Assembly (NCBI RefSeq): GCF_017355785.1
Contig: NZ_JAFEWE010000011.1
Location: 1-64,000 of the forward strand
Direction: 5' to 3'
Source of the DNA: Desertivirga arenae
Lineage (GTDB): Bacteria; Bacteroidota; Bacteroidia; Sphingobacteriales; Sphingobacteriaceae
DNA: 64,000 bases
This document shows, piece by piece, positions 1 to 64,000 of the stretch (the first letter of the stretch is position 1; each line of letters begins with the position of its first letter). Made by a program: the position numbers and the translations under genes. The notes under the pieces are model-generated. The model was not told where the DNA came from, did not search any database, and saw only the letters and a program-made list of their open reading frames with translations.

Positions 1-69
1 AGCTTTTTGGGTCAATCCACTTTCTTTCCACTGCTGCACCGCCTGGCGCATTTGTGCTACTTTCTTCAT
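1..69 (-). CDS. IS66-type accessory protein (TnpA-like), N-terminal fragment
   Basis: An ATG at 69-67 opens a frame running off the left edge of the window (23 codons visible). The visible peptide begins MKKVAQMRQAV and continues QWKESGLTQKA. This W-x-x-SGL-x-QKA pattern is typical of the short helix-turn-helix-like accessory ORF that precedes tnpB and tnpC in IS66 elements of Bacteroidota. It starts about 58 bases inside the proposed terminal repeat, as expected for the first IS66 gene. Only the start is present, so the call rests on a short motif. Confidence 0.65.
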   Translation of the reverse strand, partial: MKKVAQMRQAVQQWKESGLTQKA

Positions 70-127
70 CCTGCAAAGAAATAGTAGATTTAGGTGAAAG
101 TAAAGATGGGGTTGGTCAGGCGCTTAC
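1..127 (-). mobile_element. IS66-family-like insertion sequence, one end only
   Basis: Read on the minus strand, a sequence starting GTAAGCGCC begins at position 127 and interrupts the SusC reading frame. IS66-family elements typically have terminal inverted repeats starting GTAA (family knowledge). About 58 bases inside this end, an ATG opens a frame that looks like the small IS66 accessory protein. The element continues off the left edge, so the transposase, the other end and the target duplication are not visible. If IS66-typical, the 8 bases at 128-135 (minus strand GTTTTCTG) would be duplicated at the far end. Boundary and family are inferred from the terminus and the partial protein. 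Confidence 0.72.
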
Positions 128-1912
128 CAGAAAACTTGCAGTAGCTGAATTAGCCGTGGGTGTAATTGCCGAAACATAGATTTGGCGGCGCGTGGAACTT
201 AGAGTTGATCCTGTATTGAATTTATACTTAAGATCCTTAAATATAGTCCATTCCATAAACGCATTACCAATGCCCCTAAAATTTGTATTATGATTACTAA
301 TACTATTCAGCACAGCTACAGGGTTATAGAGGTTGGTGGTAAAGAGATCATTACTTGTAAGGAAGTTTGCCTGCGTGTATCTTCCATCAGGAAGGGTATA
401 CGGCATTACGGGTGGCATAAGTAAAGCTGAATAAACCGGACTCGGAATTGATACGCCATAGGCGTTATCAATAGATCCGGGATAATTTCCTCCGTTTGGA
501 ACGCGGTCCTGCACCACAAAATTCGGTGCGATATTGACACCTAATTTAAGCCTGGGATTTAAACGGGCATCCAGATTGAACCTGAGGCCGTAATTCTTGA
601 ACCCACTGGTTATTTCAACCCCGTCCTGATTTAGAAAACTGGCTGAAAGGTTATAGGATATAGATTCTGTTCCTCCTGCGGCAGAAAGATTGCCTTGCGT
701 CATACCCGCATTTTCGAATATAGCATCTTGCCAATCTGTTTCGCCCTGGAACAATTCATTTTGTAGGACGTTGGCTGTCCCCTTCCGCTGAGCTTGTAGC
801 AGGGGTTGAAAGGATCTGTATTCGTCTGCATTAAGCAGTTCGACCTTGTGCGAAACTTGCTGTATACCAGAGTACAGTGAGGCATTAAATCTCGGTTTAC
901 CCTGTTTACCGCGCTTAGTTGTTACAATGACAACTCCATTTGCTGCTCTTGATCCATAAATTGACGCAGAAGCTGCGTCCTTTAAAATATCTATGGACGC
1001 TATATCGGCAGGATTTATAGTGCTGAACTGACTGGCTGATTCGAGCGGATAACCATCAACTACATAAAGAGGAGAATTGCTGCTTCCAAGAGATCCAAGG
1101 CCTCGAATGGTAATTGCTGGTGCTTCTCCTGGTTGCCCGCCAAATGAAGAACTTATATCTACACCCGGGGCTTTAGCTGCCAGAGCATCACCCAGCGTTG
1201 CTACCGGAAGCTCTCCAACGTCCGCACTCTTGATCGTAGTGATTGCTGTTGTAATCTTCTTCTTTGTCTGGTCTCCATATCCTATTACAACTACCTCATT
1301 CAAATTAGTACCAGGCCCCGATCGTAAAACCACATTGATCACTGACTGTGTATTCACTATTACTTTTTCCGTTTGAAAACCAACAAAGGAGAACTGCAAC
1401 GTTGCTCCTTTCGGCGCAGAGATCTGGTAATTGCCGGAAGCATCTGCTACTACGCCGCGGGTAGCTCCCTCTATTTTAATGGAAGTACCGGGGAGGGGAA
1501 GACCTTTCTCATCTACAACTTTACCCTTTATTAAGATATCCTGTACCTGGGCAGGAACAAGACTCACGAGGTTATCTCCAAAAACTTGTGCAGACAGACT
1601 TGTGCCTTCCAAGATTTCATCAAGTGCAAATAATGCTGGTTTGTTTTTCACAGAAACTGTCACCAGTTTGCCTTTGGGCAGCATTGACTCATCATAAAGC
1701 AATCTTATTTCCCCCTGCAATTCCAACTGCTGTAATGCCCTTTCAAGAGGTATATTTATAAATTCCAGCGTTACTTGCTTGTTCTGTGAATATCCAACGG
1801 CAGAAACACGCAGACAAAAAATGAGCGTTAGGAAAAAAACGAGTTTAAAGGTGTACAGAATTTTTTTGCGCAGAGCTATGCAAGGGACCTTTTCTTTAAG
1901 TCCTTTTTTCAT
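116..1912 (-). pseudogene. SusC-type TonB-dependent transporter with STN domain, truncated by an insertion sequence
   Basis: Outer-membrane SusC-like receptor, cut at 598 residues where about 1100 are usual. Order: long signal region to about residue 43, STN (secretin/TonB short N-terminal) domain about 46-122, CarboxypepD_reg-like domain about 127-210, plug domain about 218-340 (VVVIGYG, SIYGSRAANGVVIVTTKRG), then the first part of the barrel. Native sequence ends at base 128; the last three codons (V-S-A) and the TGA come from the insertion element. An STN domain is typical of transducers that signal to a FecR anti-sigma factor, and sigma and FecR genes lie directly upstream in the same direction. 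The remaining barrel and any SusD partner would lie beyond the element, outside the window. The stub cannot form a full barrel, so loss of function is likely. Confidence 0.9.
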
Positions 1913-2029
1913 ACTTTCGAGTTCTTTTAAGGTTAATAATTCGACAAGGAGAGGTCTGCTCTCCCGTAATGTTAATCAAAGCGGAAGTATGGCCGTACTT
2001 CCGCTATTTTTTCCTGGTGAATTCTCTCT

Positions 2030-3061
2030 TTAGTAAATAATTATGTCATCTCCATTTTTCTTAAATTTAAAGGGTCTTACTGAGCTCATTGCCTTCAGTG
2101 CTTCTTCGATTGACTCGTTCTTTAATTTACCGGTGTAGCGGTATTGTTTTACCTTTTCGTTCTCAATCTTTATTTTCACATTGAACCATCTTTCGAGGCG
2201 AAGGCTAAGGGTTGCAAAAGGCTCATTGGTGAACACCAAATCGTTTTCGATCCAGGCAACTTCTTCAGTGTATAATTTTTGTGCTATTTCTACAGGTTTA
2301 ACTTTTTGAAGTGACAGTGTTTGGACTACCCGTCTGGCTCCAATTTTATTCTGCCCACCCATGTGTTCTGCTAAGGCAAACTTTTCGTTTGGTCTCAAAA
2401 TAAATCTCTGTGATGTTCCATTTACATCCAGCTGGATTTTTCCTCTGATCAGGGTAGCTTCTGTACGTTGATCATTAGCATAGGCCCTCACATTAAATGC
2501 AGTTCCAAGCACTTTTACAGATATCTTATTGGTGTGAATAATGAAGGGATGTGCTTTGTCTTTGACAACGTCAAAAAATGCCTCACCTACCAGTTGAACC
2601 TCTCTAGATGGCCTGTCACTCATTTTTTCATCGAAGGACAAGTTTGTTCCTGAGTTTAGCCACACCGTGGTTCCGTCTGGCAGGGTGATTCTCTTTTTAA
2701 CCCCCATTTCTGCACTTACCGTAACTATCACGGAAGTGTTGTAGATTCTGGAGGAATAATACCAAGCCGAAGCAAAGGAAATTATGAGGATGCACGCGGC
2801 TGCATACCATACCCATGGGTATGAGGGTCGAATTGGGATCAGTTCAGGTTCAAAATCTATTTTATACTTTAAACGATGCCTCTCAAAATCGGTAGCGGTG
2901 ACCTCCTTGGACCCAACCTTCCATAAGTCTTCAAAAGCTTGCTTGAGATCCATTTCTTCAGGATGCAACTGCCAGTATGTGTTTAAATCTTCTAGCTCTT
3001 GTGCAGTTGCCTCTCCCGATAATCTACGAGCCAACAGTTCATATAATTTTTCCTGATCCAT
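2030..3061 (-). CDS. FecR-family anti-sigma factor with DUF4974-type C-terminus
   Basis: Inner-membrane regulator that would hold the adjacent ECF sigma factor and relay a signal from the STN-type SusC. The 343 residues fit the Bacteroidota FecR family. An N-terminal cytoplasmic anti-sigma region (about 1-75) is followed by one membrane segment (about 83-104, beginning YPWVWYAAACILII). A periplasmic FecR domain (about 112-212) has the characteristic LPDGTTVWLNSGT and GEAFFDV motifs and V-LGTAFNV. A C-terminal DUF4974-like domain (about 272-340) ends in the typical FKKNGDDIIIY. It lies 109 bases after the sigma gene and 117 bases before the SusC stub, all on the minus strand, a standard sigma/anti-sigma/transporter arrangement. 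Confidence 0.94.
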   Translation of the reverse strand: MDQEKLYELLARRLSGEATAQELEDLNTYWQLHPEEMDLKQAFEDLWKVGSKEVTATDFERHRLKYKIDFEPELIPIRPSYPWVWYAAACILIISFASAWYYSSRIYNTSVIVTVSAEMGVKKRITLPDGTTVWLNSGTNLSFDEKMSDRPSREVQLVGEAFFDVVKDKAHPFIIHTNKISVKVLGTAFNVRAYANDQRTEATLIRGKIQLDVNGTSQRFILRPNEKFALAEHMGGQNKIGARRVVQTLSLQKVKPVEIAQKLYTEEVAWIENDLVFTNEPFATLSLRLERWFNVKIKIENEKVKQYRYTGKLKNESIEEALKAMSSVRPFKFKKNGDDIIIY

Positions 3062-3170
3062 TAAGCTTATTGCCCTTTTATAACAAGGACGAGAACAAAA
3101 TGAATTCTCCCTAGCCGAATCTGAATTTTTTTAGCATTATAACAAAATGCCTTAAAAAGCAGAACTTCAA

Positions 3171-3731
3171 CTAATGGTCGTACTCTTTCTTTAAAAAAAA
3201 GCCAATCTTCTTCATTGCACTTACCAGATGGGCATCCACAGTTTTTACGGAAATACTTAGTACCTCCGCTGCCTCCTTATAGCTTAGCTGTTCCTCCCGG
3301 ATTAAATGAAATACAAGTTTACATTGAGGAGGAAGTGAGTTAATAGCAGAGGTAATTTTAGCCTTAAGCTCGTTAGTAAGTACGATATTTTCAGGAGAAT
3401 TTTCATCGTGCTGGAGATCGATATGGATGTCTTCCAGTTGCTCAAACCGATTCTTCTTTACTCGCAGCAGATCGAGACATCTGTGCCTTGCAAGAACGAG
3501 TACATATACCTTAATATTCCTGATATTTGACAATTTGTTCTTGTTTCTCCACAAGCTGATCATTACATCATCCCCCAACTCTTCTGCTTGCTCATAGTCG
3601 CGTAAATAGCTTATAGCGAATCGCTTTACCCCTGGATAAAGCAGCTGATAAAGCTCCTTATAGGCTAATTCATCCTTCTCAGTTGCAATAGCCTGGATGA
3701 GACGATCATATTTCGCCTGGGCTTCTTCCAT
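3171..3731 (-). CDS. ECF RNA polymerase sigma factor (Bacteroidota sigma-70 type)
   Basis: Extracytoplasmic-function sigma factor of 186 residues, the normal family length. Region 2 spans about residues 24-92 (YPGVKRFAISYLRDYEQAEE, then DVMISLWRN), and region 4 about 126-180 contains the helix-turn-helix (LSYKEAAEVLSISVKTVDAHL). It heads a minus-strand unit with FecR and the interrupted SusC, so it probably drives transcription of that transporter operon when the transporter senses its glycan. Because the SusC is broken by an insertion sequence, this sigma circuit may be without a working input. The start ATG is at 3731 with no stronger in-frame alternative. Confidence 0.94.
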   Translation of the reverse strand: MEEAQAKYDRLIQAIATEKDELAYKELYQLLYPGVKRFAISYLRDYEQAEELGDDVMISLWRNKNKLSNIRNIKVYVLVLARHRCLDLLRVKKNRFEQLEDIHIDLQHDENSPENIVLTNELKAKITSAINSLPPQCKLVFHLIREEQLSYKEAAEVLSISVKTVDAHLVSAMKKIGFFLKKEYDH

Positions 3732-4141
3732 CCTACAACCCTAAACTAGAATTGAAACTTGAAGGAGACTATACAACGGGATCAAAACAGAAGCAATATT
3801 TGCATGTAGACATTTATTCATTTTTCACTGTGAAGAGCGTGAGAGACATTAAACACAATTGCTTGTGAAAGGAACATTTCAAACATAAGAGATTAAGCCC
3901 GAGCCTTCAGAGGTATTAGATAAGCTAGGTTTGCATTTTATTCAACTGAATTGGCTGGGTCTTAAGCTCGTTTATTCGCTGAATATTCAGGCAATATGTC
4001 AATTGTGTTCGCTTCAACTCTTTAAAAGTAAAACCGAGAATATTCAGCATCTAATTTGGTAACGATTGATATGGAATGTGTTGAATGATTAACTACAGGA
4101 CAGGTTGTGATAAGAAAAATATTTTATCAGAATTTGTGAAT
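3732..4141. promoter_or_regulatory. Intergenic region upstream of the sigma gene, with two GAATATTC palindromes
   Basis: These 410 bases separate the sigma gene from the 3' end of the SGNH gene and hold no convincing gene. They must contain the sigma-operon promoter, though I see no clear TAnnTTTG/TTG pair. Two copies of the GAATATTCAG core occur: a perfect 12-base palindrome CTGAATATTCAG at 3979-3990 and a second GAATATTCAGC at about 4038. A weak inverted repeat, TGATAA (4108-4113) and TTATCA (4124-4129), follows the SGNH stop codon and might assist termination. Function is unproven. Confidence 0.35.
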
Positions 4142-5356
4142 TTAGTTCACCAGGAAGTAGACTATCCTGCAAGCATTGCCTTTCGAAGCCGTATTTCTAT
4201 TTCCAAGTATTTTGATATTAATTGTATGCCTGGACTTTTTGAGTTCATCGCCTAAAATAAGATACCAGGGAAGGTGAAGGCTCTTACTCCAGGGCGTGAA
4301 GAGATCTACCGTTACAGGCTTTCCTCCATCGATGCTGTATTCAATTGTTCCGGCATCCGGGCCGGAATTAACTGCCAGGCCAATAGTGCTACCTTTAAAT
4401 TCAAAATCCAGTTCGGCACCGGCTTGAGTACCTTCAAGTATCGGACGACTGTAAAAGCCTGGCCTTGCTCTCACACCATCTTCTGGTTTCCATTCATCTA
4501 TAAATGAAAAGCCGCTTTTCAGTATAGCTTTTTTAATAGGAGCATATCTACCCTTCTTGTAATTGTACTGATCCAGGGCACGTGGAACTTTAGCCTTTTT
4601 TAATTTCGTAGGGGCTGGTTTATTTTCAGCTTGTAGCTGGAAAAGACGCTTGATCGAAGAAAAGTAAACTTCCTGACCGAATGGAGATGGATGAAGATCC
4701 TTAAAATCCTCCTTCCAACTGAATTCCCCTGCCCTGATCCTTTCGGTAACTTCTGCTGCGAAATTGATAAAAGGCACCTTATACTCTCTTGCAATTTCCT
4801 GATGAACCTTAACCTCTACGGGGATAAGTCTTCCATTATAATCTTCAATCTTCCGTTCGTCTGCGAAAGCCATAAGAACTAAATTGATATAAGGGTTGGT
4901 TGAAAACGCTTGCCTTACTATTCCCTCTAAAGACCTTATTTGCTGAATTTCAGGAGTACCATTTCCTCTATCGTTCACTGCAGCTTCAATAAACATCAAA
5001 TCGATCCTCCCCTTTTTAAAAACATCTTCCCACACTCTAAATGCGTGAGGAACGCTTCCAAGAGAAGGTATCCCTGCATTAATAAAATTAAATCTGACAT
5101 CTGGATAGCAGTTTTTCAGGTATTCCCCTACCTTATCCCGCCATCCGGGATTCCTGGTGATCGATCCTCCCAAAAAAGCAACGTTAACCTGCTTTGTCAG
5201 CCTCAGCTGCAAGAAGAAGTTGTTCAAGCCACCAAATTGTTGAATGAACTGCTCTGACCGAATAGGTCCTGCATCATTTCTAACCTGAGCGTTTAGTGTT
5301 ATAGCGGCTATAAAACAAAGCATTAATAGAAACTTTTTCAGCATATTAATTTGCAT
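4142..5356 (-). CDS. Secreted SGNH/GDSL-type hydrolase (putative carbohydrate esterase)
   Basis: Probable extracytoplasmic esterase that removes acyl groups from the glycan. The likely start is the second Met (5344; MLKKFLLMLCFIAAITLNAQ), which gives a clean signal peptide and removes the overlap with the fucosidase stop at 5346. SGNH blocks are visible: block I FLGGSITRNPGW (GGS instead of the usual GDS), block II Gly in NAGIPSLGS, block III Asn in EAAVNDRG, and block V D-L-H in FKDLHPSPFG with the catalytic Asp and His. The last roughly 120 residues resemble a beta-sandwich accessory domain. It is the last gene of a three-gene unit after a GH29 fucosidase and an unassigned protein. Substrate specificity cannot be read from the sequence; acetyl esterase is a guess from context. 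Confidence 0.82.
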   Translation of the reverse strand: MQINMLKKFLLMLCFIAAITLNAQVRNDAGPIRSEQFIQQFGGLNNFFLQLRLTKQVNVAFLGGSITRNPGWRDKVGEYLKNCYPDVRFNFINAGIPSLGSVPHAFRVWEDVFKKGRIDLMFIEAAVNDRGNGTPEIQQIRSLEGIVRQAFSTNPYINLVLMAFADERKIEDYNGRLIPVEVKVHQEIAREYKVPFINFAAEVTERIRAGEFSWKEDFKDLHPSPFGQEVYFSSIKRLFQLQAENKPAPTKLKKAKVPRALDQYNYKKGRYAPIKKAILKSGFSFIDEWKPEDGVRARPGFYSRPILEGTQAGAELDFEFKGSTIGLAVNSGPDAGTIEYSIDGGKPVTVDLFTPWSKSLHLPWYLILGDELKKSRHTINIKILGNRNTASKGNACRIVYFLVN

Positions 5357-7148
5357 TAACTGGCTCCAACACTATCGTTTTTAATTTAAACAACTCTTTC
5401 CCCTTATTCAATGGCCTGCATTCCAAAGTGTATGTCCCCGCCTTCGCAAAGCTGCTTGTAGCTATGGTATGCTTAATGAACATCAAGGGCGCGCTTTTGT
5501 CAAATTCAGAACTACGAAGTGTCCTGAATAAGAACCGCGTATCATTTACCAACAGAACTCCCTCCTGTTTGGCGCTTTCCTGAGGACAGGCATATTCTAG
5601 TATAATATGATAATCACCAGGATCCTGAATGTTAATTGTAAAGCTTGCAGCGTCTGTCGGGTCTTTCATTCCGGTAACACAAGTAGCATGCTTCCAGTCG
5701 CCATAGTAGTGACTGTAGGTTAACGGTTTTATTTCCGCACTACCCTGTACTTTTCCATAAACAGCATCTACCGAATTCATAGCGAACTGATTTGAAACAG
5801 GAACTGGCGTAGTAAGATCATAAGGAGCGATCTTGCCTGTATACTCAATCACGAACACTGTGTTAGCGGCAGTTTGATCAAAAGCGGGCAGATCCAGGAT
5901 CAGCTGATTCCCCTTCTTTTTAACCGGAACTACTTTTCGCCCCTGAAGGGTATAAGCAGAACGAACGGCGGCTTCAAAGCCCGGGATTATCAGCTTTCCA
6001 TTATGCGGCCGGTTAAAAACATGCAGATATTGTTTCCCTGGTTTTGACGTTGACACTCCCCAGGGTTGCTGAGGAATAAGTCCATAGGTTGTTCCGTAAA
6101 TACTTTCACCATTCCGGGCGAGCCACTTGCCTGTTTCCTTCAAATATTTTTCTGAGTATTCAGGTATCCTTCCGTTACCATCCGGCCCTACATTTAACAT
6201 CAGATTTCCCCCTTTAGAGGCGACATTCGCCAATAAACGAATGATCTCTAAGGGACTTTTAAAGTTCATATCATGCTTGATATAGCCCCAGGAATCATTA
6301 TGCGTGTAGATAGACTCCCATGGTCCCATGATTGGTGTAGTTGGCAGCTCCGAGTCGCCAAAATCCCGGTAATCTCCCAATCCCTGACCCACCCTGCTGC
6401 TGAATAAGCAATTAGGTTGCAAACGTCTCAGGCCATTCACAAATTCTTCAGTCTGCTGCCTTGTCATTCCCCCCGGAGTATCGAACCAGATAATTCCTAA
6501 GGGACCGTAATTGGTCATTAATTCTTTCAACTGAGGGATTGCCTTCTGATCATAATATAACTGATAGTTCTTCTTTTTCTCATCAAAATCCCAGCTGTTC
6601 TTACCTCCATTTGGCTCATTCCAATCCTGAAATTGAGAGTAATAGAATCCGAACTGAATACCTTTTTTCCTGCTGGCAGCTGCAAGGGCCTTCATGGGAT
6701 CTTTTTTGTAAGGCGTGGCATCAACAATATCAAAATCCGTAACTTTTGAATCGAACATAGAGAAGCCCTCATGATGCTTTGCCGTTACTACCATATACCG
6801 GATACCAGCATCTTTTGCTAATTGAGCCCAATCCTCAGCATTGAAGGCTACAGGGTTGAATGTTGCAGCAACTTCGCGATACTCTTTAACCGGAATTTTA
6901 GCTTGATTCATGATCCATTCACCGCTCCCATAATAATTTTTATCTTTCCACTCTCCAGCAAGTTTTGAGTATAAACCCCAATGAATGAAGAGACCGAATT
7001 TTGCATCTTTAAACCAGCCGATATTCGGGTGCTCTTTTCCCGAGCTCCTGCTGTCCCACATTTCATCCATTGTTTGAGCTTGCATACTTCTGTTCAGGTC
7101 CAGGACAAGTAGCGCAAGGATAAAACCTCCTTTCAAAATAGCTTTCAT
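5346..7148 (-). CDS. GH29 alpha-L-fucosidase (first of three)
   Basis: Predicted retaining exo-alpha-L-fucosidase, 600 residues, with an N-terminal signal peptide (to about residue 24). The GH29 barrel occupies about 40-350: KFGLFIHWGLYS, AKHHEGFSMFDS and FGFYYSQFQDW precede IIWFDTPGG, whose Asp223 is the expected nucleophile. A GH29-type beta-sandwich follows, then an extra C-terminal domain (about 440-600) that resembles a carbohydrate-binding or beta-sandwich module. It lies 2 bases after the unassigned gene at 7151-8908 and directly before the SGNH esterase, indicating one transcript. Linkage preference is unknown. The other two GH29s in this window differ in length and C-terminal region. 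Confidence 0.93.
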   Translation of the reverse strand: MKAILKGGFILALLVLDLNRSMQAQTMDEMWDSRSSGKEHPNIGWFKDAKFGLFIHWGLYSKLAGEWKDKNYYGSGEWIMNQAKIPVKEYREVAATFNPVAFNAEDWAQLAKDAGIRYMVVTAKHHEGFSMFDSKVTDFDIVDATPYKKDPMKALAAASRKKGIQFGFYYSQFQDWNEPNGGKNSWDFDEKKKNYQLYYDQKAIPQLKELMTNYGPLGIIWFDTPGGMTRQQTEEFVNGLRRLQPNCLFSSRVGQGLGDYRDFGDSELPTTPIMGPWESIYTHNDSWGYIKHDMNFKSPLEIIRLLANVASKGGNLMLNVGPDGNGRIPEYSEKYLKETGKWLARNGESIYGTTYGLIPQQPWGVSTSKPGKQYLHVFNRPHNGKLIIPGFEAAVRSAYTLQGRKVVPVKKKGNQLILDLPAFDQTAANTVFVIEYTGKIAPYDLTTPVPVSNQFAMNSVDAVYGKVQGSAEIKPLTYSHYYGDWKHATCVTGMKDPTDAASFTINIQDPGDYHIILEYACPQESAKQEGVLLVNDTRFLFRTLRSSEFDKSAPLMFIKHTIATSSFAKAGTYTLECRPLNKGKELFKLKTIVLEPVNAN

Positions 7149-7150
7149 AA

Positions 7151-8908
7151 TTATTTCTGTAAAATGATATTCCTGTACTTATCTACCGACTTGCCCAGTC
7201 CCCCTTCCTGATGGTACCCCTTTGCCCTGAACACAAAGGCGTAAGGCTCATACAGAGTTGCACATGATGCGTTCCCGTTTTTTAGGTAATGATAGGATCT
7301 CCATGCCTCATCATAGCGCTTCAGGGATTGGGCTATTTCTGTCTTGTTGTAAGACCCGGTCTTGTCTCCTTTAAATCCCAGCGCCATAATATTCCAACCC
7401 TCAGCAATGATTTTGTGAAGCAAAAGCCCGTAAGTACAGGAAACTTGAATATAATCCTGATCTGACTTGCTTTTCAGTTTCACTTCCCTGCTTAATTTTT
7501 CGATCTTCTTCCATAACTCTACCGCTTCGTACTTTTCTTTTACTGCAGCATCGAGAATTGAAGCTGCGTACAGCTTTTCAAATGCGGTTTGTAAAACAGC
7601 TCCATCTGTTCCGCTAAGAAATTGGTCCCTTGTCCACCATACCCATTTCGCATCCCAATCTATTGAAGCGCTGTTATGCCCTCTCAATACAGCTTTTGAA
7701 GATAGAAGGCACAATTCCCGGAATTTTTTTCTGCTATTCTTGCTGAAACCATTTTCGTCCATAAATTGATTGAAAACCTCCTCTTCTGTCAGCGGGGTAT
7801 TTTGAGCCCAGCGGCTAAGCACAAATGCATTCAAACGAGGCCAGAACTCATTCGCGATATAAGGGCCAACCCAGCCCCCTCCCCTGCTCCAGGTCCAGAT
7901 TCCCTTAAATTGAGCAGTCTGCCTCATTTCCTGCACACTTTTAAGTCCTTTCTGGGGCTTATTCCCAGAGTATTCCTCAAAACCATTAATAACTCCTTCT
8001 GCTACGTAATTAGGGTAAGCGCCCTTGCCTTCGTATTCACGTTGGCACTGCACTTCGACTATCTGGGGATGCCTGCCTATACCGAGCGTAGGATTGAAAT
8101 CAAGCGTACGGTGGAAATCACCTTTTGTGTGTTTAATAGAAAATATAAGGTTGGTATGAGGAGTTATCCGATCTGTTACATTCAAGTAAATACCCGGCTG
8201 TTCGTGCATTCCTGCTGATAGCCAGGTGCGATAAAAAATCTTTTTATCCCTTTTAACACAAACTTCCTCTCTAAGGAGATTGATCAGTTTAATATGGCTT
8301 TCAATACCTTTCGTGATTGGGTTATTGCCTGTATGATAAGGAACATTATTGAGGTAGGTTTCTCCGGTGCGAATAACAAGGCCGTCCAATCCGGGGAAGG
8401 TATCAAACAATTCCTCAATCATGATCTTATGTATCTCCACCGTCCTGGGTCGTTCAAAGGAGATCTTCCCGTTTTCATCCACCACCTGATCATGATATAG
8501 TTCGACAAGTCTTTTGGGAAGCACTATAATATCGGTAAAGTAATAAACCTTGATTCCCGCTTTATGCGCACGGTCTATATTTTGTCTTACCTTTTCTGCA
8601 GCTGCTAATACCCAGTCCCTTTCCTTACTGCCTTTTGGAAATATCCGGGAATCGAGCTTGTCGAAAGTCAGCGCTGCATGAGCAAAGGTAAAATCATTAA
8701 CAACCATGCTATTATAACCACAATGCTTCAGGTACTCAGGATCAGAAAATTTGGTTTGGGTTAAGGGTTCCCCGGGGTTGTGATGAACCATATCCAAAAT
8801 AAACAGACCGTTATCCTGGGAATTTCCCGGAGATATTGAAATGATAGCTGCAAAGAGAACAGCTAAACAAGTGCGAAAACATTTCTTTATATTTCTATTA
8901 AAAGCCAT
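7151..8908 (-). CDS. Secreted protein of unknown family, glycosidase-like (possible TIM barrel)
   Basis: I do not recognise the family. The 585-residue protein has a signal peptide (to about residue 30, ending SPGNSQ). The first roughly 350 residues have the rhythm of an alpha/beta barrel: repeated strand-like segments such as GIKVYYFTDIIVLP, GLDGLVIRTGETYLN, KIFYRTWLSAG and PQIVEVQCQREYEGKG, several ending in acidic residues (E of IRTGETY, E of VEVQCQREYE) that could be catalytic. A mostly helical, Trp-rich second half follows (KGIWTWSRGGGWVGPY, KWVWWTRDQFLSG). IRTGE-type segments are reminiscent of alpha-glucuronidase or GH20-like barrels, but that is weak. It leads an operon with GH29 and an SGNH esterase, so a role on the same fucosylated glycan is likely. 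Confidence 0.6.
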   Translation of the reverse strand: MAFNRNIKKCFRTCLAVLFAAIISISPGNSQDNGLFILDMVHHNPGEPLTQTKFSDPEYLKHCGYNSMVVNDFTFAHAALTFDKLDSRIFPKGSKERDWVLAAAEKVRQNIDRAHKAGIKVYYFTDIIVLPKRLVELYHDQVVDENGKISFERPRTVEIHKIMIEELFDTFPGLDGLVIRTGETYLNNVPYHTGNNPITKGIESHIKLINLLREEVCVKRDKKIFYRTWLSAGMHEQPGIYLNVTDRITPHTNLIFSIKHTKGDFHRTLDFNPTLGIGRHPQIVEVQCQREYEGKGAYPNYVAEGVINGFEEYSGNKPQKGLKSVQEMRQTAQFKGIWTWSRGGGWVGPYIANEFWPRLNAFVLSRWAQNTPLTEEEVFNQFMDENGFSKNSRKKFRELCLLSSKAVLRGHNSASIDWDAKWVWWTRDQFLSGTDGAVLQTAFEKLYAASILDAAVKEKYEAVELWKKIEKLSREVKLKSKSDQDYIQVSCTYGLLLHKIIAEGWNIMALGFKGDKTGSYNKTEIAQSLKRYDEAWRSYHYLKNGNASCATLYEPYAFVFRAKGYHQEGGLGKSVDKYRNIILQK

Positions 8909-8933
8909 TGAAATATTGCCTTTAGGGAAGCTT

Positions 8934-8941
8934 CAAACTTA
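8934..8941 (-). promoter_or_regulatory. Possible Bacteroidota -7 element (TAnnTTTG)
   Basis: The minus strand reads TAAGTTTG, an exact match to the Bacteroidota -7 consensus TAnnTTTG, 25 bases upstream of the ATG at 8908. No well-spaced TTTG -33 element is evident, so this is a weak candidate promoter for the three-gene unit 8908-4142. The remainder of the 132-base gap to the HTCS stop shows nothing further. Confidence 0.3.
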
Positions 8942-9040
8942 AGAGATTTGACAAGAGGGCTTAATACTTCAAAATAGCTTTTTATTCAACTGTATGAGCT
9001 AGAGTAGAACCTGGTGGAGATAGATAAATGTTACTTTTAC

Positions 9041-12000
9041 TTAACCTTCGCCTGAGCTGTTCAGGGAATCTGCAAAAAGCTTCGGACTCTTACCAAATTG
9101 CTTCTTAAAGCAGCGGCTGAAATAATAAGGATCGCGGAAACCTACCTGCTCCGCTACTTCAGCAACTGTTAACTGGGAGTGCTGGATCAGTTCGAGGGCT
9201 CTCTTCATCCGGTGCAGGGTAATGAACTCTGTGGGAGAATGGCTGGTTAGTTTGGATATCTTTTTTTGAAGTAGGCTGGAACTCACGCACATTTGATCTA
9301 CCAGCTGACTTACTCCAAAATCGGCGTTGGAAATATTTTCCCTGATGATACTTATCACTTTTTCGATGAACACTGCATCCTGATCATTCAATTCGGCTTC
9401 AACGGGAATATCTTCAGCTGAGGAAGAAAAGAGCTTTCTTAAGCGATTCCTGCTTTGGATAAGATTACGCACCTTAAGTTTGAAAACGTCGATATCAAAC
9501 GGTTTGCTGATATAGTCGTCTGCGCCTGCCTCAATTCCTTCAATCTGGCTTTCAACATCGGCCCTGGCTGTAAGCAAAACTACCGGTATATGTGCTGTTT
9601 TAACATTGTCCCTCAGTTTCTTCAATAACTCTACCCCGGTCATCACCGGCATCACTACATCGGAAACTATAACATCTGGTGTATATTTTATGGCAGCTTT
9701 TAGTCCCTCTTCTCCATTTCTGGCTTGTGTTACTTTGTAAGTAACAGACAGCTGACGGGTTACGAAAGCGAGAAGTTCTTCGTTGTCTTCAACAATAAGC
9801 ACATGCTCCAGGCCTTTTTCATTTGTGTTCCCCATTTCACGATCCTCACTTTGCATTCCATGACCAAGCAGATCAGATACCTGTTCTTTATCGTAGATCA
9901 AATCAGGGACCTCAGGATTTTCCTCTATTTCAGTTGCGTAAACCTGTTTATCAATAGGGATCCTCACTGTGAACTCCGATCCTACCCCCACCTGGCTTTT
10001 TACAGCAATAACACTTTTGTGCAGCCGAACCAGTTCCTTCACAATAGAGAGCCCGAGACCGGTTCCTTTGGTATCTACATTAGTTATTGATTCACGGTAG
10101 AACTGCTTGAAGACCTTGCTTAAATTATCGTCTGCAATCCCAATACCCGAGTCTCTAATAGCAATTTCTAAATAATTTGAATCCGGGAGATATTTACCAA
10201 AAGAAACTTCGCTTCCTGATGGTATAGTTCCCTTGCCTAAGAGACGCGTATGCACACTTATTGTTCCGCCAGCAGGTGTATAATTAAAGGCATTTGATAT
10301 CAGGTTGAACAGAACCTTTTGCAGTTTTGTGGAATCAACCCATCCCTCTGCCTGTTCTGCACCGTGATCAATAAAAAAGTCTATCTGCTTTTCTTTTGCC
10401 AGTTCAACAAATAATCCTGCGATCTCGTCTGCAAGAAGAAGGAGGTTAATATGTCTTACCCTTAAGGGGAAATTCCTGTTCTCCAACGTCCGGAAGTCCA
10501 TCAGCTCGTTGATGAGATGAAGCAGACGACCTGCGTTCCTCTTCATTACCATAAGGTTCTCCTCGGCCTCCTCCGGCTTCACCTTCTTAGATAAAAGCTT
10601 ATTTAATGGACCAATGATAAGCGTTAGCGGGGTACGGAATTCGTGCGATATATTGGTAAAGAACTGTAGCCGGTATTCACTGATCGCTTTGATCCGGCTG
10701 TTGAGTTTCATTACCTCGTCCCGGTTCTCTTCCAGCTCTTTGTTCTGCTTCCGGATCACCTCGGTGCGCTGCTTCACCATTAGGTCAAGCTTTCGCTTTT
10801 GCATCCTCAAGCTCTTCGTTCTATAGTAATAGAACCATACGGCAGCTCCTATCAATGCCAAGATCATCAGGAACTGGAAGGTAGCAGTTTGCCACCAGGG
10901 CGGTAATATTTCGAGTTTTAAGGCTACCTCATCTTTACTCCAGACACCATCATTATTGGACGCTCTTACGCGGAAAACATAAGTTCCGGGCTGTAGGCCG
11001 GTGTAGGATGCTGAAGTTTTACTACCCGGAACGTTCCAGTCCTTTTCAAGGCCTTCCAACTTATAAGCGTACCTGTTGTTCTCAGGGGAAGTAAAACTTA
11101 AGCCTGCAAATTCGAATTCGATAAATGACTGATTGTGCTTAAGCGTTATCTCTTTCTCAAAACCAATGCTTTGATTCAATGGAGAACTGCTGGAATCAAT
11201 TGTTACTGGTTTATTAAAGATTTTTAAATCGGTAAGAACAACCGTTGGAACAAGTGGATTTGCAGTGATACGTTCGGGATAGAAATAGTTAAAGCCGTTG
11301 ATACCGCCAAAGAGCATTGCACCATCCCGACTTAAATAACAAACGCCCTTCTCAAATTCGTTACCCTGCAGGCCATCATGAATATTAAAAACATTGATCT
11401 TAGATGTAGAAGGATCAAATTTAACAAGTCCGTTAACCGTACTTATCCATAAATTATCCTGTCTATCTGTTAGTATCCCACAAATAATATTAGTTGGAAG
11501 TCCATCTTTGGTAGTATAGACCTTAAACTTTCGGGTAGCGACATCGAAGAAATTAAGACCATTATTAGTAGCGATCCATAGATTTCCTTTACTGTCTTTT
11601 CGTATGGAATTAACCCGGTTATTACTAAGACTATTACCTGAGTTATTTTTGGCGTAATGCGTAAGTTTTCCCGTTTTCCGGTTATAATGGTACATACCAT
11701 CAAAAAGGGAGATGAAATAGATCTCGTCTCTATTGTACTCGACCATCTCGCGCACCGATGCCATTTTTACTCCCTTTTGCAGCGTGCCCGACTGAGGGTC
11801 GAGGATGTAAACCCCTGTAGTTGTGGCTACCCAGATCTCTCCATACTGATCCTTATGCACCATTCCTATTCTTCCCGGATTTATAAGGGGACCGGATTCC
11901 AGCCTAACTTTTAAATGGCTAAAGGTTTGAGCATTTTTATTGAAGATGAAAAGACCACTATTGTTTGTCCCAATAAGAAGCCTGGCATCATCAATCGCTG

Positions 12001-13249
12001 TAAGCGTTAATACATTTCCATCTGTAAGCCCTGAAGATAATTTTGGATTACTCCGGTAATTTACAAAGGTTCCTGTTTCTGGATTGAATTTACTAATACC
12101 CCCTTCATCACGGGTACCTACCCAGATTTCACCCTTCGAGTCCTGATAGAAACATCTGACGTTACTGTTGAAGATACCGCCAGGGCGGAAATTAACCTTG
12201 TAATGAAGAAAATTTTTTCGATAGGGATCATAATAATTCAATCCTGCATATGTTCCAATCCAGATATAACCCTTTCTGTCCCTGAAAATAGCAGTTATTG
12301 CATTGCTGGTAATGCTGTTAGGATCTTCGGGAACATTGGTGTGCGCGCTCAAAAAATCAACCTTCTTATCCTGATGATTATATACAAATAGTCCTCCACC
12401 ATCCTTAGCCCCGATCCAGACATTTTGGTGTTCATCTTCAGCTATCCCTGTAACATTATTTGTAAGTAAGGAAGAGCCCTTCTTAAAATGGTTGATCAAT
12501 TTTCCATGCTGGTCCAGCTGGTAGATACCCTGGTCACCGGTAGATATCCAAATATTTTGCCGGCTATCTTCATTTATGCTCCTTACATTGATCTTTTCCT
12601 CAGGTACCCTGACCTTTGCAAGGGAATTTTTTCGTGGCTCATAGATCAGCAAGCCATGACTGGAACCGATCCAAACTCTTTGTTTAGCATCCTCATAAAT
12701 GTCGTTTACTACCTCCCTGCTAACGAGACTGGTTTTGTTGAACACCGGGATATTTGAGTTGGAGATCTTACGGTTGAAATAGAACAAACCCTTATTGGTG
12801 CCCACCCAGAGATGTCTTCTGCTATCCAGGAAAATCTTAAAAACTCCGGTGTCAAAAATTAGAGTATCGCGGCCAGAAACTTTAGGAACTGAGGTATAGA
12901 AGCGCTCCTCCTTCCGGTTGAAAAAGGTGATTCCCTGCCTGGTACCGATCCATAGGTTTCCGTTGTCAGGATCGCAGGATATTGAATTAACATAGTTATC
13001 AGGGAGACCATTCTCTGCCTTATATATTTTGAAACGAACCCCGTCATAACGTGAAACGCCATCTTCTGTTCCTGCCCATATAAAGCCAAATTTATCTTGG
13101 GTTACACAGTTTATTTTATTTGATGAAAGGCCCGCATCCCTTGTTAAATGTTTGAAATAAGGTTGCCCCACCTGAGCATAACAGATCTTGAAACTGCACT
13201 CCAGCAGAAGCAGAAAAAAGCAAAAAAGGATACGTGCAAAATTTCTCAT
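9041..13249 (-). CDS. Hybrid two-component system sensor/regulator (HTCS)
   Basis: One-polypeptide sensor kinase and transcription factor of 1402 residues, typical for Bacteroidota glycan sensing. Order: signal peptide (1-25, ending CYAQ); two seven-bladed regulator propellers (about 30-680, repeated NxWIGT and GLxxFN motifs) plus a Y_Y_Y domain (about 690-780) facing the periplasm; a membrane segment about 787-810 after WW785; histidine kinase with SHEFRTPLT (His869 phosphorylated) and an ATPase domain with KGTGLGLSIV; receiver domain with SDVVMP (Asp1197 phosphoacceptor); and a C-terminal AraC-type DNA-binding domain (about 1290-1395). All catalytic motifs look intact. It sits between the GH29/SGNH unit and the divergent AraC regulator and probably activates neighbouring operons when a fucosylated oligosaccharide binds the propeller. 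Confidence 0.97.
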   Translation of the reverse strand: MRNFARILFCFFLLLLECSFKICYAQVGQPYFKHLTRDAGLSSNKINCVTQDKFGFIWAGTEDGVSRYDGVRFKIYKAENGLPDNYVNSISCDPDNGNLWIGTRQGITFFNRKEERFYTSVPKVSGRDTLIFDTGVFKIFLDSRRHLWVGTNKGLFYFNRKISNSNIPVFNKTSLVSREVVNDIYEDAKQRVWIGSSHGLLIYEPRKNSLAKVRVPEEKINVRSINEDSRQNIWISTGDQGIYQLDQHGKLINHFKKGSSLLTNNVTGIAEDEHQNVWIGAKDGGGLFVYNHQDKKVDFLSAHTNVPEDPNSITSNAITAIFRDRKGYIWIGTYAGLNYYDPYRKNFLHYKVNFRPGGIFNSNVRCFYQDSKGEIWVGTRDEGGISKFNPETGTFVNYRSNPKLSSGLTDGNVLTLTAIDDARLLIGTNNSGLFIFNKNAQTFSHLKVRLESGPLINPGRIGMVHKDQYGEIWVATTTGVYILDPQSGTLQKGVKMASVREMVEYNRDEIYFISLFDGMYHYNRKTGKLTHYAKNNSGNSLSNNRVNSIRKDSKGNLWIATNNGLNFFDVATRKFKVYTTKDGLPTNIICGILTDRQDNLWISTVNGLVKFDPSTSKINVFNIHDGLQGNEFEKGVCYLSRDGAMLFGGINGFNYFYPERITANPLVPTVVLTDLKIFNKPVTIDSSSSPLNQSIGFEKEITLKHNQSFIEFEFAGLSFTSPENNRYAYKLEGLEKDWNVPGSKTSASYTGLQPGTYVFRVRASNNDGVWSKDEVALKLEILPPWWQTATFQFLMILALIGAAVWFYYYRTKSLRMQKRKLDLMVKQRTEVIRKQNKELEENRDEVMKLNSRIKAISEYRLQFFTNISHEFRTPLTLIIGPLNKLLSKKVKPEEAEENLMVMKRNAGRLLHLINELMDFRTLENRNFPLRVRHINLLLLADEIAGLFVELAKEKQIDFFIDHGAEQAEGWVDSTKLQKVLFNLISNAFNYTPAGGTISVHTRLLGKGTIPSGSEVSFGKYLPDSNYLEIAIRDSGIGIADDNLSKVFKQFYRESITNVDTKGTGLGLSIVKELVRLHKSVIAVKSQVGVGSEFTVRIPIDKQVYATEIEENPEVPDLIYDKEQVSDLLGHGMQSEDREMGNTNEKGLEHVLIVEDNEELLAFVTRQLSVTYKVTQARNGEEGLKAAIKYTPDVIVSDVVMPVMTGVELLKKLRDNVKTAHIPVVLLTARADVESQIEGIEAGADDYISKPFDIDVFKLKVRNLIQSRNRLRKLFSSSAEDIPVEAELNDQDAVFIEKVISIIRENISNADFGVSQLVDQMCVSSSLLQKKISKLTSHSPTEFITLHRMKRALELIQHSQLTVAEVAEQVGFRDPYYFSRCFKKQFGKSPKLFADSLNSSGEG

Positions 13250-13567
13250 CCTAAGTAAAGATCGCTGTCAGGACAATGATAAATGTACTACTATTCTAAT
13301 GATAAACGGAAATTAACTCCTTTAATTTTCGTGGATCAATTATTCAGTTGACCTAAGTATCTAGATCAAAAATCGGATTCTACTTGCCTTAAACGCGCAT
13401 TTTTCCGTTTTTATCCATTAGCATTCCGGTTCTGTCCATTCTTCCTGAAAGACCATATACCGTCCTTTGATGATGAAAATCGCGGGAAGCAGAAGCATTC
13501 AGGCTTTATAAGGAATTATCCTTCATCCTTCTCGCAAGTACTGTTGTAACCAATTATTCCAATCGTT
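13250..13567. promoter_or_regulatory. Divergent intergenic region between HTCS and AraC regulator
   Basis: 318 bases between two divergently transcribed regulators, so both promoters must lie here. I see no clear consensus -7/-33 pair and no strong inverted repeat. The region is AT-rich at 13280-13380. Either regulator could act here, but no operator can be named. Confidence 0.4.
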
Positions 13568-14485
13568 ATGAAACCTCAATTATTAAGACTTTCGAAGGAG
13601 CCCACTCAATCTTTTACAGTTAGGCGCGACCTGGTACCTGATGTAAATAACAAATGGCATTACCACGCCGAAATTGAACTTATACATTTCAGTAAGGGAA
13701 AGGGAACTCAATTCGTGGGAGACAGTATTAAACACTTCCAGTCGGGCGACGTAGTACTGATCGGATCGGAACTCCCACACCTTTGCAGGTTTGATGAGAT
13801 TCACTTCGAAAAGGCTGCTACCCATCCGGTAGATACCCGGGTAGTGCACTTTCATCCGAATTTCTGGGGTGAACCATTTACCAACCTTCCAGAAAACAAG
13901 ATCTTAAAAGACGTTCTTGAAAAAGCAAAAAGAGGTATCAAAGTTGGCGGTCAGGCCCGTAAAGTGGTGGCTGAACTTATTGAAAAAATGCTTCAGGTGG
14001 ATGGATTGGAAAGAATGCTGCTATTAATTCAGGCTTTGCATGAAATTGCGAAATCTTCAGGAATAACAGTTCTTTCCTCAATTGGCTTTAAGAGCGATTA
14101 CCGCGAAAGCGAGAAGATCAGTGACATTTATTCTTATACCTTCAAGCATTTTAAAAAGAAGATATCCCTGGAAGAGATCGCTGAAATTGCTAATGTTAGC
14201 CCGAATTCGTTCTGCCGTTTCTTTAAGCAGAAAACGGGTAAGACTTACTCGCAATTTATTCTAGAGCTAAAGGTAGGACATGCCTGTAAACTTTTGATCG
14301 AGGATAATTTTACAGTGAAGCAGATTTGCTATGAAAGCGGCTTTAACAACTTCGCAAGCTTCCATAAGTACTTTAAGGTGATCACCGGAAAAAGCCCTTC
14401 TGCCTACCAGAAAGAATTCTTGAAAAAGAATAAGGTTATTCCGATGTATTACAATGAGCTGCCGCAGTATAAGGAAGCGAAGTAA
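13568..14485 (+). CDS. AraC-family transcriptional regulator with cupin sensor domain
   Basis: Cytoplasmic sugar-responsive regulator, 305 residues, of usual length for cupin-AraC proteins. The N-terminal half is a cupin-like sensor (WHYHAEIELIHFSKGKGTQFVGD, GDVVLIGSELPH), with His residues in the usual ligand-pocket positions. The C-terminal roughly 100 residues carry the two helix-turn-helix motifs (ISLEEIAEIANVSPNSFCRFFKQKTG and FTVKQICYESGFNNFASFHKYFK) with the standard G-KSPSAY ending. It is transcribed away from the HTCS gene and converges on the mutarotase/alpha-galactosidase unit. Such regulators commonly control deoxysugar or galactoside genes in Bacteroidota; the actual ligand is not readable from sequence. 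Confidence 0.93.
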   Translation: MKPQLLRLSKEPTQSFTVRRDLVPDVNNKWHYHAEIELIHFSKGKGTQFVGDSIKHFQSGDVVLIGSELPHLCRFDEIHFEKAATHPVDTRVVHFHPNFWGEPFTNLPENKILKDVLEKAKRGIKVGGQARKVVAELIEKMLQVDGLERMLLLIQALHEIAKSSGITVLSSIGFKSDYRESEKISDIYSYTFKHFKKKISLEEIAEIANVSPNSFCRFFKQKTGKTYSQFILELKVGHACKLLIEDNFTVKQICYESGFNNFASFHKYFKVITGKSPSAYQKEFLKKNKVIPMYYNELPQYKEAK

Positions 14486-14510
14486 GGCCCTCCTTGTACG
14501 GGAAAGGCTA

Positions 14511-14605
14511 TCAGGATCTCTCCTGGAGTCGGGATGACAAAGTCTCCCACCTTGTCATCCCGACCGTCCTGTTTGTCATCCCGACCTAAGGAGGGATCTT
14601 AAAGC
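14511..14605. repeat. Dispersed intergenic inverted repeat, locus A
   Basis: Two half-units face each other: GATCTCTCCTGGAGTCGGGAT at about 14515 leading into GACA, and TGTCATCCCGACCTAAGGAG at 14574-14593. A partial third unit, TGTCATCCCGACCG, lies between them at 14553. The halves can pair into a long imperfect hairpin. It lies in the convergent gap between the AraC stop (14485) and the mutarotase stop (14620), where a bidirectional terminator or mRNA 3'-end stabiliser would be useful. Confidence 0.8.
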
Positions 14606-14619
14606 GCTATAAATACTCT

Positions 14620-14955
14620 TCAATCTCCTAAATCAAACATCTTTTCCATTAGTATCCATTTCTCCCCGGGCTTGGTTCCAGGTAAGGGCTTCTGATATTT
14701 CCACATCAGCTCTTCCCACTCCTGCACTCTTGGATTTGCAGCATCCATGGCTGCTTTTTTGCGGAATGTAAAACCTTCCTCTACATCCATTAAGAGGAAA
14801 AGCCTTGTTCCGTACCGGTAAATTTCCATGCCTGAAATTCCGGAACTTTTAATACTCTCCTTTATTTCTGGCCATACGTTTTGGTGCCATTTAACATACT
14901 CTGCTATCAAACGTTCATTATCTTTCAGGTCCAGCGTAAAAACATGTCTTGCCAT
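14620..14955 (-). CDS. rhaM: RhaM-type mutarotase (L-rhamnose/L-fucose mutarotase, DUF718)
   Basis: Small cytoplasmic enzyme of 111 residues that interconverts the alpha and beta anomers of a 6-deoxyhexose. Family signature is visible: EYVKWHQNVWPEIKESIKSSGI with the conserved Tyr/His pair, IYRYGTRLFLLMD, and the C-terminal W-x-x-M-x-K with PG-KW. The length is typical. It is the last gene of a unit with GH105, a six-hairpin glycosidase and a GH36 alpha-galactosidase. The family is named for rhamnose, but members also act on L-fucose. With five fucosidase-type enzymes and no obvious rhamnosidase in the window, L-fucose is the likelier substrate here (inference). It is the only sugar-metabolism gene seen. 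Confidence 0.9.
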   Translation of the reverse strand: MARHVFTLDLKDNERLIAEYVKWHQNVWPEIKESIKSSGISGMEIYRYGTRLFLLMDVEEGFTFRKKAAMDAANPRVQEWEELMWKYQKPLPGTKPGEKWILMEKMFDLGD

Positions 14956-15014
14956 AGATATTTATAGATTAAGAGTAAGTTACATTACGAATTCTCTTTA
15001 GACATTCGTAGTGT

Positions 15015-17192
15015 TTAATTAGTGGCGGTTATTTCAATTACGGAGCTGGTTATTGCTGCTACTTTACCGGCGGAAAGGTTAAGCCCAACCTTCATTAAGT
15101 AATCTCCGCTGAATACTTCTCCATTTTCGGGAAGGACAGATTTAGCATCAGGCATCATATTAATTTCCTCGATCCGGTAGTTCTTGTCCGGATCCAGGCC
15201 GTCTAACTTCACCTTACCCAAATATTCTTTCCGGCGGAAATTGAGGATGTAATTGAAAAGGATGGCTTTATTCTTATGCTTATCTGCATACATCAAAACG
15301 GCACGAGGCTCTTCATACGGAGAAATCAGGCGATACAGATCACCGAACCAGATCACGTCGCTTATTCTTTTGTAGGTTATTACGGCTGCGTTACTGAATT
15401 TAATTTCCTCTTCGGTCATATTCTTCACACGGATATCGTATCCCATCTTACCCATCATCGCAACATCTGTTCTGAACTTGACCGGCTGTTTCCCCATAGA
15501 GGTTACATGGCTTGAAACAGTTAAGGCAGGAAAGAAGTTAAGATATCCCCATTGAATAAACACCCGTTCAAATCCGTCAGTATTGTCACTGGGCCAGAAT
15601 TCGGTAAAGTATTTAAGGGCTCCGTAATCTGTTCTTCCTCCTCCACCCGCGCAAAGCATGATCGGTAAGTGAGGGTATTTATTTCTTAAACGTGCCATCA
15701 CATTATAAAGGCTCCTGGTGTAGTCGATATAAAGGTTCGATTGCTTGTTCTTAAGATAAGGGGAGTAAGCATTAGTCATCATCCGGTTGCAGTCCCACTT
15801 AATGAAAGCCACACCAGGATTCTTTGTTAATAGCTCATCCACCACGTTGTACACAAAATCCTGAACCTTGGGATTGATCAGATCGAGCACAAGCTGATTC
15901 CGTGAAAGACTTTCTTCCCGGTTTTGGAGTTTCAATACCCATTCGGGATGTTTTTCATACAATTCGCTCTTCGGACTGATCATTTCTGGTTCCAGCCAGA
16001 TACCAAATTTTAGGTCCTTGGCATCAGCTTGCCTAACGAGATAACCAATGCCTCCCGGAAGCTTCTTTTTATCTTCCTGCCAGTCACCAAGTGCTGTTTT
16101 ATCAGCATCACGCGGGTATTTATTGCCGAACCAGCCATCATCCAATAAAAACAGATCAACACCCAGTTTCTTTGCTCCGTCAAAAAGCTCTACAAGGAGA
16201 TCCTGATTGAAGTCCATATGTGTAGCTTCCCAATTGTTCAGCAAGGTCATCCGCGGCTTATTTCCGTCGAGCACCCCGTAATTTCTTGCCCAATCATGAA
16301 GATTGCGGCTTGCCTGTCCCTTTCCCTTCTGGGTATAGGTGAAAATAAACTCTGGAGTTGTGAAAGTCTTTCCTGCTTCAAGCTTATAATCAGAAGCATA
16401 AGGATTCATGCCGGAGATCACCCTTAATCCATTCTGCTGATCGATCTCGAAGGTATTTTGAAAGTTACCAGACCAGCCGAGGGTACCCGCTATGAGTTCT
16501 CCTTCTCTTTCAGAGGAAGGCTTGTCGAGCGACAAATAAAACATCGGGGAACGGTACATATGAGCTCTGGCCCCAAGCTTGCTGTCAAGGATCTTGATCC
16601 CCGTAGTAAGCTGGGTTTCCTTCATTCTCATTTCCGTCATGTAATCCCCGTCGAAATGACTAAGCCAATATTTCGATGCATCAAAATGAAGCATCGCCGA
16701 GGCATAATTACTTAGGGTTATTGTTCCCTTTTCCTGATTCTTGATCTCGGTGAAGGTTTTGATGATATCTTCCTTATTGAAGGTCACATAGTGAAGTAGC
16801 ACCTGGAGAGCATATTGAGGATCCTTTAAAGTAATAATTGTTTCAATGGTATTATCATCCTTCTTAGAGGAGGTATGAGTTACATAACGCAAAGCTAGTG
16901 AAGGATTACCATCGGCATGAACAACGCGTATAGCTGGTTCAAAAAGATCTTCCATACCTGCAGCGATATAGGATTCCCGACGGGTTGATTGCACGGCAGC
17001 ATAATCGGCACTACGGTTAAATCTGGCCCCGAGGTAACTCTGAAATAATTTCTGATGGGAACCTACTGTGAGCACCATGGCAGAGTTACGGGTCTCCAGC
17101 ACTATTTGTTTATTTGATTGTGACATAACCTCGCCTGAACTTACCAACGAAATGAGTAGTACTAATAAAACGGGTGGCTTTATTTGAATCAT
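15015..17192 (-). CDS. GH36 alpha-galactosidase
   Basis: Secreted retaining alpha-galactosidase, 725 residues, signal peptide to about residue 25. An N-terminal beta-supersandwich is followed by the catalytic barrel: DLFLLDDGWFG, FGIWLEPEMISP, GVAFIKWDCNR with the nucleophile Asp467, and EFWPSDNTDGFER with the acid/base Asp536. C-terminal all-beta domain. All GH36 landmarks are intact. It lies 42 bases after the six-hairpin glycosidase and 59 bases before the mutarotase, in one minus-strand unit. It would remove terminal alpha-galactose from imported or surface oligosaccharides. A GH36 member with another specificity (for example alpha-N-acetylgalactosaminidase) cannot be excluded. Confidence 0.94.
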   Translation of the reverse strand: MIQIKPPVLLVLLISLVSSGEVMSQSNKQIVLETRNSAMVLTVGSHQKLFQSYLGARFNRSADYAAVQSTRRESYIAAGMEDLFEPAIRVVHADGNPSLALRYVTHTSSKKDDNTIETIITLKDPQYALQVLLHYVTFNKEDIIKTFTEIKNQEKGTITLSNYASAMLHFDASKYWLSHFDGDYMTEMRMKETQLTTGIKILDSKLGARAHMYRSPMFYLSLDKPSSEREGELIAGTLGWSGNFQNTFEIDQQNGLRVISGMNPYASDYKLEAGKTFTTPEFIFTYTQKGKGQASRNLHDWARNYGVLDGNKPRMTLLNNWEATHMDFNQDLLVELFDGAKKLGVDLFLLDDGWFGNKYPRDADKTALGDWQEDKKKLPGGIGYLVRQADAKDLKFGIWLEPEMISPKSELYEKHPEWVLKLQNREESLSRNQLVLDLINPKVQDFVYNVVDELLTKNPGVAFIKWDCNRMMTNAYSPYLKNKQSNLYIDYTRSLYNVMARLRNKYPHLPIMLCAGGGGRTDYGALKYFTEFWPSDNTDGFERVFIQWGYLNFFPALTVSSHVTSMGKQPVKFRTDVAMMGKMGYDIRVKNMTEEEIKFSNAAVITYKRISDVIWFGDLYRLISPYEEPRAVLMYADKHKNKAILFNYILNFRRKEYLGKVKLDGLDPDKNYRIEEINMMPDAKSVLPENGEVFSGDYLMKVGLNLSAGKVAAITSSVIEITATN

Positions 17193-17233
17193 GATATATT
17201 AAAGAGCCTGAGAATTTGATATGATAATGATGA

Positions 17234-19291
17234 TTAAAGCTTAACTATCTGAGTTTCGCCTTCCTGAATAGTGTATTTCTTAACGTTATTGCCTTTTTTT
17301 ATCCTGATGTTGAGCTTTTGTTTTCCCACTCTTTCCACGGCCAGATCGAAGACAGTCCCGAAGGCGTTGATATGATTCAGAGCCATTTTATTCCAGTCTT
17401 TTGGCAAACGCGGACTCAGGTTGAAGGTGCTGAAACCGGTTGGGCGGATTCCGAAAAGTCCTTCAGTGAATATCCGGCAGTATAAACCACTTTCTGCAGA
17501 CAGATGTCTTTGATTTCCTTCAGGATAAGCTTCAACTGGGTAAGGCACATGTTCTCCAAGTAATCTCCTTCTTGAATAATATTTCAGAAAATTCATTGCC
17601 TTTTCCGTTTCACCAGCTGCGAATACGCCCCTTAAAGCATATAAGGTTGAACGATCCCAAAATGTGGGTTTACCTGCTTCGGTAGCAAGGCCATCTGCTG
17701 TCCATAATCTTGGCGAAAACAAGGCATTGATGGTACCCTCCTTACGACTATAAATACCCATGGTTAGTGGGAGACAGATCCAGGCCCTTAAAACATTGTT
17801 CGTCTCGTAATATTTGTAAGTATCAAAACCTTCAACATTAGCTCCGAAATACTTTTCGATATTGGTTCTTAGCGAAGTGGCCTGTTGCTCATACTTGTCC
17901 GTCTGGGCTTTTGGCTTATTCAACAAACGCCCAAGCATTGCCGCAGAACGCAAAGCATCATAATACAATGTGTTGGTAGACAGGTTGGCTTTTCCTGCGG
18001 GAAAACGGTTCTCAAGCTCGTCGCTATCCGAGGTTACAACTCCGTCGCCGTTCAGCTTCCGGTTACTAAATTCCAGACACCATTCTACTAATGGCCATAG
18101 CACTTTTGCAGAATCAATGTTTCCGTAAGTCAGGGCATACCGTGATGCGCCATAAGCAATCATTGCCTGGTCTCCCCTGTCGCCTGCACCTTTCCAGAAA
18201 GCATCACCTTCAGCAACTATTGAACTTGGGATAGGCTTATAGTCAGGATTCATATATTTAGCAAACCATCGGTAAGCATTCATTGCCGATTTATCACCTA
18301 CTGGATCTCCCAGGAAAGCGAAAAAAGGATTGATGTATTCGGCCTGATCATTCGCCCAAATCGCCGCGTAGTAAGCTAACCCGCCCGGGCCATGCATATA
18401 GCCTCCCTTCGTTTTATAAATACTTTCGGTACCTCTTATTTTTGCGAAAGCGAAAGCTGTATTTAAGATTTTATCGGGAGTTTCCAGCTGAAGACGGTCC
18501 ATCAGGGATGCTATTCTTTTCTCGCGTGCTACTTGTTCTGCATAGGGGTTTATTGAGAGAGGCTGGTTCGGTGTGTCTGTAGCCAGATAGTAAACAGCAT
18601 AGCTTGCACTTTTCCCTGGTTGTAAAACCTTTGCACCTTCCCCATAGGAACCTGCAATCACTGAGTGGGAATTACCTTTACTTCTTGCTGCATCTGTACG
18701 AGTTTCTTTCTTAAAGTACTCCATCACCACATTCACTTCCTTATCGCTTATATTAGTGAAGACGAACTTCTCAATGGCAAGTGGTTTATCTACTGATGGG
18801 AAGAAGCTACGCTCTACTTTCACCAGAGCAGGTGTACCCGCCTGAGCAGTTACTTTCATCACTCCTTTGTGACTTACTTCTGAAATATTGTAAGAAAGGT
18901 CTCCAGACCGCCCACTTTTGTTGAGAGAGGTTTTAAGCAAACGGTTGTTAATATAGAACCGGGGAAGATCGCTATCGTTGAAAGTGTAAGATATATGACT
19001 TCGGGTATTATCAGGTAACACACGAAAAGTTGGAAAAACAACAGTCCTGGTGATATTCGATCGACCTTCTGCATCTAATCCGTATTCTACCCAGAGGGAA
19101 ACCTTCTCACCACTCATTTCAATATGGTCGGTATGAGGCAAGCGCCCATCTACTTTCCACAAAATGCTTCCGTCTTGCTGAATTGCCCAGCGATCCTGCT
19201 GATCTGTTAGTTTCACCTGTGCATATGAGGTGTGGATTGAAAAATAAGTAAAAGCAAAAAGAAGTGTTTTAAACTTAAAACCTTTAATCAT
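17234..19291 (-). CDS. Six-hairpin (alpha/alpha)6-barrel glycosidase-like protein
   Basis: Secreted protein of 685 residues with a signal peptide ending TSYAQ (about residue 25). The N-terminal roughly 260 residues are beta-rich, and the remainder has the helical repeat of a six-hairpin glycosidase (GGYMHGPGGLAYYAAIWANDQAEY, AGDRGDQAMIAYGASRYAL, TSDSDELENRFPAG, LSAESGLYCRIFTEGLFGI). Acidic residues in WANDQAEY, GDRGDQ and SDSDELE are the best catalytic candidates. Overall architecture resembles clan members such as GH63, GH78 or GH95, but I cannot assign a family. It is co-transcribed with GH105 and GH36, so an exo-acting role on the same branched glycan is plausible. Confidence 0.72.
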   Translation of the reverse strand: MIKGFKFKTLLFAFTYFSIHTSYAQVKLTDQQDRWAIQQDGSILWKVDGRLPHTDHIEMSGEKVSLWVEYGLDAEGRSNITRTVVFPTFRVLPDNTRSHISYTFNDSDLPRFYINNRLLKTSLNKSGRSGDLSYNISEVSHKGVMKVTAQAGTPALVKVERSFFPSVDKPLAIEKFVFTNISDKEVNVVMEYFKKETRTDAARSKGNSHSVIAGSYGEGAKVLQPGKSASYAVYYLATDTPNQPLSINPYAEQVAREKRIASLMDRLQLETPDKILNTAFAFAKIRGTESIYKTKGGYMHGPGGLAYYAAIWANDQAEYINPFFAFLGDPVGDKSAMNAYRWFAKYMNPDYKPIPSSIVAEGDAFWKGAGDRGDQAMIAYGASRYALTYGNIDSAKVLWPLVEWCLEFSNRKLNGDGVVTSDSDELENRFPAGKANLSTNTLYYDALRSAAMLGRLLNKPKAQTDKYEQQATSLRTNIEKYFGANVEGFDTYKYYETNNVLRAWICLPLTMGIYSRKEGTINALFSPRLWTADGLATEAGKPTFWDRSTLYALRGVFAAGETEKAMNFLKYYSRRRLLGEHVPYPVEAYPEGNQRHLSAESGLYCRIFTEGLFGIRPTGFSTFNLSPRLPKDWNKMALNHINAFGTVFDLAVERVGKQKLNIRIKKGNNVKKYTIQEGETQIVKL

Positions 19292-19347
19292 AGAGATTAG
19301 AACTTTTAGATTCCCGGGTGGGGTGTCATTGATTTAAATGGATTTAG

Positions 19348-20472
19348 TTAATCAAGAAGGGCTGCCGCCGACCATAGAATTGGAGCTTGCCCATGCAGGT
19401 CGCCGGTTACTCGTTTTCTATCCAGATAATACTGCCTATCGTTTTTCTTATTGGTGCCTTCGCAGACGTCCTTTATGTCGGCATTATGGTCCAGGTAGGA
19501 AACTAATCCCAGCCAGGCCTTTCTTACCGCTGGGCTGTATTCTTTTTTATCTAGCCAGCCTTTTTTAACTCCGACTATCATTGCGTAAGTGAACATACCT
19601 GTTCCCGAACTCTCTTCCCAGGATGCAGGGTCGTCAATCAATTGCCTCCATAGTCCGCTTGGCGCCTGATATTTAAGCAATGAAGCCATCATATTTTTGT
19701 AGCGTTCCATGATTCTAGGCCGGTTAGGATTATTAGCAGGAAGCGAGGTTAGGATCTCCGCCATTCCCGCAGCCATCCATCCGTTTCCTCTTGCCCAGAA
19801 GAAAGGTACGTCGGGAGCGTGGTAAAACAGTCCATTTGGTTTTTGTAATGAATCAAGATAAACTACCATTTCCTTTGCCGCACGGTTGATGTATTTTTCA
19901 TCTTTTGTAGCTCGATAAGCCTGGGCTTGTACAGCATTGATCATGAACATATCGTCGATCCACATCCGGGTTTGCCAGGTAAGACCTTGTTTGTAGTATT
20001 CATAAGATTCCGGCTTCACTCTAGGCCCTTCAGGAGGTGCCCATTGTTTGTCGGCAATTCCTTGCCCCATCGCTAAATATTTATGTTCTTTCGTCTGTAC
20101 ATATAATTCAAGGGGAACAGATCCAAACACACAGTAGTCAACATGATCGGGTACAGGAACCATTGATGCTTCCTCTTTAAACAAGGGTTCAAATCGCGCG
20201 GCAAGCTTTTGTGTTAATCCTTTATCTTTTGTTGCTCTTGCGAATTTGAGCGCACCATACCATGTACAGGTTTCCGGATAAGAAATACGGGTGGGAGGTG
20301 TTGGACGGTTAAAATTAGTGTGAGGAGTTGCAAGAAAACGTTCTGCTACCCGCATTCCAACTTCCTGTGGTGAACTTCCCTTTGGCCAGTTTTTTAGATC
20401 CGTTGACTGGGCTAACAAAATACAGGGGCTGCTCATTAACAAAGCAACAGCGACAGAATTTAGTCTTTTCAT
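19348..20472 (-). CDS. GH105 unsaturated (rhamno)galacturonyl hydrolase
   Basis: Secreted or periplasmic hydrolase, 374 residues, signal peptide ending ILLAQ (about 22). GH88/GH105 (alpha/alpha)6 barrel: TCTWYGALKFA, QTRMWIDDMFMINAVQAQAY with the catalytic Asp region of YteR-like enzymes, FFWARGNGWMAAGMAEIL, and SSGTGMFTYAMIVGVKKGWL. These enzymes add water to the unsaturated uronic acid that a polysaccharide lyase leaves at the non-reducing end. Most GH105s act on unsaturated galacturonate of rhamnogalacturonan, some on glucuronate. It is the first gene of the unit running to the mutarotase, and its 258-base upstream gap is shared with the divergent beta-helix gene. Confidence 0.92.
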   Translation of the reverse strand: MKRLNSVAVALLMSSPCILLAQSTDLKNWPKGSSPQEVGMRVAERFLATPHTNFNRPTPPTRISYPETCTWYGALKFARATKDKGLTQKLAARFEPLFKEEASMVPVPDHVDYCVFGSVPLELYVQTKEHKYLAMGQGIADKQWAPPEGPRVKPESYEYYKQGLTWQTRMWIDDMFMINAVQAQAYRATKDEKYINRAAKEMVVYLDSLQKPNGLFYHAPDVPFFWARGNGWMAAGMAEILTSLPANNPNRPRIMERYKNMMASLLKYQAPSGLWRQLIDDPASWEESSGTGMFTYAMIVGVKKGWLDKKEYSPAVRKAWLGLVSYLDHNADIKDVCEGTNKKNDRQYYLDRKRVTGDLHGQAPILWSAAALLD

Positions 20473-20730
20473 AAACTTAAAAACCAGGTTTATTATGGCT
20501 TTGCAATTAATCGAAAATCGAATAGTAAAGGAGCGTGTAGTTTAGCTTCTGATTCAACTATATTAACATCTTCTACTGGTTCTTTCAGGCCTGAAAAAGC
20601 TAAAATAACAGAGCTGTTTGCCAATGTCCGAAAATAAACGGACTGTTCATGTTCCTACATTAGACATACACGCACAATACAACTGAATGCAGATCGGCGC
20701 TGCTTCTTCTGATGCGTTCAGCAAACACAA

Positions 20731-22251
20731 ATGATCATGTTGAAAAGAACTTTACTAATTGGAAGCTTATGCCTGAGTCTGGCATTTAAAGCAGAATTTA
20801 AGGATCCCTGGGAATCGAGCCTTGTTACAGTAATGCAAGACGGACAATTGAAGTACAATGCTGACGGAAAAGGTAACACTATTCCCGACTTCAGCCACGT
20901 GGGATATCACCACGGTGAGATTGAAATTCCCGATGTACGGATAGTAAAATCAGTAAATGCAGCTGCAACCGGTAGCAGTGATGAGATCATACAGCATGCT
21001 ATCAACGAAGTTGCAAAGATGCCTTTAGATAAGAATGGCTTCAGAGGTGCGATTTTGCTGAGGAAAGGTCAATATGTTATTGCTGACGCTATTAAAATTA
21101 ATCAAAGCGGAATTGTACTACGCGGTGAAGGCGACGCCGCCATGGGTACACGACTGATTGCTGCAGGAAAAGGCCAAAGAGCCCTGGTTCAAATTTCAGG
21201 AACAGGTTCGTTAGCGGAAATCGCCGGAAGCAGAGTTAAAATTACAGACAAATATGTTCCTGTTGGAGCTACATCTTTTACGGTTTCTTCAGCTTCGCAA
21301 TTTAAGGTTGGAGACGAAATTGTGTTATTAAGGCCAGGCACTACAGAGTGGATAAAAGATATTCAGATGGATAGGATCGAGGCTCGTCAAGGCACCAAGC
21401 AATGGCAGCCTGGAGAATACGATCTTCGCTTTGAAAGAAAGATCACTGCGATCGATGGTAACAAGATCATGATAGACAATCCGGTAATGATGCAGATGGA
21501 GGAAAAATATGGTGGCGGCCAAATCTACAAGTCGAGCTTTAAAGGCAGGATTACGGAGGTGGGCATAGAGAATATGTTTTTTGAGTCGGCCTATACAAAT
21601 GATACAGATGAAGATCATAGCTGGATAGCGGTAAAATTTGATAAGGTGGAGAACGGCTGGGCTCGAAACCTTACCTCGAAATACTTTGCCTACTCTTGCG
21701 TTAGCCTTGAAAATGGAGCAAAGAACATCACCGTTAAAGATTCAAAATGTTTTGATGCCAAGTCAATTATTACGGGGGGGCGGAGATATTCGTTTAACAA
21801 CGACGGTCAGCAGAATCTCTTTATGAACCTGGAAACAACTGAAGGGCGCCACGATTATGTTACCGGAGCCCGTACGCTGGGACCGAATGTGTTTTATAAT
21901 TGCAAAGCTTCCAGCACTCATGCTGATATTGGCCCTCATCACCGTTGGGCTGCCGGAACTTTATATGATAACATTATCACGGATGGAGAAATTAATATTC
22001 AGGATCGGGGTAACTGGGGCAGCGGACATGGCTGGGCGGGAGTAACGCAGGTACTTTGGAACTGTAAGGTTAAAAGGGCGGCTGTTCAAAGTCCATGGGC
22101 ATCAGGCCTTAACTATAGCATAGGAACTCAGGGTGAAAAGTCTGATGGAAGGTTTTCCGGAAGGCCTGATGGTGTTTGGGAGAATCAGAACAAGGCGGGG
22201 TTAAATCCGGAGTCGTTGTATATGGCGCAGCTTAGGAGTAGGAAGAAGTAA
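20731..22251 (+). CDS. Beta-helix protein, paralog 1 (putative polysaccharide lyase or glycosidase of unassigned family)
   Basis: Secreted right-handed beta-helix protein, 506 residues. A start at 20731 or at the second Met two codons later both give a signal peptide. The N-terminus has IPDFSHVGYHHGEIEIPDV, then the pectate-lyase-superfamily style segment (DEIIQHAINEVAK, GAILLRKGQYVI, SGIVLRGEG). The C-terminal half has GGRRYSFN, GRHDYVTGARTLGPNVF, HADIGPHHRWAAG-LYDNI, WGSGHGWAG and SLYMAQL. These motifs recur almost unchanged in the protein at 42365-44008, and the N-terminal one also at 52661-54301. Clustered invariant Arg, His and Asp suggest an active site. I cannot place it in a numbered CAZy family. 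It is the only plus-strand enzyme gene in the cluster. Confidence 0.8.
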   Translation: MIMLKRTLLIGSLCLSLAFKAEFKDPWESSLVTVMQDGQLKYNADGKGNTIPDFSHVGYHHGEIEIPDVRIVKSVNAAATGSSDEIIQHAINEVAKMPLDKNGFRGAILLRKGQYVIADAIKINQSGIVLRGEGDAAMGTRLIAAGKGQRALVQISGTGSLAEIAGSRVKITDKYVPVGATSFTVSSASQFKVGDEIVLLRPGTTEWIKDIQMDRIEARQGTKQWQPGEYDLRFERKITAIDGNKIMIDNPVMMQMEEKYGGGQIYKSSFKGRITEVGIENMFFESAYTNDTDEDHSWIAVKFDKVENGWARNLTSKYFAYSCVSLENGAKNITVKDSKCFDAKSIITGGRRYSFNNDGQQNLFMNLETTEGRHDYVTGARTLGPNVFYNCKASSTHADIGPHHRWAAGTLYDNIITDGEINIQDRGNWGSGHGWAGVTQVLWNCKVKRAAVQSPWASGLNYSIGTQGEKSDGRFSGRPDGVWENQNKAGLNPESLYMAQLRSRKK

Positions 22252-22267
22252 TACTTCTTCCTCTTTT

Positions 22268-22348
22268 ATCATTCCGATCCAAGGAGGGACCTTGAACGAC
22301 TTTCAGCAATAAGCCGCTCTTAAGATCTCTCCTATCGTCGAGATGACA
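22268..22348. repeat. Dispersed intergenic inverted repeat, locus B
   Basis: Half-unit TCATTCCGATCCAAGGAGGG at about 22269 faces GATCTCTCCTATCGTCGAGA at about 22324, followed by TGACA. It lies 17 bases after the beta-helix stop codon and 12 bases before the GH29 stop codon, in a convergent gap, so it can serve both transcripts as a 3'-end hairpin. Confidence 0.8.
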
Positions 22349-22360
22349 AAATTTTTAGCT

Positions 22361-23797
22361 CTAATCCAACTCCCCCGTTTTCATCTTTCCTGCAGGATTT
22401 AAGCTTTTAGCCTGTATCTGCCCCTGTACTTCTAATTTAATCACTGAGGCAACTTTATCCGGGGCCTGAGATGGAAGAGTAATAGTTACTCCGTTTGTTC
22501 CCAGGTTTGTTTTTAAAGACTTACCTCCGGCTAATAATAAAGCGGAAGAAACTTTATTCTTAAGTCCCGGAACTACCAGTTGCCCGTTTGAAGGCCAGTC
22601 AAAAACTGAAAGATAAAGCGTGGTACCATTTTTAGAAGGCTTGCATGTGATACGTCCCCAGGTTACAGCCTCTAAGGGATTAGCTTTGGTTGAATAGATC
22701 GCCTCGCTATTTACTTTCATCCAGTAGCCCATTGCTTTCAATCTGTCAATGCTTTCCTGAGGAAATGACCCGTCTGGTTTTGGTCCAACATTTAACAGAT
22801 AATTTCCGCCTTTTGAAGCGATATCAACCAGATTACGGATAAGGGTTTCGGAAGATTTCCATTTGTTATCTGACTTACGGTAACCCCAGGTTCCATTCAT
22901 GGTCATACAGGTTTCCCAGTCCTTGCCGTCAAGCTCACTCGCGTCGGGGATCTTCTGCTCCGGAGTTTTAGTATCGCCAGGGAAATTCGGGCGTTTTAAA
23001 CGATCATTGGTAATAATATTGGGTTGATACTTTTTAAGTACATCCTGAAGTTTTTGGGCGGCTTCATCAGTCATATTTGTTGGAGTATCCCACCATAGTA
23101 CTGCAATGTCTCCGTATTCTGTCATCAGTTCTTTAACCTGAGGAACAGACACCTTATCAATATATTCATCAAAAGAGCGCGTTTCCTGGGCTGGATCCCA
23201 ATGGCCTTTATGTTCTCTGGTGTAATTGTCTATTTTTGTACTATCAGGATTCGGCCAACCTTCACGCATTTCCTTACGGGCTGCAGAGCCTCCTGGATTG
23301 CCCCAATCCTGAGCATGGGAGTAGTAGAGGCCTAATTTGACCCCGTACTTTTTGCAAGCTGCAGCAAGCGGTTTTAACAGATCCTTCCTGTAGGGCGATG
23401 CATCCATAATATCCCAGTCGCTCGCCTTGGAATCAAATAATGCAAACCCATCATGATGCTTCGCTGTGATGATGAGATACTTCATTCCTGCATCTTTTGC
23501 AGTTTTCACCCAGGCGTCTGCATCAAATTTTACCGGGTCAAATTGTTTTGCAACTGCTTTATACTCTGCTACCGGGATCTTCATACGGTTGAAGATCCAT
23601 TCGGCTCCTCCCCGGGCCTGCTGATGACCGTTGTACTCTCCGGCCAATTGAGCATAAACTCCGAAGTGGATGAACATTCCGAAACGGGCTTCACGCCACC
23701 ATTTCATACGTTCGTCTTTCGAAAGATTCTGCTGTGCACTAACACTGTTCATAAAAACGCTGCTTGTGAGGAGCATTAGAAGTATTTTTTTCACCAT
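22361..23797 (-). CDS. GH29 alpha-L-fucosidase (second of three)
   Basis: Secreted GH29 enzyme of 478 residues, the shortest of the three and close to the minimal bacterial GH29 length (barrel plus one beta-sandwich). Signal peptide to about 21 (SVSAQ). Landmarks: RFGMFIHFGVYA, AKHHDGFALFDS, LGLYYSHAQDW and IAVLWWDTPTN with the predicted nucleophile Asp237. GNYLLNVGPKPDGS closes the barrel. It is the last gene of the GH88 - PL6 - GH29 unit (26 bases after PL6). The association suggests fucosyl side chains sit on or next to uronic acids attacked by the lyase (inference). Confidence 0.93.
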   Translation of the reverse strand: MVKKILLMLLTSSVFMNSVSAQQNLSKDERMKWWREARFGMFIHFGVYAQLAGEYNGHQQARGGAEWIFNRMKIPVAEYKAVAKQFDPVKFDADAWVKTAKDAGMKYLIITAKHHDGFALFDSKASDWDIMDASPYRKDLLKPLAAACKKYGVKLGLYYSHAQDWGNPGGSAARKEMREGWPNPDSTKIDNYTREHKGHWDPAQETRSFDEYIDKVSVPQVKELMTEYGDIAVLWWDTPTNMTDEAAQKLQDVLKKYQPNIITNDRLKRPNFPGDTKTPEQKIPDASELDGKDWETCMTMNGTWGYRKSDNKWKSSETLIRNLVDIASKGGNYLLNVGPKPDGSFPQESIDRLKAMGYWMKVNSEAIYSTKANPLEAVTWGRITCKPSKNGTTLYLSVFDWPSNGQLVVPGLKNKVSSALLLAGGKSLKTNLGTNGVTITLPSQAPDKVASVIKLEVQGQIQAKSLNPAGKMKTGELD

Positions 23798-23822
23798 GAT
23801 CTGTTTATCGGTTATGTTTTGA

Positions 23823-25133
23823 TTATATCTTCAAATCCAGCCACTGTGGGCCTATTTTTTCCGACTTCCAGAATGGAGAAACCATCTTTCCTTCAAGCGC
23901 ATATAGCCCGTTGTTGTCCTTTTTTAGTTGGGGATCTTTCATGCTAAATCCTTCTGGAAGTTTCGCTGCTGACGGGATTCCCCATACTGTATTATTACTG
24001 AAATTGATATCTACTTTATCATCATACCATTTCAGGGGTTCCTCCTTTGTAACGATGACATTGTTTGCGAATACCGTGTTTAAAGCAGGTAAACACCGCT
24101 GAGGGTTATAGCCTGCACCAATTGCAAAAGACTCTTTGCAATTGATGATCGTGTTACCAGTGATCGAGGCGTTTTTAACCTGCCAGTGGCTGGTTAAAAC
24201 AGGATTGGGAAGGCCTGCCATAACCGAAAGAGCTGCACTCACGCTGGTTCCACTCAGCTCCTGCATGTGATTGTCGTATACTTTATGATTCTCGCCGATG
24301 AGGCGAATACCTCCAGTTCCAGGCTTGTTGTTTCCTATAAAGTAATTCCCATAAACTTCCGAGTTGTTACCATGGCGGAGGGTAAGGGTAGCCTTACATT
24401 CATAGAACAAGTTATTGCGAAGGGTATTCTTACACGATTTATTGGATATCGCTTCCAGTTCTCCATCACAATGCTCGAAAACATTGTTCTCTACGGTTGT
24501 AAACGAATCATGAAAAGACCAGGTGCTTGTACCGATCCGAATGGTTTCCCCTCCGTTCCTTCCTAATTCCGGGCGAGGCCCGAAGTAGTTATGATCGATC
24601 TGGTGATAATTAGGCTTTTCAGACAACCATACAACGAGGGTAACTCCCTGATGCGTTTTTCCCTTGAAGTAGCAGTGATCCACCCGGTTTCGCGTTCCGT
24701 TTAACGACACCCAGCGATAATCCACCTTATTGTCAGGATTACTGAAATCGATAATAGCAGAATTTGTGAGGCGGGAATTAGCTGACTTTTCTGAGAAAAC
24801 TACAATGTCTTCTTTTTGCGAGTAGCCATCCTGAAATAATAAACCCTCAGCCTGCAGCCATTCTCCGTCAATCTTCAATGTGGAATTACCGGCGAGCTTC
24901 ATTTTACCTGGTTTCTCGGTTGTCAGCACGATTGGCTTCTGCTCAGTTCCCTTCCCCTGAAATACCAGATGCTGATCTTTCCAGTCGCCCCCAGTTAAAA
25001 TCACGTTATCTCCCGGCTGCAAATTCAGCCCTGTTAATTCGCTTGCCGATCTGATCTTAAAATCTTTTGCCTGAAGAGTTGAGGCTAAAGACACCGCGAT
25101 CGTAACAACTATTAAAAATCTTTTCATGTTCAA
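23823..25133 (-). CDS. PL6-family-type polysaccharide lyase (beta-helix)
   Basis: Predicted extracytoplasmic lyase of 436 residues, signal peptide ending LQAKD. It has the right-handed beta-helix of the chondroitinase B/alginate lyase family: GDNVILTGGDW, GGETIRIGTST, then GELEAISNKSCKNTLRNNLF (cut for length) and TLRHGNNSEVYGNYF, which hold the Lys and Arg used as base and acid in PL6 enzymes. It would cleave at uronic acids by beta-elimination. Known PL6 members act on alginate or dermatan-type chains, but the neighbours (GH88 3 bases upstream, GH29 downstream) point to a fucosylated glucuronate-containing polymer (inference). No sulfatase or alginate-catabolism genes are nearby. Confidence 0.88.
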   Translation of the reverse strand: MNMKRFLIVVTIAVSLASTLQAKDFKIRSASELTGLNLQPGDNVILTGGDWKDQHLVFQGKGTEQKPIVLTTEKPGKMKLAGNSTLKIDGEWLQAEGLLFQDGYSQKEDIVVFSEKSANSRLTNSAIIDFSNPDNKVDYRWVSLNGTRNRVDHCYFKGKTHQGVTLVVWLSEKPNYHQIDHNYFGPRPELGRNGGETIRIGTSTWSFHDSFTTVENNVFEHCDGELEAISNKSCKNTLRNNLFYECKATLTLRHGNNSEVYGNYFIGNNKPGTGGIRLIGENHKVYDNHMQELSGTSVSAALSVMAGLPNPVLTSHWQVKNASITGNTIINCKESFAIGAGYNPQRCLPALNTVFANNVIVTKEEPLKWYDDKVDINFSNNTVWGIPSAAKLPEGFSMKDPQLKKDNNGLYALEGKMVSPFWKSEKIGPQWLDLKI

Positions 25134-25136
25134 AAA

Positions 25137-26345
25137 CTATAGTTTAACCAATGACTTGTTTTCTCCCAGATTCTTCTTACGGAGTAAAGCTTCCAGATAG
25201 TAATAATCTGCATAAGACAGAGGCACGTCTACTTCACTGTTTGATGGTTTGGAACCTGTGCTGTGGAGAAGTATAAAGCCTTTATTTTGTCCCACCGGAG
25301 AAATGTACCTGGTGCTGAGACTATTCATCATTTTGTCAGCAGCCTTGCGATAGATGTCACCGTTCTTGCTATAGGTACTTAACTCATATAATCCGGAAGC
25401 AATAACCGCGGCAGCAGAAGCATCACGAGGCTCGTTCGGGATACCAGGAGCATCAAAGTCATAATAAGGGACCAAATCTTCAGGCATATTCTTATTGTTA
25501 AGAATGAAGTTGGCTACGTTTTCGGCCTGTTTCAGGTAGGACGGGTTTTTAGTCTCGCGATAACACATGGTGTAACCGTAAACGGCCCAGCCTTGTCCCC
25601 GTGACCATGAGGATTCATGACTGTATCCCTGATGTGTATTTTTTTTAAGTACCGCCCCGGTTTGCGGATCGTAATCAATAACGTGATAGGAACTATAATC
25701 GGGCCGGAAGTGATTTTTCATCGTTGTATTTGCATGGGAAACAGCAATTTTATGAAAAGATGAATCCCCGGTTAGCTTTGTTGCCTCAAACAGCAGTTCA
25801 AGGTTCATCATATTATCTATGATCACCGGGTTTACCCATTTATCCCGACTATGATCCCAGGAAAGGATTACACCTGTTTTAGGATTGAAACGGGTAGCGA
25901 GAGTTTTTGCAGATTGAACGACAACATCTTTGTAGTGAGCATCATTAGTTATACGAAGTCCCGTTCCTGCACTGCAATAAACTTTGAATCCCATATCATG
26001 GGTGGTACCATTGAATTGCTCTTTTTCAATCTCTGTTGTAAATTTCTTCGCCTGGGTTTGCCAGTTTGAGTCGCCCGTGTATTCATATAAGAACCATAGA
26101 ACACCAGGAAAAAAGCCACTGGTCCAATCGCGGGAAGCAACGAGTTTTAAATATCCATGTTCCAGCGTCCGGGGAGAAACAATTTCTAGCTTTGAAGGAT
26201 CTTTAGCTTTTTGAATTTCCTTAAGCATCACTGTAGTTTGCTTTTCAGCATGATCGAATGCTTTCCTGATATTTACCTTTTGTGCGAATGCTGCAGTTTG
26301 CAGCAGTGCGGCTGTTAATAGTGTGTACGTGTACTTTAGTTTCAT
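25137..26345 (-). CDS. GH88 unsaturated glucuronyl hydrolase
   Basis: Secreted or periplasmic hydrolase of 402 residues with a signal peptide ending AAFAQ. It has the GH88 (alpha/alpha)6 barrel: RDWTSGFFPGVLWFLYEYTG, TTHDMGFKVYCSAG (first catalytic Asp) and VIIDNMMNLELLFEA (second catalytic Asp), SSWSRGQGWAVYGYTM, and DVPLSYADYYYLEALLR. It hydrates the unsaturated glucuronic acid produced by a lyase, releasing it from the oligosaccharide end. It is the first gene of a unit with the PL6-type lyase (3-base gap), an evident lyase/hydrolase pair. Confidence 0.95.
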   Translation of the reverse strand: MKLKYTYTLLTAALLQTAAFAQKVNIRKAFDHAEKQTTVMLKEIQKAKDPSKLEIVSPRTLEHGYLKLVASRDWTSGFFPGVLWFLYEYTGDSNWQTQAKKFTTEIEKEQFNGTTHDMGFKVYCSAGTGLRITNDAHYKDVVVQSAKTLATRFNPKTGVILSWDHSRDKWVNPVIIDNMMNLELLFEATKLTGDSSFHKIAVSHANTTMKNHFRPDYSSYHVIDYDPQTGAVLKKNTHQGYSHESSWSRGQGWAVYGYTMCYRETKNPSYLKQAENVANFILNNKNMPEDLVPYYDFDAPGIPNEPRDASAAAVIASGLYELSTYSKNGDIYRKAADKMMNSLSTRYISPVGQNKGFILLHSTGSKPSNSEVDVPLSYADYYYLEALLRKKNLGENKSLVKL

Positions 26346-26439
26346 TCGTTTAATAATCTTTACAGGTCTTTCTACTTCTTATCACTTTCATTTTATTAAT
26401 CAACTTTTGATCTTATGCGCTTTGTCGCTTTATAATCTT

Positions 26440-26547
26440 TGTCACCTTGACGTGAGGAGAGAACCGAGAACGTAGTCAGCTTACCCATCTAGCGCTTTAA
26501 GATTCCTCCTATCGTCGGAATGATAATTGGGGAAGCTGGAATGACAA
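26440..26547. repeat. Dispersed intergenic inverted repeat, locus C
   Basis: Half-unit TGTCACCTTGACGTGAGGAG (about 26440) is followed by GATTCCTCCTATCGTCGGAA at 26501-26520, then TGATA, plus a remnant GGAATGACAAAA at 26538. AGCGCTTTAA precedes the second half, as at other loci. It lies just 3' of the GH29 stop codon (26568) and upstream of the GH88 gene, so it separates two minus-strand units. Confidence 0.75.
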
Positions 26548-26567
26548 AACAACCCACCTCTTCATAA

Positions 26568-28466
26568 CTAGTTAACAGGAACTAACTGCACTTCCAGCAG
26601 CTTCATTAGCTCTCCTCCTTTTATGCTTATTGGCTTAATTGTTAATTCATGTTTGCCCGGTTGTAAAGAGATCCTTCCTGCTTCCTGGGAAATTACGCCA
26701 TCGTTTTTTGCTGATACTGTTAACTCCTTTTTTAATCTTCCAACAGAAACTTCATACGATCCCGCGGATGCGGCACCGAGGTATTTCACGATCAGTTTAT
26801 ACCTTGCTGGTTCCAGAATTTTAAACTTCCAGGATAGATATTGATCAGTCGACTTCCAGCCATCTACGAAATAGCGATTCGTTTTACCATCTCCGAAACC
26901 AAAACCATTACCGTGCAGGTCTGCATCAAAAGCGAGCAAACGGTTGGTTATGCCCTTTGAAGACAGGCGACGTACTGGTTCTGCCTGAGTCGGTCCGTCT
27001 ATCTCAAGAACTACTACAGCATCCGCCGCATCAGGACTTTTCATTGGAACCTTTATAGTGATATCGGCTTCTCCTAAACGCTTTGCTGGCAGCGACTTTT
27101 GCGTTCGATCCGCGAGTAGATATGCTTTCGTGACCTTATTTTTCAAGCCTCCTACCAGCAATCTTCCATCAACAGGCCAGTTAAAAACATGCAGATAAAG
27201 CTTGTTCGGTTTTTCTGTAACTACCCCCCAGGCAGGAATTGGAAGCGCTGTTCTGTTCGTACCATAAATACTTTCAGGATACCTGCTGATCCAGCTACTG
27301 ATGCTATCCAATATACGTTTGTCTTTCTTATCAAGACTTCCGTCACCTTTAGGACCTATATTGGTTAATAGATTTCCTCCGCGGGAAGATGCTTTAGCCA
27401 GTAACTGAATAAAGAATTTAGCGGATTTATGACTGTTATCGTGTTTAGAATAGCCGTAGGACTCATTGGTAGTTGGAATTGCTTCCCAGTCCCCATCAGT
27501 TGAACGAAATTCTGCAGGTCTATCCCCTGTGTTGATATAATCTCCAAAATTCCCTGAAGCACTTCTCGCCAAACGACCGTTTACTACGATTTTAGGATCT
27601 GTTTCGCGGATAGCTTTCAGAATGCGAATATTCTCAGATAAAGGAAGTTTATGCGGAGTATCAAACCAGAGGATATCGGGATGATAATTACGAATCAACT
27701 CTTTTATCTGAGGAATTGCTTTTTCGTCTACATATTTTACAGCTTTTGGAAGCCATTCAGGGTGATTATCGAACCAGGTGGCTCCCCCAAGCAATTTATC
27801 GCCACCCGGGTTCTGATATTCCCAGTCGTTGCCGGGTGCGTCCGGGTGCTCCCAGTCGAAAGCATGGGAATAGTAAAACCCGAAATTTACACCATGCTTT
27901 TTTGCTGCGGCTGCTAATTCTGCTAATGGATCACGGGAGAAAGGTGTCTGATCCTTTATATCGAAGTCGGAAACTTTAGAATCCCATAGAGCAAAACCGT
28001 CATGATGCTTGGCAGTAATGATAAAGTAATTCATTCCTGCTTTCTTCGCATTCAGGATCCATTCTTCAGCATTGAATTTTACCGGATTAAATTGATGAGC
28101 CAGCTCAATATACTCAGCTCTTGAAAGTTTTTCCTTTCGCATGAGATGTTCTGCATAGCCCTGCACCACTTTTCCCTTCCATTCGCCGGCGGGACTGGAG
28201 TAAATGCCCCAGTGCACAAACATTCCAAATTTTGCATCCCGCCACCATTGAATACGCTGATCGTGCGTTTTCATCGACTCCGACCACCATCCTTCCCTGG
28301 CTTCGTTCATCGCTATTTGATCGCGTTCCTTCGCCTGGTTGAACATATTTTTATCTTCGTCGCCGGCCACTTGCGCAAAGGACAATAAATGGAATGCCGG
28401 GAGAAGAATGGTCACGAGCAATAGACGCCTAACCTGGTTCAAAGAACCTTTTCTATAGCAAATCAT
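26568..28466 (-). CDS. GH29 alpha-L-fucosidase (third of three), with extra C-terminal domain
   Basis: Secreted GH29 enzyme of 632 residues; the signal peptide region ends LLSFAQ (about 31). An additional segment of about 40 residues precedes the barrel. Landmarks: KFGMFVHWGIYSSP, AKHHDGFALWDS, FGFYYSHAFDW and PDILWFDTPHK with the predicted nucleophile Asp269, then GNLLTNIGPKGDGS. After the GH29 beta-sandwich, a second beta-sandwich (about 515-632, YLSWKFKILEPARYKLIVKY...) looks like a carbohydrate-binding module. It is 16 bases after the alginate-lyase-fold gene and ends the GH31 unit. The 600-residue GH29 at 5346 shows a similar two-sandwich plan. Confidence 0.93.
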   Translation of the reverse strand: MICYRKGSLNQVRRLLLVTILLPAFHLLSFAQVAGDEDKNMFNQAKERDQIAMNEAREGWWSESMKTHDQRIQWWRDAKFGMFVHWGIYSSPAGEWKGKVVQGYAEHLMRKEKLSRAEYIELAHQFNPVKFNAEEWILNAKKAGMNYFIITAKHHDGFALWDSKVSDFDIKDQTPFSRDPLAELAAAAKKHGVNFGFYYSHAFDWEHPDAPGNDWEYQNPGGDKLLGGATWFDNHPEWLPKAVKYVDEKAIPQIKELIRNYHPDILWFDTPHKLPLSENIRILKAIRETDPKIVVNGRLARSASGNFGDYINTGDRPAEFRSTDGDWEAIPTTNESYGYSKHDNSHKSAKFFIQLLAKASSRGGNLLTNIGPKGDGSLDKKDKRILDSISSWISRYPESIYGTNRTALPIPAWGVVTEKPNKLYLHVFNWPVDGRLLVGGLKNKVTKAYLLADRTQKSLPAKRLGEADITIKVPMKSPDAADAVVVLEIDGPTQAEPVRRLSSKGITNRLLAFDADLHGNGFGFGDGKTNRYFVDGWKSTDQYLSWKFKILEPARYKLIVKYLGAASAGSYEVSVGRLKKELTVSAKNDGVISQEAGRISLQPGKHELTIKPISIKGGELMKLLEVQLVPVN

Positions 28467-28482
28467 GGTAATTCTTTAATTA

Positions 28483-29664
28483 TTACAACCAAATCAGAGG
28501 ATGCCTGATGGGTAAATTCCTGAGCACCTCTTCTACTGTTGGATTATGTTCTAAACTGCTCCAGGTGGTAAACCAATTATCTTTGCCAAATGCCTCTGCA
28601 CCAAAAACAAGGAAAGGATGAGCTACCGGCCAGTTCTCCCAATACATCACATCTTTAGATAAAGGCCATTTAGATTTATCGGCAACATATGGAAAGAGAT
28701 ATTCAACCCCTTTTCTGATAGTTCTGCCATCAGCTAGTTTATATTCCCAGAGATTATCTTTTTTTGTGGAGAGGATCTGACAAAGAGTTGTCATTGCATC
28801 TAAATTAAAAAGCGAGTAACCATACGGCTTTGTTCTTTTTAGCTCGCGTGGGAAACTTCCATCTATAGCCATTTGATTTGGAAGCAGAACTGTCTTATAA
28901 CGATCGCTGCAGAACTTCATCAAATCTTTATTACCTGTTAATTTGGCAAAAGAGGCTACTTGCATCACCCAACATGTACCGTGATTATTTTCAGCATTCA
29001 TTTCGTCTTTTCCATAGGGATGAGTGGTTAGCCAGGTAAGATACTTTGAGAACCATTCCTTTATTCCCTTTAATGCTGCTTTATCCATCGCTTTAGAATC
29101 CTCCATTACAATAATTCCCTGGGCAACTTCCATCAGCTGGATCGTATCGATAATACCTATCCCCCTGCCAGTAAATCTTCCTCTAATTGCCTGTGCGAAT
29201 TGAAGATTAGGATTCATCAACGTTTCGGGATTGATAAACCAGGCTTTTAAATGAACTAAAGCATGCCTCACATACTTTTCATCTCCGGTAATTTTATAGG
29301 CAGAAGCCAGCGCGCAGATAATTTTACTAAACCGGATCATGGCTTGCCGATGAGCTACAAAATTACCAGGATTTGTGAGGCCATCTTTTTGAATATAAGG
29401 ACCTTCCGGATTTTTCGGATCTGGCCACCAGTAGTCGCCTTCAGAAAAAAAATCGTGTTTAGTGCCAGCACTACGGGAAGAACTTTCAGTGGTTACAGTA
29501 ACGGGCTGTTGCATCAATGCCCAGGTCGCTTCCTCAAAGACCTGTTGCCTCAGCACTTTTGTTGCCTTCCTTTCAAAATTAATCCCGGCGGGCTGCCTGG
29601 CAGCGGCCCCCGGGAAAACGTAACCAATTATTAAAAAAATAAAAAAAAGGATTCTAAGGCTCAT
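28483..29664 (-). CDS. Alginate-lyase-fold polysaccharide lyase (PL5/PL38-like)
   Basis: Secreted protein of 393 residues with signal peptide MSLRILFFIFLIIGYVFPGA. It has the (alpha/alpha) toroid signature of the Alginate_lyase Pfam group: SEGDYWWPDPKNPEGPYI, DEKYVRHALVHLKAWF, NPNLQFAQAIRGR, and MNAENNHGTCWVMQVAS, where the Asn-His pair of the NNHG motif is catalytic in relatives. Related Bacteroidota proteins fall in PL38 or near PL5, acting on glucuronan or mannuronan-like chains (family knowledge). It sits 2 bases after GH31 and 16 before GH29, so it is probably one transcript. Together with PL6 it would give the cluster two lyase types. Confidence 0.85.
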   Translation of the reverse strand: MSLRILFFIFLIIGYVFPGAAARQPAGINFERKATKVLRQQVFEEATWALMQQPVTVTTESSSRSAGTKHDFFSEGDYWWPDPKNPEGPYIQKDGLTNPGNFVAHRQAMIRFSKIICALASAYKITGDEKYVRHALVHLKAWFINPETLMNPNLQFAQAIRGRFTGRGIGIIDTIQLMEVAQGIIVMEDSKAMDKAALKGIKEWFSKYLTWLTTHPYGKDEMNAENNHGTCWVMQVASFAKLTGNKDLMKFCSDRYKTVLLPNQMAIDGSFPRELKRTKPYGYSLFNLDAMTTLCQILSTKKDNLWEYKLADGRTIRKGVEYLFPYVADKSKWPLSKDVMYWENWPVAHPFLVFGAEAFGKDNWFTTWSSLEHNPTVEEVLRNLPIRHPLIWL

Positions 29665-29666
29665 CT

Positions 29667-31817
29667 TTAGCTGGTCATTTTAGTGAAAATCACTTTGCCA
29701 ATTGTATTAGGTTTACCCATTGCCGGGGCAGAGATCGAACCTTTTATCTGGCCGTTCTTCTTCAATTCAACCTTAATATCACGCCAGGTAAACTCTCCTT
29801 TTTCGAAATCAAAAGTTTCCCCGTCATCATCATATAAGCGATAAGAACCTGGCTTTGCACCGTAATAACGTACTTCGATATCTACTTTCTGATTCGCTTT
29901 TGGAGCGCGAAGTGCCGGCGGCATCATTGGAATGATTCCTCCGTCTTTAACGAACACGGGAATCCGGTCTAATCCTGGTGTTACCGTAATTACCTCACCA
30001 TCACCCGCTAATTTTCCTGTATAGAAATCGTACCACTTACCTTTAGGCAACACTACTTTCCGGGATGTTTGTCCGGTAAACATTGGTGCTACAAGTAAAT
30101 ACTCGCCAGCCATATATTGATCTTTAATTTCTTTCGACTTTGCTTCTGCGTAAGGATTCTCTTCCAGATTTACATTGGTTAACACTTCCTTCTTCACCTC
30201 CAGGTTAAAGCCATCTTCCAGGTTCATAGCTCTGAAAGGAGGAGTGCCTTCAAAATGGTATTTCGCAAATTCAGAATACCAGTAAGGCATCATTTTCATC
30301 CGCAACAAAGCATATTCCTTCACCTGCTTTTCCACTTCTGGATATGTCCAGGGTTTGGTTCCACTTGCCCATGCATTGATCATTGCCATTGGAGAGAACA
30401 CATTTGACTGAAATCTTCTCAGCCATTCCTCACCGGTTTTGGAAGCCCGTACTTCAGGTGTCCAAAGAACTCCAGCAAAACCACTGTTAACTAGTGCTGT
30501 TATAAAATCTTCGTGATTGTAATAATCGTTGTAGATAACGTAAGGGAAAGATGACGCTCCTCCATTAGCGGCACGCACTAATCCGAAGGTGCGCTGATTT
30601 CGTTTTTTGAACAAGTCTGCACTGTATCGCATAGCCAGCATGGCATAAGTCTGCCTCATCTGCTCTGCACTGATCCCCGAAGGAAAAGAAGCAACGTCTG
30701 GCCATAGGTAATGGTCGTAGCCATCTACCTCGTCAATCTTGTAACCACTTACGCCGATATCTACCTGATCTTTTTGCAACTGTCCAAAGAACAACTCCCG
30801 GGCTTTAGGCATATTAAAATCAGGAACAGCGCCTAACCAGACAGTATGCGAACTGGTCAGAGGCCGGATCTCTTTATAGAAGGGGGCATCCGGAGATACG
30901 TAAGGGTTTATCCAAAGATTAAGACGAATGCCTCTGTTTAGCATACTTTTAACGAAAGCAGAAGGTTCAGGAAAACGGCCTTTATCCCAGGAAAAGGTAC
31001 CGGGGTAGGCTTTGCTTTGCCATCCGGGCTCTAGTCCGACAAAGTCCAATGGATACCCTTTTTCCTCGAACAGATTTACTTCGTTTTCAACATCCTGAGC
31101 AGTTGAACGGGTCATTACCCGTTGAGTAAAACCTAATCCCCATCTAGGAGGCAGACAACCGCCTCCGTTCATCAGGTTGTACCTTCTTACCGCGTCCAAA
31201 GGTTTCGGCCCTCCGAATACGTACACTTCAACCCCTTCTGCAGGCACCAGCATTTCTACCGCATCTGAATAAGGGCGGCTTGCCCAACTTTTATCAGTGT
31301 TGCGATCTTTTGGTTCAGGAAAGTTCGGACTGTCTTTTCTTACTCCCGAACCGGCCCATACTTTAATATACCGTGCTGAATTTACAAAAACTCCATACCC
31401 ATTTGAAGAAACATAAAAAGGTGTTGGTGCATGAGTGCGACCATTATCCTTGCCTCCGTAATGATCTACGTGCAACTCAAGGATCTTTCCGCGCTGATGC
31501 ACGGTTTGGAAATTCAAACCGAAGCCATACAGCTGCTCTCCTTTCTGCAAGGGAAACCTTAGGTAAGTCTTTCCTTCTACTACTTTAAATTCAATGTCGT
31601 TTTTTGAGAACGGGAAGTTTGCCTGTCCCACTTTAGTCAATGCTGCTTTATTGGGAGTTGCACCTGCTGCTTTCAACAGGTCGTAACTTTCCGGCCTTCC
31701 TACTACTGCTTTCCAAACGCCTGTTTGTACTTCAGACCATACAACTTCCTGAGCCGGTAGAGCTAACGAAGAACTGGTAAGAAGCAAGCAGAAGAACAGG
31801 AATCGAAATTGTCTCAT
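29667..31817 (-). CDS. GH31 alpha-glycosidase
   Basis: Secreted retaining alpha-glycosidase of 716 residues, signal peptide ending LALPAQ. Landmarks: PTPFYVSSNGYGVFVNSARY, PLDFVGLEPGWQ, INPYVSPDAPFY, GYKIDEVDGY with the predicted nucleophile Asp362, and AGVLWTPEVRAS where the acid/base region lies. A C-terminal beta domain (VFVKDGGIIPMMP, YRLYDDDGETFDFEKGEF) is typical of GH31. Specificity within GH31 ranges over alpha-glucosidase, alpha-xylosidase and alpha-galactosidase; Pedobacter GH31 alpha-galactosidases are known, so this could complement the GH36. It is the first gene of a unit with the alginate-lyase-fold protein and a GH29. Confidence 0.93.
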   Translation of the reverse strand: MRQFRFLFFCLLLTSSSLALPAQEVVWSEVQTGVWKAVVGRPESYDLLKAAGATPNKAALTKVGQANFPFSKNDIEFKVVEGKTYLRFPLQKGEQLYGFGLNFQTVHQRGKILELHVDHYGGKDNGRTHAPTPFYVSSNGYGVFVNSARYIKVWAGSGVRKDSPNFPEPKDRNTDKSWASRPYSDAVEMLVPAEGVEVYVFGGPKPLDAVRRYNLMNGGGCLPPRWGLGFTQRVMTRSTAQDVENEVNLFEEKGYPLDFVGLEPGWQSKAYPGTFSWDKGRFPEPSAFVKSMLNRGIRLNLWINPYVSPDAPFYKEIRPLTSSHTVWLGAVPDFNMPKARELFFGQLQKDQVDIGVSGYKIDEVDGYDHYLWPDVASFPSGISAEQMRQTYAMLAMRYSADLFKKRNQRTFGLVRAANGGASSFPYVIYNDYYNHEDFITALVNSGFAGVLWTPEVRASKTGEEWLRRFQSNVFSPMAMINAWASGTKPWTYPEVEKQVKEYALLRMKMMPYWYSEFAKYHFEGTPPFRAMNLEDGFNLEVKKEVLTNVNLEENPYAEAKSKEIKDQYMAGEYLLVAPMFTGQTSRKVVLPKGKWYDFYTGKLAGDGEVITVTPGLDRIPVFVKDGGIIPMMPPALRAPKANQKVDIEVRYYGAKPGSYRLYDDDGETFDFEKGEFTWRDIKVELKKNGQIKGSISAPAMGKPNTIGKVIFTKMTS

Positions 31818-32008
31818 ATATCTTAATGTGTGTTTATAATTTATCTGGTTATGTAGATACTCATCAAGCTAGTAAGAACCTCTTGAGTATTTCCATGTGT
31901 TAGTTTATTGATAAGTTAATGAATGCAATTACGCGTTAATTGCTGAGGCTTTATTCTGTTTGCTTGTCGAAGAGTTCAACTATTTTGGCGGAAGAAGGGG
32001 AAAAAAAA

Positions 32009-32106
32009 TGTCATCCCGACCTGAGGAGGATCGTAGAACACTTTATAGCAAGGCGTTTTAGGATCTCTCCTGTCGTCGAGATGACAGAGGGGAGTCGGGA
32101 TGACAA
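32009..32106. repeat. Dispersed intergenic inverted repeat, locus D
   Basis: TGTCATCCCGACCTGAGGAG at 32009-32028 faces GGATCTCTCCTGTCGTCGAG (about 32061), ending in ATGACA, with a further partial GAGTCGGGATGACA at 32092-32105. It begins 11 bases after the SusD stop codon (32117) and lies upstream of GH31, separating the SusCD pair from the GH31 unit. Confidence 0.82.
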
Positions 32107-32116
32107 TCCCCCGGTT

Positions 32117-33583
32117 CTACTTCCAGTCCTGGTTCTGTTCCCAGCCGCCCTGCGTAATATCCAGCTGCGCTTGAGGTACCGGGAAGACGTAAGATTTGAA
32201 TGTTCGTTTGGCTCCGGCCCCATTGTATGGCTGGTTTGGAATAACCTGCTGGGCAATTCCCCACCGGATTAAATCATTGTAGCGCAACCCTTCGAAAGCC
32301 AGCTCAACTCTTCTCTCGTTACGAATAATATCCCTTGTTAAAACCAGTTTTGGTGGCATATTAACCCCTGGCCTTGAACGAACATCATTTAAAGCTTTCA
32401 AAGCACGGAGATCTGCTCCCTGTCTGCTTTCGAACATCGCTTCAGCATACATTAATAACAGATCAGCATAGCGCATCTTTACTACATGCTGATCACTTAA
32501 GGTTGCTCCGGAAGCATTATTGACCGTTGTGTCTACCCCCTTTTTAAATGCCATCTGAGTGAAAGGGATTTGACCTTCAGCTGTACTGCCGGCAGCACGA
32601 AAGCCATTTGGATTATAAGCCCAGGGATCACCTATTTCAAATATCGTCATCTTTCGACGAGGATCTCCAGGTTCATAAGAGTTGCGAAGGTCTACTGTTG
32701 GAAATACTGACATACGTCCACCTACTACCTGGTCATAGGAATGGTAATCCAGAGGCGCATCAAACTGAACCGAGAACATGATCTCCTTATTATTTGCTTG
32801 TTCTCCAAAGAAAATACCTGCATAATTTGGATGAAGCCTGAAAGGATTTGCAGGATCACCGATTAAACTATAAGCAGTTGTAGCAGCCTCAGCATAACGT
32901 TGATTATTCAAAAGCACCCTGGTTTTCAATACTACTGCTGATCCTTTTACTGCCCGTCCGTTTGTGTAAGCGATATTGGGAAGGTAAGCAATGGCAGAGT
33001 CTACATCATTCAGGATCTGTGTTACAACCTCTGTCTTTGGAGATCTCGGTACCTGCATGTAATTGCCCCCCAGTTCGGCAGGCATAAGAATTAAAGGCAA
33101 TGCTCCGTAAAGCTGAGTCAGATCATTATAATAGTAAGCTCTGAGGAAACGGGCTTCACCAACCATTCTGTTCCTGGCCGTGGTAGTCATGTTTGGTACC
33201 CTGTCTATGTTAGCCAGAAAATAATTACATGCTGCGATCCCCTGAAAGCCGATCGTCCAGCTTAAACTCACAATTCCTCCCGTGGAGGAGTTATGCTGGC
33301 CTCTCATCACTACATCGAATGACTGATAATTGGAAGTAGTGATGGCGTTATCAGAAAGAGCCTCCCAATAAGTAGCATTACCACTCTGACCAGGGCCGTT
33401 CGACAAGATAGGTTCTTTAAGTTTTGCATAACAGGCAATTAGAGCTCTATTTGCTTCAGCCTCTGTTTTCCAGTAATTTTTAGGATTTGGTGCAGCTAAA
33501 GGATCTTTATCCAACACATCATTGCAGGAAGCAATTACGCTGCCCAGTATCACAAAACAGATCAATTTTATATATCGTTGCAT
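32117..33583 (-). CDS. SusD/RagB-family outer-membrane glycan-binding lipoprotein (pair 1)
   Basis: Surface lipoprotein of 488 residues that caps the SusC channel and binds oligosaccharide. The signal peptide carries a lipobox (VIASC, Cys at about 20). SusD features: EAEANRALIACYAKLKEP, TPR-like helices (ARFLRAYYYNDLTQLYGALPLI), HVVKMRYADLLLMYAEAMFE, NDVRSRPGV, RDIIRNERRVELAFEGLRYNDLIRWG, and the C-terminal YVFPVPQAQLD...GGWEQNQDW. It starts 4 bases after the SusC stop codon. No separate SusE/F-like binding protein follows; a dispersed repeat ends the unit. Confidence 0.96.
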   Translation of the reverse strand: MQRYIKLICFVILGSVIASCNDVLDKDPLAAPNPKNYWKTEAEANRALIACYAKLKEPILSNGPGQSGNATYWEALSDNAITTSNYQSFDVVMRGQHNSSTGGIVSLSWTIGFQGIAACNYFLANIDRVPNMTTTARNRMVGEARFLRAYYYNDLTQLYGALPLILMPAELGGNYMQVPRSPKTEVVTQILNDVDSAIAYLPNIAYTNGRAVKGSAVVLKTRVLLNNQRYAEAATTAYSLIGDPANPFRLHPNYAGIFFGEQANNKEIMFSVQFDAPLDYHSYDQVVGGRMSVFPTVDLRNSYEPGDPRRKMTIFEIGDPWAYNPNGFRAAGSTAEGQIPFTQMAFKKGVDTTVNNASGATLSDQHVVKMRYADLLLMYAEAMFESRQGADLRALKALNDVRSRPGVNMPPKLVLTRDIIRNERRVELAFEGLRYNDLIRWGIAQQVIPNQPYNGAGAKRTFKSYVFPVPQAQLDITQGGWEQNQDWK

Positions 33584-33587
33584 AATT

Positions 33588-36500
33588 TTAAAGGGTTGCT
33601 TTTATACCAAATGTGTAAATCCTGGCTTGTGGATAGATTGCTCCACGACCGGTAGCAGCTGCACGTTCAGGATCCACTCCTTCGAAGAATTTAGTAAATG
33701 TTAAGAGGTTATCTCCGGAAAGATAAAGTCTCAATCCCTGAAATCTCGCTTTATTAATTAACTGCTTAGGAAGATTGTATCCCAACTGAACGTTCTTCAA
33801 CCTTAAATAAGAAGCATCCCTTAACCACCATGTAGATGTTTGTGTATTGGGAGCATAATTCTCATTAAAGATGTGAGGAATTGAGTTTGACGTTCCTTCT
33901 CCATCCCATGCATTTAACCAGAAGGTTGGCGGCGGACTAGCCTGGCGGAACGGAGCTACTCCCCACTCTCTCAGGTAAATTTTACGTCCCTGAACACCCT
34001 GGAAGAAAAAGCTTAGATCGAAGTTTTTGTAATCTGCGTTAAAGGTAAGTCCGTAATTGAATTTAGGATATGCTCCGCCAACAACTGTTCTGTCATCCGG
34101 GGTGATCTTTCCGTCATTATTGAGGTCGGCATATTTCATATCACCAGGTTTCGGCTTTACAACAGGTGTTGGCCCGTTATCGATCTCCGCCTGGTTTTGG
34201 TAGATCCCGTCGAACACATACATGTAGTAGGAGTTATAAGGTAAACCTTCCTGTCTGATCAAGCCCCCGTTATCGATCTCTCTTGCTCCGTATTTTATTA
34301 CTTTATTCTTATAGGTTTCGAAGTTTGCTTGTACACGGTAGTGGAAACCGTTAAGATTCTGTTCGTGGCCTAATAGGAATTCCAGTCCCGTATTTTTCAT
34401 TTCCCCGCGGTTTACTGTAGGCCCGGCCACTCCTATAAATCCAGGCACCTGCAACTCTCTCAGAATATCTGTAGTAGTACGGCTATACCAATCTACGGAT
34501 CCGAATAACTTCGACTTGAACAGGCCGAAATCAAGACCGAAATCAGTAACCGTTGACGTTTCCCATTTAATATTCTGGTTGTTCAAATCGCTAAGAGTAA
34601 CGCCTTGCTGCAACGAACCATCAATATTATACAAGTATGGATTCAGCACTTGCTGGTACGGATAAGGCATCGACTCGCCTAAAATATCCCGGTTTACATT
34701 CTGGTTACCAGTTTGGCCCCAGGATGCACGGAACTTCAGGTTATCAAGCCACTTTACTGGTTTCAGGAATGATTCTTCAGACATTCTCCAACCTGCGGAT
34801 GCTGATGGGAAAAAGCCCCATTTGTTACCGCTTGGAAACCGGGAAGAGCCATCATAGCGAAAGTTCGTTTCAAAAAGATACTTCTCCTTATAATTGTAAT
34901 TGGCCCGGCCAAACAAAGACTGCAGTGCCCATTCATAAGCAAAACCATCGGCCGTTTGACCACCTGGTGAAAATATACCAATCTCTGTGAGATCATTTGT
35001 GGGAGCATTACGTCTGAATCCCTGCAGTCGTTCATACCGGAAAGTTTCCTGACTGACTCCCAATAAAGCTGAAAAATTGTGAGCCTTGTTAAACGTTCTG
35101 TTATAATTCAGATTGGCGAAATAGGTAAGCTGGATATCCTGATCCCTTCTTGAAGTGAGGTTATTTTCACCTACTGTTCCATTGAACGCGGGCGAAGTAG
35201 GATAAACTCCATTCGCATCGGGGACGTAAAGGTTTGTTGGAATACCTATAACATGAACGTTTGTATTTCGGCTGTTATACTTTAAACCACCTCTTACCTC
35301 ACCTTTTAAACCTGGTAGAATATCAACATTCAGATAAGCAGAAGCGAGACTGTAATAATTCTTCAAATCCCTTCCTCCGTTCTCTGCTAAAGCAACAGGA
35401 TTTTTATTTCCTCCTTCCTTCAATAATGCTTTGGATGCATAACGCCCGCTTCCATCAGGTAATTTCGGTTTAAAGGTAGGGTGTGCAGCGAGGGCACTTA
35501 AAATCTGATCTTCTGTAGAGTTCCCATCAAAATTATTGTTTAGTGCTGTTTCATGCCTGTTTCCGCTCGAAAAAGAGATATTGGTACCGAAAGTCACCTT
35601 CGAACCAAGGTTGGTTTTCAGGTTAAACTGGGCATCGTAGCGCTTATAATCCGTTGCGATCAAAACGCCTTCCTGGTCCAGGTAACCTAAACCAAAGTTG
35701 TATGTAGTACCCTCTTTGCCCCCATTGACACTTAAAAAGTGCTGTTGCATTGGAGCACTGCGAAAAACCGCGTCCATCCAGTCGTAGCTTGGATACTGCT
35801 CTGAAGGATTCTTATAAAGTTCAATTTCAGCTGCGGTATACCTTTGTTCTGTTGAGGTACCTGTATGATCTATTGCCTTGTTCAGCAGTTCCATAAACTG
35901 AACAGAGTTGGTTACCCGGTCATAGACTGAGGTAGGGGTCTGACTGCTGAGGTTCAAATTATAGTCGATATTTAAGCGACCGCTTTTACCGGTTTTAGTG
36001 GTTACCAGGATAACCCCATTAGCAGCCCTGGAGCCGTAGATAGAAGCAGAGGCAGCATCTTTAAGTACCGAAATGCTTTCGATCATATTGGGGTTAAGGT
36101 TGTTTAAGTTTCCTTCAACCCCATCTATTAGGATCAAAGGATCATTTCCCGCCTTACTAAAACTACCCAGTCCCCTGATTTGAATATTCGCGCCCTCGGC
36201 ACCTGGCTGCCCTGAATTTTGGGTTATTTGAACGCCGGGCATCCTTCCCTGAAGCAGGGATGTTGTATTGGGGGCATTGCGTGTTGTCAGTTCATTTCCA
36301 GATACAGCACTTACCGCACCTGTAAGATTTACCTTCTTTTGTGTTCCATAACCCACTACTACTACCTCCTGCAGGGCCTTGGATTCCCCTTCCAGCACTA
36401 CATTTATTGTATTCCGTTTATTTACAGGAACCCGTTGAGTAACATAGCCTATAAAGGAAAAAACGAGTACAGCATTATCCGGAGCTTTTATGGTATAACT

Positions 36501-36743
36501 GCCATCAGCACTTGTTGTAGCAGCAATATTAGTGCCTTCAACTTTTACGGCTACCCCAGGTAATGCTCCCTGAGTATCACTGACTTTCCCTTTAATAATT
36601 ATATCGGCAAGTTTTCTTTCGGATGAAACCCGCTCCCTTTTAGTATTCGCCATGGCAAGCTGGCTCGAAGACAGAATACTTGCAGCCACAAACAGTGTAA
36701 TTTTTCTGTTGAGACTACCCTGGTTTATGAACTTTAATAACAT
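33588..36743 (-). CDS. SusC-type TonB-dependent outer-membrane transporter (pair 1)
   Basis: Complete SusC-like transporter, 1051 residues, with a signal peptide to about 32 (QLAMAN). A CarboxypepD_reg domain (IIIKGKVSDTQGALPGVAVKVEG, about 46-125), TonB-dependent plug (EVVVVGYGTQKKVNLTGAV, DAASASIYGSRAANGVILVTTKTG) and a full 22-strand-type barrel ending AAATGRGAIYPQARIYTFGIKATL (cut positions about 1030-1051) are present. No STN domain, so it is not a sigma-linked transducer and is more likely under HTCS control. Partner SusD follows after 4 bases. Confidence 0.96.
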   Translation of the reverse strand: MLLKFINQGSLNRKITLFVAASILSSSQLAMANTKRERVSSERKLADIIIKGKVSDTQGALPGVAVKVEGTNIAATTSADGSYTIKAPDNAVLVFSFIGYVTQRVPVNKRNTINVVLEGESKALQEVVVVGYGTQKKVNLTGAVSAVSGNELTTRNAPNTTSLLQGRMPGVQITQNSGQPGAEGANIQIRGLGSFSKAGNDPLILIDGVEGNLNNLNPNMIESISVLKDAASASIYGSRAANGVILVTTKTGKSGRLNIDYNLNLSSQTPTSVYDRVTNSVQFMELLNKAIDHTGTSTEQRYTAAEIELYKNPSEQYPSYDWMDAVFRSAPMQQHFLSVNGGKEGTTYNFGLGYLDQEGVLIATDYKRYDAQFNLKTNLGSKVTFGTNISFSSGNRHETALNNNFDGNSTEDQILSALAAHPTFKPKLPDGSGRYASKALLKEGGNKNPVALAENGGRDLKNYYSLASAYLNVDILPGLKGEVRGGLKYNSRNTNVHVIGIPTNLYVPDANGVYPTSPAFNGTVGENNLTSRRDQDIQLTYFANLNYNRTFNKAHNFSALLGVSQETFRYERLQGFRRNAPTNDLTEIGIFSPGGQTADGFAYEWALQSLFGRANYNYKEKYLFETNFRYDGSSRFPSGNKWGFFPSASAGWRMSEESFLKPVKWLDNLKFRASWGQTGNQNVNRDILGESMPYPYQQVLNPYLYNIDGSLQQGVTLSDLNNQNIKWETSTVTDFGLDFGLFKSKLFGSVDWYSRTTTDILRELQVPGFIGVAGPTVNRGEMKNTGLEFLLGHEQNLNGFHYRVQANFETYKNKVIKYGAREIDNGGLIRQEGLPYNSYYMYVFDGIYQNQAEIDNGPTPVVKPKPGDMKYADLNNDGKITPDDRTVVGGAYPKFNYGLTFNADYKNFDLSFFFQGVQGRKIYLREWGVAPFRQASPPPTFWLNAWDGEGTSNSIPHIFNENYAPNTQTSTWWLRDASYLRLKNVQLGYNLPKQLINKARFQGLRLYLSGDNLLTFTKFFEGVDPERAAATGRGAIYPQARIYTFGIKATL

Positions 36744-37206
36744 ATTTGTTAGTTTTTTAATTAAAACAAAAGGTAAAATGCTGTCCCGCCTGAGAAACGA
36801 ACAGCACTTTTACACGAATGATAGTCAATATCCCAAATGCGGGTATTGGCTATTAATTTCTTTTAATAGATTGATTGTCTGGTTGATTAATGGTTAGTAT
36901 GCTTTACCGTTTACCTCCTTCCTGTTGCTAAATGCTATTTTTCATATTCAAAGCCTGAATTGTAATGCGCATTAGGATTCCTCCTAACGTCGGAATGACA
37001 AGAGGAGAATTCTCTCACTTTCGTTTGTCATCTCGACCTTAGGAGAGATCATAGAAGCTTGTTATGTAAAGTGCCTTAAGATTCCTTCTATCGTCGGAAT
37101 GACAAGAGGAGAATTCTCTCGCTATCGCTTTGTCATCTCGACCTTAGGAGAGATCTGGGAAGTAAGTTTTATTTGTCTTCATGGTACATTGTTCTATTTT
37201 ATATTT
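36744..37206. promoter_or_regulatory. Intergenic region: SusC pair 1 promoter side and 3' end of the GH95 unit
   Basis: 463 bases between the SusC start and the GH95 stop. The part nearest SusC (36744-36960) is AT-rich and should hold its promoter and a leader; on the minus strand TACCTTTTG (about 36765-36773) is one base off the TAnnTTTG element. The rest is filled by a double copy of the dispersed repeat (separate entry). No gene is evident. Confidence 0.4.
36975..37155. repeat. Dispersed intergenic inverted repeat, locus E, tandemly duplicated
   Basis: Two copies of a unit repeated at 104-base spacing (GATTCCTCCTAACGTCGGAA from 36976 and GATTCCTTCTATCGTCGGAA from 37080). Each continues TGACAAGAGGAGAATTCTCT and, after a short spacer, ends TGTCATCTCGACCTTAGGAG + AGATC. 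Each unit also contains its own short palindrome, GAGAATTCTC. Inner and outer hairpins are both possible. The array lies between the GH95 stop codon (37207) and the SusC pair 1 start. Confidence 0.87.
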
Positions 37207-39777
37207 CTATAATGGTTCGATGATGTAAGACTTTCCTTTTTCTGTAGGGAAATCAATTATATAAGTATCTTTCACATTTAGCTCTGGCAGTTTTGCCTGA
37301 GATGACTTTTCGTAATTCAGTTTCTCCGGAGTAAAAATCAGAGGATTGGAATTTGGTCCATTCGCCGTTTTTGAATTTACAGCCCTAACTTTTACAGCAG
37401 AATCAGTTCTCAATCTGCAATTTCCACCTGTGCCGGAGTAGATCAGGGCCTTCGTTAATTTATTAGCTTTCCAATCAAGATCCACACGAAAATCACCACG
37501 AGCCCGGATCCCTCTGATAAAACCAGTATCCCAAACATCAGGCAATGCAGGAAGCAAATGCATCTCGCCTTCGTGACTTTGTAACAGCATCTCAGTAATA
37601 CCAGCGGTTCCTCCGAAATTCCCATCGATCTGGAACGGTGGATGAGCATCAAATAAGTTCGGATAAGTTCCTCCGCCACTCATTTGTTCGCGTTTTTCTA
37701 GCGGGTTAATATAATTGAAGGCAGATTCGAGGATCTTGTAAGCATGATTCCCATCCTTCAATCTTGCCCACCAGTTCATTTTCCAAGCCATTGACCAACC
37801 TGTACTCACATCCCCCCGATGAATGAGAGATTGCTTTGCTGCAGCCGCCAGTTCAGGAGTTTTGTAAACAGATATCTGATTACCAGGATAGAGGCCAAAC
37901 AGGTGGGAAATATGGCGATGAGCATCTTTAGGGTCGTCCCAGTCTTTATACCATTCCTGGATTTGCCCGTATTGCCCAATATGGTATGGATAGAGCTTTG
38001 CATTCGCAGCTTCCAGTCTTGCCCGGAAATCCGTATCAATTCCAAGGACTTTTGTAGAATTAATGCAGGCATTAAATAATTCGCGAATAATGGCCATATC
38101 CATTGTTGTTGCCATACTAAGCTGATATTCTTTACCTTTAATCTTAATGGTATTTTCAGGAGAGGTTGATGGATTCGTTACCAGAAACTTGCTTTCTGGA
38201 TCCTCAATTAACCAATTAAGCATGAATTGAGCAGCACCTTTCATCAAAGGGTAACCATCCTTCCTGAGAAATTCCTTATCACCCGTGAACTGGTAATGCT
38301 CCCACACGTGGGTACCAAGCCATGCTCCTGCCATTGGCCATGCCGACCATCTTGGCACCCCTTTCGGATCCCAGTCATATCCTCCCGGAGGTGAAGTTTT
38401 AGCCCATAGATCTGAGTTATGATGTACAACCCATCCTTCTGAAATATTGTAGTTAGTTTTAGCGGTTTTTGCTCCGTTAATAGCCAGCTCTTTCATGAAA
38501 TCGAATAAAGGCTGATGCAGTTCGGAAAGATTGGCATTTTCGGCGAGCCAGTAGTTCATCTCGGTATTGATGTTGGTGGTATAATTACTTCCCCAGGGCG
38601 GTTGAACAGCGTCGTTCCAGATTCCCTGAAGATTTGTTGGTCTTGATCCCAGTCGCGAGCTTGAGATCATCAGGTAGCGTCCGAACTGATAGTATAAAAC
38701 CTGCAAACCTTTATCGCCACCGCGACTTTTGAAAGCTTTCAGTCTCTCATCCATAGGAAGTTTAGCAGGGGCAGAACCAGATCCTAAACTAAATTGGACA
38801 CGGTTAAATAAAGCTGAATAATCGGCTATATGGGTTTGTTTAATCTGGTCGAATGATTTACGAAGCGCGTCTTCCATATTCGCTTTAGCTTCTATAGCCG
38901 GATCTTTTCCTTCAAAACCCGGCGATCTATCAAAACCATTAAAACTGGTTGCTTCGGTAAGATAGATCGTTACAGCATTAGCATTTTTAACGGAAATACT
39001 ATTTCCGGAAATGGAGGAGCTTCCTCCCTCTGTACTAACCTTCGCATGGATCTGGAAGGTCATGCCTTCTCCGTTCGGACTTTCATCATAAACTACTTGT
39101 CCGGGTTCGTATTCGCGGTTAGCCACGTGCTTAGGAGCCTTCCCTTTTAGAACAAGATAATCATTGGCTACTGCTGAAGTTTGGTAATGGAGTTTACTTA
39201 GAAGATCAGCCGTAAAATTAATTGCGCCTTTCTTATCCGATGTGATCCTTACCATCATTACCTTATCAGGATGACTAATGAAGGTTTCGCGAACGTAATT
39301 TACTCCATTCACCTTATATCTTACAGTCGACACTGCATTATTAAGATTAAGATCACGATAGTAAGATAACGCTGTAGAATCCTTTAATGTGAAATTTATG
39401 GCAAGATCGCCTAAAGGCAAATAGCGGGCGGAATAGGGGCCCTGCATCTTTTTCCAAAGGGTAGCAGCTTTAATGTAATCTCCCTCAAACACTGCCTGCC
39501 GGACCTTAGGTAATATTTCAGGTCCATCTGGATTATTTCCAGAATTGGGATAACCAGACCAAAGCGTATTATCATTCAGTTGAAAGCGCTCACGGTTTAC
39601 TCTTCCAAACACCATTGCCCCAGTCTTGCCATTTCCCAAAGGCAAGGCTTCTTCCCATGCAGAAGCAGGCTTGCTGTACCATAACTTCAGGTCTGGATCA
39701 CTATTACCCTGTCCGAAAGCCAGACCAGTAGACAACGCAAATAGAATAAGCGCTTTATATTTAAAAATTAGGTGCAT
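37207..39777 (-). CDS. GH95 alpha-L-fucosidase (or alpha-L-galactosidase)
   Basis: Secreted inverting enzyme of 856 residues; signal peptide ending GLAFGQ. N-terminal beta domain with the GH95 signature [20 protein letters not shown] and GAMVFG, then the (alpha/alpha)6 barrel. Catalytic-site motifs match characterised GH95: N402-I-N404 in NINTEMNYW (the two Asn that activate water with an Asp) and D718 in [25 protein letters not shown] is also present. GH95 enzymes remove alpha-1,2-linked L-fucose or L-galactose. It is the last gene of the SusC pair 2 operon, 3 bases after GH2, with the tandem repeat array 3' of it. Confidence 0.95.
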
Positions 39778-39780
39778 GTT

Positions 39781-42237
39781 TTACAGATTTAAAAAGACAG
39801 ATGGAATACCTTCGGACCTCACAGCTACCGTACTATTACCACCATTCGTTTTTACTTTGACGATTGCGCGACCGTTATACATCTGCACATATCTTGACCC
39901 GGAAGAAGTTCCCTGATTATCGATTAGTTCGCCGTCGCCTGCGAGAGAGAACCGGGCCCAGTTAGCTGCGTCAAGACATTGTACATTATTATTATCGAAT
40001 AATTTTACCTCAACAGTTTGAATCCCCTTTTCCTCAGCAACTTTGGTTAAAGTCATTCTAGCTGGCTTAGTCCATTTCTGCGTCTGATATTGGAAATTTA
40101 TCGCATCTTCAACTTTAAGTTTTCCTTTTTTAGCAACAACCTTTATGTTATTAGCACCTGCATTAAAGACAAGGGTCCAGCGAAGTCCAGCTGAGGGGAA
40201 ATCCTGACTATTACGTTTTTTTATCCCATAACTTTTGCCATTAAGGAAAAGCTCTGCTTCATCACAATTGGAATATACCTTAACCATTTTTTCCTCCCCG
40301 GCATCACCCCATCTAACGGGCCAGGAATGACCATAGATATGTACCATTAGTTTATCTGTCCAATAGGATTGATACACATAAAAAACTTCTTTCTTTGTAA
40401 AATCCCGTTCAACAACACCTTTTTGGTTCATGTAAGGGACAGGGTTATCCGGACGGACGGGAGTTGAAAAATCTTTAAAAGGCCATTGTGCGGTACCAGT
40501 AAGCCAAGGCATCGTTTCCTGTTCTTTCAGGTGCCAGTCCACAAGATTACAGATATAGGATTCGCTCCAGTCGCCGTCTTTAGAAACACGGGCACTACCT
40601 CCGAATAAGGAAGCATCACCTGGCCGTTCATCGGCGGCTCCTGCCCTTTTCACTTGCGATAAGGCTTTATCCGGACTTTCAGAATGACGGCCAGCATGGC
40701 TATCACCGCCCCACTCCACATGAAGGAAATGCTTTACTTTTTTAAACTCCTCTTCGGTCACCTGCTGGTATTCCGTGTAGATCCCGCGATACCAACCGGC
40801 CCAAATAGATGGAGAGTAAACATCCACAATATCACTGCAGAAGTCGCAGCGGCGGATTGCGGTTTTACGGGAAGCATCCAAGCGGTGTGAGAGATCATTA
40901 AGCTCCTTCATGAAGACCCTGATCTTCTCTTTGTCGAACTCCGCAAAATCTCCAGGCCAATCATTTTCATTTCCTAAGCCCCATATAATAACAGATGGAT
41001 GGTTATAATGCTGCTCGATCATGTTCGTTAGCATGTTGCGTGCCTGGGCTTTATAGACGTCTCCACCCAAGCCTCCACGGCACCAGGGAATTTCCTCCCA
41101 TACAAGGATTCCAAGGCTATCACAAAGATTTAAGACAATACGGGACTGCTGGTAATGCCCTAGGCGGATGAAATTGACGCCCATTTCTTTCATCATCTTC
41201 ATCTCAGTGCGGATTTCATCTTCAGTCATAGCTGCTGCAACACCTGCATGGTCTTCGTGACGATGCGTTCCTCTTAATAAAAGGCGTTTCCCGTTAAGCA
41301 TAAACGGCCCTTTTTCTATAAACTCAAAGTTCCGGAAGCCTACTTGTTCAGTTTGTTTACAATCTCCTTGTGCGGTTTTTATGCTTACTTCAACCGTGTA
41401 TAAAGGTGGTTGGGCAGGAGACCAAAGAGCGGGACTTTTAACACTGAAACGCGCAAGACTAAGGTCGCCGTTTAATGTGTTAAGCGGTATCTTTGTACGA
41501 TGAATCACCTTTCCCTTTGGATCGATCAATTTTATTTCAGCATCCGCTTTAGATATATTTTCCGGATTATACAACCTCGCTTTTACGCTTAAGGTCCCGG
41601 CTTTCCCAGCTTTATCAACTTCTGCGAAAGCAAAAACTTTATCGATAGAAAGCGCGGGGGTATAAACCAGGTTAACATAACGATAAAGTCCCCCATAAAC
41701 ATTAAAATCGGAAAGATCTGAAGGGATCATTTCCAGGTCGCGGGAATTATCGGTGCGAATAGAAACAGGAATTTGCCCCTTGAACTGCTTCTGAAATAGG
41801 TCTGTTTTCTTAAAAGCTTCTACAGCTTGGGTAATATCCGCTGTCCATTCGTCGTAGCCACCAACATGAGAAGCTACTTTTGTGGTATGAACATAAACTT
41901 CTGTTTTTTGACCGGCACCTTCAAAATGTAGAATTATCCTTCCGTTCTTATAAGGGTTTTCTACTTTGATCTGGGTGCGATACCAGGAGGGTCCCTGGTA
42001 ATAATTCACATCCGGATCAACCCCATCAGTTGCATTTACACAATGCGGCAGGGTTACTTTTTGCCATAAAGGCACACTTTCGGGGTTTCCTTTTCCGACC
42101 GAACGTACAGCTTCCCATATACCTCCCAGATCCTGTCTGAGGAATTCCCAGTTATTAATTAGTCTTGTTGCCTTTTGAGCAGAAACTTGCTGCGCAATTA
42201 GGGTTATAGTAAAAAATAATAGAATAAATCGTTTCAC
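39781..42237 (-). CDS. GH2 beta-galactosidase/beta-glucuronidase-type enzyme
   Basis: Secreted retaining beta-glycosidase of 818 residues, signal peptide ending QQVSAQ. Sugar-binding, sandwich and barrel domains in order: NYYQGPSWYRTQIKV, then the barrel with GTHRHEDHAG, VNFIRLGHYQQS, IIWGLGNENDWPG (acid/base Glu424) and LHVEWGGDSHAG (nucleophile Glu508). A C-terminal DUF4982-like domain with KVYSNCDEAELFLNGKSYG and a final Ig-like module follow. The HVEWGG nucleophile context differs from canonical E. coli LacZ. Galactosidase, glucuronidase or another beta-specificity cannot be separated here. It lies 3 bases before GH95. Confidence 0.92.
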   Translation of the reverse strand: MKRFILLFFTITLIAQQVSAQKATRLINNWEFLRQDLGGIWEAVRSVGKGNPESVPLWQKVTLPHCVNATDGVDPDVNYYQGPSWYRTQIKVENPYKNGRIILHFEGAGQKTEVYVHTTKVASHVGGYDEWTADITQAVEAFKKTDLFQKQFKGQIPVSIRTDNSRDLEMIPSDLSDFNVYGGLYRYVNLVYTPALSIDKVFAFAEVDKAGKAGTLSVKARLYNPENISKADAEIKLIDPKGKVIHRTKIPLNTLNGDLSLARFSVKSPALWSPAQPPLYTVEVSIKTAQGDCKQTEQVGFRNFEFIEKGPFMLNGKRLLLRGTHRHEDHAGVAAAMTEDEIRTEMKMMKEMGVNFIRLGHYQQSRIVLNLCDSLGILVWEEIPWCRGGLGGDVYKAQARNMLTNMIEQHYNHPSVIIWGLGNENDWPGDFAEFDKEKIRVFMKELNDLSHRLDASRKTAIRRCDFCSDIVDVYSPSIWAGWYRGIYTEYQQVTEEEFKKVKHFLHVEWGGDSHAGRHSESPDKALSQVKRAGAADERPGDASLFGGSARVSKDGDWSESYICNLVDWHLKEQETMPWLTGTAQWPFKDFSTPVRPDNPVPYMNQKGVVERDFTKKEVFYVYQSYWTDKLMVHIYGHSWPVRWGDAGEEKMVKVYSNCDEAELFLNGKSYGIKKRNSQDFPSAGLRWTLVFNAGANNIKVVAKKGKLKVEDAINFQYQTQKWTKPARMTLTKVAEEKGIQTVEVKLFDNNNVQCLDAANWARFSLAGDGELIDNQGTSSGSRYVQMYNGRAIVKVKTNGGNSTVAVRSEGIPSVFLNL

Positions 42238-42364
42238 TTTTGCTTTTCTTGTTGCATCCTCTCCTGCCCTTGACCATCATTAGTCTTACCGTTGCAGAGG
42301 ACCCTTTTTTGTAAAACATTACCGCAGTAACCGAATGAATAAAAGATATCAGAAAGGCGATTAA

Positions 42365-44008
42365 TCACTGTGAAGGTAGTTTCCCCTCTCCTGCCCAGTT
42401 CTTTAATAAATTAAAAATGTTCCCTTTTCTCTGTGCCTCTGTTGTCACCTTATTGACGGCTACCTCGCCCATTCTTTCTTTTAACTGAGCTAAATAAAGG
42501 CTTCTCGGGTTAACGTTAACGCCCCAGCTTTCCCAATAACCATTGCCATTCCTGGCTAAACCAGTACAGCCAATTCCCCAGTTCCTGGCGCCCTTAGGGC
42601 TTTCCACCTTTATATCGTTCTTATATGACTTACAATTCCAGAACATCGACTGCGCTCCGGCCCATCCGTGACCAGAACCCATATCTTTACGATTCTGTGT
42701 CCTGATTTCCCCGCCATAAATATTATCAAACAACAAACCTGTCGCCCAGCGATGGTGAGGTCCTATATCTGCATATGTATCCGTTGCATACGAATCAAGG
42801 AACACATTGGGTCCGGGAACTCTTGAACCAGTTACAAAATCGTGTCGGCCGCCACGTGTGAAGCAACGTTGAAAAAGGTTAAAAGATGCACCAGCCTCGA
42901 GGTTAAAGGAATATTTTCTTCCACCTGTAGTTTCCGACTTGGGGTCTAACATTGCGCATTCTTCAACAGTATTATAAATGCTTTGATCGCTAATTGATAC
43001 ACAGGCATAACCGAAGTAAAGAGCTGTTACTTGTTTAACCCAGCAATTTTCGGCGCGTATTAATTCGACCGCCACCCACCCGTGTTTTTCATCATCATCA
43101 TTAACATAAACAGAGGTAAGTCGCAAATTTTCAACTCCACAATTGTTGACCCTGCCTGAAATATTGGTTTTGAAAATGTAGCCTCCACCATACTTTGTTT
43201 GAAGAGGGTCTACAACGGGGGCATCAAGAGTTATGGTATTAGCGCTTACTGAAAGAACTTTTCGTTCATAGGCTATATCATATCCATCAGCAGTCCAACC
43301 GTACTGAGACATTTGTATATCATCTACCCACTGTTTGTTGGGAACACGATACACCGCAATTTCATCGCCTGCAATTATCCCTTCCGCATTTTCAATATCG
43401 AATGTATTACTACCAGTTGGAACATAGCCGGTCGTGATTTTCTTTCTTGTTCCTGTAATTTCTCCCGTTCCACTTCCCGTTCCTTTTATTTCGATAAGAG
43501 AATGTTGTGCTCTCTTTGTTGCCCTGATAATGGACCCCGTACTTCCTTGTCCTTCCCCCCTGATCACTATTCCGCTTTTAGTAATCTGAAGAGCCCCTTC
43601 AACATCATAAACCCCTGCCTTAAGCAGGACAGCTCCCCGGTAACCATTCACGTCTGGTGGAAGTTCTGCCACCTCATTGATCGCATTCTGTATGTTTATC
43701 CTATTGTCACCTGCAATGGGCGAGATGGTTTTCTTCACACTTACCTCTGGTAAAGCAACACCCCCACCTGAATATCCCGCGCCTGAAAAATCCGGCACGC
43801 GGTTATCCTTATTAGTCTCACCTTCGTTAGCATACCTATTATAGATGAGTTTGCCTTGGGTAGATAGGTAAACCAGAGAGCTGTTATCTTCTATTGGTTC
43901 TTCTGGGGTGGGTTCATCGCCAACTTCAACTTGTTCCTTCTTTTTACATGCGATTAATACCAGGAATGTAAGAGATAGAACTTTCAAACTTTTTAATCCT
44001 TTTGCCAT
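42365..44008 (-). CDS. Beta-helix lipoprotein, paralog 2 (unassigned enzyme family)
   Basis: Lipid-anchored protein of 547 residues; lipobox LIACKKK (Cys about 21) followed by an acidic linker, suggesting surface display. It is a close paralog of the protein at 20731-22251, sharing VPDFSGAGYSGGGVALPEV, GAVLLKAGVYDV, SGIVIRGEGQGSTG, KYGGGYIFK, GGRKYSFN, GGRHDFVTGSRVPGPNVF, ADIGPHHRWATGLLFDNI, MGSGHGWAG and SLYLAQL. It is co-transcribed with SusCD pair 2, a fasciclin lipoprotein, GH2 and GH95. As the lipidated member, it is the best candidate for the first endo-acting cut at the cell surface (inference). Chemistry, lyase or hydrolase, is unknown. Confidence 0.82.
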   Translation of the reverse strand: MAKGLKSLKVLSLTFLVLIACKKKEQVEVGDEPTPEEPIEDNSSLVYLSTQGKLIYNRYANEGETNKDNRVPDFSGAGYSGGGVALPEVSVKKTISPIAGDNRINIQNAINEVAELPPDVNGYRGAVLLKAGVYDVEGALQITKSGIVIRGEGQGSTGSIIRATKRAQHSLIEIKGTGSGTGEITGTRKKITTGYVPTGSNTFDIENAEGIIAGDEIAVYRVPNKQWVDDIQMSQYGWTADGYDIAYERKVLSVSANTITLDAPVVDPLQTKYGGGYIFKTNISGRVNNCGVENLRLTSVYVNDDDEKHGWVAVELIRAENCWVKQVTALYFGYACVSISDQSIYNTVEECAMLDPKSETTGGRKYSFNLEAGASFNLFQRCFTRGGRHDFVTGSRVPGPNVFLDSYATDTYADIGPHHRWATGLLFDNIYGGEIRTQNRKDMGSGHGWAGAQSMFWNCKSYKNDIKVESPKGARNWGIGCTGLARNGNGYWESWGVNVNPRSLYLAQLKERMGEVAVNKVTTEAQRKGNIFNLLKNWAGEGKLPSQ

Positions 44009-44098
44009 AGTTGCATAATGATAAATAGCCAGGCAGGAAGGCCTGATCCTGGCTAGGAATAATGTTAGATGTGTTGCTAATAAGTGTAGATATCAGGT

Positions 44099-44821
44099 CT
44101 ATTGAGGGACTGTAGTTGTTAAAAAACGATCTATCACATGAACTACACCGTTAGTTGCAAGCAGACTGCTGGTTCTAACATTTCGCACTCCGTTAAGCTG
44201 GACCGGATAGTCAGAAGTGTTTGAAGGGGAACTATTTAAAACCTGAAGTGTCATTTGTGATTCAGGATTCGGACTAAACGCTGAGCTTGAGTGACGAGTA
44301 ACTCCTGTAGGCAGAGCCGATAAGGATCCTGCAGGGGCAAGAGTCTTTACTGTAACCGATTGAATGGGAGGAAGCGTATAGTGGCTGTATTCTCCCTCAA
44401 TGATCAGATACTCGAAATAACGCCTAACGAATTCTTTTGAGTAGCTGTTCCAGTTTGTTGCAGCCTTTCCGTTCACCAAATTGGCACCGAAGAAACTATC
44501 ATTTGGAGGAGTAGATCCACGGCTTATGGCATCGTTATGAAGAAAAATGTATGTTCTTCCTGGCTTTTTATACTCGTTACTGTCAATTTCGGCATATCGA
44601 ATTCCTTCCAACATCCTACTGAAGATAAGATTATCTGAACTGGTACCAGTAGCCCTGTCTTTCAAATATTGCCATGCTGTTCTATTTAACTTCGGATCAA
44701 GCGTATGAGGTGTTCTATCATAATCTTCCTGCAGATCCAGGCCGAACAATGTGCAGCCCGATAAACCCCAAAGAACGGTCAGGAAGAATAGGTATACTAT
44801 TCTAATTTTAATAGCTTTCAT
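44099..44821 (-). CDS. Fasciclin-domain lipoprotein in a SusCD operon
   Basis: Small surface lipoprotein of 240 residues; lipobox LSGC (Cys about 23). One Fas1-like domain is visible: TAWQYLKDRA, LIFSRMLEGIRYAEIDSNEY, GRTYIFLHNDAI near the start, and the diagnostic H2 motif SLLATNGVVHVIDRFL at the end. The middle is long and divergent. It lies 7 bases after SusD and before the beta-helix lipoprotein. Fas1 lipoproteins occur beside SusCD pairs in Bacteroidota and may act as extra glycan-binding or assembly subunits, filling the place of SusE/SusF; that role is inferred from position only. Confidence 0.82.
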   Translation of the reverse strand: MKAIKIRIVYLFFLTVLWGLSGCTLFGLDLQEDYDRTPHTLDPKLNRTAWQYLKDRATGTSSDNLIFSRMLEGIRYAEIDSNEYKKPGRTYIFLHNDAISRGSTPPNDSFFGANLVNGKAATNWNSYSKEFVRRYFEYLIIEGEYSHYTLPPIQSVTVKTLAPAGSLSALPTGVTRHSSSAFSPNPESQMTLQVLNSSPSNTSDYPVQLNGVRNVRTSSLLATNGVVHVIDRFLTTTVPQ

Positions 44822-44828
44822 ATTTCTA

Positions 44829-46331
44829 TTAGTTATAGGATGGGTTTTGAATAAGTTTTTTATTGTCCTCGAGAAGACTCCGGTGAATTGGCCAAAGAAT
44901 TTTGTTCATATCGTTACCAAAACCAGCAGTACTAGGCTGGCCGGTAAGCCTTTGAATACGATAATTAATGATTGGATCCATGATCTCCTTGACCTTATCG
45001 GTTCTAACAATGTCAAACCAGCGCTTTCCCTCGGCAAAAAGCTCGTAACGGCGCTCTGTAAGAATTGCGTTTTCGAGGTTCTGTGGAGATGATGCTTCAG
45101 GACTGGTAGCCGTAATAGCAGGTAATCCCGCTCTCACCCTTGAATAATTAAGAAATTTAATGGCATTCGCCTTATCTCCCGTTGCATTAAGTACCTCTGC
45201 ATAAAGCAAATAAACATCCGCCAGGCGGTACATTATCAGATACACAGGATATGCTTCATTTATGCTTGCATTACTACCAAGAGAATTAACAGGATAATAC
45301 TTCAAAATCTTATCTATATGGCCAACTCCCTCAAGTGTGTCGATAGTTTTTGTTACTCTGGTATCTGCTTTATTCTTCTTCCAGTCTGCGTGAATTATAG
45401 AATCTACCCTTATAGGATTATTGCTCCTTCCCACTGATACAGGAATGCAAGCACACCCATTTGTTGTATAATCCCAATGAATACTCCAGATAGATTCATT
45501 GGTAGTGCTTGGGCTGGTGAACAAATTTTTCCAGGTAACCTGAGGCTCAAGGGTTGCCCCGGAAGTTCCATGTACAGTACCTTTTGGCCCTTTGGCAACA
45601 AAAACCTTTTCTAACCACAACTTCGCGTTCGAATGGTCCTTTCTCCACATATAGACATCACCTAAAATAGAAGCAATTGCAGCTTCCCCAATATTCCAAA
45701 CTACAGGAGTCTGATTTTTAGGGATTAGATCATAGGCCTTCGTCAGATCGGGGATTATAACATCCGTAAAGATCTTTTCCTTTGGGTCTCTTGGAACCTC
45801 GCCGCTCTGAGCAAGACTTTCATATGGCTCTGTCCTTATTGGAGCATCACCCCATATCCTTACTATATAGAAGTAACATAAGGCTCGAATTGCATAACAT
45901 TGGGCGAGCGTACTATTAACAGTAGCTGCAGTAACATTCGGATCATAATCGCGAACGTTTGGGACTCTGCTGATCATCAGATTGGCTCGAGCGATAGTAC
46001 GATAAAGATTATTCCAGTTAGCACTTCCATTTCCGGAAGTCAGCGTATTGATCGCCAGTTCTGTAATAGTGCTATTAGGATACTGAGAGCGATCAAAATT
46101 ATCTGACCTTCCTTCTCCCCAATAATGATACATGCCGGAGAATCCTTCTCCGTCGCCAGTCATTACTTCCTGGAACGAGCTATAAACACCAGCAAGACCA
46201 GCGGTTATATCTTTTCCCGATTTAAAGTATGCGCTTGAAGAAACCTGGGAAAGGGGCTCTTCTGTTAAAAACTCCTTACATGCTGTTAATGAAACAACAG
46301 TGACTAATATACCTGCTAATATCTTTTTCAT
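44829..46331 (-). CDS. SusD/RagB-family outer-membrane glycan-binding lipoprotein (pair 2)
   Basis: Surface lipoprotein of 500 residues; lipobox SLTAC (Cys about 19). SusD features: TEEPLSQVSSSAYF, ARANLMISRVPNVRDYDPN, QCYAIRALCYFYIVRIWGDAPI, YLIMYRLADVYLLYAEVLN, NYSRVRAGLPAI, ENAILTERRYELFAEGKRWF and the C-terminal ILWPIHRSLLEDNKKLIQNP. It starts 6 bases after SusC and precedes the fasciclin lipoprotein. It would bind oligosaccharides produced at the surface by the beta-helix lipoprotein. Confidence 0.96.
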   Translation of the reverse strand: MKKILAGILVTVVSLTACKEFLTEEPLSQVSSSAYFKSGKDITAGLAGVYSSFQEVMTGDGEGFSGMYHYWGEGRSDNFDRSQYPNSTITELAINTLTSGNGSANWNNLYRTIARANLMISRVPNVRDYDPNVTAATVNSTLAQCYAIRALCYFYIVRIWGDAPIRTEPYESLAQSGEVPRDPKEKIFTDVIIPDLTKAYDLIPKNQTPVVWNIGEAAIASILGDVYMWRKDHSNAKLWLEKVFVAKGPKGTVHGTSGATLEPQVTWKNLFTSPSTTNESIWSIHWDYTTNGCACIPVSVGRSNNPIRVDSIIHADWKKNKADTRVTKTIDTLEGVGHIDKILKYYPVNSLGSNASINEAYPVYLIMYRLADVYLLYAEVLNATGDKANAIKFLNYSRVRAGLPAITATSPEASSPQNLENAILTERRYELFAEGKRWFDIVRTDKVKEIMDPIINYRIQRLTGQPSTAGFGNDMNKILWPIHRSLLEDNKKLIQNPSYN

Positions 46332-46337
46332 AGCTGC

Positions 46338-49300
46338 TTAAAAATTTACGTTAACCCCGAAACCGATCTCTCTTCTTTTAGGATATTTACCACCATCCTG
46401 GCCGATGTTTAGTCCGCTTGAACTAAATTCAGGGTCGTACCAACTGTAATTTGTCCAGGTTAAAAGATTCTGGCCATAAGTGTAGACGCTTACCCCTTTT
46501 AGTTTAAGACTGCTTGCAACTTTTGAATTAAGGGTATAGGTTAATCTTGCACTAGTTAAGCGAATAAAGGTACCGTCCTCTATATAAAGGCTGTTGTATC
46601 CCGTCATAATGCTTTGCCTGTCATTCCTTCTTGGCCAGTAAGGATACTTTGAAAGGTCACCTTGCTTAGACCATGCAGTTGTTGCAGCGTCCCATATGGG
46701 TGGCGTATAAGTTGATGAACCAGCGTTCTGGTCGTTTCGAACTTTGTTGTATATTTCATTGCCCACCTGTCCGTTGAACAGGAAACTTAAAGAGAAATTT
46801 TTATACCTGATATTGTTACTTATTCCGAAATAGTAGTTCGGTATACCGTTACCAACTATCACCTTGTCGTTATCGTCAATTATTCCGTCGTTGTTAGCGT
46901 CGTACCATTCAGTATCACCTCCCTGCAATACTACACCATTTCTCTTTTTCTGAAATACTGTTCCGTTATATGGCTGACCATTAAGAGTGTAACCATCAAA
47001 GCCTGTTACCGACATACCGTCCGGTGACACCACTACATTTACAGGAGTTAAGCGTGATCCATCAGCACTATAAGCATTTGATACATCATACTGGTATACC
47101 CCAAGGTTCTTCCACATAAACATGTCTCCAATCTTTCCACCCTCTTCAATTCTCCAAATATTTCCGCTGATAAAGGGCGTACCATTAGCTAACTCTTTAA
47201 CTTTTCCGCGCTGGAAAGATATATTCGCACTAACTTCCCAGTTAAAGTTCTTTTTAGCAACAGGGGTACCACCAAGAGTGAATTCCAAACCCTTGTTCAC
47301 CACTGAACCCAGATTGATTGTTGTTGTAGACTTCCCTGTTTCTTTAGGAATTTCCTGCCGGTAAAGTAAGTCTGAAGTGGTTTTAGTATAGTAATCAGCT
47401 ACAAAATTCACTCTACCTTTCAGGAATTGAAGATCAAGCCCCAGATTTTTTGAAGTAGTTGTTTCCCATTGGATGGCATCATTACCAAGAGTTGATGACT
47501 CGGCAGCAGAACTATTCCCATTATAGTACTCTTCTCCAAAATTAATAAGCGTATAGGAAGAGTAATTACCGATAGCATCATTACCTGCTTGTCCGACCCC
47601 AAATCTTAGCTTTGCATCATTTAATAATGGTTTTGACCATTTCATAAAGGCTTCGTCTGATAATCTCCATGCGGCAGAAGCCGATAGAAAAGTACCCCAT
47701 TTGTTGTTTTCACCAAACTTTGAAGATCCGTCTCTGCGGATGGTTCCTTGCAGGATATACCGGCTTTTATAGTTATATCCCAGACGTCCAAAGACAGAGG
47801 CATCTGAGTATGCTGCAGCACTTGTTCCTGTAGCTGTAAGATCGATCAAGCCAGCGTTAGATGTATTGATTGCTTCGCTGACATAACGATACATGGAAAT
47901 ATTATAGCCATCATTCTTGAACCTATCAGCTGTGAAGGCAAGTAAACCTGTGACGTTATGATGTTTGGCAAACTGCTTATCGTAATTCAGGAAAGACTGA
48001 AATTCCCAATAAAAATTCTTGTCGAAAGAATTACTCCCTCTTGCATCGCCGGTGCCCCCACTGGTTAGCGACGAGGGAGTGAATGATTTATTTGTAGCAT
48101 TATCAAGTCTTGCATTGAAGAGTGTGGTTAATTTAAGTGGCTTTGCAAGATTATACTCGGCTCTGGTATTGAACTGAACAGTGTAATCGTTATCCACATC
48201 TTCATTTAATAAAGCGAAAGCCAGCGGATTTCTTTTTGACTCAACATAACTAGCCAGACTACCGTCGGGTCGATAGATACTGGTCCAGGGATTTCGTTCA
48301 AAAACCTGCTTTGCGCTATTTCCTACTGGTATCTGGTTTCCTGTTTGCCAGCTGAAAGCAAGGTTATTACTAATTTTCAACTTAGGAGTTGCCTGGTAAT
48401 CTACGTTAACCTTTGCCTGGAGACGCTTCATCCAGCTGTTAATTACAATCGACTCGTCATCAGTGTAATTTACGCCGCCGTAATAGCTTACACCTTTACT
48501 GGCTCCGCTGATGTTAATGTTCATGACCTTCCTGTTTCCTTTCCTGAAAAGAAGATCCTGAAAATCATTATCAGCATTCAGATAAGGGTTTACAGAATCC
48601 ACGTTACCTCCAAAACCATCTCCTCCGTTCCTCATCCTCCGGAAATACCTAAGCTCGTCTGCGGAAGTTGTACGCACCTTGTGAGATAGCTCTCCAAAGA
48701 CATTCGAATAATTCACCTGTACAATAGGACGACCTTCCTTTCCCCTCTTTGTTGTTATTAAAATAACACCGTTTGCTCCTCGTGCTCCATATATTGCAGC
48801 AGTTGAAGCGTCTTTAAGTATCTCAAAGCTTGCAATGTCGTTCGGATTTACAAAAGAAGCATCTTGTGTGATCAGACCGTCTATAACATATAAAGGTCCA
48901 TTTCCAGAATTAAGGGAGGATGCTCCACGTATCTGAATCGTACCCTGACCAAATGGATCTCCATTATCATTATTTACCTGAACACCCGCAGCCTGACCTT
49001 GCAGAGCATCAAATATTGTTACTGGCTGTCTCTCTGTTATTTGTTTTTCGCCAATAGTACTTATAGGACCAGTAAGATCTCTCTTCTTTGCTGTACCACC
49101 ATATCCGGTATTTACCACTACTTCATTAAGTACTGAAGAGCTTTCCTTTAAGGAAACATTGATAGTAGTTTGTGAACCTACCGTTACTTCACGGGCCTCA
49201 AACCCTATAAAGGTAAAGGAGAGGACGGCACCTGATCCTGGTACATTTATGGTGAACTTCCCCTGAGTATTCGTAGATACTCCGGTACTTGCCCCTTTTA

Positions 49301-49493
49301 CTCGTACACTTACTCCGGGCAGTGGCTCACCTTTGACATCGGTTACTGTTCCGCTCACTTTTATTGCTTGTGAAAATGCTTCCGTAACAATAAAATTTAC
49401 GGCAAACAGGAGCATAAAGAGCCTTAGCTTCCCTGCAATTAATCCATCCCCCCGGACAAAGAATGAAAAAACTTTAGTACAATCTTTAATCAT
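46338..49493 (-). CDS. SusC-type TonB-dependent outer-membrane transporter (pair 2)
   Basis: Complete SusC-like transporter, 1051 residues. The signal peptide is long (to about 42, ending TEAFSQ) with an N-terminal extension. A CarboxypepD_reg domain (IKVSGTVTDVKGEPLPGVSVRV, about 44-120), plug (NEVVVNTGYGGTAKKRDLTGPI, DASTAAIYGARGANGVILITTKRG) and full barrel ending KYPKRREIGFGVNVNF are present. No STN domain. First gene of a six-gene unit (SusC, SusD, fasciclin lipoprotein, beta-helix lipoprotein, GH2, GH95), which therefore looks like the core uptake operon. Same length as the pair 1 SusC but clearly diverged in sequence. Confidence 0.96.
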   Translation of the reverse strand: MIKDCTKVFSFFVRGDGLIAGKLRLFMLLFAVNFIVTEAFSQAIKVSGTVTDVKGEPLPGVSVRVKGASTGVSTNTQGKFTINVPGSGAVLSFTFIGFEAREVTVGSQTTINVSLKESSSVLNEVVVNTGYGGTAKKRDLTGPISTIGEKQITERQPVTIFDALQGQAAGVQVNNDNGDPFGQGTIQIRGASSLNSGNGPLYVIDGLITQDASFVNPNDIASFEILKDASTAAIYGARGANGVILITTKRGKEGRPIVQVNYSNVFGELSHKVRTTSADELRYFRRMRNGGDGFGGNVDSVNPYLNADNDFQDLLFRKGNRKVMNINISGASKGVSYYGGVNYTDDESIVINSWMKRLQAKVNVDYQATPKLKISNNLAFSWQTGNQIPVGNSAKQVFERNPWTSIYRPDGSLASYVESKRNPLAFALLNEDVDNDYTVQFNTRAEYNLAKPLKLTTLFNARLDNATNKSFTPSSLTSGGTGDARGSNSFDKNFYWEFQSFLNYDKQFAKHHNVTGLLAFTADRFKNDGYNISMYRYVSEAINTSNAGLIDLTATGTSAAAYSDASVFGRLGYNYKSRYILQGTIRRDGSSKFGENNKWGTFLSASAAWRLSDEAFMKWSKPLLNDAKLRFGVGQAGNDAIGNYSSYTLINFGEEYYNGNSSAAESSTLGNDAIQWETTTSKNLGLDLQFLKGRVNFVADYYTKTTSDLLYRQEIPKETGKSTTTINLGSVVNKGLEFTLGGTPVAKKNFNWEVSANISFQRGKVKELANGTPFISGNIWRIEEGGKIGDMFMWKNLGVYQYDVSNAYSADGSRLTPVNVVVSPDGMSVTGFDGYTLNGQPYNGTVFQKKRNGVVLQGGDTEWYDANNDGIIDDNDKVIVGNGIPNYYFGISNNIRYKNFSLSFLFNGQVGNEIYNKVRNDQNAGSSTYTPPIWDAATTAWSKQGDLSKYPYWPRRNDRQSIMTGYNSLYIEDGTFIRLTSARLTYTLNSKVASSLKLKGVSVYTYGQNLLTWTNYSWYDPEFSSSGLNIGQDGGKYPKRREIGFGVNVNF

Positions 49494-49810
49494 AATGTTT
49501 TGTTAGTTTTTTCGGCTTACTCATATTAAGCCTTTATTTGAATTGGTTTATCACTTATTGATCAGATGAATCTGCACCATGATCTGCAGAATGAATGCCT
49601 TGTCTTCTTAATATCTTTTCATGTCATATAATTTCTGGTTGAATATTGAGTGTTAATTGGTTAATGCAATTGACGAATTAATAGCACGTGTTTATTTCAA
49701 CCGTTTGGCGTATTATTCAACAATTTTGGCATCAATAATTGAGTATCCTGTGCTGTTTATGAATAAATGATTGAATTGAAAGGAATAGGGTCTATGACAG
49801 ATAAAGTGAA

Positions 49811-49945
49811 TTAAGATCCCTCCTATCCTCGGGATGACAAGAGGAAAAAGCGGGATGGCAAGGGGAATAAAAGGATGACACTGGGAACGGGCAGGATGAA
49901 AATAGCTGAGCATTTTGTCATCTCGACGCGAGGAGAGATCCTAAA
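49811..49945. repeat. Dispersed intergenic inverted repeat, locus F
   Basis: GATCCCTCCTATCCTCGGGA (about 49815) leading to TGACAAGAGG faces TGTCATCTCGACGCGAGGAG (49917 onward) + AGATC. Between them are decayed partial units (GCGGGATGGCAAGGGG, AAGGATGACA, GCAGGATGA), as if several half-units had accumulated. It lies 3' of the GH3 stop codon. Confidence 0.8.
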
Positions 49946-49952
49946 GAAGAGA

Positions 49953-49978
49953 GATCCTAAAGAAAGCGCTTTAGGATC
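49953..49978. terminator. Perfect 10-bp hairpin just 3' of the GH3 stop codon
   Basis: GATCCTAAAG (49953-49962) and CTTTAGGATC (49969-49978) form a perfect 10-base stem with a 6-base loop, about 15 bases after the GH3 stop codon on the minus strand. No strong T-run follows, so it may be a terminator or an mRNA 3'-end stabiliser. The same CTTTAGGATC block leads into the dispersed repeat, suggesting it is part of that element. Confidence 0.5.
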
Positions 49979-49992
49979 CCTAAAAAGTCCTA

Positions 49993-52419
49993 TTATTCTA
50001 TTGTGAAAGTCTCTTTCAGACGTATATCTTCAGATGAGCTTCCTATTAAAACTTCAAACTCGCCTGGCTCTACAACCGGTTTCATATTTCTATCCAACAG
50101 CTCTAGATGCTCTGGCAAAATGGTAAATGTTACTGTCTTGGTTTCACCAGGATTTAATTTTATTCTCTCAAATCCTCTCAGTTGAGAATCGTAAACAATT
50201 ACGCTGCTCAATTTATCTTTTATATACAGCTGGACTACCTCATCTCCGGTTCTGCTACCGGTATTAGTCAGGTCTAAGGAAACTTTTATTTGTCCTTCTG
50301 CCGACTGGCTTTTGTGGGAAAGCTTCAGGTTTTTATACTGAAAGGTTGTATAACTAAGACCGAACCCAAAGGGATACAAAGCCCCATTTATGCTTGTTTT
50401 GCCATAACCGTTGTTGCCTGAGGAGGGCTGGTTTGCATGAGACCCTGGTTTGAAAGGGAAATTATATTCCAGCTGACCGGTTGTTTTAGGAAAAGTTACA
50501 GGTAATTTTCCTCCTGGATTATAGTCGCCAAATACAGCTTCTGCTATCGCTTTAGCTCCCATTGGTCCCGGAAACCATGCCTCAAGGATTGCCTCTGCAT
50601 TTTGATCTGCCCAATTAATCGTTAGAGGACGACCATTGATCAGGATAACAATAACAGGTTTACCTGTTGCTTTTAGTGCTTGTAAAAGTTGTTCCTGGCG
50701 ACCAGGCAGATCCAGGCTGGTACGCGATAAGCTTTCTCCAACGCGCTTTTCATCCTCTCCCAGTACTGCAATGATCACGTCTGACTCTTTTGCCTTTTCT
50801 ACGGACTCTGCTATACCTGCCTTTTCTGTCTCTGAAAGAGGAGCACTAACAAGTTCAGTTCCCGGCCAGCCCTCATTGATAATATCGCAGCCTTTAGCGT
50901 ATTCAAACTTCAACGCCTGCCCCTGATAAGCTTTCAATGCTTTATAAACAGAAAGAGAAGGGTTATTTCCTGGTCCGTAGCGACTTACTGTAAAGCTTAC
51001 CTCGTCTGCCAGTGGCCCTGTAACAAGAATTTTCTTTGCCCGGTTCTTATTAAGGGGAAGGAAGTTCTCCTTGTTTTTTAATAATACAAGTGATTCCCGG
51101 TTTAGCTGAAGAGCGAACGCTTCGTCTGCACTGGTGTGAACTAGTTTATCTGCAGTCTTAATATCCTGAGCTAAAGGACGATCAAACAATCCGAGCCTGA
51201 ATTTTACTGTCAGCACCTCCCTCACCCTTTGATCGAGTGTTTGCATTGAAACTTTACCTTCCTTTACCAATTCGCGTAGAGGATTAAGAAATACCTGAGG
51301 TTCCCGAAAATTAGTCCAGACGTTTAATCCGGCGTTTATTGCCTGTTCAATGGCCCCTTTAAAATCGTCTGCTACATGATGTTTTGAGGCTATAAATTCT
51401 ACAGCTTCACTATCAGACACAATGTAGCCGTCAAAGCCGAATTGCTGTCGAAGAAGTTCAGTAAGAAAATAATGACTTCCAGTTACCGGAATTCCATCCC
51501 AATCGTTATAACTGCTCATTATCCCCATTGGCTTTGCTTCTTTAACCACCCGCTTGAAGGGATACAAATACAATTGATGCATTTCCCTCGGTGCTACGTG
51601 CGGATCAGTACGAGCATTTCCATCTCTTCCTCCTTTAGGTACACTGTAAACAGCATAGTGCTTAAGCGTAGATGCAACTCCTTCGCTTTGAATCCCCTGT
51701 ACCATTTGTTTTCCCAGTTCTGCAATTAGAAAGGGATCTTCTCCATAACATTCAACCACCCTTCCCCAGCGTGGGTCGCGGGCAGGATCAAGAATTGGAG
51801 CATAAACATTGGTATAACCCAACACTCTGGCTTCGCGACCTACCATATGTCCGGCCTGATTAACCAGATTTTTATTCCATGTGCTTCCGATACCAATGGG
51901 AGCGCACAAGGGTGTGGCTTTTTCATGGCAAAGACCGTGAATGCCCTCGTTAGTAAAATCTACAGGAATACCTAGACGGGTCTCTTCAATAAACCACTTC
52001 TGTACCGTATTGATTGCCGAAGCATGTTTACTGAATGGGAAAGAATAAGATGTGACGGCCTTCTTATTATTTGGAACGCTGTTTAATTCTTCATCTATAT
52101 TAGCAATTCCATCTTTCCAAATGGAGGTTTTCCAGGCTGGTGTGGGCATTTCATCTTTAAGAACCCTGCCGTATCCGTACAAGGTAGCAGTCTGCGCGGT
52201 TTTCTCGTCGACATTCATTTGCGACAGAAGATCATTTACCCGTTTTTCAAGCGGTTGCGTGGGATCTTCGTAAATATCTTTTCTTCCATTCTTGTTGAAA
52301 TCTATCCAATTAACGTGGTAAATGTTTTTTCGGGATTTCTGCGCTTGAGCGATTTGAGATGATGCAGAAAAGCTGACAAACGAAAAAAGAATAAGTGTGC
52401 TTTTTGAAAATGTAAGCAT
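49993..52419 (-). CDS. GH3 beta-glycosidase (beta-glucosidase/xylosidase type)
   Basis: Secreted retaining enzyme of 808 residues, signal peptide ending SQIAQAQ. After an unusual N-terminal piece with a calcium-loop-like DFNKNGRKDIYED comes the GH3 barrel (PILDPARDPRWGRVVECYGEDPF, TLKHYAVY, GFDGYIVSDSEAVEF with predicted nucleophile Asp336), the alpha/beta sandwich (VIIAVLGEDEKRVGESLSRTSLDLPGRQ, where the acid/base lies) and a fibronectin-III-like C-terminal domain (YPFGFGLSYTTFQY, GDEVVQLYIKD). Likely exo-beta-glucosidase or related. It is bounded on both sides by dispersed repeats, so it is probably transcribed alone. Confidence 0.94.
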   Translation of the reverse strand: MLTFSKSTLILFSFVSFSASSQIAQAQKSRKNIYHVNWIDFNKNGRKDIYEDPTQPLEKRVNDLLSQMNVDEKTAQTATLYGYGRVLKDEMPTPAWKTSIWKDGIANIDEELNSVPNNKKAVTSYSFPFSKHASAINTVQKWFIEETRLGIPVDFTNEGIHGLCHEKATPLCAPIGIGSTWNKNLVNQAGHMVGREARVLGYTNVYAPILDPARDPRWGRVVECYGEDPFLIAELGKQMVQGIQSEGVASTLKHYAVYSVPKGGRDGNARTDPHVAPREMHQLYLYPFKRVVKEAKPMGIMSSYNDWDGIPVTGSHYFLTELLRQQFGFDGYIVSDSEAVEFIASKHHVADDFKGAIEQAINAGLNVWTNFREPQVFLNPLRELVKEGKVSMQTLDQRVREVLTVKFRLGLFDRPLAQDIKTADKLVHTSADEAFALQLNRESLVLLKNKENFLPLNKNRAKKILVTGPLADEVSFTVSRYGPGNNPSLSVYKALKAYQGQALKFEYAKGCDIINEGWPGTELVSAPLSETEKAGIAESVEKAKESDVIIAVLGEDEKRVGESLSRTSLDLPGRQEQLLQALKATGKPVIVILINGRPLTINWADQNAEAILEAWFPGPMGAKAIAEAVFGDYNPGGKLPVTFPKTTGQLEYNFPFKPGSHANQPSSGNNGYGKTSINGALYPFGFGLSYTTFQYKNLKLSHKSQSAEGQIKVSLDLTNTGSRTGDEVVQLYIKDKLSSVIVYDSQLRGFERIKLNPGETKTVTFTILPEHLELLDRNMKPVVEPGEFEVLIGSSSEDIRLKETFTIE

Positions 52420-52525
52420 GGATGAAACCAGGTTTAATTAGTTATGGCGCAATATCCAAAATCTCTTGATGATTAGTATAGGCTTTAATTGGCAATTTTA
52501 TCTGTAGAATTAGCTCATCCATTTT

Positions 52526-52605
52526 TGTCATCCCTAACTCAGAAGGGCCATGAACATGTCTTCTAGAATGAGCTCCTTAATGCCTTTCCTATATTCGAGA
52601 TGACA
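52526..52605. repeat. Dispersed intergenic inverted repeat, locus G (degenerate)
   Basis: TGTCATCCCTAACTCAGAAG (52526 onward) faces CCTTTCCTATATTCGAGATG + ACAAA (ending about 52605). It is recognisable but the most eroded copy. It lies 3' of the third beta-helix gene (stop 52661) and upstream of GH3. Confidence 0.65.
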
Positions 52606-52660
52606 AAGTGTAATACCCAGTTACCCTTTGTAGCTGGCCTTAAATACTCACCTGAGGCTA

Positions 52661-54301
52661 CTAATTCTTTCCGATGGAAACATTCTTCCCAGTCAATCTC
52701 AGACTTAACTGAGCTTCGAACAAAGATTTAGGATTTACCGTAGCACCCTGCATCTGGTGAATTCCAGAGTTCTCAAAGGTCACTTCGTTATCAGACTGAA
52801 AACCAACTAATATTGGTGAAGCAATAGTGTAGTTCCTTCTTCTGTTCATATCCCAAAAATTATAATGCTGCGGCTTTGCTGATTTGTGATAGAAATTCCA
52901 TAGCACCAGCTGTTTTCCGTGATGTGGATGCCCTGGCTCCGGCCCTCCTAAATTGTAAAATACACCCCCATCGATGTTATCATAAAGAGTAGCATAAGGC
53001 TGACCGGAGTGAATGTCGAAGTTCTGGTCTACCCCTAAAGAACACTGCGTAACAACTGTTCCTGAAGCCCCGTAACCTGTTCCCGCTCCATGATGCTGAG
53101 CCCCGTTAAAGGTGCAGTTTTTGATCAATACACCATAACCGGTTCTGGCGTGTATTGAAGCATGACCTTTCTTTCCTCTGAAATGTGTATTATTTACGCT
53201 TACCTGATAACCAGCTCTGATCATGATACCTTCATTCCAATCATGAAACTCACAATTTCTTACCCAACTATTTTTTATAAACTCCATTCCTATAGCCTCA
53301 TATGCATAATCGTGAACTGCATTTTTATGATGAAGGAATTCTTCCGGGAAGGCTTTCCAGTTACTAGTGAACAATATGTCTTCAATTCCGCATTCTTCGA
53401 GGAAACTTCTCGTTTGAATGTCCCAATCATATCCTTTAACCATGATCACATCCTGGTGAAGAGGATTTTTAAAAGTTACTTTATTTCCTTCGATCCTGGC
53501 TATTGTATGTATTTCGTTGATCTGCATTCCTCCCGCCGGCCCCAAAAGGCGCGTCCACACGGACTTAAGCTCTAAGGGAGCAAAGTACTTACGAGTGTAT
53601 TCTTCGCTTCGGTGATGCACAACCACATCCTGCCCAACCTGTAGTTTAGAAGCATCAGCAACGGCAACCGTGAAACTTTCACGAGAAGCATTTTGAGTAA
53701 TGCTGGTAAGCTTTTCAAGACGATCATTTTCTGGTGCAAACATAAACTGGCGCCCGTTTATACGCATAGTAGCCTGAAAGATTTCCGTACCACCGGCGCC
53801 ACTTCCACTTCCTTTTAAAACAATATTACTTTTAGAAATCCGGATCTGTTTTTTATTGTTGGTATCTGCAGCAATCTTATATCTTCCTGCAGGGAAAAAC
53901 ACTACTCCTCCTCCTGAATTTTTTTCTGCAGCGTCTACCGCTTTCTGTATGGCGGCATCATCAAACCCTTCATCGTTTGGAATCGCCCCGAAATCGGTTA
54001 CCTTAAAATATTTTCGATTTGAAACATCCGGGATAGCTTTTTCAGAAAAGTGATAGCCAGCATAGGAGAAATCTGGTAGCACTGGTGTTTTTCCGCTTTT
54101 TTTCGCTTCCACGAAATCCTTCCATAAAGGTGGAACTTCCTGCGCATGGGAGGCTACTGCTTTTTGTATCGCTTCTGTATTTAGAGTCGTTCCATTGCCT
54201 ACAGCTCCAAACTTTGTTATATCGAAAGCTGCTGGTTGTAGTGCCTCCAATTGAAAAACAAATACGATTATTAACAAGCCGGAGATTAAAATCCCTCTCA
54301 T
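52661..54301 (-). CDS. Beta-helix protein, divergent paralog 3 (pectate-lyase superfamily)
   Basis: Secreted beta-helix protein of 546 residues with a signal peptide to about 20. It carries LPDFSYAGYHFSEKAIPDV like paralogs 1 and 2, then VTDFGAIPNDEGFDDAAIQKAVDAAE, GGGVVFFPAGRYKI and SNIVLKGSGSGAGGTE. The C-terminal half differs (CEFHDWNEGIMIRAGYQVSV, HARTGYGVLIKNCTF, GAQHHGAGTGYGASGTVV) but still ends NPKSLFEAQL. Oddly, residues about 26-46 contain an extra, partial copy of the family start (FDITKFGAVGNGTTLNTEAI), so the N-terminus looks internally duplicated. It is flanked by dispersed repeats and probably monocistronic. Enzyme type is not assignable; a lyase or glycosidase is likely. Confidence 0.78.
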   Translation of the reverse strand: MRGILISGLLIIVFVFQLEALQPAAFDITKFGAVGNGTTLNTEAIQKAVASHAQEVPPLWKDFVEAKKSGKTPVLPDFSYAGYHFSEKAIPDVSNRKYFKVTDFGAIPNDEGFDDAAIQKAVDAAEKNSGGGVVFFPAGRYKIAADTNNKKQIRISKSNIVLKGSGSGAGGTEIFQATMRINGRQFMFAPENDRLEKLTSITQNASRESFTVAVADASKLQVGQDVVVHHRSEEYTRKYFAPLELKSVWTRLLGPAGGMQINEIHTIARIEGNKVTFKNPLHQDVIMVKGYDWDIQTRSFLEECGIEDILFTSNWKAFPEEFLHHKNAVHDYAYEAIGMEFIKNSWVRNCEFHDWNEGIMIRAGYQVSVNNTHFRGKKGHASIHARTGYGVLIKNCTFNGAQHHGAGTGYGASGTVVTQCSLGVDQNFDIHSGQPYATLYDNIDGGVFYNLGGPEPGHPHHGKQLVLWNFYHKSAKPQHYNFWDMNRRRNYTIASPILVGFQSDNEVTFENSGIHQMQGATVNPKSLFEAQLSLRLTGKNVSIGKN

Positions 54302-54473
54302 AAACTAACAATCTAAGTCTACAATAATTGATTAGTGCAATGAAGGAATTTTCCAGCTACCATTACTGTGATGGATCGTCATTTTATTCAGTCGGATTGG
54401 CGGGAGAAGGGTCCGTCGCGGACCATTTTCGCTCAAGCACAAGAAGAACTAGCGTGTGTTGCAGAAGGGAGCG

Positions 54474-54503
54474 TTAAGATCCCTCTTGCTGGCTGGATGA
54501 CAA
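54474..54503. repeat. Dispersed intergenic repeat, locus H (single half-unit)
   Basis: TTAAGATCCCTCTTGCTGGC then TGGATGACAAAA matches one half of the dispersed repeat without a partner half nearby. It starts 14 bases 3' of the GH95-like stop codon (54517). This shows half-units exist alone or that the partner has decayed. Confidence 0.6.
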
Positions 54504-54516
54504 AAACACACCAGTT

Positions 54517-56820
54517 TTAATTTTCCACTTGTAACTCCTGCAATTCCAGCATTTCATTCTCCCCAGTTTTAATATTAAGAAGCTCTCCTTTAAGCTGTTC
54601 GGCAGTCTGCCCGTTTCGTTTTAAATGCACAGTTTTCCCTTTCCAGGGATTTTCTATTACACACGGTCTCCCTTTTTCGCTTAAGATTCTGACATCCCTG
54701 ACCTTCCCTTTTTCCAAAGCACTGCTAACTAGAAAAGCACCATAAGCACGCAACGTTTGGAAGCTTGCATCCTTACTTCTATTCCAGTTAGGAAATATCC
54801 GAAGTACGCCTTCGTAGCTTTGCATCAACATTTCGTTGATAGTGAGAGGTACAGCTGCCAAAGTCTCGATCCCTCCTCCTCCCTGGGTGATCCATAAATT
54901 CGGCAAAGACTGAGCTGCAATCCGTTCTTTCAGATTCTTTAAAATCACATCCGGGCCATATCCAACCCTCACAGCTCCTGGGTAGCAAGTTTCTATCCCA
55001 TTTCCTAGCGTGTGCCCCCAGTCGCCCGGTGCGCTAACCTGGTCTTTCCAGTGAGAAATATCGCTAAGCAATATTTTATTTAGCTCGGGCTCTGTTTTAG
55101 GTCCCACCACTCCGCCTGGCAGGATCAGTCCATGCATAGAAACGCGTGATAACCCTACTGCCGTTGGGTTATCAGAGGAGGCATTTCTTTCTACACTTTT
55201 TAGCGACAACCTGCCATCTGCCGTGCCGACAGGGAATTTACTCAGATGATCGACTATATGCTGCCACTTTTCACGCCGGTTTAAATCAACCTTCAGATAG
55301 TCACTTACGTCAAGAATTCCCTTAAATAACATTTTAACTAGTCCCAGAGAAAGGCTCGAGTTGAAATCCCCAAGCCGGTCTTTCCACTGCCCCTTATTTC
55401 TCAAATTTGGCATCTCTTCATTGAAGTGGTCCATATAGATAACGTAGCGGTCGTTTTCAAACTTCAGGTATTCCTCCCAGAAGTTGGCGCATTCTTGCAG
55501 ATAAGGGTAAACCGTATTCGCATAATCTTTATCGTAGGTACTGTAAAACCGCATCATCATATTTCCCACACTAAAAACAGCGTTAATTTTTTGCCCAAGG
55601 AATTTGTATCCGCCGTCAATCGTATTTTCGGTAGTAGCATATCTCTTAAGCATCTCTTCCGGAGTTAGCGGCCAGCGTGTTGTTACAAGTCCTTTCGGTC
55701 CAATACCGACCGGATAATAAATCCCTTTTTGATTCAACAGCTCTTTAGCGTGCAACCTTCCCTTCTCCATATAATCGAGCAATGGCTGATCAAAGTTCTC
55801 TGTGAGTTCGATATGATTCGATGAATAGGAAGCCCAGTAAGGTGCCTGATAATTATAATTAAGATGATAGTCTCCTCCCCATGCTGTAGAATCCTGAGTA
55901 ATAAAGGGTCCCCATATACCAGGAGCAAATTTTCGGGGCCGTGAACTGCATGCAAAGAGATATTGAGAGGCGTAGTAATATTTTTCAAGGAATGTATCTG
56001 GAATTTGAATTTCAGATTTATTCCAAAAGTCTGCCCACCACTTTTGATGTTTAACTTTCGTCGCCTGAATAGATGCAGGAGTAAATGCCTGCACATCCCT
56101 GATCGCCTCCTCTTTCCAATCTCTACTATCCTGATTACTCAACATACTTAAAGCAAAAATCAGTTTCCTGCCAGGACTAATAGTTAGAGTTTGAGATTTT
56201 GAAGCTTGAATCCCTAGAACTTTCATTGCTATGGCTACGTGTGACGGCCATTCGAGAAGAGGGGTATTCTCGAAGGAACGAGTGGCCCAATAAACGTTAG
56301 TAACAGTACCCGATTTGCTAACTGAGGTATTTCCAATGGCTGGCCAGAGTTTAAAACTCAAATGGCAGGTTTTATTAGAAGATATTTCTGCTACTACAGT
56401 GTTTGATGTAGCAGAAACCCAGGAGTTGAGACTGACGACCAAATCACCTTTCGTAAATTCACCTGATATGTATGCCTTGTCAATGATTTGTTCAACATGA
56501 TACGCCGCACCCTTCAACTCGACTATGTTTATATCAAGACCGCCAGGAAAGGCAATACCCCCACCGGGATAAACAGGATAAGCTCTCCAGAAGTCGTTTT
56601 TCCCAAGATAAAAACGCAAGCGGTCTGGTGTCCCTCCAAGGGTTAGACCGATATCTCCGTTACCAGCCAGTGGAGCATCAGGAGTTTTTGATGTAGGAAC
56701 TTTTTTAGGGGGAGAAGTAAAGACAGCTTTATAACGACCTGCATAAATGGGTTGTGCCGGCAATCTTTTGCACATTAGCAAAATGAGCAGCAGAAGGATC
56801 AATTTAATTTTAGGATACAT
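54517..56820 (-). CDS. GH95-related (alpha/alpha)6-barrel protein with altered active site
   Basis: Secreted protein of 767 residues, signal peptide ending KRLPAQ. Overall plan matches GH95: N-terminal beta domain (PLAGNGDIGLTLGGTPDRLRF resembles [14 protein letters not shown]), then the helical barrel. The two Asn of the GH95 water-activating pair appear kept as N321-Y-N323 in HLNYNYQAPYW, but the Asp-bearing [10 protein letters not shown] motif is replaced by QGGGGIETLAAVPLTINEML, and the barrel otherwise diverges. It could be a GH95 subfamily with another substrate or a related unassigned family. It starts 36 bases after the GH28-like gene and is probably co-transcribed. Fucosidase activity should not be assumed. 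Confidence 0.75.
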   Translation of the reverse strand: MYPKIKLILLLLILLMCKRLPAQPIYAGRYKAVFTSPPKKVPTSKTPDAPLAGNGDIGLTLGGTPDRLRFYLGKNDFWRAYPVYPGGGIAFPGGLDINIVELKGAAYHVEQIIDKAYISGEFTKGDLVVSLNSWVSATSNTVVAEISSNKTCHLSFKLWPAIGNTSVSKSGTVTNVYWATRSFENTPLLEWPSHVAIAMKVLGIQASKSQTLTISPGRKLIFALSMLSNQDSRDWKEEAIRDVQAFTPASIQATKVKHQKWWADFWNKSEIQIPDTFLEKYYYASQYLFACSSRPRKFAPGIWGPFITQDSTAWGGDYHLNYNYQAPYWASYSSNHIELTENFDQPLLDYMEKGRLHAKELLNQKGIYYPVGIGPKGLVTTRWPLTPEEMLKRYATTENTIDGGYKFLGQKINAVFSVGNMMMRFYSTYDKDYANTVYPYLQECANFWEEYLKFENDRYVIYMDHFNEEMPNLRNKGQWKDRLGDFNSSLSLGLVKMLFKGILDVSDYLKVDLNRREKWQHIVDHLSKFPVGTADGRLSLKSVERNASSDNPTAVGLSRVSMHGLILPGGVVGPKTEPELNKILLSDISHWKDQVSAPGDWGHTLGNGIETCYPGAVRVGYGPDVILKNLKERIAAQSLPNLWITQGGGGIETLAAVPLTINEMLMQSYEGVLRIFPNWNRSKDASFQTLRAYGAFLVSSALEKGKVRDVRILSEKGRPCVIENPWKGKTVHLKRNGQTAEQLKGELLNIKTGENEMLELQELQVEN

Positions 56821-56855
56821 AGCAATTGGTTAATCGGTTGTAAGTTTCAGATATT

Positions 56856-59843
56856 TCAATTTAATCGTTGGAAAGATCTTAGAGGCCCCTTACCCCATTC
56901 ATCATCATAAAAGGAAACATTTTCGACAGTCACATCCGAGGAGCTTTTGAGGCGCAGTACAGAGCCGGCTTCTTTTGCTTTCACCAGGTTTAAGGATGAA
57001 AAGACAGCACCATTCACATCATCCAACAAGATAGGATAACGCCTGTCCCGCTTCTCGAAATTGAAAGAGCAGTTCTGCACTTTCAATCCCACCACGTGCC
57101 GGGCCCATAGGCCATAAGAGGGCTGGACTTTGAGATTAGATATATTGTATTGCCCCACGCCAAGTTCTGGAGGAACCATGGCTGTATCTGCTGCCGGATT
57201 TCCGCCTTTTACAAGAATGTTCACATCATTAAATGCTACGTTTTTAATATAGCCCGTATGATGGCCATTTGGAAGCTTGAAGTTCAGCCCACCCTCTACC
57301 ATTGATGGATCAGGAAGCCTGTAACCGGCTATAATTGGAGAGGATCTTTTTTGAGTTCCATCATAAGCTTTCCATCTTACCGCAGCATTTCCGAAAGAGC
57401 TTCCGCTATAAACTTCTGAAATATCTACGCCATTAATTAAAATGTTCTCTACCTGGCCAATATTCACATTGTTAACCAGTAATTCATCGTGCTTAACCCC
57501 GTTCTCGACAAATTTGACCAGGCTTACATCAGATCCTAAAATCCTGGCTCGATTGGATATGGAAATAAAGAAGGGAGTTGTTGTCCTAAACATCTTTGAG
57601 CGGGAATGAACAGGACCTGTATGACCGCAGTTTAAATGAACGTCTTTCACATGCCCTCCATCATTTGTTGAAATGGAAAAGCCCGCTTTATTAGCTCCCA
57701 GAACATAAATATTATCTACATGGACATCCATTATATCGTCAGCCGTTTCTGATCCTATCTGGAAAAGGTTACAGTTAGTGTCACCAATGATATTACGAAC
57801 CATATAATGCCTTGCCGGCCGCGTAAACCCTAAGGAACAGTCTGAGCCGGGTTTGACAATGTCATCTGAACTTACCTTACAGTAAATATTAGTTACCGTT
57901 ACATTATTGCAGGCCATGAAGTCGTAAATATCCCGCACATTGGAGGTGCTGTTTTTACCGAAGTAAGTATTGTGAACATGAATATTATCGCTGCCTGTAG
58001 CTAGTACAACAAAGTGTCCGGCACGATCAATATTCAGCATGTTACTAACTTCTGTGCTAACGGAATTGTCCTTTTGTATGTAGTAGGGTTCGTCCCTTTT
58101 GGGATCATACCACAAATCTTCATCCTTATAAATGCCCCCTATTTCAATGTTAGTGCATAATTTCAATGAGAACATTTTATCAGCCCTGTTATCAGGCGTG
58201 TTGTTCATTACTTTATCTCCTGTTACAAGATTTCCGTTGCCGGTAATTCTTCCGTTTCCAATGATCTTGATATTGTCCTGCCGTTCGGCAAAGAACATCG
58301 CATTTTTAAAGAAATGATGTCCCACATCCTGTTTGGTCAGGTAATTTTCCGGATCCTGATATGGCCCAGCATCGGTTGGCGAAAGTCCTGAGCGGTAGCT
58401 CAGATCGCTGAACCAGGTGGTCTCTGGTGCGTCTGCCCCTTTCAACGCCTGGATTGTAGCATCTTTATCCAGGTAGAGGTAAACGTTGCTCCTGAGATGC
58501 ACCGTCCTAACTGAATAAACCCCTTTGCTAAAGAATAAAGTGCCCCCGCCTATTTTATTCAGAAAATTAATGGCACTGTCTATTTTCGTTGTATTATCGG
58601 TTAAAGGATCTCCATTTATTCCAAAATCCTCAACAGCCTTTTTCCCTGTGTAGAACCAGGCAAAGTTTGACCCTCCCCTAGCCGAACCATCTTTTACAAA
58701 AAGCCTAAATGCGTATAACTTTTCTGGAGATAGTCCTTTTACAGTTACCCTCGGGCTTCTTTTGTCGAATTCCGCATTTGCAGCTCTCCATGTTCTACCC
58801 TCATCAAGGGACTGTTGAAGGACAAAGTTTCTGCTATCCGTTGCAGCCCAGCTGAAACTTGCACTAGTATACGTTTCAGCGGTCTCCTTATAACTCAAAT
58901 CTTTATTTACAATTCTGGCAAAATCTGAAATTGTATTTGTTACCTGAAGCGTGGCTGTTTCAGAACCTGTGCCAGGACTAGTTAGTACTTCAGGTTCGGA
59001 CGTGATGTATTGGGATTTAAAATAGTACTTACCTTCTTTCGCAAGCTTTACATCCTTAATTACGAGTTTGAGATCAGGTCCGTTTGAGGGTCTTAAATCC
59101 AGGTTAGTGAAAGTTATTATCGAACTTCGGTCCTTCAATATTGAGATCTGTACATCCCCTACTTTTGAGTAAGAATAACGAGTGCCTGTTCTACCAATTG
59201 ATTGCGCTGCCAGCGCATTTAGCGTTACATCTCCCCTGCCGATAACATTAACCGTAGTACTTTCCATACTTGCGTTAACACCCTCAGGCAGATAAATTCT
59301 TACAGTTGCATTAGGGCTGCGTTGTCCTGCTGTAAAATAAAGGATCAAATCCTTTTTGGTATTTTTAGTTTGAGAGGCTTGTCCTAGTTGTAAATTACCC
59401 TTTAAGGCTCCACGCCTTACTTTGAGGTAATAAGACCTGGTGTTTTTTCTGCTTTTGGATTCTATTAGCAAACGGTCGCCTGTTACTAGCTCTGCATCTT
59501 CCGTAGCGGAATGATTGGCGGTTATAATTTTGTATAGAGGAGCGGAGCCGTTTGCTGAAACTATTTCTTTTGATAAAAGACTGGCTGTGACTCCTGTCCT
59601 TGTAAGTCCCTTCCCCTTAGGAGTATCTACCGTATGCCTCATAGTTGTTCCTGCTATCAGAATGATGGTATCCTTAAGTATGGAAACGATATGGGGAGAA
59701 GTATTGCTGGGTCGAATATTATCTATTGATTGACCTTTTGTAAGCGGAAAAAAGGAAAACAAAAAGAAGCAGATAATCAGATATGGAACTTTAATCATGC
59801 AATTCATTCTATCCGAAGATAATGTGAACCGGAACCCCATCAC
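56856..59843 (-). CDS. GH28-like beta-helix protein with long N-terminal region
   Basis: Secreted protein of 995 residues. The better start is probably Met16 (about 59798; MIKVPYLIICFFLFSFFP), which gives a clean signal peptide. Residues about 40-370 are beta-rich, and a fibronectin-III-like stretch (SWAATDSRNFVLQQSLDEGR, LYAFRLFVKDGS) precedes the GH28-type helix (EDFGINGDPLTDNTTKIDSA, GGGTLFFSKGVYSV, NIKIIGNGRITGNG). The catalytic Asp pair is present (SSDDIV, Asp660-661), but the usual NTD motif is replaced by NVRDIYDF and the GHG histidine region reads CNLFQIGSE. It might be a rhamnogalacturonan- or xylogalacturonan-type GH28 or a new specificity. First gene of a two-gene unit with the GH95-like protein. 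Confidence 0.8.
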   Translation of the reverse strand: MMGFRFTLSSDRMNCMIKVPYLIICFFLFSFFPLTKGQSIDNIRPSNTSPHIVSILKDTIILIAGTTMRHTVDTPKGKGLTRTGVTASLLSKEIVSANGSAPLYKIITANHSATEDAELVTGDRLLIESKSRKNTRSYYLKVRRGALKGNLQLGQASQTKNTKKDLILYFTAGQRSPNATVRIYLPEGVNASMESTTVNVIGRGDVTLNALAAQSIGRTGTRYSYSKVGDVQISILKDRSSIITFTNLDLRPSNGPDLKLVIKDVKLAKEGKYYFKSQYITSEPEVLTSPGTGSETATLQVTNTISDFARIVNKDLSYKETAETYTSASFSWAATDSRNFVLQQSLDEGRTWRAANAEFDKRSPRVTVKGLSPEKLYAFRLFVKDGSARGGSNFAWFYTGKKAVEDFGINGDPLTDNTTKIDSAINFLNKIGGGTLFFSKGVYSVRTVHLRSNVYLYLDKDATIQALKGADAPETTWFSDLSYRSGLSPTDAGPYQDPENYLTKQDVGHHFFKNAMFFAERQDNIKIIGNGRITGNGNLVTGDKVMNNTPDNRADKMFSLKLCTNIEIGGIYKDEDLWYDPKRDEPYYIQKDNSVSTEVSNMLNIDRAGHFVVLATGSDNIHVHNTYFGKNSTSNVRDIYDFMACNNVTVTNIYCKVSSDDIVKPGSDCSLGFTRPARHYMVRNIIGDTNCNLFQIGSETADDIMDVHVDNIYVLGANKAGFSISTNDGGHVKDVHLNCGHTGPVHSRSKMFRTTTPFFISISNRARILGSDVSLVKFVENGVKHDELLVNNVNIGQVENILINGVDISEVYSGSSFGNAAVRWKAYDGTQKRSSPIIAGYRLPDPSMVEGGLNFKLPNGHHTGYIKNVAFNDVNILVKGGNPAADTAMVPPELGVGQYNISNLKVQPSYGLWARHVVGLKVQNCSFNFEKRDRRYPILLDDVNGAVFSSLNLVKAKEAGSVLRLKSSSDVTVENVSFYDDEWGKGPLRSFQRLN

Positions 59844-60360
59844 TCTGTTAAATTAGCTATTAACTAAGTCAGATAAACAGGTTCATATCAACTTAGCCAT
59901 CTCTAGTTCCTGGAAGGGTTCTGCAATTGCTAAGACCTACTTTATATCCCAAATGTGATAGATTTAATAAAGGCACTTCATCAGGAACGAGATCGATATT
60001 ATATCAATACTTATTCCAGTCCTCTGGCAGAACGAAGGCTTCTAATTTGTAGGACGAATCCTGGTTACCGAAAATGAAGTAACAAATGAGTGTAATTCTT
60101 CCGACCTTATCTATGTCGATTATATAATATCAAAAGATCATCTAAGTTCTGCTAAAATATTGTGGACGGTATAGCCCGTAAGATCTATAGCGTGCTAGTT
60201 ATTCTGCTTGTGTTTGTTATTGAAGTCCAAAGACCAGTGCATTTAAAATCAATCAACCTTAATTCTGGAAATCATTCATGTACTGAATCAACTCAATCCG
60301 CATCAAATAACGAAAATTTAAAATTCGAAGCATGCAAACCTTAATGCTTACCATTCCTGT
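59844..60360. promoter_or_regulatory. Divergent intergenic region at the right edge of the glycan cluster
   Basis: 517 AT-rich bases between the divergent GH28-like and helicase genes. A 60-codon GTG-start frame at 60162-60344 exists but has no recognisable features and is not called. No tRNA, repeat copy or clear promoter consensus is visible. The dispersed repeat is absent here, consistent with no 3' end in this gap. Confidence 0.4.
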
Positions 60361-63300
60361 ATGATGAAACCAGAGCCTGGCTTATACGAGCAATTAATTA
60401 ATAAGCTTTTCTACAATAAACTTCAGAGCCTTAACGAGGAAGAATTTTTTGTTAAGACTACCGTTTTAGACAAAGCTGAAGCTGCGCGGTGTCTAAGTCA
60501 ATATTTATCTGAAATTATTCGTTTCGCATTGACCGAGCTTAAAGGAGATGACAGGCTGTTAAAGCAGCTTACGCTATCCAATAAGATCATCCAGGTTCTG
60601 ATAGATGAATTACCCGGTGCGGATATTTCTAATAATTTGCTGGAAAACGACCATGTACTGCAGGCCATTTTTTCAAAACTTGATTCGCCTTATATCGATT
60701 TTAGTGATCGTCTTAAACAAATAACTCCTTACACCCGCTTAAGCCAAAGTGAATTGTTTACCGGAAACAATGTGGGCGTCTCACTGGAGAGCGAAATTAG
60801 AAAAGAGATCCTTTCTGCCGATGAAATCTATTGGCTGGTTTCTTTCATCAAATTCTCTGGCATTCGAATATTTAAAGAAGAGTTGGAAGAATTTACCAAC
60901 AGCGGGAGAAAGCTAAAGATCATTACCACCTCTTATATGGGAGCTACTGATCTCAAAGCGATCGAATTCCTCTCGAACTTTAAGAACACGGAAATTAAGA
61001 TCTCTTACAACGGTGATCATGAGCGGCTGCATGCTAAGGCTTACCTGTTTTTAAGAAATACTGGGTTTCATACCGGCTATATTGGTTCATCAAATATTTC
61101 ACGATCTGCCTTGACTAATGGCCTTGAATGGAACTTAAAAGTAACTACCAGAGAGATCGGTCACATTATTGACAAGTTCAGGAAAACCTTCGAAACCTAT
61201 TGGGAAGACAAGGAATTTGAATACTATCAACCCGGAAAGGATAAAGAGAAATTAAGTAAGGCTCTAAAATCACAAAGCAGCAGAGACAGGAAGACATTCA
61301 AATTATTTGATCTGACGCCTCACAAGTACCAACAAGAAATCCTGGAAAAGCTTGAAGCCGAGAGACTGGTGCACCATCGCCATAAAAATCTAGTAGTGGC
61401 AGCAACTGGAACTGGCAAGACGGTTATTTCTGCATTCGACTATAAAAGATTCAGGACTCAAAACACCCGTTCGAGACTTCTTTTCGTTACTCACAGAAAA
61501 GAAATCCTGGAACAGGCACAGGAGACTTTCAGGCACGTATTAAAGGATACCAACTTTGGAGAATTGTGGGTTGACGGGCTTGAGCCTGGCAATTTAGAGT
61601 ATGTGTTTGCCTCTGTGCAAACGCTAAGGAACCGGGTATCCGATTTAAAGCTAAGTCCGGAATTTTACGATTTTATCATTATCGACGAAGTTCATCATGC
61701 TCCTGCAAACAGCTATCGCTTTATTTTCGATCGCTTTGCACCAAAGGTCCTGTTAGGTTTAACTGCCACGCCGGAACGAATGGATGGTGAAGACATTCTG
61801 AATGATTTTTGCAATACTATCGCCGCTGAGATTCGTCTTCCGGAAGCAATTAATAGAAAACTGCTTTCTCCTTTTCAATATTTTGCCGTTTCTGATTCCA
61901 TTGACCTATCGCAGGTTACCTGGAGAAATGGGCGTCACGACATTACTGAACTCACCAATCTATATACCGCGGAAGACAGGAGAGTATCTGAAGTATTGGA
62001 GAATTGTGAGAAGTACTTAACAGATCTCCAGGAAGTTAGAGCATTAGCATTCTGCGTTAGTCAGGCCCATGCTCAGTATATGGCGGAGAAATTTTCGCTC
62101 GCTAAATTAAAGGCTGATTATTTAACCAGCAGTAGCAGTCCGGGAGATCGGGACAGCGTTCGCCATCGGCTAAAGAGCAAAGAGATCAATTTCCTTTTTG
62201 TGGTAGATATCTTTAATGAGGGGGTGGATATTCCGGAGATAGACACCGTCCTTTTCCTCCGTCCAACGGAAAGTTTAACCATCTTCCTCCAGCAGCTGGG
62301 CAGAGGGCTCCGGTTAGCTGACTCTAAGGAATGTTTAACGGTGCTCGACTTTGTAGGGAATGCAAACGAGCAATACGATTTCGAACATAAATTCAGAGCT
62401 TTGGTTGGGCGCACACACTCCTCCATAGAGAAAGAAATAGAAGACGAGTTTCCGCATTCACCTTTAGGCTGTTCCATCGTTCTGGAGAAAAAAGCAAAAG
62501 AAACTATTCTTCGCAATATCAGAAAAGCCATAGGTTTCAACCGAAATCAGTTGATTGCCAAAATAAGAAGCTTTAAGCTCAATTCAACGCTGTCGCTAAC
62601 GCTGAAAAATTTCCTGGCATTCAACCATCTGGAATTACCACTCCTGTACAAAAAGGGCAGCTGGAAAAGACTTTTAGCAGCAGCGGGTGAGATCGCTGAT
62701 TTTGTGGAACCGCAAGAAAGAGAACTGAAAAGGTTTATCACTCAGCTACTGCTTCAAGCGAATTCCTATAGCTATCTAATATTCATCAAGCGTATAATTC
62801 AAGAAAACCGGGAGATAACAAATCCGATAGCAGAGGATGAAATTAGGATTCTAATGCTTCATTACGATCTTTGGCGGGAAGCAGGGCCGAAACTTGGTTA
62901 TAGAAACTTGACTGAAAGTTTATTGGTATTCAAGCAAAACCCTGTTATGTGCTCTGCGATCGAAGAACTTATCGATCTCTTAATTGACCAGATAAATTTC
63001 ATAGAGAAGGAAATCAAACTGCCGTTTCCAACGCCTCATAAAATACACAGCCGTTATAATCGCGACCAGATCCTTACTGCATTAGGACTTCATACATTTG
63101 AAAAGGCTTCTTCTAACCGGGAAGGTGTGGCCTTGAATAAGGAGTTGAACGTAGAAGCCTTGTTCATTACCCTTAAGAAATCAGAAAGGGAGTACTCTCC
63201 TACTACCCTATATGACGACTATGCCATAAACGAATATCTTTTCCATTGGCAATCACAAAATGCCACTTCACCTGAGTCGCCAAAGGGAATGTCTTATCGG

Positions 63301-63507
63301 AAACATCACGAGATGAATAAAACCATTCTGCTTTTTGTAAGAGAACAGAATGATGACGAGTATGGAAATACCATGTCGTACGTGTTTTTAGGAGACGCCA
63401 ATTTTAGAAAGTCCAGCGGCTCGAAACCTATGAATATAGAATGGGAACTTAATGAACCTATGCCGGCGTATTTGTGGAAGGATAGCGGGAAGTGGGCGGT
63501 GGGGTGA
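60361..63507 (+). CDS. PLD-nuclease/DEAD-box superfamily 2 helicase with DUF3427-type C-terminus
   Basis: Cytoplasmic protein of 1048 residues combining three parts. A phospholipase-D-like nuclease domain (about 130-285) has HERLHAKAYLF (His224-x-Lys226) and GYIGSSNISRSAL, one HKD-type site. A superfamily 2 helicase follows (about 315-680) with Walker A AATGTGKT (Lys353), DEVHH (Asp442-Glu443), GLTATPER, and motif VI QQLGRGLRL. A long C-terminal region (about 690-1048) resembles DUF3427. Proteins of this build occur scattered in bacterial genomes and are suspected of DNA processing or phage defence; the role is unproven. It is not part of the glycan cluster. The ATG is doubled (ATGATG at 60361), so the start could be one codon later. 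Confidence 0.9.
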   Translation: MMKPEPGLYEQLINKLFYNKLQSLNEEEFFVKTTVLDKAEAARCLSQYLSEIIRFALTELKGDDRLLKQLTLSNKIIQVLIDELPGADISNNLLENDHVLQAIFSKLDSPYIDFSDRLKQITPYTRLSQSELFTGNNVGVSLESEIRKEILSADEIYWLVSFIKFSGIRIFKEELEEFTNSGRKLKIITTSYMGATDLKAIEFLSNFKNTEIKISYNGDHERLHAKAYLFLRNTGFHTGYIGSSNISRSALTNGLEWNLKVTTREIGHIIDKFRKTFETYWEDKEFEYYQPGKDKEKLSKALKSQSSRDRKTFKLFDLTPHKYQQEILEKLEAERLVHHRHKNLVVAATGTGKTVISAFDYKRFRTQNTRSRLLFVTHRKEILEQAQETFRHVLKDTNFGELWVDGLEPGNLEYVFASVQTLRNRVSDLKLSPEFYDFIIIDEVHHAPANSYRFIFDRFAPKVLLGLTATPERMDGEDILNDFCNTIAAEIRLPEAINRKLLSPFQYFAVSDSIDLSQVTWRNGRHDITELTNLYTAEDRRVSEVLENCEKYLTDLQEVRALAFCVSQAHAQYMAEKFSLAKLKADYLTSSSSPGDRDSVRHRLKSKEINFLFVVDIFNEGVDIPEIDTVLFLRPTESLTIFLQQLGRGLRLADSKECLTVLDFVGNANEQYDFEHKFRALVGRTHSSIEKEIEDEFPHSPLGCSIVLEKKAKETILRNIRKAIGFNRNQLIAKIRSFKLNSTLSLTLKNFLAFNHLELPLLYKKGSWKRLLAAAGEIADFVEPQERELKRFITQLLLQANSYSYLIFIKRIIQENREITNPIAEDEIRILMLHYDLWREAGPKLGYRNLTESLLVFKQNPVMCSAIEELIDLLIDQINFIEKEIKLPFPTPHKIHSRYNRDQILTALGLHTFEKASSNREGVALNKELNVEALFITLKKSEREYSPTTLYDDYAINEYLFHWQSQNATSPESPKGMSYRKHHEMNKTILLFVREQNDDEYGNTMSYVFLGDANFRKSSGSKPMNIEWELNEPMPAYLWKDSGKWAVG

Positions 63508-63793
63508 TGGGGGGGAGTGGTGGTAGTTAAGTTTTATAAATTCCTTCGATGAAGATAAGCAATGCTCCTTTTCATAATGTAGTTCTTTAGCCTAGAAGCC
63601 CATTACGGTTCGAATGAATCGTTAAATACAAAGCTTGAGTGGTAGTATTCTTAAAGCCTTTGTGCCAATTCTTAAATAGCCATACTAAGGTGCTTTTATA
63701 TCGAGTGTATCTTCTACCTTAGTCTTAGAAATTAAATTAAATTAATACACTAGCTGGTGTATTTAAATCACAAACAGCATTCAGTACGTTTTT
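63508..63793. promoter_or_regulatory. Intergenic region between helicase and ABC transporter genes
   Basis: 286 bases, AT-rich toward the right, with no gene evident. It contains the near-perfect palindrome listed separately. GGTTCGAAT at about 63607 resembles a tRNA T-loop, but no tRNA can be folded around it. Confidence 0.4.
63744..63763. promoter_or_regulatory. Near-perfect 20-bp palindrome, candidate operator for the ABC transporter
   Basis: AATACACTAGCTGGTGTATT is a palindrome with a single mismatched pair (arms AATACAC and GTGTATT), 31 bases upstream of the ABC ATPase start. The size and shape fit an operator for a dimeric TetR-, GntR- or MarR-type repressor, which would probably be encoded just beyond the right edge. 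Which family binds it is inference. Confidence 0.5.
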
Positions 63794-64000
63794 ATGCAGC
63801 GCAACTTTGCAATTGAAACCGAAAATCTTTGTTACAGTTTTAAAGGTCAAAAAATTATCGATAATATAAGCTTGAAAGTTCCAGAAAATAGTATATATGG
63901 ATTTTTAGGCCCTAATGGTGCAGGAAAAACAACTACGATTAAACAGATCATGGGACTATTGCCAGGTAGTGGGATAGTGAAGTTTTTTGGTGAAACCATT
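63794..64000 (+). CDS. ABC transporter ATP-binding protein, N-terminal fragment
   Basis: The first 69 codons of an ABC ATPase; the gene runs off the right edge. After MQRNFAIETENLCYSFKGQK comes the usual strand (IIDNISLKVPENSIYGFLG) and the Walker A motif GPNGAGKTTTIKQIMGLL. The sequence type (IYGFLGPNGAGKTT) is typical of ABC-2 exporters for drugs, antibiotics or peptides (BcrA/CcmA-like). The start ATG at 63794 lies 30 bases after a palindrome that may be an operator. Signature motif, Walker B and partner permease are outside the window. Confidence 0.92.
   Translation, partial: MQRNFAIETENLCYSFKGQKIIDNISLKVPENSIYGFLGPNGAGKTTTIKQIMGLLPGSGIVKFFGETI

Follow-up and report, generated by a model that had tools for sequence, protein, structure and literature searches.

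Gene content of the locus

Positions 4142-59843 of Desertivirga arenae contig NZ_JAFEWE010000011.1 form, by gene calls and family profiles, a large (~56 kb) polysaccharide utilization locus (PUL). The window, meaning the whole 64,000-nucleotide stretch of DNA analysed, comprises positions 1-64000 of this 208-kb contig and holds 38 open reading frames of at least 120 amino acids, of which 31 are main, non-overlapping frames; 30 of these were searched with Pfam and the remaining one, a sigma-factor frame, with NCBIfam. By Pfam, a SusC-SusD pair adjoins carbohydrate-active enzymes and a regulator. The inventory listed in the initial annotation (three GH29, a GH95 and a weak GH95-like protein, PL6, a PF05426 lyase assigned here to PL38, GH88, GH105, GH28-like, GH36, GH31, GH2, GH3, an SGNH esterase and two SusCD pairs) was borne out by Pfam, NCBIfam and structure matches, with the GH105-like protein assigned by elimination (Table 1). 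No Pfam match at E<=0.001 was obtained for the frames starting at 7151, 17234 and 20731, and a search of Rfam at gathering thresholds returned no matches. Four further proteins are beta-helix-like, those starting at 52661 (DUF4955, above cut-off), 20731, 42365 and 56856.

Table 1. Features of the locus, with window positions, strand and basis of assignment. Lipoproteins were predicted from lipobox calls made with a simple regular expression.
Feature	Position	Strand	Basis
SGNH/GDSL esterase	4142..5356	-	PF13472 53 bits
GH29 alpha-L-fucosidase a	5346..7148	-	PF01120 306 bits
unkA, 585 aa	7151..8908	-	no Pfam/NCBIfam family
Hybrid two-component sensor/regulator	9041..13249	-	Reg_prop, Y_Y_Y, HisKA, HATPase, response regulator, HTH_18
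AraC-type regulator	13568..14485	+	HTH_18 78 bits
GH36	15015..17192	-	Melibiase 341 bits
unkB, 685 aa	17234..19291	-	no Pfam family; predicted beta-sandwich + (alpha/alpha)6 fold, GH94/GH65/GH95 type
GH105-like unsaturated uronyl hydrolase, by elimination	19348..20472	-	PF07470 212 bits; NCBIfam BglB 106 bits, cut-off 420
unkC, right-handed beta-helix protein	20731..22251	+	no Pfam family; model pLDDT 85, Foldseek, weak BT3328-family match
GH29 alpha-L-fucosidase b	22361..23797	-	309 bits
PL6 lyase	23823..25133	-	PF14592 312 bits; 489 bits to PDB 7o84
GH88-type unsaturated glucuronyl hydrolase	25137..26345	-	3wiw 361 bits; UGLs 180-190 bits
GH29 alpha-L-fucosidase c	26568..28466	-	270 bits
PL38-type lyase	28483..29664	-	PF05426 'alginate lyase' 327 bits; 3nfv 228 bits, 8bdq 152 bits
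GH31, close PsGal31A relative	29667..31817	-	1315 bits to 4xpo
SusD1	32117..33583	-	Pfam
SusC1	33588..36743	-	Pfam
GH95	37207..39777	-	616 bits
GH2, beta-glucuronidase-like	39781..42237	-	1223 bits to 6d7j beta-glucuronidase
unkD, predicted lipoprotein	42365..44008	-	sub-cut-off DUF4955 match; 43% to unkC
Small predicted lipoprotein after SusD2	44099..44821	-	sub-cut-off fasciclin similarity; conserved beside SusD2 in related loci
SusD2	44829..46331	-	Pfam
SusC2	46338..49493	-	Pfam
GH3	49993..52419	-	BglX-like 523 bits, below cut-off 666
DUF4955 + pectate-lyase-like beta-helix protein	52661..54301	-	Pfam
GH95-like protein	54517..56820	-	81 bits on catalytic model
GH28-like, 995 aa	56856..59843	-	BT4146-family rhamnogalacturonidase NCBIfam 154 bits, cut-off 500; weak, partial

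At the start of the contig, positions 116-3731 encode a short SusC, a FecR and a sigma factor, and constitute a separate system. The SGNH gene at 4142 and the unkA gene had no counterpart by tblastn in the related loci examined, so the membership of this left end is the least sure; unkA has matches at E<=0.001 in 14 of 201 genomes of the family, three of them weak. Sequence common to the upstream regions of both SusC genes was considered as a sign of coregulation and rejected, because it is a REP-like repeat that also occurs in the gap between the GH36 and AraC genes and near the GH31 gene, and is thus no evidence of a regulon.

Enzyme identities from conserved residues and structural relatives

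The GH31 protein shares 77% identity with a Pseudopedobacter saltans GH31 (genome G107), which we take to be Pedsa_3617/PsGal31A. It retains, at equal spacing, all five contact residues of PsGal31A (Y274, E366, R418, Y432 and W486), an enzyme reported to be an alpha-galactosidase with fucose at subsite +1 (PMC9491548). Together, these residues and the fucose at +1 predict that the target polymer carries a Gal-alpha-Fuc motif.

Catalysis in the beta-helix lyases of family PL6 relies on a Lys and an Arg, and the Lys in SNKS (230) and the Arg in LTLRHGN (250) of the window protein align with AlyGC, whose R241A mutant is an entry among the PL6 structure matches. The protein at 25137-26345 is an unsaturated glucuronyl hydrolase of family GH88, matching the UGL structures 1vd5 and 2zzr in addition to 3wiw; as PF07470 covers both families, the protein at 19348-20472 was by elimination called GH105-like. 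In GH2 beta-glucuronidases an N-x-K motif contacts the substrate carboxylate, and the GH2 here has NQK at residue 604, a motif located without alignment to a solved structure. The PL38 protein shows homology over the catalytic domain and retains the residues that, counted along the alignment, correspond to H243 and Y298 of BoPL38, taken for comparison from PMC13169297. The window PL6 and PL38 are both close to alginate lyases, an observation that counts against the best explanation given below.

Several assignments are less specific. The protein at 54517-56820 has partial rather than full-length GH95 matches (81 and 24 bits), and that at 56856 also has partial, sub-cut-off Pfam and NCBIfam matches to Pect-lyase. 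Neither unkB nor unkC matched any solved structure by sequence. For unkB the predicted model yielded a fold class and no more (TMq 0.67, 11% identity), and a function for unkC from structure was dropped, as Foldseek placed its model in the beta-helix class without further detail (TM about 0.4). Profile searches with unkC/unkD yielded a best match of E 4e-5 over just 78 positions.

Recurrence of the locus and its modules in related genomes

A GH31 at least 64% identical to that of the window was found in 26 places, 22 of which were examined, the window included. Within 15 kb of this gene, at 45% identity or more, a GH95 or GH29 homologue was present in 20 of the 22 and a PL38 or PL6 homologue in 11. 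Around the 52 PL38 genes examined, a 10-kb radius contained GH88 in 37, GH2 in 37 and both in 31; by its recurrence, GH2-PL38-GH88 is a putative uronate-cutting cassette. This cassette, extended in some cases by PL6, has homologues of the window proteins at about 50-75% in the family, mostly, in contrast to the window, without fucosidases and GH31, and in G117 lies beside an alginate locus. The GH36-unkB-GH105-unkC group was likewise found apart in related loci. Because modules also occur apart, the 56-kb stretch may comprise more than one PUL.

The sister locus G012, from another genus, keeps both SusCD pairs (SusC1/D1 81/82%, SusC2/D2 60/56%) and, along with G027, G114, G072, G062, G191 and G026, joins the lyases to fucosidases. 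Homologues of the AraC-type regulator occur at 57-62% in ten related loci, and the 56856 protein also has homologues, at 54-64%, in related loci. Since most genes recur together in other genera, the gene set is more than chance, and by these comparisons the locus belongs to a recurrent PUL type present in several of the family's genera. The interpretation in the initial annotation, a large cluster aimed at a non-sulfated, fucosylated uronic-acid polysaccharide, was partly upheld. In the literature searched, which included few subscription papers, no prior description of this locus was found among the matches listed.

Among known systems, the PsGal31A/Pedsa3628 locus of P. saltans, pinpointed by both published Pedsa3628 primers, resembles the window in SusC1/SusD1 (66/67%), the GH28-like protein (57%), GH29b (59%) and DUF4955 (66%), as well as in GH31. 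Its two PL6 proteins are 32-40% identical to the window PL6, depending on alignment, and no PL38, GH95, GH88 or GH2 match lies within the 60 kb examined. Bacteroides cellulosilyticus locus L130 shares GH31 (66-68%), GH36 (44-45%), unkB (52%), GH28 and a hybrid two-component protein with the window, but has two GH97 genes, and the window fucosidases and lyases have no match in the 22 kb examined. The P. arcticus alginate locus (G117:C1) has the PL6 and PL38 families in common with the window, and a GH2-PL38-GH88-PL6 cassette follows it immediately downstream.

Candidate target polysaccharides

The evidence probably points to one large PUL, whose modules are also found apart, that imports and dismantles an acidic, presumably non-sulfated polysaccharide bearing fucosyl, alpha-galactosyl and 4-linked uronic acid residues. 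Both SusCD pairs, the small lipoprotein and unkD would bind the polymer and make a first cut at the cell surface, after which PL38 and PL6 would cleave at uronic acids and GH88 and the GH105-like enzyme would take off the unsaturated ends. GH2 would remove beta-glucuronic acid, GH31 would cut alpha-galactose from fucose, the GH29s and GH95 would release fucose, and GH36, GH3 and the SGNH protein would release alpha-galactose, a beta-linked sugar and acyl groups, respectively. Control of the locus, possibly as a single regulon, may lie with the hybrid two-component and AraC-type regulators. The initial annotation had proposed a non-sulfated polymer of fucose, galactose, glucose and glucuronate, with a colanic-acid-type exopolysaccharide, a fungal polymer or a plant gum as candidates; its reading of a fucosylated, galactosylated, uronate-containing target for a sulfatase-free locus stood, while its preference for glucuronate over galacturonate is weak, given the GH28-like proteins here and, in G012, two GH28s and an altronate/galactarate dehydratase.

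These same genes, with GH27 and BNR_4 in G012, the DUF4955 proteins of the window and a GH28 adjoining unkB both in G088 and in B. cellulosilyticus, would suit a galacturonate polymer of plants or streptophyte algae (a mucilage, gum or decorated pectin/arabinogalactan) rather than a glucuronate exopolysaccharide. We regard this as a plausible but less than even prospect, as models for rhamnosidase, GH43, GH51, GH127 and the PL1/9/10/11 pectate lyases were unmatched in the window, the GH2 resembles a beta-glucuronidase and the GH88 is of UGL type.

The first choice of the initial annotation, a bacterial exopolysaccharide of the colanic-acid, fucogel or Klebsiella-capsule type, now seems rather unlikely. 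The sugar inventory matches the Fuc, Gal, Glc and GlcA of such polymers as we know their structures, an SGNH esterase lies in the locus, and phage capsule depolymerases are among the structural matches of the unkC model, one of them being the K1 capsule lyase of Klebsiella, 7w1c (Foldseek E 7e-11, but with a TM of about 0.4 reflecting little beyond a shared beta-helix). Against this, we know of no alpha-Gal on Fuc in colanic acid, and the literature search found nothing linking colanic acid to a Bacteroidetes PUL.

It is also doubtful that two or more adjoining PULs with different targets make up the locus, for example the GH2-PL38-GH88-PL6 cassette and a fucose/galactose part. The separate occurrence of the cassette and of the GH36-unkB-GH105-unkC group would agree with such a division, as would the presence of two regulators, but PL6, GH88, GH29, PL38 and GH31 form a single run in the window, and the seven loci named above also unite lyases with fucosidases.

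Alginate was weighed seriously as a target, alone or with brown-algal fucans. The initial annotation had argued against it from the combination of genes, a weak case as far as the lyases go, because alginate lyases are found in PL6 as well as in PL38. With the P. saltans PL6 at G107:C1:773087, presumably the alginate lyase Pedsa0632, the window PL6 shares 53% identity, and another P. saltans PL6, the poly-MG lyase Pedsa3628, sits in the locus with the PsGal31A-type GH31. The case against alginate is better founded on other results, which make this target very unlikely. PF07940 (PL17-type) has no match in this genome or in G012 (93% complete), whereas it does match in genomes that carry an alginate cassette, among them G117, G112 and G019. 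The window lyases do not group with alginate-cassette lyases in either tree, and the PL17, PL7 and SDR genes of the P. arcticus locus, which in turn differs from the window in its lack of fucosidases and GH31, have no homologue near any of the 22 GH31 genes or near the window PL38. PF08787 (PL7) is also without a match here, although this adds little because P. saltans has alginate lyases and likewise no match. In addition, GH88 and GH105 are, to our knowledge, not part of the alginate route. Fucosidase context is not one clade in the PL38 tree (9 changes against a shuffled mean of 10.9, with a value as low in 39 of 500), and in the PL6 tree the window pair is surrounded by long branches and open forks.

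A sulfated fucan, with sulfatases encoded elsewhere, is the least probable target: although the genome has 30 sulfatase matches, many on contigs C39 and C41, that could act in trans, none lies on the 208-kb contig, and when frames longer than 350 aa from 20 related loci were scanned for the sulfatase signature, the only positives were three frames in the divergent G117c and one frame of G117full that is a GDSL esterase by Pfam. The G117 locus also has a phosphodiesterase-type frame that matches a sulfatase model below cut-off (20 bits). These results agree with the initial annotation, which had reported no sulfatase or rhamnosidase gene (no such model matched among the 30 window proteins) and had named sulfatases just outside the window as contrary evidence.

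It is easy to read PL6 and PL38 as alginate enzymes, as in PMC11333855, where they are counted as alginate starters. For this branch that reading is probably wrong, because the two lyases sit in a recurrent PUL with fucosidases and alpha-galactosidases in a genome lacking PF07940 matches. More speculatively, the target could be a new polysaccharide with alpha-galactosyl-fucose on a uronate chain, for which PL6, PL38, unkB and unkC/unkD would have become specific from alginate- or glucuronan-lyase stock, a proposal we hold only tentatively. Gal-alpha-Fuc together with a 4-linked uronate is a predicted substrate motif that would point to the target polymer of a PUL type spanning several genera, and it would also give functions for protein families that have no Pfam model.

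Inventory and layout of the locus

The window covers positions 1-64,000 of a 208-kb contig in a 6.19 Mb genome, and all genes of the polysaccharide utilization locus (PUL) lie on the minus strand save the AraC regulator and the unkC gene. The enzyme inventory of the initial annotation held up when 30 of the 31 main open reading frames were scanned against Pfam, with three GH29, one GH95, one weak GH95-like, GH36, GH31, GH2 and GH3 glycosidases, together with PL6, a PF05426 lyase, two PF07470 proteins, an SGNH esterase, two SusCD pairs and a hybrid two-component regulator. As that annotation had also stated, no sulfatase or rhamnosidase model was matched in these scans. The whole genome yielded 30 sulfatase matches, none of them on the 208-kb contig.

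The ECF sigma factor, FecR and SusC-like ORF at the left edge belong to a different system under anti-sigma control, which is truncated or damaged where the contig ends, and the helicase immediately to the right of the PUL is possibly a defence or repair gene. REP-like repeats occupy inter-operon gaps of the PUL; their core, GTCATYCCGA, has eight matches in the window compared to none in 80 kb elsewhere in the genome (stretches L066-L069, the last overlapping the final 9 kb of the window).

Coordinates of features in and beside the PUL
Position	Feature	Detail
116-3731	ECF sigma factor, FecR, SusC-like ORF	ORF ends at 116, 115 bases from contig start
4142-59843	PUL	
5346-7148	GH29a	
7151-8908	unkA	no Pfam family
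13568	AraC regulator	
14515-14598	REP-like repeat	27-nt inverted pair, 85% complementary
17234-19291	unkB	no Pfam family
19348-20472	putative GH105-like	by elimination only
20731-22251	unkC	no Pfam family
22361-23797	GH29b	
23823-25133	PL6	
25137-26345	GH88	unsaturated glucuronyl hydrolase type
26568-28466	GH29c	
28483-29664	PL38-like (PF05426)	structure matches 3nfv, 8bdq
29667-31817	GH31	
32010-32095, 36990, 37094, 49829	REP-like repeats	
39781-42237	GH2	closest solved structure, beta-glucuronidase 6d7j, 1223 bits
42365-44008	unkD	sub-cut-off DUF4955 match
60361-63507	helicase	PLD-like and DUF3427 domains

Nearest relatives of the window proteins

The PL38-type lyase retains the positions aligned with H243 and Y298, residues named for BoPL38 (PMC13169297), as located by counting along the alignment. 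Among solved structures, the PL6 protein is closest to 7o84/7o7a (489 bits), which we infer from primer-coded ends to be Pedsa0632, reported as a poly-MG/poly-G lyase (PMC4954714). The GH31 scores 1315 bits against 4xpo, the structure of PsGal31A. This alpha-galactosidase is reported to have fucose in its +1 site, and the window's GH31 keeps all five contact residues named for it, with identical spacing (PMC9491548). The best lead on a structural motif of the polymer, which would be alpha-galactose on fucose, comes from this GH31.

The unkB model (pLDDT 88.7, built from a 42-row alignment) adopts the beta-sandwich/(alpha/alpha)6 fold known from GH94, GH65 and GH95 (8ho7, E 6.6e-19, TMq 0.67); a profile scan of named genomes confirmed at least 588 relatives among the candidates, and 79 loci were kept. 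The unkC model (pLDDT 85) is a right-handed beta-helix, and unkC shares a strongly conserved core with unkD.

Alginate and the identity of the uronic acid

The initial annotation had argued from enzyme families against alginate. This argument fails because PL6 and PL38 include alginate lyases (PMC13027841; PMC4954714), and because in P. arcticus a GH2-PL38-GH88-PL6 cassette stands directly downstream, on the same strand, of an apparent alginate locus with PL17 type, SusCD, PL6 and PL7 (G117:C1:712261-739683, L193-L194; PL17 type by PF07940, PL7 by PF08787, SDR and transporter predicted from sequence).

The conclusion itself draws its support from other evidence. PF07940 (PL17 type) matched neither the window's own genome nor G012, which carries the sister locus in another genus; the same model finds a 726-aa ORF in Pseudopedobacter saltans that would be Pedsa1196, the reported PL17 of that species (PMC5966431). 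PF08787 (PL7) was likewise absent from both genomes, which counts for little because P. saltans also lacks it. In the PL38 tree, three alginate-cassette rows fall inside a 26-row group (87/98) with the window outside. In the PL6 tree, the lyases of the window and of G012 form a pair (100/99); eight alginate/cassette rows make up another group there (100/99), and the fork that joins the two is open. Against this, PL38 rows with fucosidase context do not form one clade, and Pedsa3628, reported as a strict poly-MG lyase in vitro (PMC4954714), lies ~20 kb from a PsGal31A-type GH31 in P. saltans, as placed by both published primers.

GH2 and GH88 point to glucuronate, as initially proposed, whereas the GH28-like and DUF4955 proteins of the window point to galacturonate, as do two GH28s, GH27, BNR_4 and altronate/galactarate dehydratase in G012. 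Because of these pointers, and of GH28, PL8 and PL6 in Bacteroides loci, we do not commit to glucuronate alone; in Bacteroides cellulosilyticus, GH28 and two GH97 accompany an unkB-GH36-GH31 group, and PL8 and two PL6 come in addition in a Bacteroides MAG (L116).

Recurrence across the family

Within ~75 kb, G012 holds both SusCD pairs, the small lipoprotein, the hybrid two-component protein, AraC, unkB, unkC, DUF4955, GH95, GH2, GH28-like, GH36, GH105-like, GH29b, GH3, PL6, GH88, GH29c, PL38, GH31 and GH95-like; SGNH, GH29a, unkA and unkD were not found in that locus. Across 201 sampled genomes of the family, unkB occurs in 17, GH31 (E<=1e-100) in 39, PL38 (E<=1e-120) in 63 and unkA (E<=0.001) in 14, three of those weak.

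GH31 at >=64% identity gave 26 places, 22 of which were counted, window included, leaving out G088 (read), G008 (in two parts), G032 and G177. In raw counts at these places, picked by GH31, with neighbours within 15 kb at >=45% identity to window proteins, a GH95 or GH29 homologue was present at 20/22 (GH95 at 18), PL38 or PL6 at 11 and GH88/GH105 at 12; homologues of the PL17, PL7 and SDR of the P. arcticus alginate locus were found within 15 kb at none of the 22. The G008 homologue (G008:C1:3942158-3944277) is divided between two adjoining fragments that differ in frame, either because the gene is broken or through a sequencing error.

For PL38, 52 places were read (50 of the 66 listed, L070 and a second place in P. 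arcticus). GH88 lay within 10 kb at 37, GH2 at 37, both at 31, PL6 at 12 and GH31 at 11, and the GH88 and GH2 counts thus make GH2-PL38-GH88 a recurrent uronate-cutting cassette; a PL17 homologue lay within 15 kb at two of the 52. A second PL38 in the window's own genome (69-73%; G000:C12:930000-989999, L066-L068) stands with GH88 (64-65%) and GH2 (70%), with no fucosidase match beside it in that region. In Niastella loci L088, L089 and L090, unkB and GH36 flank a more divergent PL38 (34-37%).

The surroundings read show modules, and the PUL of the window joins the GH2-PL38-GH88 cassette with fucosidases and GH31. PULs as such are well known, and no description of this PUL type was found in the literature searched. 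The initial observation is confirmed and its interpretation partly supported: the locus is a large, recurrent PUL type with a predicted fucosylated acidic substrate.
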